A stretch of 32,788 nt of DNA from Rhodoferax sp. (GTDB lineage Bacteria; Pseudomonadota; Gammaproteobacteria; Burkholderiales; Burkholderiaceae_C). Below, piece after piece: positions 1 through 32,788 of this stretch. The notes beneath the pieces were generated by a model that searched no databases, was not told where the DNA came from, and saw only the letters and a list, made by a program, of their open reading frames with translations. A program made the position numbers and the translations under genes. Numbering within the stretch: position 1 is the stretch's first letter; every line of letters starts with the position of its first letter. The DNA is taken from NCBI GenBank assembly GCA_025351745.1, contig JANXVI010000278.1:1-32788 (forward strand), written 5' to 3'.

Positions 1-1
1 C

Positions 2-1282
2 GAAAGCAAGCTGGTCTCCAAGTACACATCACTCAAGTCTGCGGCCCAAATCCCGTTCCGTGGTGAGAATTACAACCTCTCACGTCTGGCAGCATTTGCG
101 ATGGAGGCTGACCGTGCTACCCGCCAGGCCGCAAGCGAGGCACAGTGGGGATGGTTCACCTCCAACGCGGCCGAGCTTGATGCGATCTACGACGAACTGG
201 TCACGCTGCGCCACGCAATGTCCCAGAAGCTAGGATTCAAAAACTATGTTGAGATGGCCTACCGCATGCGCCAACGCAACGATAACGACGAAGCTGCCGT
301 CGCCAAGTTTCGCGCGCAGGTCCGCGATGACATCGTACCGTTGGCCCACAAGCTCAAGCAGACGCAAGCCAGGGATCTTGGCATAGACAAGGTGATGTAT
401 TGGGATGAAAAGGTCTGGGACATCCAGGGCAGCCCCCGCCCAAAAGGTGACCACGACTGGATGGTGGCGTGCGCCCAAACGATGTTTGACGAGGTTGGCA
501 ACGACATGGGAGAGTTTTTCGCCCAGATGCGCGAGCGCGGTCTGCTTGACCTCAAGGCCCGTGACGGCAAGGCGGGTGGCGGCTACTGCACCAGCATCAC
601 CGAATGGGGCCTGCCGTTCATTTTTGCGAATTTCAACGGCACCAGTGCCGATGTCACCGTTTTTACCCACGAGATGGGACACGCTTACCAGAACTATTCC
701 TCACGCCAACAGTGTTTGTCCGACTACTTCTGGCCTAGCGTCGACGCTGCTGAGGTTCACTCGATGAGTCTGGAGTACCTGACTTGGCCTTGGATGGAGG
801 AGTTTTTTGGCAAGGGCGACGCCGACCGTTTCCGTCGCCAGGAGCTGCAGGGCAAACTCGCCTTTTTACCCTATGGTGCGGCGGTCGATCATTTTCAACA
901 TCTTGTGTATGCAGAGCCGGATGCGACTGCTCAGCGCCGCCGCGAGATGTGGCAGGAGATGGAGCGGACGTACCTCCCTTGGCGCAACTACGGCGGAATG
1001 CAGCATGCGCGCCAGGGCGGCATGTGGCAGGCGCAGGCCCACATCTACGGCACTCCCTTTTACTACATTGACTACGTACTTGCCGAGACTTGTGCCATGC
1101 AATTTTGGGTGCGCGCCAACAAGGACCGGGCGGCGGCAATGAAGGACTATGTCGCGCTGTGCCGCCGCGGCGGCGAGGCGCCTTTCCAGTCGCTGGTGCG
1201 AGGTGCTGGTCTCGTGTCACCTTTCGATGACGGATGCCTGATCGATGTCGTCGGTCAGGCCAAGCGCTGGCTTGGTGTGTAG
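2..1282 (+). CDS. M3 family metallopeptidase / oligoendopeptidase F-like, 5' truncated by window start
   Basis: Zinc motif HEMGHAYQ with downstream E-containing helix. The open frame continues upstream of the ATG at 101 to base 2 (ESKLVSKYTSLKSAAQIPFRGENYNLSRLAAFA-M...), so the true start lies outside the window. Confidence 0.9.
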   Translation, partial: ESKLVSKYTSLKSAAQIPFRGENYNLSRLAAFAMEADRATRQAASEAQWGWFTSNAAELDAIYDELVTLRHAMSQKLGFKNYVEMAYRMRQRNDNDEAAVAKFRAQVRDDIVPLAHKLKQTQARDLGIDKVMYWDEKVWDIQGSPRPKGDHDWMVACAQTMFDEVGNDMGEFFAQMRERGLLDLKARDGKAGGGYCTSITEWGLPFIFANFNGTSADVTVFTHEMGHAYQNYSSRQQCLSDYFWPSVDAAEVHSMSLEYLTWPWMEEFFGKGDADRFRRQELQGKLAFLPYGAAVDHFQHLVYAEPDATAQRRREMWQEMERTYLPWRNYGGMQHARQGGMWQAQAHIYGTPFYYIDYVLAETCAMQFWVRANKDRAAAMKDYVALCRRGGEAPFQSLVRGAGLVSPFDDGCLIDVVGQAKRWLGV

Positions 1283-1580
1283 GCCCTCAAACTGCACTCC
1301 AGCCATTCTGTGTTTGGCTTGCAACTGGTTAAAGAACTTTAGCCTGGCAGTCCGAGCCCTTAAACGGCAGCTTTTGCCCCCCTACGGGTAGCCCGCATCC
1401 ATTCTTTGAACTGTCGAACGAGAACGATTGTCTTCAAGAAAGCGGGCACTCAACAATGTCTGCAGATGGCCCGGAGTTGAGATCGACCCAAGGCGGAAGT
1501 AGACTAGCGGGAAATCGTAGCCATACATCAGGCATAGGATGTCTTAACTCCAGTTTCTGCACCACACGGTCGTTCAAGCA

Positions 1581-2831
1581 ATGTCCAAGCGCTTCAATTC
1601 ACTCTTGTTCGTTCGAGCAACGAGGTGGAGTCTGTTTGTTGGCCTAGTCCTTGCGGTTGCAGGATGGTGCGTACAAGACGCTTTTCGCACACATCCCAAG
1701 CGCTTGGAGCAAGATGCCTACATCTGGCAAATGGTTTGGAAAGATGCACTGCGCCAATCAGTGGGCGAAAACGCTGCGCTTGTGCGCGCCTGGCGTGTAC
1801 TGTTTGCGCATGTCGCTGTCGACGGTCGGGTACGGCGGCCTGATGTGGATGCCAAGGTTTTGCGCGCCAGCGAGCGACCTGTAGTGGTCGTTGTCCGCAT
1901 TGAAGGTCAGATTGAGGCATTTGAGATCAACGATCTGCGCGCCAAAGCACTCGGAGCATTGCGGGAGGCACACGACGCGGGATTGACAGTTGCCGGGATC
2001 GAGATTGACCATGATTGCGCAAGCGCCAAGCTCGCGAGGTATACGCAGTTCCTGGCGAGCTTGCGGGAAGGATTGGGTACGGATACCCGAGTGTTCATTA
2101 CTGCACTGCCAGCCTGGCTTGGGACACCCACACTGCCAGCGCTGCTAGCTCAAGCGGACGAAGCTATTTTGCAAGTCCATGCAGTAGCTAACCCCCGGCA
2201 CGGGCTGTTCAATGCCACCCAGGCCTTGGCCTGGGTTGAGAGATTCAATGCCGTCGCTCCCCATCCTTTTCGTGTGGCCTTGCCAACCTACGGATCGCGT
2301 GTCCGCTACGACAGCTTCGGAAACATCGCCTCGGTGGAAAGTGAAACCCCTCTGGCCAACGGCGGCTCGGAGGGGACTGAACTGGTAGTTTCGCCCGCGC
2401 AAGTGCAGGGTTTTCTGGACGCACTCTCGGGCCAATCACTTGCGCGCCTGCAAGGCATAGCCTGGTTCCGGCTACCCACCGGAGACGATGCGCGCGCCTG
2501 GCATACCAACACCTGGCGCGCCTTGCTCACAGGAGTTCCCTTGCATGCAGACCTTCGCGTTACTGCCCGACCGGCGGAGAGTCCCGGCTTGTTCGACATT
2601 GTGCTGGTCAACAGGGGCGAAACCGACGCAGTGGGTCCCGGCGCAGTGGATGTACCAAGCCATTGCAGCATGCTGGATGGTGTCAACGGCTACCAGGTTG
2701 TAGGGCTCGCGACCGCGCGCCAACAGTTGAAAACCTCAGAAAGCTATCTGCTGAAACCCAAAGGCGAGCGCGCCATGGCGTGGGCTCGATGCGAGCACAA
2801 TCCTGAACATGACATTCGCGCCTCTCCATAG
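1581..2831 (+). CDS. DUF3142-like protein (predicted glycoside-hydrolase-like fold), membrane-anchored N-terminus
   Basis: 416 aa ORF; N-terminal hydrophobic segment, then QDAYIWQMVWKDAL...VAGIEIDHDCASAKLARYTQFLASLRE...VFITALPAWL, typical of DUF3142. Confidence 0.7.
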   Translation: MSKRFNSLLFVRATRWSLFVGLVLAVAGWCVQDAFRTHPKRLEQDAYIWQMVWKDALRQSVGENAALVRAWRVLFAHVAVDGRVRRPDVDAKVLRASERPVVVVVRIEGQIEAFEINDLRAKALGALREAHDAGLTVAGIEIDHDCASAKLARYTQFLASLREGLGTDTRVFITALPAWLGTPTLPALLAQADEAILQVHAVANPRHGLFNATQALAWVERFNAVAPHPFRVALPTYGSRVRYDSFGNIASVESETPLANGGSEGTELVVSPAQVQGFLDALSGQSLARLQGIAWFRLPTGDDARAWHTNTWRALLTGVPLHADLRVTARPAESPGLFDIVLVNRGETDAVGPGAVDVPSHCSMLDGVNGYQVVGLATARQQLKTSESYLLKPKGERAMAWARCEHNPEHDIRASP

Positions 2832-5115
2832 ATTTCGTCCGCTTCTGTTGATCTCGGCTGCCTTTATGACGCTGGCGATTGCCTGCGGCCCCGACTTTCA
2901 GCCCATGCTAGCCAAGCGACAGGCTGAACTGTCCAAACCGGTTCAGGGGAATTTTTTCTACGATGCGGCTCATCTCGTGGCGCGGCCCACGCAGAAATTT
3001 CCGGGAGGTGATGCCGCCGCCAGATATGCCAGCAGCAAACGCAATGCGGTGATTCCGGAGCATGAAGGTCTGTCTTCCTCACAGACTTTAGTCGTTCAAA
3101 AGATGCGCGATGCTGCGGATGGAGATTCAGCCTATGCTGTTGGTGCCGAGCTGCCCGAAGAAATACGAGCCTACACTGCAGGCGCCGTGGACTACCGTCT
3201 GGCGCGGGAGCATGGCACAGACTGCACCGCGAACAATGATCTTGAAGAGCCCAATCCAGACTGCGCGGCGGCGCAAGACAATGTGCGCATGGGAGTCGTG
3301 GCCCTGCAGCGCGCGGCCAAGCGCTTTGAATCTGTGTTGCAACTCAAGCCGGGTGAACGCAAGCTGCGCGCGACCTGGGCCGCCTATTCGCTAGGACTGG
3401 TGTATAGCCAGCCCGGTGCCGTGTATTCCATGGAGTCAGCGGACAAATACTTTCAGCTGACGCGCCAGTTAGCGCAAGAGGCCGCCCTGGATCCTCAATT
3501 CCTAGCGCTCGACAGCCTGGGCGCACAGGCCCTGGTGCACCTGAATGCGAACGATATTCCTAAAGCGGTGGAGCTCTATGCCGAGCAGGCTGCCCATGGC
3601 TCGGAGCGGGCAGCGGAGTCCCTAGTATGGGTTTGCAAGAAGCTGTTCAACGACACCGCACTGCTGCGCGCACACATCCGGTCACCCATCGTGCAGAAGG
3701 CAGCCGTTGCTTTTGTGCTGGCCTATGGGAACAGCGCTGCCTATATGGCAGGCCTGCCTTATGCGTCGAACCCGGGCCAGGGAGAGGCAAAGCCATCTCG
3801 TCTGGCCCTGTTGACTGGAGCTCTGGAAGGGGCCGGCGTCAAGGAACCCCAGTACGCGGACCGGCTTGCAGCGGCGGCATATGGATACGGCCAGTTTGAC
3901 ACGGCCTCACGGTATGCAGCGAACGGCAAAACCACGGTGGCCTACTGGGTGCGTGCCAAGCTGGCGCTGCGCTCCGGCAATTCCAAGGACGCGACCCAAC
4001 ACTTCTCCAAAGCACTCGCGCAAATGGCCACTGAAGGCGCCGTCGATTCGCAATGGCAAGAAGACAACCACATGCGCCTGGCTGCCGAAAACGCCACCCT
4101 GACGCTAACGCGCGGTGACTTTCTGCTGGCGTTCCACCAGATGTATTCCGGCGGCTTCAGCTATTGGTTCGACCTAGCCTACCTGGCCGAGCGCGTGCTC
4201 ACGGTCGACGAATTGAAGACCTATGTGGACCAAAACCTGCCGGAGGCTGCGCCGAAGCCGCGTGCAGTCAAAGGGCAGACCCAGATTTTTTCGAACGAAT
4301 GGAAAGACCACGCATCCAACAAGATGCGCGATCTGCTGGCGCGACGCCTAATGCGTGAAGGGCGGTACGGCGAAGCATACGTGTATTTCCACTCGCCCGA
4401 AGACACACGTTTCAAGAATCCGGACACACGCCGTGATGCCAAGGCATATGCCGCCGCTCTGCGCTCGGCCGAGTCAGCGTGGACTAATATCGGCCGTGCG
4501 AAATCCCTGTTTGAAGCGGCGAGTCTTGCCCGATGGAAGGGTTTGGATATTATGGGATTTGAGCTTGCGCCAGACTACTTTGCGGTGGATGGCGACTTTG
4601 ACTTTGGCGCACCCGTGCCCAAGCGCAACGACATGGCCACCAAGAACGAGTTACAACGATACAAGACCAGTGGTGGTGCGATCGCCAAGCGCTTCCATTA
4701 CCGCTACGTCGCGACTGAGCTCGCCATTCGGTCCGCGCAGCTACTACCTACGCGGTCGGAGACCTATGCACAGGTCCTGAACAATGCTAGCGCATGGCTC
4801 ATCGACCGCGACTATGCGCAGGCCCGGAAGATCTACCAGCTCTATGTGGCCAACGGTGCCCGGGTCAATTGGTCCACGCCTTTTGCTCGCTCGTCTGTTC
4901 CACCGAGCTTCTGGCGCGTCTATCTGTTCCAGGCACGTCAGTCCGTCAAACAATTGCGTCCTTGGGCCAGGCTCCACAAGCCGTTAGCATGGAGCATGAT
5001 CCTTGTCGCGGGTCTTGGACTGGCTGCAGTGGGTTGGTGGGTCTACCGCAGAGATGCTGAGCGAAGGACGCGCAACACCGCGGGTGGCATACCCCCAGGC
5101 AAGTCGTTTCACTAA
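2809..5115 (+). CDS. Large lipoprotein with TPR-like helical repeats and C-terminal TM helix
   Basis: 768 aa; lipobox-like LAIAC near the N-terminus, Ala-rich helical repeats, C-terminal WSMILVAGLGLAAVGWWVYRR. Overlaps the preceding ORF by 23 nt. Confidence 0.75.
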   Translation: MTFAPLHRFRPLLLISAAFMTLAIACGPDFQPMLAKRQAELSKPVQGNFFYDAAHLVARPTQKFPGGDAAARYASSKRNAVIPEHEGLSSSQTLVVQKMRDAADGDSAYAVGAELPEEIRAYTAGAVDYRLAREHGTDCTANNDLEEPNPDCAAAQDNVRMGVVALQRAAKRFESVLQLKPGERKLRATWAAYSLGLVYSQPGAVYSMESADKYFQLTRQLAQEAALDPQFLALDSLGAQALVHLNANDIPKAVELYAEQAAHGSERAAESLVWVCKKLFNDTALLRAHIRSPIVQKAAVAFVLAYGNSAAYMAGLPYASNPGQGEAKPSRLALLTGALEGAGVKEPQYADRLAAAAYGYGQFDTASRYAANGKTTVAYWVRAKLALRSGNSKDATQHFSKALAQMATEGAVDSQWQEDNHMRLAAENATLTLTRGDFLLAFHQMYSGGFSYWFDLAYLAERVLTVDELKTYVDQNLPEAAPKPRAVKGQTQIFSNEWKDHASNKMRDLLARRLMREGRYGEAYVYFHSPEDTRFKNPDTRRDAKAYAAALRSAESAWTNIGRAKSLFEAASLARWKGLDIMGFELAPDYFAVDGDFDFGAPVPKRNDMATKNELQRYKTSGGAIAKRFHYRYVATELAIRSAQLLPTRSETYAQVLNNASAWLIDRDYAQARKIYQLYVANGARVNWSTPFARSSVPPSFWRVYLFQARQSVKQLRPWARLHKPLAWSMILVAGLGLAAVGWWVYRRDAERRTRNTAGGIPPGKSFH

Positions 5116-5581
5116 GAACCATAGTGTTTCACGATGGAAAGATCATCACTGCGTTCACAACTACCGCGCAGGTATCAATTGGATCTCCGGCAGCGGTCGT
5201 TCCCCGATGACTGCTGTTGTTAAGCGTTGTAGGATGCCCGCCCGTGCAGGCGCGCCAATGGTGCCACGAACACCCGCGAAGGGTGGGCGTCGTACAAGCC
5301 CCAGGGGAGGAAACCGCGGGGCGATAGACAACGCGCGCGCAAACCAAATTGTTATAGCGCTATGGCGATTTGAAGTTGCCAGTGACCACGATGCGGCGAT
5401 GCAGCAGTGCGAAGCTGGCATGCAATCTCCTGAGAGGCTTGCCCCATGGTGTAAATCGCTCGCGATTGGCTATGCGTAGGTGGGAATAAAGGGATGCCAA
5501 ATCCCCAGCAGGCAAACCCATCCCCGCTGACGTGCCGAATGGTTTCGTCAGATGCCTGGCCGTTACCTGGGCAAGCGTTTG

Positions 5582-5725
5582 TCATGGCACACCTAGCTCT
5601 GTCGGTGGCGTACGAATCGTCTGACCCCGCACAAAGGATTTCACAACAAGCATTTGCGCGCCGCAGTGCACACACACAAAGTTCGGCCGCACCGGCTCTT
5701 CGGTTGCGGCATTGGTGTCATGTCA
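5582..5725 (-). pseudogene. Remnant of the C-terminus of an IS91-family-like transposase
   Basis: Minus-strand translation HDTNAATEEPVRPNFVCVHCGAQMLVVKSFVRGQTIRTPPTELGVP*, resembling the Cys-rich tail (CPxCG...FxRGQ.IRAPP) seen in IS91-type transposases. A stop lies just upstream and no N-terminal domain is present. Confidence 0.45.
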
Positions 5726-5838
5726 TATTTCCGCAATGCCTACTCTCAACCGAGAAGCACGACCATTAGCAGGTCGGCACAAGTGCCTGCCCACCCGCGT
5801 CTGGTAAGCCCAGCCTGCCTGCCGCGCAAACAGCTGAA

Positions 5839-5899
5839 TGCTATCAAATATAGAGCTGCTTACACAATATCTGAGAGGGCTGGCGGCCATTTAAGCAAA
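5839..5899 (+). repeat. Intergenic repeat copy 1 (gctatcaaatatagagctgc...agggctggcggccatttaa)
   Basis: Shares the order gctatcaaa-N-tatag...gggctagcggcca-(T-rich) with the minus-strand copy near 28112-28174 and with a partial copy near 31351-31405. Confidence 0.5.
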
Positions 5900-5902
5900 T
5901 AC

Positions 5903-8230
5903 TCATGGCATCGACCTAGCCACCCGGAAGCCGACGTCGCAATCACGGCTACTGGGTGTTCCCTTGCCGCGGCTGGCTGAGCGCAGGTCTGGCGCGTCGT
6001 TGAACCATGAGCCGCCGCGGCGAACTCTGTGTTTTTGCTCTCCACCCACTTCCCAGGCACTTGCATCTGTTGGCGCGGCGTTGTAATTGTCGTGATACCA
6101 GTCTTGCACCCAATCCCAGACATTGCCGTGCATGTCAAATAGCCCGAACGCGTTGGCAGGAAATTGGCCCACAGGGGCGGTGAATTCCCAGCGGTCACGC
6201 CCTTGCGTTTGCGGGCCGCAGCAGGGTGCTTTGCCGTAATTGGCATATTCATGGCTGGCTGGACCTGCCCAAGAGTAGGCTGTTTGCGTGCCCGCGCGCG
6301 TCGAGTATTCGCGTTCGGACTCGCTCAAGAGTCGGTATGTTTTGCCACTGCTTTGGCTGACCCATAGGGCGTACGCCTGGGCGTCGTTCCACGTCACACA
6401 GACGACCGGATGGTCCTCTCCCTGGGTGAAGCCCACGTTGCGCCAGTTAAAGCTGGCATTTTTTTTCCAGGTGCCGGCCTCCCACCCATAACAGCCATCA
6501 CCTTGTTCGGCTTCGGTCTTGTAGTTCTTGGCGCGCACAAAGACGGCAAATTCAGCTTTGGTCACTGGGTAACGTCCGGCTGCAAAGCCGCGCACGGAAA
6601 TGGCGTGAACCGGTTTGGCATCATCACCAGCATCGTTGCCACCCATCTGGAAGCTGCCGGCCGGCACAATGACCATCTCCGGGCATTCTTTGCAGTCTTT
6701 AAACACCTTGCCGGGATGGGTTTCTACGCTGTCGTGCTTGGGCGGGACGGGAATGGGAACGGGAATGGAACTGGCGGTCGCAGACGCCGGAGCACTGCCA
6801 CTGGCAGTGGATTTGGAAGCGGTGTCTTGCTCAGCAATGTTTCTAAGCTCGATTCGGGCCAAGGCCACATATTTGCCTTTGGGGTACTGCTTGACGTAGG
6901 CTTCGTAGTAGGTGCGCGTCCCTTTGCTCTTGACCTCGTTCCAAAACGGAGTTTCAGTATCTTCTCGCACCACGCTTTCCGCCGCGGGCGCGCTGACTGT
7001 AGTGCTGCCGCGTGTCGCTTGCTCCGACGTGGCAACTGGCGCAGGGGTCGCGACTGGAGGCGGCGAGGATTTTGGAGCCACGGGGTTGAAGAAGAAGTCG
7101 CCCCGCAAGCTACCCTCTACCCAGGGTTCCTGCTTGCCTTGGGTTTGGCCAACAACCTGGTTGGTGACCCTTTTGAGCATGAGTTCTATCGGGAGGCCCG
7201 GTGTATCCATCTGTGCCAGTAACGATTCGGTGTAGACACCGTTTTTCCCCGCTCCGTCCGAAGCGACGCTGCCGGGTTTTGTGGCGTAGTGAATCAACGT
7301 TCCAGTCGCTGCCTCTGCCTTGGCCAATCCCCGCGTGCCACTGCGAAAACTGCGGGCGTAGGGGTTATCGCGGCAGGCATCTAACAGCACCAGGCTGACG
7401 CGGGCTTTGCCTTCTTCCATGTTATCCAGCAACGAACCCATATTCAGACTTTGCAAGGGCACGTCCTCTTCGCTGCTGATGACCGAGTCGACCGCCGGGA
7501 AGTAGTTTTGCCCTTTGAACTGAATGCCATGGCCCGCGTAAAAGAACAAGGCCTCTCCACCCGGTGTGATCGCGCTTCGAAATTCACGATAAATTGATCC
7601 AATCTCTTGAACCTTGACGTTCTCACGCAACAACACCACAAAACCGAGTTTGCGAAGTTTGGCGGCGATGGCTCGGGCGTCGTTGACAGGGTTAGTAAGT
7701 GGCCCGCTTTTGTAAGCACTATTGCCAATGACCAAGGCGACACGCTTGCCGTTGGAAGTCGATGACACTGGTGCGGGCAGGTTGGGTGCGTCGGAGCTCA
7801 GTCCGGCTGACCTGGCGGAAGGGCCCGCGGCGGAACGGACTGCAGGTGTGCCTGCGCCAGCCACAAAGTCTCGGGCATTCAAAATGAGTTCACGGTCTGC
7901 GCCAAAGCAGGGCAAGGCGGTGCTCAGCCCCTGGAGTTGCAGTTTGCCTCCCATCACCACCTTGTATCCGCCCGGCTTGTCGTAAGTGTGTGTGTCTTGC
8001 AGTTGCGCTTGCTTTGCGGGGAAACGCAGCATTTTGGATTCGCCGTCTCCATAGTCCAACGCAAGGCCGCATTCGCTGCTGCCTTCAGGGCGCTGGATGC
8101 TGATCTGAAAGACCTTGCCCACGGCGACTTCGGATGTCGGCGATTTGAGCACATAGCCGGGTGTTCCTTGCGCCAGCGCAACAAGGTTAATCATGCCTGT
8201 AAGCATGGCGACGAATGCCAGTGTTTTCAT
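5903..8230 (-). CDS. Secreted caspase-like (peptidase C14) protein with C-terminal FGE-sulfatase/SUMF1 (C-type-lectin fold) domain
   Basis: Signal peptide; GKRVALVIGNSAYKSGPLTNPVNDARAIAAKL, FFYAGHGIQ, VLLDACRDNPYARSF (His/Cys dyad); then CKECPEMVIVPAGSFQMGG...VCVTWNDAQAYALWVSQSSGKTYRLLSESEREYSTRAG...GNVWDWVQDWYHDNY...RRGGSWFNDAPDLRSASR...VGFRVAR. Confidence 0.93.
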   Translation of the reverse strand: MKTLAFVAMLTGMINLVALAQGTPGYVLKSPTSEVAVGKVFQISIQRPEGSSECGLALDYGDGESKMLRFPAKQAQLQDTHTYDKPGGYKVVMGGKLQLQGLSTALPCFGADRELILNARDFVAGAGTPAVRSAAGPSARSAGLSSDAPNLPAPVSSTSNGKRVALVIGNSAYKSGPLTNPVNDARAIAAKLRKLGFVVLLRENVKVQEIGSIYREFRSAITPGGEALFFYAGHGIQFKGQNYFPAVDSVISSEEDVPLQSLNMGSLLDNMEEGKARVSLVLLDACRDNPYARSFRSGTRGLAKAEAATGTLIHYATKPGSVASDGAGKNGVYTESLLAQMDTPGLPIELMLKRVTNQVVGQTQGKQEPWVEGSLRGDFFFNPVAPKSSPPPVATPAPVATSEQATRGSTTVSAPAAESVVREDTETPFWNEVKSKGTRTYYEAYVKQYPKGKYVALARIELRNIAEQDTASKSTASGSAPASATASSIPVPIPVPPKHDSVETHPGKVFKDCKECPEMVIVPAGSFQMGGNDAGDDAKPVHAISVRGFAAGRYPVTKAEFAVFVRAKNYKTEAEQGDGCYGWEAGTWKKNASFNWRNVGFTQGEDHPVVCVTWNDAQAYALWVSQSSGKTYRLLSESEREYSTRAGTQTAYSWAGPASHEYANYGKAPCCGPQTQGRDRWEFTAPVGQFPANAFGLFDMHGNVWDWVQDWYHDNYNAAPTDASAWEVGGEQKHRVRRGGSWFNDAPDLRSASRGKGTPSSRDCDVGFRVARSMP

Positions 8231-8397
8231 GCAACTTTCAGTGTCGGTTTGGTGACAATTTTGCAGTGGTTGAAGTTTACCAACGGCATTGTAAAAGCCA
8301 AGTATCTTGCACTTTTTTTTGCGTCAGTGGTATTGTTCGCGCTTCGCGTGAAAAATTTCTCGAACTTGGCATGACCGAGTTTTTAGGGGGACAGACG

Positions 8398-10494
8398 ATG
8401 GAAGGCATCACGGCGCAAGCACTTTCTCAGGTGCAAGTCTTGCGTGCGCTATGTGCGGAATACGCCCATGGCGCGCGCCGCGATGCCTTTTTGGCCCGGC
8501 TGGATTCTGACACCAGTGCATTGTTTGAAGGCCAGATCCGCCTCACACTTGTTCTGTTGGACCCGTCGGTTGCAAACAGTTACCTTAATCTTTTTTGCCA
8601 TGGCGATAGCGATATTTCGGGTGACACAGCCGGCGCGTTGACCATTTTTGGTCCCGAAATCTTGGTTGAAAACCCCGGTCGAACGAGTGCGTCAACCGTC
8701 CATCGACGGCAGCTTTCAGCCGAGTGTCAAGGGCAGGGCATTCGCGCACTCAATTTGGTAACCCATCCCGCGCACGTCTTTGGCTCGCCGGTGCTGCTGG
8801 GGCATCTGATGTATTCCACCGACCTGGTGGTGGTTTGCGGTGAAGCAGCGATGGACGACGCACCCCTGCGTGAAGGGCTTAAGTACCTGGCAGAGGTTTG
8901 TGACCACTTGCTGTATTGGCCAAGCCAATCGAACAATGAATCGCCCGATGGCAGTCTCGAGGCCTTGTTTCGACATGGGCATGCGATGCAGGGACAGTAC
9001 TCCGCCGATCGTTTTTTCAAGGAGGCGTGGGAGCCCTTAAACATTGCACAGCGCCAACAAATGCTGACATCAGCAACGATGGCGCGGCTTGGTCAGACTG
9101 CGGATTTGCTGCTGAAGGACATCCAAACGGAAGTGGGGGCTTTGAAGTTTCGCAATAGCGAGTTGACCCGTTTGCGCAAGGGTGAAGACGCGGGTGGGGG
9201 AGATCTCAAGGAGCAAACTGAAGCGATCAAGGCAATGCTGGATCTATGGTCCACGGCCCGCAAAGACGAAATTAACCGTGGGAATGAGGACGGCGTTTTG
9301 CCGTTTGACTCACGACTTTTGGCCAACAAGCTGGGCATTGGCGACCTGATGCACCGGCAGGATGAGTCTGCGGCGGAAATCAAGTACCCCATTCTGAAAG
9401 CCAAAATATTCCAGTCAGCCGTAAGCCATCGCTATACCCTGATCCCCGATTCAACGGCGATCGATGGCATCCGCTCCAGAATGGTCAACGCGCTGGATGT
9501 GCAGGTGCGCAAAGACGTCGAATTGTTGAATCAGCAGACTGGTGAACTGCTGGACCGAATGCGACGCAGCATCGAACTGTTTCCTGCGTTCGGTGACGCC
9601 ATCAAGAGCGTTCGCCTGCCGGTGTTGCAACGATCTCATTTTGATCGGGCGCTGGCGGGGATCACGCTGGAATCGGAAATTGAAGATAACTACATGCACG
9701 AAGGTATTTTCAAACGGTTGGCTGCTGGGCGCATGTTTGCCAGCATGGCATTTTCTTTCGTGACGATGGCGGCCGGCGTTTTCGTATTGTTTGGTGACCC
9801 GTCAATTAAACGTGGACTGATGAAGTTCAGTGGCGTGATCGTGATTGTGATGGTGCTCTACTTCATTTTTTCTTTGTTGATCAAGGCCGAGGAAGAGCGG
9901 AAAGTCCTTGAAGAGAAGTTGGAGCGTATCCGGGAGCAAGTGCACCAGGCGTTGGTTAGACCGCTGGGCAAAGTCGAGCAGACCATTGTCAAGACCTATT
10001 TGTCTTTTGTGGACGAGGTGAAGCAAGCGTTGACAGCATCATTGGAGACCACGGTGCGCCGCAATAGCCTGTCGCGGGCCCGTGTTGCCGAGTTTCGCAA
10101 GACTGAGGACGACCACGTCAAGTCGTTTCTGCAGCGTCGCCAACAGGCAGGCTCTGCGTTGGCCCAAAAGATTCCGCAATTTATCGCCGGTCTGGAAAGG
10201 ATGCGGCAAAGCGGTGAGCGTGCGCCTGCTCCATCCGTTGCGAGCACTGGCGTTGTTTTGCGTCCGGCGCCAGGCGCACCGACTGTACTGCCTAAGCTCA
10301 CCAGTCCTACTGCAGCCATTGCTGCTGGCGCTAGAGATGCATCGGAGGCGCCATTCCCGTCCCCAGTGAGCGAACCTGCGCGCCCATCCGCTATGGAGAG
10401 ATTTGCCAGCCTGGCAAAGGCCAGGCAACAAAAACCGGGCATGGATTTGGGCAAGGAGCCATCCCGACCCGAAGACTCTGGAGGTAAAGCATGA
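8398..10494 (+). CDS. Predicted membrane protein with two TM helices flanked by long coiled coils; dynamin-like layout, no recognisable P-loop
   Basis: The ORF track starts at 8215, but the ATG at 8398 has a good Shine-Dalgarno (ttaggggGacagacgATG) and avoids overlapping the divergent gene. TM pair ASMAFSFVTMAAGVFVLFG...FSGVIVIVMVLYFIFSLLI, flanked by charged helical segments. Confidence 0.75.
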   Translation: MEGITAQALSQVQVLRALCAEYAHGARRDAFLARLDSDTSALFEGQIRLTLVLLDPSVANSYLNLFCHGDSDISGDTAGALTIFGPEILVENPGRTSASTVHRRQLSAECQGQGIRALNLVTHPAHVFGSPVLLGHLMYSTDLVVVCGEAAMDDAPLREGLKYLAEVCDHLLYWPSQSNNESPDGSLEALFRHGHAMQGQYSADRFFKEAWEPLNIAQRQQMLTSATMARLGQTADLLLKDIQTEVGALKFRNSELTRLRKGEDAGGGDLKEQTEAIKAMLDLWSTARKDEINRGNEDGVLPFDSRLLANKLGIGDLMHRQDESAAEIKYPILKAKIFQSAVSHRYTLIPDSTAIDGIRSRMVNALDVQVRKDVELLNQQTGELLDRMRRSIELFPAFGDAIKSVRLPVLQRSHFDRALAGITLESEIEDNYMHEGIFKRLAAGRMFASMAFSFVTMAAGVFVLFGDPSIKRGLMKFSGVIVIVMVLYFIFSLLIKAEEERKVLEEKLERIREQVHQALVRPLGKVEQTIVKTYLSFVDEVKQALTASLETTVRRNSLSRARVAEFRKTEDDHVKSFLQRRQQAGSALAQKIPQFIAGLERMRQSGERAPAPSVASTGVVLRPAPGAPTVLPKLTSPTAAIAAGARDASEAPFPSPVSEPARPSAMERFASLAKARQQKPGMDLGKEPSRPEDSGGKA

Positions 10495-12008
10495 TTTCGC
10501 CCGATAGCAAGGCGCCTTCAGTCGGTAGTGTTCTGGCCATTCATATGGGGGACCTGTATGTGCGCTCGTCGTTTCTCGACCCGACAAACGCACCGACCAC
10601 CATTGAAGACGAGAGTGAATCCCAGCGATTTTTGACGCCCAGCATAGCCACGTTGGACGGGGGGGGGGGCTTGCTCGGCTATCCGGCGTTGCTGGCGTCC
10701 GCTAATGTACGGGCCGGTACAACGCGTTGGCGCTATCGCCGCAGCGGACTTACCAATCACAGCGCGGCATTGTCAGATTCCAAAGGCCGTGGTCTAACGT
10801 CTGGGGCATTTGCGGCTTTGGTCACCCGGCGTCTATGCACGGATGCCGTGGGTTGGACTGCAAGCCAACCCGAGCCGGTGCTCATCGTACCGAGCGAAAT
10901 GAGTGGCTACGAGAGGCTGGCCTTGGCAACGCTGGCCAGCGAATCTGCCGAGCGACCCGTGGGCACTTTAGACGAAGACCAGTCATTGATGTTTGGTCTT
11001 GGTATAGCGCCCAGTGAGGCACCAGTGTTGGTCATCAGCGTAGATGACGATTCGGCCAGACTTCGTCTGCTAAAGCGCGTGGATGGCGAGATGAGAGCGA
11101 TGTTCGTACAGGTGTTGCCAGCGCAAGGTTTACTGGCCTTGCGTCAGGCTTGGCTGGATCGATGGAACCGTGAGGTCAACCAGCTAATACCGGGTAGTGA
11201 GGCGTTTGGGGATGGTGAATCATTTGAATTTGAGATGGTTTGGCAAGACATTTGGCAGTGTCTGGAAATCGATCCTCGACTGAAACCGCGAATGCCGACG
11301 TGGTCTGCAGTGCGCAATTCGACCCTTGTGCCGCTAACGATCTCGCGCCAGTCGCTGCAAGCCGATCTGGACACGTTTTGGCTCAGCATTGGGCAAGCTG
11401 CAGTAGGTTTGTTGACGCAAGCCACATGCGCTCCTTCCAAACTTTCGTCGTTGGTTGTGGTCGCGCCGACCGCAATCGGGCGTGTCTTATGTCCTGTAAT
11501 AGCTGAAAACTTGGGTTTTCCCCAATCGCTTTGCCGCACGGTTACTGCCAATATCTATGCGCAAGGGGGTGCGCGCCTGTTCGCTGCGGCCAAGGAAAAG
11601 GCATTCAATCAGATAACCAAGGCTCCGCATCGATTGGGAGCGTTTGGAATGGCAAAAGACGAGGCTGGACTGACGCTTAAGCCATTGATCGAGGCTGGAG
11701 CCCCATTGCCCGCGAGCGCTAATTTTTCTATCATGGCGAATCGGGATGTTCAAAAGCGTTTGTCGATTCGGCTCGCACGGGAAGTTGCCGGTGGGCCCCC
11801 TGAAGTCTGTCAACAAACAGAATTTGGCCCGTTGCACGGCCAAGGAATGCAAAAAATAAAAATAAACGTAGCCTGGACGCAGGACGGTCGGGTGGCAATG
11901 ACAGCGTTGGACGCGGAGTCGGGAGATCCTTTACCAGTTCTGGATTCTCATGAAATGGCGGCCTCTGGGCCAAAGTTGAGCGGCTTGCATATTCGCCAGC
12001 TTGACTAG
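10491..12008 (+). CDS. Divergent Hsp70/actin-fold protein (probable pseudo-ATPase)
   Basis: ATGA overlap with the upstream gene. LAIHMGDLYVRSSFLD, PVLIVPSEMSGYERLALATLASESAERPVGTLDEDQSLMFGLG, VLVISVDDDSARLRLL and LSSLVVVAPTAIGRVLCPVIAENLG fall where the Hsp70 nucleotide-binding motifs are expected, in degenerate form. Confidence 0.6.
   Translation: MISPDSKAPSVGSVLAIHMGDLYVRSSFLDPTNAPTTIEDESESQRFLTPSIATLDGGGGLLGYPALLASANVRAGTTRWRYRRSGLTNHSAALSDSKGRGLTSGAFAALVTRRLCTDAVGWTASQPEPVLIVPSEMSGYERLALATLASESAERPVGTLDEDQSLMFGLGIAPSEAPVLVISVDDDSARLRLLKRVDGEMRAMFVQVLPAQGLLALRQAWLDRWNREVNQLIPGSEAFGDGESFEFEMVWQDIWQCLEIDPRLKPRMPTWSAVRNSTLVPLTISRQSLQADLDTFWLSIGQAAVGLLTQATCAPSKLSSLVVVAPTAIGRVLCPVIAENLGFPQSLCRTVTANIYAQGGARLFAAAKEKAFNQITKAPHRLGAFGMAKDEAGLTLKPLIEAGAPLPASANFSIMANRDVQKRLSIRLAREVAGGPPEVCQQTEFGPLHGQGMQKIKINVAWTQDGRVAMTALDAESGDPLPVLDSHEMAASGPKLSGLHIRQLD
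10659..10669 (+). repeat. 11-nt poly-G homopolymer inside the coding sequence (LDGGGGLLG)
   Basis: Direct read: ttggac-GGGGGGGGGGG-cttgctcgg. Confidence 0.9.
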
Positions 12009-12034
12009 TGCCCAGTTGGGTGTCATTGGGCACT
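12007..12034 (+). other. Perfect 8-bp stem-loop directly after the Hsp70-like ORF
   Basis: AGTGCCCA - gttgggtgtcat - TGGGCACT. Confidence 0.6.
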
Positions 12035-12044
12035 GCGTGGTGCG

Positions 12045-12074
12045 GGTCGTTGTAGGAATACGACCTTCTTTTTT
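12045..12074 (+). terminator. Rho-independent terminator (or attenuator) between the Hsp70-like gene and the coiled-coil genes
   Basis: GGTCGT - tgtaggaat - ACGACC followed by TTCTTTTTT. Confidence 0.7.
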
Positions 12075-12116
12075 AGAACGAGAGAGTTACAGGCATTCAA
12101 TACAAGGAGAAAACCT

Positions 12117-12956
12117 ATGGCACAGATGGGCGTCCAGTTGACTGAACTTGCTACGCAAATGAAGGCAACGATCCATGATCAATTTGTACCCACGCTTGAA
12201 GAGCTCAAACACAAGTTTGACAGCGAAATGCACAAGATGTCGAGTTGGGCGGATGACATTCGAAATGCCATTGACGAAGTGCGTGACACTCTTCCCGATC
12301 ATGTGCACAAAATGATTGAAGCCCTTCACCACCATCAGGAGGAGGTCAAAAAGGTGGTTCAGGCGTGTCTATCCCATGGCCAGGAATACCAGGACGAAGT
12401 TCACGAGGCCGAGGTGTCAATCCATTCCTTGCAAGAAACGACCCATGGCCATGGCGTGGAATTGCACACAGATCTTGGGGGCAACCAGGAGATCGGCCAT
12501 CACATGCAGGAAGAGGTCAGCCACCATCTGACGGACTGGATGGGTGCTATCGACCATACGCTGGGACAGGCGGACGAGCATATTGGCCAGGTCGAGCAAA
12601 GCTTTATGCACCTCGGTAGTGAAATGGCACATGGTGTTGCGGACGTAGTCGGTCAGATAGGCCATGCCTCGCATTTCGTCACAGATCAGGTATCTAAGTC
12701 GCTTGAGGATTTCGGCAGCCACCTGGGCCAGATGTCTGGCGAGCGCCATGATCATCTTGTCAGTCATGTCGGTGAGTCGGTCGGTGGATCGGTTGGAGGC
12801 GTCATCTCTGTGGTCGGTGAATTTGTACAGGCAGGCGAGGAAATGGGTGACATGTTTCATGGCAGCCTGGGTGACGTGCTCGGATCAGTGGAGCAGGTTA
12901 CCAATGTGATCCACGAAATCAGGCCTGTCATCGACTTGGCTGAAGCTCTGCTCTAA
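12117..12956 (+). CDS. His-rich coiled-coil protein 1 of 4
   Basis: 279 aa, no signal peptide, long amphipathic helices, about 30 His by hand count; strong SD (caaggagaaaacctATG); C-terminal Gly/Val-rich segment VGESVGGSVGGVISVVGEFV. Confidence 0.85.
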   Translation: MAQMGVQLTELATQMKATIHDQFVPTLEELKHKFDSEMHKMSSWADDIRNAIDEVRDTLPDHVHKMIEALHHHQEEVKKVVQACLSHGQEYQDEVHEAEVSIHSLQETTHGHGVELHTDLGGNQEIGHHMQEEVSHHLTDWMGAIDHTLGQADEHIGQVEQSFMHLGSEMAHGVADVVGQIGHASHFVTDQVSKSLEDFGSHLGQMSGERHDHLVSHVGESVGGSVGGVISVVGEFVQAGEEMGDMFHGSLGDVLGSVEQVTNVIHEIRPVIDLAEALL

Positions 12957-12981
12957 ACCATCGCAGCAAAGAGGACTCATT

Positions 12982-13926
12982 ATGGCTACGACCAAAGACT
13001 TGCAAGAAATTCAGGCGCAAATAGAAGAACGCATCGGCGTTCTGCGTGAAAGTTTCGGTGTACTGGAGGGCGACTTTGCCAAACTGCGGGAAGCCGATCA
13101 TGCTTTTGACATCGAACTTGACCAAGACTGCGATAACCACCTGCGAAACCCGGCAAAAGAAGGCTCTGAGCGCCTGACTCATCTGAATCACGATGCAACG
13201 CTGCAGTTCGAGACGCACCTGCAGACGGATATTGGTCATCTCGGTGAGGAGTTTCACGAAGCCAAGCTGGCCTTGGCCTCTCACCTGGAACACCATCGAC
13301 ATGGCTACCATGCATTGCATCACGGCATGACTGAATTCACGCACGAAATTGGCCAAGTTGACAGTGATATGGGGCATGCGAAAGATGAGTTCATCGGCCA
13401 AGTCAGTCATATGGCCAGTGAATTGAGTCAGCTCGGTGAAAAGGTATTCAGCACCGGCAGTGATCTTTCGCACAGTGTTCAAGACACCCAAACCCAGATC
13501 ATTGACAAGGCTGCCGCAGGATTTAAGGACCTTCTCGGCGGCCACATAGACACGCTGCTGCCTGGGCACTTTGAACACACCTTGTCGAACCTGACCCACG
13601 CGGTGAGTGATCTGGGTGAACAATGCAACACGATAGGAACATCGTTTCAAAGCGAACTGGAGACGCTTCTCCATCACGTGGGTGATTTTGCGACGCAAGA
13701 AGTTCACAACAAGGTGCAGGAAAAGTTTCAAAAGCTCATCCATGAAGCGGTAGCGCACCTGGCCGAGCAAATTACCGAGTCCATCGCAACCACTGCGGCC
13801 GGCGCTGCGATAACGGGGGCCATGTCTCCCATACTGCCTGAGCTCGCCGTGCTAAAGGCCGCCACGGAGCTTATCAAGGATGCAATCGCTGCATTCAAGG
13901 CCCTGGAAGACCTGTTCGGCTTATAG
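12982..13926 (+). CDS. His-rich coiled-coil protein 2 of 4
   Basis: 314 aa; same composition and helical pattern as its neighbours; SD agaggactcattATG; Ala/Ile-rich C-terminus SIATTAAGAAITGAMSPILPELAVLKAATELIKDAIAAF. Confidence 0.85.
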   Translation: MATTKDLQEIQAQIEERIGVLRESFGVLEGDFAKLREADHAFDIELDQDCDNHLRNPAKEGSERLTHLNHDATLQFETHLQTDIGHLGEEFHEAKLALASHLEHHRHGYHALHHGMTEFTHEIGQVDSDMGHAKDEFIGQVSHMASELSQLGEKVFSTGSDLSHSVQDTQTQIIDKAAAGFKDLLGGHIDTLLPGHFEHTLSNLTHAVSDLGEQCNTIGTSFQSELETLLHHVGDFATQEVHNKVQEKFQKLIHEAVAHLAEQITESIATTAAGAAITGAMSPILPELAVLKAATELIKDAIAAFKALEDLFGL

Positions 13927-13969
13927 CCTCCCATTCTTCAATCGACCCCATCACTTGCAGAGGCCCATC

Positions 13970-14938
13970 ATGGCAACACACTTTCAGCCCCATTCCGATA
14001 CCCAGGCAGAGCACGATGCCCTGGAAGCCATCGTCCAGGAGTCCCACAGTTTGTTGGCTCGCATGGACGAGGTGAAACAGCGATTTGACACCGTAGGCCA
14101 TCGCATAGAGCGCTTGAACGAGGGTATCGAACAATCAAAGAGTATGCTGACCGATGCGGCAAAGCATGTTGAACATGCGGTACACCATACGGCGAGCAAT
14201 CTGAACCATCTTGCGCACGACTGCGATACCAAGTACCACGAAATGTTCGGAATGATTGGGTCCTGGTGCAATGAGATTAAGGGCACTAAAGACCATTTTG
14301 ATCAAAGCGCGAAGCAAGCCCTGTCGGCGGTTGACCACTCCCACACGGTCTCCCAGCAAATGCTGGATCGGGTCAAACATGTAGCGGCTGCGTTTGTAGA
14401 ACATTCAAAGGAGAGGGTTCATAAGTTGCACGACCATGTCTCCAATTTGAGCAAGCAATTCGAGGCAGAGGCGCATCCTGCCATGACCGGTTTCGACGAA
14501 TTTCTCCAGCATATGCGAGAGCAATCGGAAACTTTTGCCAACAATACCCATGGTCATGTTGAAAAACTGCACCACCAGACCGACGAATTTGTGCATGCTG
14601 AGTTGATCAATCCGATCAGTGCGCACACTACACAAGCGGCCGAGTTCTTGGCCAGTGTCGGGCATGCAGACATCGCCGGCGCAGTCACCCATCTGATGTC
14701 GCAAGGGCGCGAAGTGGTCGAGGACCAGATTAAATCGGTGATTGGCGATCTAACCGACGCTGTGGGCCGCGAAATAGACAGTGTGAGCGATGCTATCCAT
14801 AAGTCAGGTGGAGAGAATCAACTGGTACGGGAGGCCTTAAAGCCTGTTTTCGATGTCATTGACGGACTGATTGCGCCCATCGAAGACACCATTGGAAACG
14901 TCAGAAGCGTAGCCTCGGCGGTCGGTTTTGACGTATAA
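13970..14938 (+). CDS. His-rich coiled-coil protein 3 of 4
   Basis: Start moved from 13880 to the ATG at 13970 (gcagaggcccatcATGGCA), removing overlap with the preceding gene and restoring the ATGGC start shared by all four; helical, His-rich. Confidence 0.82.
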   Translation: MATHFQPHSDTQAEHDALEAIVQESHSLLARMDEVKQRFDTVGHRIERLNEGIEQSKSMLTDAAKHVEHAVHHTASNLNHLAHDCDTKYHEMFGMIGSWCNEIKGTKDHFDQSAKQALSAVDHSHTVSQQMLDRVKHVAAAFVEHSKERVHKLHDHVSNLSKQFEAEAHPAMTGFDEFLQHMREQSETFANNTHGHVEKLHHQTDEFVHAELINPISAHTTQAAEFLASVGHADIAGAVTHLMSQGREVVEDQIKSVIGDLTDAVGREIDSVSDAIHKSGGENQLVREALKPVFDVIDGLIAPIEDTIGNVRSVASAVGFDV

Positions 14939-14973
14939 AACGCCACCCAAAAAAATTGTCAAGGAGTTAAAAA

Positions 14974-15888
14974 ATGGCTTCAATCAGCGCGCACGTTCAG
15001 GCACAACTTCATGCCGCCAAAGCTGCAATCGATCAAGCGTATCAGCAGGTGCAAGACCTGGATGGAATGATGGACAGTCTCGACCACGAGTTTGATACGT
15101 TTACGTCGCATTTACTTAGTGAAACCCAGCAGCATTTGAAGCTGCTCAACGGTTTGACGTCGCAGTGTCACGTTCTGGACAGTGAATTGACGCAGGTGTT
15201 CACCGAGCTCTCTAGCGCCATGCACACTGCTGAGGGGCAATTGGGTGGTGAAGTGGCCGAGTTGGAAAAAGAGGGTGGCAATTTGCTGCGCTGGAACGAC
15301 GGTTTTATTCACATGCTCGAAGAATCCGATCACACCGTTGAGCAGGTCGTTCAGGATGTTGGTCATGTGGCAGATGAGGTCAGCCATAAAGTCGGGGAGG
15401 CAGCCCACCACATCATTGAGATCGGCGAACAAACTGCCAACAAGTTTGGTAACGAGCTGGTTCACCATGTCAAAGGCTTGCACGACAAGGTGGATCAGAT
15501 TTACCATGGGTTTGAACAAGAGGCCACTAACCGTCTGCATGACTTGGAACACGAGGTTAGTAACTACAGCACGCATCTGGTTGAGCAAGCACAGCACTTC
15601 GCCGAGCATGCCCAGCATGCTGGCCATGAGGCAAAAGAAAAGCTCATGAGCAGTGTCCACGAATTGGAGAACGGTGTCGTAGGCCATTTGACGGACCTCA
15701 GTCACAACGTCCAGCATTTTCACGACAGTTTTATGAAGATGGCCGAGTTTGTGACCAACCTAACTACGGAAGGAATCGAAGTGGTCGGCGAACTGGGTCA
15801 CGCAATGGATGCCACCAACGTTGGTTTGAATGGGGTTGCTAAAACTGTGTCCAATGTCAAGGAGATACTGGATGAGATATCCCTCTAG
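14974..15888 (+). CDS. His-rich coiled-coil protein 4 of 4
   Basis: 304 aa, about 30 His by hand count; SD caaggagttaaaaaATG; same helical pattern (VVQDVGHVADEVSHKVGEAAHHIIEIGEQ). Confidence 0.85.
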   Translation: MASISAHVQAQLHAAKAAIDQAYQQVQDLDGMMDSLDHEFDTFTSHLLSETQQHLKLLNGLTSQCHVLDSELTQVFTELSSAMHTAEGQLGGEVAELEKEGGNLLRWNDGFIHMLEESDHTVEQVVQDVGHVADEVSHKVGEAAHHIIEIGEQTANKFGNELVHHVKGLHDKVDQIYHGFEQEATNRLHDLEHEVSNYSTHLVEQAQHFAEHAQHAGHEAKEKLMSSVHELENGVVGHLTDLSHNVQHFHDSFMKMAEFVTNLTTEGIEVVGELGHAMDATNVGLNGVAKTVSNVKEILDEISL

Positions 15889-15920
15889 AGTGGTTACGGT
15901 TGATTCAATAAGGAAATGCA

Positions 15921-17600
15921 ATGACTCACGTTAAGACCCCTTGGGTTCAACCCGCGTTGTCCTTCCTGGTCGCGATGGGGCTACTGGGTTGCGCTGCGAA
16001 CAACATGGGCGACGTGCAGGGCAAAGTTGCTGCGGAGACTATCAATGGTTTGTCGGGGCCTGCGACCCCGCCCATGCGGACCATCACCAATTTTGATGAT
16101 GCACTGGTTTGCATGGACATGCTATTTATTGACAACGGAATCCGGGACGTCGTGGTGCTGACCGAAGACTTGGTCGACAACACCAAGAAGGTCAATGCGG
16201 GCACACGAGACATGATGATCTCGTCCGTTTCGGACATGACACGTCGCAGCCGTGCGATTCGGCTCATTACCTTTGGTAGCGATGTAAAGAACCTGCAAGA
16301 TTGGTTAAAAAACTCGGGTGGCAATCAGAATGTTTACAACTTTCAGCCGGACTACAACATTCGCGGATCGCTGACCCAGATGGACGAAGGCCTGGCCTCG
16401 GGGCAGGCGGGCCTGGGTGTGCAACTTGGACCCCTCAGCGGTGGCGCTCAATCGACAGCCAATATGGCGACGATTGGTCTGGACCTGAGCATCATGAGCA
16501 CCAAGACCATGGAGCTATTGCCGGGCGTGACTTCCAGGAATTCGGTATTGCTTCAGCGTTCGGGTGATAGTAAGAACTTTGGAGCAAATTTTTCCGGGGG
16601 GCAATCGCAAGGCCAGCAACAGGGCGGCATGCAAGCGACCATGGACAACAAAACCTTTGGTATCAACTACAACTTTAGTGTGAGCCGGGCCGAGGGTGTT
16701 GGCGGGGGAGTTCGCAATCTGGTGGAGCTGGCGACCATAGAACTTTTTGGAAAATTGCTGCGTATACCGTATTGGCAATGCCTTGGCGTTAGCGCCACAC
16801 ATCCCATGGTAAAGCGCGAGATTGGTGACTGGTATTACAACCTTTTGTCTGAAGGAAAACTGGTTGTCTATATGCAAAATCAGTTGCGAATCATGGGCAG
16901 GTACAACGGACCAGCAAATGGGCAAATCAATAAGGAATTCAGAGATGCACTCAAAGACATTGCAGCCCTCAATAAGAGCCCAGCACCACAGACCGTAGAT
17001 GAGCAGACTTTCGCCTATGTCGTGAACTTGCCAAACAAAAATGTGAAGGGCAGTGCGAAACAACTAGCCAACTTGTCAGACGGCGAACTGAGAAAGCGGT
17101 TTGAGGGCAAGAAGAAGGCGGGGTCTTCGAACTCTGAGGTCAAGACCCGTTCGATGGGAGACACCCGGTATGCAGCGTTGCAACCCATTGCGGTGGACTT
17201 CGTTCTGGATACGAAGCACAAGCCGTTTCGAAATGGTGATCCGCTCAGCGTGTCGGTGAAAACCAATCGGGATGCCTATCTGTACTGTTACGTTACTTCT
17301 CAAAAGGACGGCTCCACCATGCGGATCTTTCCCAATCCAAGGGCCTCAGACGCGTTGGTCAACGCCAACGCGACGACCGTGGTACCCGGCAACAGTGGTT
17401 TATCGATCAAGGTTGGACCAACCTCAGAGTCCGTCGCATGCTTTGCCTCTGACAATGATCCGGCATTGACGGCAGGTGTACAGCGGGTGGGCAATGGTTT
17501 TGAGATGCAGCGCCGGGATTTGGAGGACATCCGAACCGCCATTGGCGGAACTGCAGATGCCAGCTTCGGAGAAGCGCGGTTTGTTATCAACAGGAAGTAA
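15921..17600 (+). CDS. Lipoprotein with C-terminal DUF4384-like domain; N-terminal part possibly CsgG-like
   Basis: Lipobox LLGC; C-terminal KPFRNGDPLSVSVKTNRDAYLYCYVTSQKDGSTMRIFPNP resembles DUF4384; SD aaggaaatgcaATG. Confidence 0.65.
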   Translation: MTHVKTPWVQPALSFLVAMGLLGCAANNMGDVQGKVAAETINGLSGPATPPMRTITNFDDALVCMDMLFIDNGIRDVVVLTEDLVDNTKKVNAGTRDMMISSVSDMTRRSRAIRLITFGSDVKNLQDWLKNSGGNQNVYNFQPDYNIRGSLTQMDEGLASGQAGLGVQLGPLSGGAQSTANMATIGLDLSIMSTKTMELLPGVTSRNSVLLQRSGDSKNFGANFSGGQSQGQQQGGMQATMDNKTFGINYNFSVSRAEGVGGGVRNLVELATIELFGKLLRIPYWQCLGVSATHPMVKREIGDWYYNLLSEGKLVVYMQNQLRIMGRYNGPANGQINKEFRDALKDIAALNKSPAPQTVDEQTFAYVVNLPNKNVKGSAKQLANLSDGELRKRFEGKKKAGSSNSEVKTRSMGDTRYAALQPIAVDFVLDTKHKPFRNGDPLSVSVKTNRDAYLYCYVTSQKDGSTMRIFPNPRASDALVNANATTVVPGNSGLSIKVGPTSESVACFASDNDPALTAGVQRVGNGFEMQRRDLEDIRTAIGGTADASFGEARFVINRK

Positions 17601-17602
17601 AT

Positions 17603-17983
17603 ATGGTATTCCGCCATCGAATCTTGGCCCAATGCTGGCCTATGATGTTTGCGGTTTTGGGATTGGTCGCGTCGACGCTGGCATGGGGTGCAGATCCTGA
17701 GGCCGAGCCTGCGTTGAAAGTACCGCAAATCAACCGAGACCCGAAACCCATGTTCACTCCGGCGGAATATCCGATGCCGTCCGATTCGGCGCCCGGCGCC
17801 TACCAGATGCGCTGCTGGCAGCGCGGGCAGTTGCTGTTTTCAGAAAACAACTTAAGCGACCCTGCCGTCGCTGCGCTCCCTGGGCGGGTCGTCACCTTTA
17901 ACGAAAAGACGGGCAATGCCGTCTACTTGGTGGAAGTGGCAGAGTCTCTTTGCCTGATTAAGCGGAATAAGGCAGCACGCTGA
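17603..17983 (+). CDS. Small secreted protein of unknown function
   Basis: 126 aa; signal peptide MFAVLGLVASTLAWGA; starts 3 nt after the upstream stop codon. Confidence 0.65.
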   Translation: MVFRHRILAQCWPMMFAVLGLVASTLAWGADPEAEPALKVPQINRDPKPMFTPAEYPMPSDSAPGAYQMRCWQRGQLLFSENNLSDPAVAALPGRVVTFNEKTGNAVYLVEVAESLCLIKRNKAAR

Positions 17984-17998
17984 GAAGTTACAACGTTC

Positions 17999-19954
17999 AT
18001 GACCAACGAACCCAATGCCCCCAGCTTTTTTGAGGAAACCGAACAACGTGAAGGCCATGATGCGCGCGCACTTTCTTCCGGCTACCGCCTCAACGAATTT
18101 GAAATCCAGAATGTCATAGGAAGCGGCAGTTTTGCAATCGTATACAAGGCATTCGACCATTCCTTGAACCAATTCCGTGCCATCAAGGAATTTTTGCCCC
18201 GTGGCCTGGCTGGACGTTTTGACAACAACACGATTACCATTCTTTCGAAGAAGGATGAATCGGCATACACCACTGGACTTACGGGGTTTATCGATGAAGC
18301 CCGCTTGCTGGCCGGTATCAACCATCCGTCAGTGGTTCGGGTCTACCGATGCATTGAGGCAAACCGGACGGCCTACATGGTCATGGACTTGTGTGAAGGC
18401 GAAACGCTTTCGCAGCGGATTGATCGAGATCCTGTGTTTGATCCACAGTGGATGCAGGCGTTTCTCTGTTCGCTGCTCGGGGGAGTCGAAGCCCTGCATG
18501 CGGCGCGCATTTTGCATCGCGATATCAAACCATCGAATATTTTTTTGGCAAACGGATCGCGTCCCATATTGATCGACTTTGGTTCGGCCCGTCAGCTCGC
18601 AGAGAATGATGTTCAGAGGCCCATGACGGCGATTGTGACCTACAACTATTCTGCGCCAGAACAGTGGGATAGCACGGGTCAGTTTGCGCAGGGACCCTAT
18701 TCCGACATCTATTCGATTGGGGCGACCTGTTATGAGATGGTTGCGCAGCGCAAACCAGGTTCCAGCAATACACGACTGCTGCGAGACTTGCTCATCCCCG
18801 CGGTCGATTTGGGAAAATCCAAATACCCGGCCAAATTTCTCGCGAGCATTGACAAGGCCTTGAAAATACCGGTCAAGGACCGCTACCAGACAGCCCGCGA
18901 GTGGCTCGCCGATCTACAAGCAAATGGCACAAACGGTTCAACGCCTTCGAGCTGGAAATCATGGGCCGTAATCGGTATAGTTGCTGTAGCAGTTTGCGCA
19001 AGTGGAGCCGCCATCTTTTTTGCTGTGCGCGGCAATGCGGCGAAAGAGGTGGCGGCGCACGCCAAAGCTGGCATGACGGAGTCCATAGCTCCCGGCACAC
19101 TTATTCGCGACTGTCCTACGTGCCCTGAGATGGTGGTGGTGGACAAGGGAAGTTTCCAGCAAGGCGGTAACAGCAACGCAGCCGACCGTGATGAGCTGCC
19201 GCGCCATGCAGTCAAAATTGCGACCGCATTTGCAGTAAGCCGATTTGAAGTCACGCTTTTCCAATTCACTGAATTTGTCAATGCATCGGGGTACAACTTT
19301 GGTGGCGATGCATCTTGCAACAAGAAGAAAAGTGCTGTCGAAGACAAAACGTGGAAGTCACCCGGGTTTCCACAGCGGGAAGACGAGCCCGTTGTCTGCA
19401 CCAGTTGGTTCGATGCAAACGCATATGCGCAATGGATGAGCAAGGTCACAGGTAAGCGCTATCGTCTGTTGTCGGAGTCAGAATGGGAATATATGGCCCG
19501 TGCAGGCAGCGATGCACTGACCCCATGGGGTACCGAGGAAAGCAAGTCGTGTGAACATGCCAATCTGGCTGATGAGGCATTTGTAAAGCGTACAGAGGCC
19601 AAGGTAGCCTACAAATGCAACGACCAAAGTGCATTTACGGCGGCCGGCAGCACTTCGTTGCGTCAGAATCGTTTTGGCATTCACGATGCAATAGGCAATG
19701 TCGCTGAATGGGTAGCCGACTGTCTGACTGATGACTATGCCGGTGCTCCAATCGATGGTTCAGCGGTTAACAGCGCAACGTGCCAAAAGCGGGTTTACCG
19801 GGGAGGTGCATTTAACTACAACGTAGCGGATGTACGTTTTGCCCGACGCGAATCGATTGCTCCGGCGGAACGCAGGCCGTTTATCGGTATTCGCCTGGGG
19901 CGCGAGCTGGATGCGCCCGCCACGGCTGTTGTAGAAACTTCGGGGAAAAAATGA
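17999..19954 (+). CDS. Ser/Thr protein kinase - TM - FGE-sulfatase/SUMF1 domain fusion
   Basis: G-loop IGSGSFAIVYKA, AIKEFLP, HRDIKPSNI, IDFGSAR, SAPEQW; TM AVIGIVAVAVCASGAAIFFAV; then CPTCPEMVVVDKGSFQQGG...RLLSESEWEYMARAGSD...GNVAEWVADCL...RVYRGGAFNY...IGIRLGREL. Confidence 0.93.
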   Translation: MTNEPNAPSFFEETEQREGHDARALSSGYRLNEFEIQNVIGSGSFAIVYKAFDHSLNQFRAIKEFLPRGLAGRFDNNTITILSKKDESAYTTGLTGFIDEARLLAGINHPSVVRVYRCIEANRTAYMVMDLCEGETLSQRIDRDPVFDPQWMQAFLCSLLGGVEALHAARILHRDIKPSNIFLANGSRPILIDFGSARQLAENDVQRPMTAIVTYNYSAPEQWDSTGQFAQGPYSDIYSIGATCYEMVAQRKPGSSNTRLLRDLLIPAVDLGKSKYPAKFLASIDKALKIPVKDRYQTAREWLADLQANGTNGSTPSSWKSWAVIGIVAVAVCASGAAIFFAVRGNAAKEVAAHAKAGMTESIAPGTLIRDCPTCPEMVVVDKGSFQQGGNSNAADRDELPRHAVKIATAFAVSRFEVTLFQFTEFVNASGYNFGGDASCNKKKSAVEDKTWKSPGFPQREDEPVVCTSWFDANAYAQWMSKVTGKRYRLLSESEWEYMARAGSDALTPWGTEESKSCEHANLADEAFVKRTEAKVAYKCNDQSAFTAAGSTSLRQNRFGIHDAIGNVAEWVADCLTDDYAGAPIDGSAVNSATCQKRVYRGGAFNYNVADVRFARRESIAPAERRPFIGIRLGRELDAPATAVVETSGKK

Positions 19955-21126
19955 AATCGACCGTATTCGCAATTGTCTTTGCCATTGGCACTTCGGCTGT
20001 GTATGCGAACAATGCAGAGCCTGTAGAAATCCCTGACGCTAAACAACAAAAGGCTACAGGCGGCAAGTCAAAGGCAGAATCAGAGATCCGAAATGCGCTG
20101 GCAAAGGCTGCTTCGGCACGCGTCGAAAACGTAGCCACCGTAGCTGCAGGTGGTAGCCATACCGTCGCCGTGCGAAGGGACGGCGTTGCATTGGCTTGGG
20201 GTGGCAATGAGGCGGGACAGTTGGGCGATACCAAGACCAGCAACAGTGACCGCCCGGTGCTGGTTGTCGCAGGGCCGTACACGGCGGTGGCCGGCGGGGG
20301 CAGTTTTTCTGTGGCTATCAAGTCCGACGGTTCAGTTTGGGTGTGGGGCCAGCAAGTAGCGGGGACAGACGCAACCGGTAAGCGCACCGAGGCACGGCGG
20401 ATGTCCATCGACGGCAATGCCGTAGCGGTCGCTGCCGGGGGGCAGCATGCCCTTGCATTGACCGCAGACGGGGCCCTGTGGACTTGGGGTGGTAATCAAT
20501 TTGGGCAAGTTGGCGATGGCACAACGATGCCTCGGCCTGCGCCTATGCTCATTGGTCGGGGCTTTGCCAAAATTGCGGCAGGCGGGTCGCACAGCCTTGC
20601 GATCAATCGCGAGGGCACCCTTTTCGCGTGGGGTAACAATGAATCTGGTCAATTGGGTATAGGCGCGCGTGAAGCCGTCGTGCCGACGGAAGTAGGGCGT
20701 GACTTTTTAGAGGTTGCGGCTGGTCGGAACCATACTTTGGCAATCAAGCGCGGCGGGAGCTTGTGGGCGTGGGGCGACAACCAAAGTGGGCAATTGGGCA
20801 ACCGTTCTTCAGCGAGCCAACCTACTCCTCTTAAAATTGGAGAGGATAGCGACTGGACGTCAGTCGCAACGGGCAGCGGCCACTCGCTTGCCATTCGTGC
20901 AAAGAGCAGTTTGTTCGCATGGGGCACGAACGAGGAAGGCCAACTCGGTACAGGCACGGGTGTTAGCGTCAATGTACCTACCAAAGTAGAGGGCGACTTC
21001 GTGCAAATTGCGGCGGGCGCGTACCACTCCGTAGGGGTAAAGCCTGACGGTAGTGTTTGGGTGTGGGGCGCCTCGGATCAGGGGCAAGCGGGCAAAGGCG
21101 CATCGCCAAAGCCCAGGTCCATGTGA
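19951..21126 (+). CDS. Secreted RCC1-repeat beta-propeller protein (seven repeats visible)
   Basis: ATGA overlap with the kinase gene; signal peptide MKSTVFAIVFAIGTSAVYA; repeated [VI]AxGxxHxxAxxxdGxlxxWGxNxxGQLG. Confidence 0.92.
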   Translation: MKSTVFAIVFAIGTSAVYANNAEPVEIPDAKQQKATGGKSKAESEIRNALAKAASARVENVATVAAGGSHTVAVRRDGVALAWGGNEAGQLGDTKTSNSDRPVLVVAGPYTAVAGGGSFSVAIKSDGSVWVWGQQVAGTDATGKRTEARRMSIDGNAVAVAAGGQHALALTADGALWTWGGNQFGQVGDGTTMPRPAPMLIGRGFAKIAAGGSHSLAINREGTLFAWGNNESGQLGIGAREAVVPTEVGRDFLEVAAGRNHTLAIKRGGSLWAWGDNQSGQLGNRSSASQPTPLKIGEDSDWTSVATGSGHSLAIRAKSSLFAWGTNEEGQLGTGTGVSVNVPTKVEGDFVQIAAGAYHSVGVKPDGSVWVWGASDQGQAGKGASPKPRSM

Positions 21127-21127
21127 G

Positions 21128-24100
21128 TCAACGAGCGGTTACGCCGTTAACACCCACGAGTGCTATCGGAAAGTCAGCTACACCAAGCGGAGTGATGCTG
21201 ACAGGGGATTGTTGTCCCTTCGTCAATTCTTTGACCCGCTCGGCAACGTAGAAGTCAAGCCCCTTGTGGGTGACGATTCCAGTCTTTCGAAAATCTGCTT
21301 TACCTGCCAAGCCTTCGACCAGTGCTTTGGTAAAAGCTCCATTCCCCCAGTTCGGCGATTCCTGGGAGAGTTGTCGTCCCGTGGAGGCTGCAAAAACCAC
21401 AACACCGTTCTCGGCGGATGCGAGGTCATTGACGATTGCATTGACGTCTGCCACGCCCCGCGTTTTGGCCGTACCGAGTGCATTGCCAGAATGGCAGGTG
21501 TCGATGAAAAAGAGGGCCTTGCCAGCAATATTGTTCAACGTGAGTTTGATGTCATTGTGCGCGACGCCGGTGCGCAGTAGTTGCTCCGGATTGATGTCAT
21601 GCGGCAAAAAATAGTAATTGCCAGCGTTGTCGTTCATACCATGGCCAGCGAGAAAGAGTATTCCAACGTCGCGTGCTGTGACCTCACGCTTGAGCCATTC
21701 CAAGCCTTCCAGTACGCCATCCTTGGTGGCCTTTGCGTCTGTCAAGAGGCGAACTTCAACGTCACGGTACAGTGTTCCCTTCTGTTGCAAAAGTACCTGA
21801 CTAAAGTCGCTAGCATCCTTCGCGGCAAAATCAAGGTTGTAGGTGGGATTGCGGTATTTGGACATTCCCACAGCCAGAACATAGAGCTTGGGATTGAACA
21901 TCTTGTCACCTGAGGAGGCGCTTGGAGGCGTGCTGACTGCGGGCTTGCTCCCACCCCATTTCACCAACAAGGAGGTCGGCAAAGATACCCCATTGCGATT
22001 CTCGGCAAAGACTTGAACATCCGCATTCTCATTGGGCAATCGGACGGCAATGTCACGGTAGTCGACGCCCGACGCCGAGGGGCCTGCTTTCTGGGCCAAT
22101 GCAACACCAACATCTGCCTGCAACAAACCATTGACTCTTACCCGGACCGATTGGACGGGTGCGTCCATTGGAGTGCGAACCGACACGCGCAGGGTGAGTT
22201 CATTCTTGGAAGTGACGAACCCGTCCTGGGGCGCAAGAATGTCCACAACAGGTGGCAGTGCCTGCGCTACCGACTGCGCCTGCACCATTCGCCCAGCGGC
22301 CAAATCAGACAGGCGCAGCGCTTCTGCAACGGTACCGGCTTCAATTACTCTGGCGACCACATCGGGTCGGTAAAATTGGGTTCTGAACCGGGATGCCGGG
22401 AAGAAGTCTGCAGATTGGTCTTTGCCGCGATTGAGGTGCCAACCTATCAGGTCTTCTGACCCCGCAGCGGCGGCGTAATAACCACTCGGAGTCCAGATGA
22501 CCCAGCGCCGACGGTCGGGGTGCGGGTACAGCGCCAGTTGCTCAGTGCCGTCGCTCGCGCGGTACCAGCGAATAGTTCCGTCGCTGAAACCTGCAATGAC
22601 CCACTGACCATTGCCTGAGACATTGACTTGCCAAGTGGTTCCTGGGGCCGTTGAGCGCCAGCGTTCGGTGCCGTCGGCCTTGATGTAGCGCACATAGAGA
22701 CTGGTACCTAGTACGACGCCTGCACTGCCAGATGCAAGTGCTGCACTCATTGAAACTTCGTTTTCCGCTAACACAAACGGGCGCCCATTGAGTCGAGGCT
22801 GCACACTGTCGATCCATTCACGCACTTCCAGGGTTTTGCTACTTACCGCTGGAGCAGTCCACAGCGTTTGCGGTGCGACCCATTCTGTGCGCACCAGGTC
22901 AAAGCCGCTTTCGCTTGCAGTGCCTCGGCTGCTGCGCCCAGAAAACGCAATGGCGCTGCCGTCGCGGGACGTACGGAACCCGGTCCGCCCGCCTCGAAAA
23001 TCAATCAGTCCACTGCTAACGGCAAGATCTGAAGCAGATGCCTGGGTCCCCGCGGTCGGTGTCAGCCAGCCCCAAGCGGGGTCCGCTGATGCATAAACGA
23101 TGCGACCGTCATGAAGGACTTGAATGCCAACAATGCTGTTACCAGTGAGGCTTACATCCGTTGCTTTGCCTTGACCTTGTGCTGCCCAGCGCCTAAGCCC
23201 ATGTCTTCCGTCTGGAAGTTTCCAGGTGCCGGCCGCCAAAAGCTCGGCGCCGTTGGGGCTCCAGGCCAACGCGTTCAGGCTTCCATTTGCGATGCCAGCG
23301 ATGTCGGGCGAGAACGCCTGAACTAATGTGTCCGATCGCAGCACGGCAATAGCCGGGGAGTCGGCAAAACCGACGGCCAACGCGGCGCCATCCGGTGACC
23401 ACGCGAGGCCAAAAGCCTGGCTACCCGATTGGGTCGGCGCACTGCGGTTCAACCTAAGTGTGCCTTGTGCCCAGCTGTAGACACGAACCAAACCGTCTGC
23501 ACTGGTTGACGCCAGTCGAGCGCCATCGGGGCTAAATTTTGCACTGGTGATGGAACCGTCGTAACGGGAATCGCCACCCAGTTCCCGGCTGTTTCGCCAG
23601 TCGGAATCACTGCCGAATAGACGCAATCCATTTTTCCCCCATAGCCCCACGAGCAGACTTTTCCCGTTCGGCGAGAAGTTGAGTTGTGTGATGACGTCTG
23701 GCAAGCCAGTGATGCGCTGGACCATCGCGCCGCTTTTCGCGTCGAAAAGATAGACATCATTGTCCGCCGACCAACCACCTACTGCAATAATCGATCCAGT
23801 GGGCGCCATGGCGGCCGCGAAGAGCTTGCCGTCATTTCCAGCGCCAATGGGAGGTCGCAAAACCCTGAGGAGCTGACCATTCGCAAGATCCCAGACGCGA
23901 GCGGTTCGGTCGTCCGCCGCTGTGACCGCATAACGGCCCGTGCGGTCAATGTCGAGCGCCCGAATCGGTGCGGTATGCGAGCCTGTGTTGACCTGCAAGA
24001 GTGGGGACTCCCTGCTTTGCGCCAGACTGGCCCCCGCGAGCAAAGACGAGCAAACATGGGCCAAGGCCAGGGTCAAGACCCACGGGCCCCAATGTCGTGT

Positions 24101-24139
24101 CAGACGGCGCAAAACTCCAGGCCGCTCAACTGTGGTCAT
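21128..24139 (-). CDS. Secreted WD40-like beta-propeller + C-terminal caspase-like (C14) peptidase
   Basis: The ORF track starts at 24178; the internal ATG at 24139 gives MTTVERPGVLRRLTRHWGPWVLTLALAHVCSSLLAGASLA and avoids overlapping the upstream gene. WD-like HTAPIRALDIDRTGRYAVTAADDRTARVWDLANGQLLRVL; caspase dyad LFLAGHGMND and FFIDTCHSGN. Confidence 0.92.
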   Translation of the reverse strand: MTTVERPGVLRRLTRHWGPWVLTLALAHVCSSLLAGASLAQSRESPLLQVNTGSHTAPIRALDIDRTGRYAVTAADDRTARVWDLANGQLLRVLRPPIGAGNDGKLFAAAMAPTGSIIAVGGWSADNDVYLFDAKSGAMVQRITGLPDVITQLNFSPNGKSLLVGLWGKNGLRLFGSDSDWRNSRELGGDSRYDGSITSAKFSPDGARLASTSADGLVRVYSWAQGTLRLNRSAPTQSGSQAFGLAWSPDGAALAVGFADSPAIAVLRSDTLVQAFSPDIAGIANGSLNALAWSPNGAELLAAGTWKLPDGRHGLRRWAAQGQGKATDVSLTGNSIVGIQVLHDGRIVYASADPAWGWLTPTAGTQASASDLAVSSGLIDFRGGRTGFRTSRDGSAIAFSGRSSRGTASESGFDLVRTEWVAPQTLWTAPAVSSKTLEVREWIDSVQPRLNGRPFVLAENEVSMSAALASGSAGVVLGTSLYVRYIKADGTERWRSTAPGTTWQVNVSGNGQWVIAGFSDGTIRWYRASDGTEQLALYPHPDRRRWVIWTPSGYYAAAAGSEDLIGWHLNRGKDQSADFFPASRFRTQFYRPDVVARVIEAGTVAEALRLSDLAAGRMVQAQSVAQALPPVVDILAPQDGFVTSKNELTLRVSVRTPMDAPVQSVRVRVNGLLQADVGVALAQKAGPSASGVDYRDIAVRLPNENADVQVFAENRNGVSLPTSLLVKWGGSKPAVSTPPSASSGDKMFNPKLYVLAVGMSKYRNPTYNLDFAAKDASDFSQVLLQQKGTLYRDVEVRLLTDAKATKDGVLEGLEWLKREVTARDVGILFLAGHGMNDNAGNYYFLPHDINPEQLLRTGVAHNDIKLTLNNIAGKALFFIDTCHSGNALGTAKTRGVADVNAIVNDLASAENGVVVFAASTGRQLSQESPNWGNGAFTKALVEGLAGKADFRKTGIVTHKGLDFYVAERVKELTKGQQSPVSITPLGVADFPIALVGVNGVTAR

Positions 24140-24159
24140 TGCTGAATCGGCAACGCCAT

Positions 24160-25452
24160 TCAGGCCTTTGGTGCACATGGGCCCGGCTTGAATTCGATGC
24201 GACGGTCCAGCGCGTCGAACGGATCGCCCCGACCGGTTGCAACCATTGCTTCGCTGGAGCCATAGCCCTTCGTGCTGATGAGGTCTGCGAGGTCGTTGCG
24301 CTCTGCAATCAACCGCTGTTTGACATATTCTGCGCGTTGCAAGGAGAGTCGCTCGTTCAAAGCCTCTGATCCTCCCCGCCCGGTATGGCCCCCGACTTCA
24401 AAGCAAGTCCCCGACGCCTTGGCAAATTTGGATGACTCGCTCGCCAATTCCTTGAGCCAACGGTCATACGAATTTTCATCCTTGGCGAAACCAGCTGCTC
24501 CACTTTGGAATCCAAATTTCACAGCCAATCGCTTCGCTGTCATACCTTGGGAGGCCAGTTTTGCGAATTCATGCATCGCAGCATCGCGTCGCCCTAGCTT
24601 GAGATTGGACAGATAGATGCCTGTGTGGGCGCGCGGTTGGTCGCCAGCAGGGTTGCGCAAGAGCGCGGTAAACAATGCCAGAGATTCCTTATATTTTCGA
24701 CCGTTGTAAGCCTTGGTGGCCTCGTCGATACCGGCAGCAACCGAAACCTTGTCCAAGTACGCCGGGTTAATAGGGTCACCCGCACTGGTGCCTTGGCAAG
24801 TACGAATATAGCCTTCGACAATTTTGTCGTTTATCCATAGTGGTGCGTCCCGAAAATAGGGCAGGGGAGTGGGATCGATACCCGCGGTTTGCGATCTGGC
24901 GAAACCCTTGCTTACAATTTTTCCGGTTTTAAGGTCGGCGAGCGCAAAGCAAATTCGATACGCATCACGCTCTCCCGTGCCCTTGCCTTGCAGGTTTATG
25001 GGGGTAAAAGTTCCGATGAACACCAAGGGCGCGGCGGCTAAGTTTGCGGCGTTGAGCGGCTTGACCTGGTAGCGTGGGAAATCGCTGGATACGATCCCGA
25101 CCACTTGCTTTTCCAGGGCCGCCGTTGCTACGGACTGCATGCCGGTTGTTCCGTCCACCAGTGGATCAATCACCATATCGAAAGTCTGCCCATCGGGCAA
25201 CTTCGCCTTGGTGAAGAGGTCTTTTGCGGCAAGCTTCACTGCATCCTCGTAGGGGAGAGCAACAATGACCGCAGGCGGTGCGGCGGGCTGCTGTGCGACG
25301 GTAACAATCGCTGGCGCTGGAGCGACTTCTTTTTTGGCCATGTCTTGATTTGCGCAACCCAGTAACACTATCGGAATTGCAATCAAGAGAAGATACCTTG
25401 AAGGAGAGGCGGCCTCATAGTTTGGGGCTGCCAACTGAAGTGAGGGTTTCAT
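24160..25452 (-). CDS. OmpA-like domain lipoprotein
   Basis: Start MKPSLQLAAPNY (ATG at 25452); lipobox VLLGCANQ; C-terminal CFEVGGHTGRGGSEALNERLSLQRAEYVKQRLI...DRRIEFKPG, OmpA/MotB-like peptidoglycan-binding pattern. Confidence 0.8.
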   Translation of the reverse strand: MKPSLQLAAPNYEAASPSRYLLLIAIPIVLLGCANQDMAKKEVAPAPAIVTVAQQPAAPPAVIVALPYEDAVKLAAKDLFTKAKLPDGQTFDMVIDPLVDGTTGMQSVATAALEKQVVGIVSSDFPRYQVKPLNAANLAAAPLVFIGTFTPINLQGKGTGERDAYRICFALADLKTGKIVSKGFARSQTAGIDPTPLPYFRDAPLWINDKIVEGYIRTCQGTSAGDPINPAYLDKVSVAAGIDEATKAYNGRKYKESLALFTALLRNPAGDQPRAHTGIYLSNLKLGRRDAAMHEFAKLASQGMTAKRLAVKFGFQSGAAGFAKDENSYDRWLKELASESSKFAKASGTCFEVGGHTGRGGSEALNERLSLQRAEYVKQRLIAERNDLADLISTKGYGSSEAMVATGRGDPFDALDRRIEFKPGPCAPKA

Positions 25453-25655
25453 AGTAGTGCCCTTTGAGATATGGAAACAGTACACCAACCGCATCCAAAT
25501 GGATTTCATCCGACTCGGTACATTTCATGATAGCCAGTTCCACCAAGGCGTCAACTGACACCCAAGGGACCGGGCGGCGCGAAGGCGCACGCGAATGTCA
25601 ATCTCCAGAATGAGATACTGCAGCCCATCCGAAAAAATGACTGGGAGAGGAAACC

Positions 25656-26777
25656 ATGCTGCAAAAACTCAACGAACTGACCGAGGGCCACGGCGCGCTG
25701 CAGAAGGGAAGGGGCCTGATCACCGGTGTCATCGCACTCTCTTTGGGTATCTTGTGTTTCTTGGGCGTGCTGGCGTTTCACTTCCCGCAGTACCTCACGA
25801 CACCCGAGCTGCGCAAGAGCTACAACGTGGATGTGATTCGCACCGTTATGTTCGTAGCCATGGTACTGGCGGGCGGCATGTCATTGGTCAACGTGCTGTT
25901 CAACCGATCGCGTTGGTTGTCGGGCTTTGCGTTTCTACTGGTGGTGCTGACCGCCATCCTGGGCGGCCACAAGGTACCGGTCAACGACTTTGCCGACAAC
26001 ACGCCGTATATCGGGCTGGACTGGTTCATTCTGGACCTGCTGGGCTCGTCGCTGATTTTTATTTTCGTTGAAAAGTTGTTTGCACTGCGCAAAGACCAAC
26101 CCGTGTTTCGCCCCGAGTGGCAGACCGACTTCAACCACTTTATCGTCAACCATATGGTGGTGGGCTTCATCATGCTGGCGACCAATCTGTTTGTGCACAA
26201 GCTGTTTGGCTGGGCGGCTAAGGACGGCATTCAGGCATGGGTGCGCGACATGCCTTTTTTTGCGGCTGTGTTTTTGATCGTGCTGGTGGCAGACCTGGTC
26301 CAGTACTGGACCCACCGCGCCTACCATGAGACCTGGCTGTGGCGCCTGCACGCCGTGCACCACAGCGCCAAACATATGGACTGGTTGGCGGGTTCGCGCC
26401 AGCATATTCTGGAGCTCATCATCACCCGCACGCTGGTGCTGGCGCCGATCTTTGTGCTGGGCTTCTCCAAAGAGGTGATCGATACCTACATCGTCATCGT
26501 CGGCTTCCAGGCGGTGTTCAACCATGCCAACGTCAGCGTGCGCCTGGGGCCGCTGCGCTATGTGATCGTCACGCCCAATTTCCACCATTGGCACCACAGC
26601 CAGGACCAGGAGGCGCTGGACCGCAACTACGCGGCGCACTTTGCCTTCATCGACTACCTGTTTGGTACAGCGGTCAAGAGCACGAAACTCTGGCCTGAGC
26701 ACTATGGTGTGCTGGGCGACTACGTTCCCGATGGCTTTATGAAGCAGCTCAAGTTTCCGTTTGTCTGGAAGGGTTAG
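25656..26777 (+). CDS. Sterol desaturase / fatty acid hydroxylase family protein
   Basis: His clusters YWTHRAYHE, LHAVHHSAKHMDW, NFHHWHHSQDQEALDRNYAAHFAFIDYLFGT; multiple TM segments. Confidence 0.92.
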   Translation: MLQKLNELTEGHGALQKGRGLITGVIALSLGILCFLGVLAFHFPQYLTTPELRKSYNVDVIRTVMFVAMVLAGGMSLVNVLFNRSRWLSGFAFLLVVLTAILGGHKVPVNDFADNTPYIGLDWFILDLLGSSLIFIFVEKLFALRKDQPVFRPEWQTDFNHFIVNHMVVGFIMLATNLFVHKLFGWAAKDGIQAWVRDMPFFAAVFLIVLVADLVQYWTHRAYHETWLWRLHAVHHSAKHMDWLAGSRQHILELIITRTLVLAPIFVLGFSKEVIDTYIVIVGFQAVFNHANVSVRLGPLRYVIVTPNFHHWHHSQDQEALDRNYAAHFAFIDYLFGTAVKSTKLWPEHYGVLGDYVPDGFMKQLKFPFVWKG

Positions 26778-28049
26778 CTAGCCAGTCGCCTGTTGCAAGA
26801 AGCCCTGGAACTGCGCGTCCGGCACCAGCAAGCCACCCGTGGTCCAGACCACATGGTTGGCACCCGCGCTGGCCAACGCGTGGTTGCGCAAGTGCAGTGG
26901 TCCGCTGAACCCGGCTGCGGCAGACGGCTCAATGCGCATGCCTTCGCTGGCATGGAGCAAGGCCAAGTGGTCGAACAGCCTCGGGTCCTGTACGGTGAAC
27001 ACACCCGCCAAAATAGAGCGCATGGCTTTCGCCGCCAACAGCGACGCACGGGGTATGGCCAACCCATCTGCTTGCGTTTGGTTGGTCAGGCCATAGTCGT
27101 AGACCGATGGATGGCTGCCCGGCGCTGCCATCATCTGCACCAAAAAGCACGGCGACTGCACTGGCTCGGCAAAAAAGCAGTGCACATGTTCACCCAACAC
27201 CTGGTGCAGGCCCCAGGCGATGCCGGACGGCGCGCCACCCACCCCGCAGGGCAGGTAGACCAGCAGAGGGTGCTGCGCATCCACAGCCATGCCCTGGTCT
27301 TGCAATTGCTTCTGCAGGTGCAAGGCAGCGGCGCTATAGCCCACAAATAGGGAGACTGAGCGCTCGTCATCGACAAAGTGGCAGGTTGGATCTGCGTGGG
27401 CCAGTTGACGGCCTTGCGCCACGGCCTGTTCATAGTCGCCGGTGTGCTCGATGACAGCTACACCATGCTGGCGCAGCCGGTCCTTCTTCCAGGCCTTGGC
27501 GTCGGTTGACATATGCACCACTGCGCGAAAACCCAGCGCCGCTGCCATCACGCCAATCGCCATACCCAGATTGCCGGTAGACCCCACAGCCACTTGGTGC
27601 CGTGCGAACCAAGCCCGTGCGTCGTCACTGGTGAGGGTACGGTAGTCGCCATCGGCCATCAGCCCCCCGTGCTGCAGGGCCAATTGTTCGGCCCACTCCA
27701 GCACCTCATGAAAACCGCCTCGCGCCTTGATGGAGCCCGCCACCGGCAGGCTGTGGTCAGCCTTGACCCACAGCCGACCGCTGGCCAATGGCAAGCCCAG
27801 TGCCTGCTGCATGGCGGGCACGGGTATCAGCGCAGATTCAATCTGACCATGGCTGGCCACCAGTTCAGGAAAAAGCTGTGCCAGTAGCGGCGCGAAGCGG
27901 GCCAGCCGGTCTTGCGCTGCGTGCATGTCGGCGGTGCGAAGCGCGAGGGGCTGCTCGCCCAGGTTCACGGCGGCCGCACTTGCCAAGCGCTGCGGATTGA
28001 TCCATAGTTGCGCCGTTGCACAGCGCAGGTTTGCAAGGGTGTCGGGCAT
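26778..28049 (-). CDS. dsdA: D-serine ammonia-lyase (D-serine dehydratase)
   Basis: [32 protein letters not shown]-lysine region, [28 protein letters not shown]; DsdA-like throughout. Confidence 0.9.
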
Positions 28050-28111
28050 GTCAATCCTCGGTAGGCAGTGATTGTGCAGCAGCTTGCCAGGGCCGTCTTT
28101 GAACCGAGTTC

Positions 28112-28174
28112 CATATAAAAATTTGGCCGCTAGCCCACGTAGAATATGCGTGATCCACTATACTTTTGATAGCG
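28112..28174 (-). repeat. Intergenic repeat copy 2 (reverse complement: gctatcaaaagtatagtggatcacgcatattctacgtgggctagcggccaaatttttatat)
   Basis: Same element order as copy 1 at 5839-5899. Confidence 0.5.
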
Positions 28175-28309
28175 CCTGCCAGCGAATCTGCCAAACCCGC
28201 CCGACGGCCATGGAGTAAAACGTTTTTGCACCCCGTGTCCGCAACCCGACAGTTTTTGGATTCGCTAGAGGCCATGATCGTCACTCCTAGATTTGAGGAG
28301 CCAAAAAAC

Positions 28310-28819
28310 ATGAAGACACTCGTAGACCAACTGGCGAAGTACGCCACCTACCACCGGGATCGCCGCAATATCGCCACGCATCTGGTCGGCATCCCGATGA
28401 TCGTGGTGTCTATCGCCATTCTGCTGTCACGCCCTGGCTATAACATCGGCGCCGTGCTGCTGACACCGGCGTTTGCAGTCACTTCGGTCACTGTGTTGTA
28501 TTACTTTTTGTTGGATCTGCGCTTCGGCGTGGTGATGGCGGTGTTGATGGGCCTGTCGCTGTGGGCTGGCGATGTCCTGGCCGCGCAAAGCACCGCCGTC
28601 TGGCTGGGAGCCGGCGTCGGCATGTTTGTCGTAGGCTGGGTATTCCAGTTGGTAGGCCATGTCTACGAGGGCAAAAAGCCCGCTTTTGTAGACGACCTGA
28701 CCGGCCTGATCATTGGCCCGCTGTTTGTGGTGGCCGAAGTCGGATTTGCCATGGGCATGCGCGCAGAGGTGGAGCAGCAAATCGAGCAACGCGCAGGCCC
28801 GATTCGCAGTTTGCAGTAG
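28310..28819 (+). CDS. Mpo1-like / DUF962 family membrane protein
   Basis: Start at ATG 28310 (tttgaggagccaaaaaacATG); MKTLVDQLAKYATYHRDRRNIATHLVGIPMIVVSIAILLSRP...GWVFQLVGHVYEGKKPAFVDDLTGLIIGPLFVVAEVGF. Confidence 0.88.
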   Translation: MKTLVDQLAKYATYHRDRRNIATHLVGIPMIVVSIAILLSRPGYNIGAVLLTPAFAVTSVTVLYYFLLDLRFGVVMAVLMGLSLWAGDVLAAQSTAVWLGAGVGMFVVGWVFQLVGHVYEGKKPAFVDDLTGLIIGPLFVVAEVGFAMGMRAEVEQQIEQRAGPIRSLQ

Positions 28820-28980
28820 GGGTCGGCCTGAGGGTCTTGCGGACCTCTCACAAACCACAACCATCGTGTTGGGAAATGGGTGCGCCAGCCTATCAATTTT
28901 CTAAAATAGCCGGGCGCTGATTTTGTAATCGGCGCTGTCGCCGACGTAAGATTCGTGTCGCCAGTGGTATCCTCAAATGG

Positions 28981-29532
28981 ATGAAAACGAACGGCACAGA
29001 TCTTTCGCCGGATACAAGCGCAGTTGAGCCGCGTGCTTGCGTCCCGGGTAAGGATCAAGTCCGCGACCGGCGCAGGTTCACATTCGCTGCTTCTTTGGTC
29101 CTTCCGCTTGCCTTCTTGCTGTTTGCGCAGTGGCCACTGCGCGCATGGGTCGAGGGGTATTCGCGCGATGCAAACAACATCGCACAGATTGTTTTCGCGT
29201 TGTACGCCGCCGTCGCCATCACCGCGGCATCGCGCGCGAAAGCCCATCTGGCCTTCGTCGGATACCGCAAGCTCGCCGACCGCAAGACCACGGTCTTGTG
29301 GCGGCCGTGGGTACGTCTGGCATGCGTGGGCTCCTGGGCCACCTTCATCCTGTGGACCGCAGTGCCCCAGATGGCCGAATCGATACGGGTGATGGAGAAA
29401 TTCAACGAAGGCTATACACCGGGCTATTTCATGATGCGTGTAGCGCTGGCCGTGTTGGCGCTATTTGTTTTGGTCCATGCACTGGCTGACGTCTACTTTG
29501 AGACGCGTCGGCACCGACAGTCCAAAGCATGA
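28981..29532 (+). CDS. TRAP transporter small permease-like (DctQ-type) protein
   Basis: Four hydrophobic segments; ATGA overlap with the large-permease gene downstream. Confidence 0.65.
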   Translation: MKTNGTDLSPDTSAVEPRACVPGKDQVRDRRRFTFAASLVLPLAFLLFAQWPLRAWVEGYSRDANNIAQIVFALYAAVAITAASRAKAHLAFVGYRKLADRKTTVLWRPWVRLACVGSWATFILWTAVPQMAESIRVMEKFNEGYTPGYFMMRVALAVLALFVLVHALADVYFETRRHRQSKA

Positions 29533-30983
29533 GCGCACCGTATGCCACGACCGGCCTGTGGATGCTGGTCGCGCTCGCCATTCTTATCATCAGCACCGGC
29601 ATGCCGGTATGGGTCTTGCTGATTGGCACGGCCAGCCTGTTTGCTGCCGGCGGCATCTGGGTCGGAGCTATGGACCTGGGGGTGCTCAATGCCATATCAA
29701 GTCGTACGCTGGGCCTGTTGGACCAGGACTTGTTGCAAGCGCTGCCCTTGTTCGTCTTCATCGGTGTTCTGCTGCAACGTCTGCCGGTGGCAGATGCCCT
29801 GTTCTCGTCACTGGCTTCACTGTTTAGGCGCACGGGTGCAGGCACATCGATTGCCGCATTTGGCGTGGGCACGCTGATAGCGCCCATGAACGGTTCGGTG
29901 GCATCGAGCTCCGCACTATTGGCGCGACTTGTCGCGCCGCGGCTGGGCCAGATCGATGCGGCTGCAGCCACTGCGTTGATCACCGCGTCCGCGACCATTG
30001 GGGTTGTGGTGCCGCCTTCGCTGGTGCTTATTCTGCTGGGCGACACCATGCTGCGCGCGCACACCGAGGCCAGCAATTTGCCGGGCTACGTATTGGGTTC
30101 GACGCGCATCATCAACACGCAGGACGTGTTCCATGCGGCCTTGCTACCCGCCGCAGTGGTGTTGGTGCTTTGGCTGGCGGTAGCTTGGTGGAAAGGCCGC
30201 AAATTCACGTCCCAGCAGGCCGCAACGCCGGTGTCTAAGCTGCAGCTTGCGTTGGCGCTTGCGGTCACCAGTGCAACGTTGGTGTTGTTGGTTGGGATTT
30301 TCGTAGGCGAAATATTTGCCGTCGAAGCTGCTGCTTCTGGTGGGGTTTTGCTGGTCTGCGTCACCGTGGTAACCCGCGCCCTGAACCGGGCCCAGTGGCG
30401 GTCGGTGCTCACCGATACGTTGAGCCTGAGCGGTGCGCTGCTGGCACTGCTTGTTGGAGCCACCACATTTAGCCTGATATTTCGCCTGTGGGGAACCGAC
30501 GTGTGGATCACCAACACCGTCATGGCGTCGCCGTTGCCACCGCTGGTGACCGGCGCACTGGTGTTGCTTCTGGTGGCTTTGTGTGCCTGGGTTTTGGACG
30601 CATTCGAGATGATATTTGTCATCATCCCGATCATTGGCCCCCCTTTGATTGCCAGGCTGGGCGACGCGCAGCAAACGGCCGTGTTGCTGCTGCTGGTGCT
30701 GCAATTGAGCTTTCTGATTCCGCCTATGGGCTACGCCGTAATGATGGCCAGGGCCAAATCGGGCCTGATGAATACATCGGTGTGGGCCACACTGCGCGCT
30801 TTGCTGCCCTACATCGCCGTGCAGTGTGCCGTCACGGTCTTGGTCTTTGCGATGCCCTGGACGGTGCACCAGTTCGATGCAACGTCAGAGGCAACCGAGG
30901 CGCCGCTTTCGGCGCAGGATCTGGACCAGCAAATGCGCGAGATGTCCAACCCAGACAGCGCGCCTGAAGCCAAGAGCCCCTGA
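29529..30983 (+). CDS. TRAP transporter large permease (DctM-type)
   Basis: ALPLFVFIGVLLQRLPVADALFSSL...GTLIAPMNGSVASSSALLARLVAPRL...ATIGVVVPPSLVLILLGD...LDAFEMIFVIIPIIGPPL. Confidence 0.88.
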   Translation: MSAPYATTGLWMLVALAILIISTGMPVWVLLIGTASLFAAGGIWVGAMDLGVLNAISSRTLGLLDQDLLQALPLFVFIGVLLQRLPVADALFSSLASLFRRTGAGTSIAAFGVGTLIAPMNGSVASSSALLARLVAPRLGQIDAAAATALITASATIGVVVPPSLVLILLGDTMLRAHTEASNLPGYVLGSTRIINTQDVFHAALLPAAVVLVLWLAVAWWKGRKFTSQQAATPVSKLQLALALAVTSATLVLLVGIFVGEIFAVEAAASGGVLLVCVTVVTRALNRAQWRSVLTDTLSLSGALLALLVGATTFSLIFRLWGTDVWITNTVMASPLPPLVTGALVLLLVALCAWVLDAFEMIFVIIPIIGPPLIARLGDAQQTAVLLLLVLQLSFLIPPMGYAVMMARAKSGLMNTSVWATLRALLPYIAVQCAVTVLVFAMPWTVHQFDATSEATEAPLSAQDLDQQMREMSNPDSAPEAKSP

Positions 30984-31350
30984 CAAGATTGTTAGCATCG
31001 CGCCACCACATCAACACAAACGGGCACGCAACAAGATTTTTCACGAATCAATCCGGGTCTGCTTCACCAATGCCGACTTCACCGACAGAGCAGGGTGCTC
31101 AGAATGCGCGATCGGCATTGGTTTGAAGGCCTCAGGGCCGCGCCGCTGCTCCGCGCAGCAACACCCTGGCAACTACAAGGCCCACCACGTATATCAAGTC
31201 TGCGGACCCTTTGGGCTCGGACGTAAAGTCCTCGCCCCGAAAAGATTCCTGGGCATTGCTGGCATCGCTGGTCAGAACGATCTCGCCGCGTAGAGTGGGC
31301 ATGCAAATGGCACGCGGATAAAGCCGCGAAAAGGTGTTTCAGCCAGGCCA

Positions 31351-31405
31351 TGTAAGCAAAACTGGCCTCTAGCCCTCGTCGGATGGATCTATTGCGCTAT
31401 CAATT
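31351..31405 (-). repeat. Partial intergenic repeat copy 3 abutting the hemagglutinin fragment
   Basis: Reverse complement ttgatagcgcaatagatccatccgacgagggctagaggccagttttgcttac shares the gggctag[ac]ggcca + T-rich tail with copies 1 and 2. Confidence 0.4.
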
Positions 31406-31413
31406 CAGGAGTT

Positions 31414-32788
31414 TTGAGCCAACCCAGCGCCAAAGACGTAGTCATCAAGGGAGCCGACAGCGTCACCATTACCATCACCGCCGGTGGCAACGTCACCCTC
31501 ACCGCCACCGGTGGCGGAGCTGACAGCAACATCCATATCGTTGGCAGCACCATCACGGCTGGCCAAGACGTCAACCTGAAGGCTGATAACAAAATCAACA
31601 TCCTGGCGGCCACCAACACCGGCACCAACAGCAACAGCACCAGCGGCTCCAGCGCCAGCATCGGTGTGGGCTTTGCCTTGGGTGCCAGTAACGGATTTAC
31701 GCTCAACGCCAGAGTCAGCCAAAACAAGGGCCAAGGCAACGGTACCGACACCAGCTACAGTAACAGTACCATCACCGCTGGCAACAAAGCCAGCATCAAG
31801 AGCGGGGGCGACACCAACATCATTGGCGGCGCAGTCAATGCCAAAACCGTTGTGGCCGACATCGGAGGCGACCTCTTCATCACCAGCCCGCAGCCCACCA
31901 GCGCTTACACCGAGAGCAGCAGTAGCAGCGGGTTTATCATGAAGCTATGCCCACCGGTCACCTGCTATGGCACCAGCAGCTTCAGCGTCAGCGCTGGCAG
32001 CCAGATCACCAGCACGCAGGCGGCGGTGGACAAGAACCTGAACACCTATGCGGCTGCGGGTGTTACGACTACTACGGATATTGCGAACAGCGCCAACTAC
32101 AGCGCCAGCGGGTACAACCTGTCCGCGAGCATGAGCACCACCATTGGTGACCAGAGTAGCAATACTGCTGAGAACAACATGATCGACAGGGGCATGAGCT
32201 CCAAGACGATCGAAAAGGTACTGGACGCCAACAAAGCTGGCACCACTATTACCGGCAGCTCTGGCGTAGGTTCAGCCAATGGCAGTTCGGCCAGCACTAC
32301 GGTGCCGGGCATCACCGGCATTGCGGGTAACAAGGATGTACGTACGGGGGATTCCAGCACGGCGCTGACACCGATCTTTGACAAGGACAAGGTCAAGAGC
32401 GATGTGAACGCCCAGATTGCCCTGACACAGACATTGGGGTAGTTGGCGCCAAAGGCTATTGGGGACTATGCGGACAAGAAATACAAGGAAGCAACGACCC
32501 CAGAAGAGAAGGCCCAATGGGCGCAGGGCGGATCTGCACGGGTGGCCTTGCACGTAGTCGTGGACGGGTTCGCTGAAGAAGACGTTGCCGGCTGTTGCGG
32601 GGACTGCGGTGGGCGTACTGGTGGGTGGGCCGTCGGGGGGTATGACTGCCGGTAATGCCACGGTAAACAACTACCTCAAGCATGCGGAAGCCATGCGATT
32701 GACTGATCTGGAAACCAAAAAAGCGGACGGCAAATGCGATGCGGACTGCGATCGTCAAATCGCCGACCTTCATGCATTGGATGCTGTA
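31414..32788 (+). pseudogene. Decayed CdiA / filamentous hemagglutinin (hemagglutinin-repeat) fragment, continuing past the window end
   Basis: Repeat-type VTITAGGNVTLTATGG...GSTITAGQDVNLKADNKINILAATNT...NSTITAGNKASIKSGGDTNIIGG. TAG at 32440-32442, then the same frame continues as LAPKAIGDYADKKYKEATTPEEKAQWAQGGSARVALHVVV and shifts +1 near 32581 to TLPAVAGTAVGVLVGGPSGGMTAGNATVNNYLKHAEAMRLTDLETKKADGKCDADCDRQIADLHALDAV. Confidence 0.75.

What the first reader, a model, noticed from the sequence alone, without database searches (positions are those of the whole stretch)
5903..25452. Possible undescribed envelope-associated system: two caspases, an STPK, FGE domains, pseudo-Hsp70, two-TM coiled-coil protein and four coiled-coil proteins
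Thirteen consecutive genes combine regulated-protease domains (two distinct C14 caspases), a transmembrane Ser/Thr kinase, two FGE/SUMF1 domains, two beta-propellers (RCC1, WD40-like), a DUF4384-like lipoprotein and an OmpA-like lipoprotein with cytosolic-looking proteins (two-TM coiled-coil, degenerate Hsp70, four His-rich coiled coils). ATGA overlaps (10491-10494, 19951-19954) and short gaps suggest co-regulation. Caspase, STPK and FGE modules are established parts of bacterial conflict and signalling systems; the link to a coiled-coil quartet plus pseudo-Hsp70 is not an arrangement I recognise. Hypothesis: a kinase/caspase-controlled envelope stress or cell-death device whose effector or scaffold is the coiled-coil quartet.
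Basis: partly seen in the sequence, partly recalled or inferred. Interest (0 to 1): 0.82.

Follow-up and report, generated by a model that had tools for sequence, protein, structure and literature searches.

The report
Conserved ten-gene envelope-to-cytosol operon
Two bacteria from different families carry the same ten genes in the same order, linking a membrane-spanning signalling kinase and envelope proteins to a degenerate chaperone and four histidine-rich rod-like proteins; no named system matches it, and its function is still unknown.

Summary
The genes are there as described, but the unit is different from the one proposed. Ten + strand genes (8398-21126) form one block: a two-TM protein, a degenerate Hsp70, four His-rich helical proteins (cc1-cc4), a DUF4384 lipoprotein, a small exported protein, a transmembrane STPK-FGE and a periplasmic RCC1 propeller. 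All ten occur, same order and strand, in a Rhodocyclaceae MAG (L193): 57-66% identity for the envelope four, 26-46% for the cytosolic six. Its neighbours differ, and neither caspase nor the OmpA lipoprotein is there, so the caspases are not part of the conserved unit. They belong to a widespread DUF4384/small/OmpA/orthocaspase association (OmpA in 47, caspase in 36 of 63 DUF4384 loci). Both caspases have export signals and intact His-Cys dyads, so they should not meet the cytosolic proteins. The degenerate Hsp70 is truly Hsp70-related (420 collinear columns) but lacks its ATP motifs and lid. The cc proteins are long helices of period 3.6 (not heptad 3.5), strongly acidic, with almost as many His as excess negative charges. 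The two-TM and cc proteins match no known family. Best guess: kinase-controlled, pH-tunable inner-membrane assembly. The mechanism is inferred; the conserved operon is well supported.

The parts
8398..10494 (+). Two-TM protein: about 450 aa N-terminal cytosolic part, TM hairpin, helical and Pro/Ala-rich tail; no known family
   Evidence: ORF; start supported by the L193 ortholog (46% over 705 aa); no Pfam/NCBIfam/PADLOC/PHROGs family
9733..9894 (+). TM hairpin of the two-TM protein, its best conserved part (42 of 47 residues identical around it, against 47% overall)
   Evidence: hydropathy; alignment A4
10491..12008 (+). Degenerate Hsp70 (nucleotide-binding plus beta substrate-binding domain, no lid); ATGA overlap with the gene before
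   Evidence: 42% to L193 ortholog; pair profile finds true Hsp70s first; 420 collinear columns; ATP motifs replaced in both orthologs
12117..12956 (+). cc1, His-rich acidic all-helical protein
   Evidence: 34% to L193 ortholog; 30 His, net charge -36, period 3.6
12982..13926 (+). cc2, His-rich acidic all-helical protein
   Evidence: 36% to L193 ortholog; 27 His, net -32, period 3.74 in both orthologs
13970..14938 (+). cc3, His-rich acidic all-helical protein
   Evidence: 26% to L193 ortholog; 31 His, net -25, period 3.58 in both orthologs
14974..15888 (+). cc4, His-rich acidic all-helical protein
   Evidence: 27% to L193 ortholog; 30 His, net -37; AlphaFold2: two helices of 157 and 143 residues, mean pLDDT 64.7
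15921..17600 (+). DUF4384 lipoprotein (lipobox LLGC; sub-threshold peptidoglycan-binding-like stretch)
   Evidence: Pfam DUF4384 4.1e-13, PG_binding_1 19.6 bits against a cut-off of 23; 65% to L193 ortholog; 172 relatives in genome contigs
17603..17983 (+). Small exported protein, 126 aa, 2 bases after the DUF4384 gene
   Evidence: 58% to L193 ortholog; pair profile finds it near DUF4384 in 44 of 80 loci
17999..19954 (+). Transmembrane Ser/Thr kinase: cytosolic kinase, one TM (about 18956-19036), periplasmic FGE-like domain
   Evidence: Pkinase 1.5e-39, FGE 1.9e-50; kinase motifs intact in both orthologs; 66% to L193 ortholog
19951..21126 (+). Exported RCC1 beta-propeller; ATGA overlap with the kinase gene
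   Evidence: RCC1 repeats; signal-like N-terminus in both orthologs; 57% to L193 ortholog
12009..12116 (+). 108-base gap before cc1 with stem-loops and a T run, possible partial terminator or mRNA processing site; the 113-base L193 gap also folds into a strong stem-loop, without the T run
   Evidence: folding; suggestive only
5903..8230 (-). Neighbour, not in the conserved unit: exported orthocaspase-FGE, His-Cys dyad intact
   Evidence: C14 6.4e-35, FGE 1.8e-61; YAGHG/DACR; absent beside L193 operon
21128..24178 (-). Neighbour, not in the conserved unit: exported WD40-orthocaspase, His-Cys dyad intact
   Evidence: WD40 1e-22, C14 2.6e-14; LAGHG/DTCH; full-length relative in G105/L023, 32% over 985 aa, near DUF4384 and OmpA
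24160..25509 (-). Neighbour: OmpA-like lipoprotein (alternative start at 25452)
   Evidence: OmpA 1.1e-7; absent beside L193 operon

Best explanation
A conserved ten-gene operon that couples the envelope to a cytosolic, membrane-facing assembly. SHOWN (computed): ten genes in the same order and strand in two bacterial families; an intact transmembrane kinase with an FGE-like outside domain; exported DUF4384, small and RCC1 proteins; a two-TM protein with a nearly invariant hairpin; an Hsp70 relative without ATP motifs or lid; four acidic, His-rich, almost wholly helical proteins. INFERRED: the RCC1, FGE and DUF4384 proteins report on the cell wall or outer membrane; the kinase then phosphorylates the cytosolic set; the degenerate Hsp70 serves as a fixed peptide-binding adaptor; the two-TM hairpin anchors the assembly in the inner membrane; the cc rods lie on the membrane or stack into a filament or coat. 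SPECULATIVE: because the His number nearly equals the excess negative charge, a fall in cytosolic pH (proton leak) would cancel the charge and trigger assembly, as part of membrane repair or sealing.
For: Ten-gene synteny with L193, neighbours different. Envelope proteins 57-66%, cytosolic proteins 26-46%. Kinase G-loop, Lys, HRDIKPSN, DFG and APE intact in both. TM hairpin 42/47 identical. Hsp70 homology with ATP motifs lost in both orthologs. cc proteins: helical prediction; period 3.58-3.74, matched ortholog by ortholog at 26-36% identity; 24-32 His against net charge -25 to -48, leaving -16 to +6 if all His are protonated. His faces away from the hydrophobic side. His sites are no better kept than average (0.30) although the content is kept, which fits a bulk charge property rather than fixed metal sites.
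Against: No experiment. Only two occurrences found, both in metagenome-assembled genomes. Kinase substrates, physical contact between the parts, membrane binding and pH response are untested. The structure model of the two-TM protein failed (pLDDT 37) and that of cc4 is of modest confidence (64.7). Apolipoprotein and similar Pfam hits to the cc proteins are far below cut-offs, as any amphipathic helix would give.
Confidence: 0.3

Rival explanations
1. Kinase/caspase-controlled cell-death or envelope-stress device: the two caspases are activated and cleave the coiled-coil quartet or its partners.
For: Both caspases have intact His-Cys dyads and flank the operon; caspases lie near DUF4384 genes in 36 of 63 longer loci; STPK next to a caspase gene elsewhere in the same genome (L028).
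Against: No caspase beside the conserved operon in L193; both caspases carry export signals by sequence, the cc proteins do not; caspase/DUF4384 loci otherwise lack cc, Hsp70-like and two-TM genes.
Confidence: 0.12
2. Metal handling: the His-rich acidic rods bind and buffer Zn, Ni, Cu or Fe in the cytosol, with the envelope part sensing metal or metal damage.
For: 24-32 His per protein with many Asp/Glu; weak enrichment of H-H at i,i+7 (z 2.6) and D/E-H at i,i+4 (z 2.8) among about 42 tests.
Against: His sites are conserved no better than average residues; almost no Cys; no metal transporter or metal regulator gene among the 13 genes or in L193; the spacing signals are at the level expected from multiple testing.
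Confidence: 0.15
3. Anti-phage or biological-conflict system of the chaperone/kinase type.
For: Kinase, caspase, FGE, propeller and Hsp70 domains all occur in conflict systems described by Kaur et al. 2020 (PMC7159879).
Against: No MoxR-vWA pair, DO-GTPase, GAP1, nuclease or known effector here; PADLOC hits are to generic kinase and caspase domains and to unrelated coiled coils. EADs and VMAP were not searched for by a specific model.
Confidence: 0.13
4. Cytosolic scaffold or storage-granule coat (filament, lipid or polyhydroxyalkanoate granule surface), regulated by the kinase, rather than an envelope repair machine.
For: Straight amphipathic helices without export signals; weak resemblance to apolipoprotein and perilipin-like models.
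Against: The two-TM hairpin protein and the envelope proteins co-conserved in one operon point to the inner membrane; no granule genes nearby; the resemblances are below cut-off.
Confidence: 0.2

Closest known systems
DUF4384/OmpA/orthocaspase envelope gene groups (annotated but unnamed; for example Azospirillum plasmids NZ_CP029832.1 and NC_016587.1)
   Same: DUF4384 lipoprotein and OmpA protein close together, with a caspase-FGE protein in A. ramasamyi and an STPK in A. lipoferum
   Different: No two-TM protein, degenerate Hsp70, cc quartet or RCC1; they carry CHASE2-cyclase (A. ramasamyi) or PP2C, FHA and trypsin-like genes (A. lipoferum) instead
Orthocaspases with WD40, FGE or DUF4384 accessory domains (PMC8283722, PMC6426788)
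   Same: The two flanking caspases have these published architectures (WD40 with C14, C14 with FGE) and the His-Cys dyad
   Different: They flank the conserved ten-gene unit and are absent beside it in L193
GTPase-centric conflict systems with HSP70 (Kaur et al. 2020, PMC7159879)
   Same: An Hsp70-family protein in an operon with membrane and helical proteins
   Different: No GTPase or GAP1; the Hsp70 here lacks its ATP motifs; the envelope part is different
CoCoNuT type IV restriction systems (PMC11090510)
   Same: Coiled coils and a degenerate Hsp70-like unit (CnuD)
   Different: No McrB GTPase, McrC, HEPN or other nuclease here; the cc proteins are separate rods
Type VI secretion-linked STPK/PP2C/FHA/OmpA cassettes (L134, L135, L136-L137, L148)
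   Same: Several of the best kinase-domain relatives sit there, some with OmpA and caspase genes
   Different: No T6SS, PP2C or FHA gene in the window; those kinases match only the kinase half here

Membership tests
Hsp70 superfamily | Collinear nucleotide-binding plus beta substrate-binding domains | tested here: met
   420 columns, 33-483 on 22-488, E 2.7e-5, probability 74%; true Hsp70s are the top non-self profile hits; no Pfam or PDB profile match
Hsp70 superfamily | Phosphate 1, phosphate 2 and adenosine motifs for ATP | tested here: not met
   Replaced in both orthologs (IHxGxLxVRS, SxDDDxxRxRLL, VVAxxAxxR)
Hsp70 superfamily | C-terminal helical lid | tested here: not met
   Proteins end (505 and 490 aa) at the end of the aligned beta domain
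Orthocaspase (C14), two flanking genes | p20 domain with His-Cys dyad | tested here: met
   C14 hits; YAGHG/DACR and LAGHG/DTCH
Ser/Thr kinase (Hanks type) | G-loop, Lys, HRDxKxxN, DFG, APE | tested here: met
   Intact in both orthologs
Formylglycine-generating enzyme proper | Catalytic cysteine pair in the RGGSW...GFR region | tested here: not met
   No Cys pair there in either window FGE domain or in the L193 kinase; more likely a binding domain
Bacterial dynamin-like protein (two-TM protein) | GTPase domain with P-loop | tested here: not met
   No detectable relation to 18 dynamin-like proteins; no conserved P-loop between the two orthologs
GTPase-centric conflict system (Kaur et al. 2020) | DO-GTPase plus GAP1 | tested here: not met
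   No GTPase-like family in the ten genes; GAP1 was judged only by the absence of a matching family
Type VI secretion phosphorylation pathway | T6SS genes with PP2C and FHA partners | tested here: not met
   None in the window or beside the operon in L193
Heptad coiled coil (cc1-cc4) | Hydrophobic period 3.5 | tested here: not met
   Peaks 3.58-3.74; mean relative power 2.74 at 3.6 against 0.85 at 3.5
Apolipoprotein family (cc1-cc4) | Pfam match above the curated cut-off | tested here: not met
   At most 32.7 bits against a cut-off of 90
Membrane-binding or ESCRT-III/PspA-like coat | Assembly on membranes | not testable with these tools
   Needs purified protein or microscopy

The most novel reading that the evidence does not exclude
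A new kind of bacterial membrane-repair or remodelling machine: four His-rich acidic rods that switch from soluble to assembled on the inner membrane when the cytosol acidifies, held by an ATP-independent Hsp70 relative and a hairpin membrane anchor, and gated by an envelope-sensing transmembrane kinase.
Probability: 0.1. Interest if true: 0.88.

Novelty: categorically new. Interest (0 to 1): 0.66.

Why it matters
A ten-gene order kept between two families while the cytosolic members have diverged to 26-46% identity implies a selected machine, not a chance cluster. It contains at least five protein families with no known relatives (the two-TM protein and cc1-cc4), and a non-ATPase Hsp70 apparently kept for a structural role. 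It would give bacterial transmembrane STPK-FGE kinases, usually orphan sensors, a candidate cytosolic target set that can be tested directly.

Tried and rejected
Two-TM protein as a degenerate dynamin-like GTPase (my own guess from motif-like stretches): rejected, no relation to 18 bacterial dynamin-like proteins and no P-loop shared by the orthologs. A weak two-TM hit in G031 lies over a Pro-rich tail of an adenylate cyclase-like ORF: chance. Weak Hsp70-like hits in L090-L093 are antisense ORFs or carry no relative: chance, and a warning that single-protein E-values near 1e-4 mean little here. Searches for the two-TM, Hsp70-like or cc proteins found nothing in relatives, class (369, two-TM only), phylum (399) and order (300, Hsp70-like only), plasmids, phages (cc4 only), viral contigs, or a first pattern scan of genome contigs. 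The relative came only through the better conserved DUF4384 protein. AlphaFold2 of the two-TM protein from one sequence failed. Alpha-pore-forming toxins for the cc proteins: rejected as unsupported, no export signal, no hydrophobic tongue, only sub-threshold hits. Promoter and terminator scans were at the shuffle level.
Full report
WHAT IS THERE. Ten run on the + strand from 8398 to 21126: a two-TM protein, a degenerate Hsp70, four His-rich helical proteins (cc1-cc4), a DUF4384 lipoprotein, a 126-aa exported protein, a transmembrane Ser/Thr kinase with an FGE-like outside domain, and an exported RCC1 propeller. Two pairs overlap by ATGA (10491-10494, 19951-19954). The other three (caspase-FGE, WD40-caspase, OmpA lipoprotein) are on the - strand on either side. 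No RNA family or tRNA is present.

THE UNIT IS CONSERVED. Searches with the cytosolic proteins found nothing outside this genome. A search of 85,488 species genomes with an alignment of the better conserved DUF4384 protein gave 172 relatives, the best 80 kept. The best, L193 (PMIF01000186.1, a Rhodocyclaceae MAG from a fen), carries all ten + strand genes in the same order and strand: two-TM 46%, Hsp70-like 42%, cc1 34%, cc2 36%, cc3 26%, cc4 27%, DUF4384 65%, small 58%, STPK-FGE 66%, RCC1 57%. Each cc protein pairs with its own counterpart. Both ATGA overlaps and the 2-base gap after DUF4384 are kept. The neighbours are unrelated: an autotransporter-like ORF upstream (my reading of its sequence) and a GH44/Calx-beta protein downstream. 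Third-position GC is 72-83% in L193 and 55-67% in the window, so the two copies do not look like a recent exchange. None of the other 79 loci has the two-TM, Hsp70-like or cc genes.

WHERE THE CASPASES BELONG. Of the 63 DUF4384 loci of at least 12 kb, 47 have an OmpA gene, 36 a caspase and 32 the small protein. The window's genome has six C14 matches in 5.1 Mb, so by chance about one caspase would be expected over all these loci (my estimate). The caspases and OmpA lipoprotein of the window therefore belong to a widespread DUF4384/OmpA/orthocaspase association, also seen annotated in Azospirillum, in G105/L023 with a full-length WD40-caspase relative (32% over 985 aa) and, for OmpA, caspase and STPK, in a congener (L149). 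Orthocaspases with WD40, FGE and DUF4384 domains are published (PMC8283722, PMC6426788). Both window caspases have the His-Cys dyad and export signals by sequence. They are not beside the operon in L193.

THE DEGENERATE HSP70. Pfam and the PDB do not recognise it. The profile of the two orthologs ranks true Hsp70s first among 21,083 ORFs (8.7e-7 and 5e-6) and aligns over 420 columns with Hsp70 nucleotide-binding and beta domains (E 2.7e-5, probability 74%). The ATP motifs are replaced in both orthologs and there is no lid. An Hsp70-derived adaptor without ATP cycling is inferred.

THE TWO-TM PROTEIN. It matches no family. Its hairpin is 42 of 47 identical while the whole is 47%. I suspected a degenerate dynamin-like GTPase; the comparison did not support it.

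THE FOUR HELICAL PROTEINS. The cc4 model, from four sequences, is almost wholly helical (mean pLDDT 64.7). Hydrophobicity repeats at 3.58-3.74 residues, the same value within 0.02 for each ortholog pair at 26-36% identity, with little power at the heptad value 3.5. They are strongly acidic (net -25 to -48) and carry 24-32 His, so full protonation would leave -16 to +6. His lies away from the hydrophobic side. His sites are kept no better than the average residue (0.30), but the content is kept. This fits a bulk charge property better than fixed metal sites. Whether the four are paralogs is suggested but not proven.

THE ENVELOPE PART. The kinase motifs are intact in both orthologs; the FGE domains lack the catalytic cysteine pair and are more likely binding domains. 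The closest kinase-domain relatives elsewhere include several in T6SS-linked cassettes and match only the kinase half.

HOW IT MAY WORK. Envelope state read by RCC1, FGE and DUF4384 proteins; signal across the inner membrane by the kinase; cytosolic targets being the two-TM protein, the Hsp70 relative and the cc rods, which assemble at the inner membrane, perhaps when the cytosol acidifies. The conserved unit is shown; every step of the mechanism is inferred (confidence 0.3).

LOCATION AND LIMITS. In congener G003 the right flank (FAH, PALP, TRAP genes) is syntenic at about 77-83% and the island is absent. The window's genome is a fragmented draft with 6.85% contamination and holds a second partial copy of the flank (C215, 87%), so strains may be mixed. 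L193 is also a MAG. Only two occurrences are known; the search required exact short motifs. No paper found describes the set, but most subscription papers are not in the library.

Noticed in passing
25607-28049 and L192 (G000:C215:1-2890): The same genome bin holds a second partial copy of the right flank (FAH gene, 87% identical) beside a sirtuin-like gene, as in congener G003; the bin may mix two related strains.
   Followed up: partly
about 28107-28185: A short intergenic element (roughly 50-70 bp) matches many places in genomes of the same genus at 73-97% identity; possibly a dispersed repeat of the genus.
   Followed up: partly
12009-12116: Stem-loops and a T run between the Hsp70-like gene and cc1; L193 also has a strong stem-loop in the same gap. 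Possible partial terminator or processing site that sets different expression of regulators and rods.
   Followed up: partly
L028 (G000:C65) 7515-12261: Elsewhere in the same genome an STPK gene lies directly before a caspase gene; G048 (L144) has the same pair.
   Followed up: no
L151 (G002:C3) 5572-16671: A congener has an array of seven FGE-domain ORFs in tandem with two caspase ORFs.
   Followed up: no
L238 2404-5850: An RCC1 protein of about 1148 aa sits between two caspase ORFs near a DUF4384 gene in a Pseudomonadales MAG.
   Followed up: no
31414-32442: Fil_haemagg_2 (hemagglutinin repeat) fragment near the window's right end.
   Followed up: no
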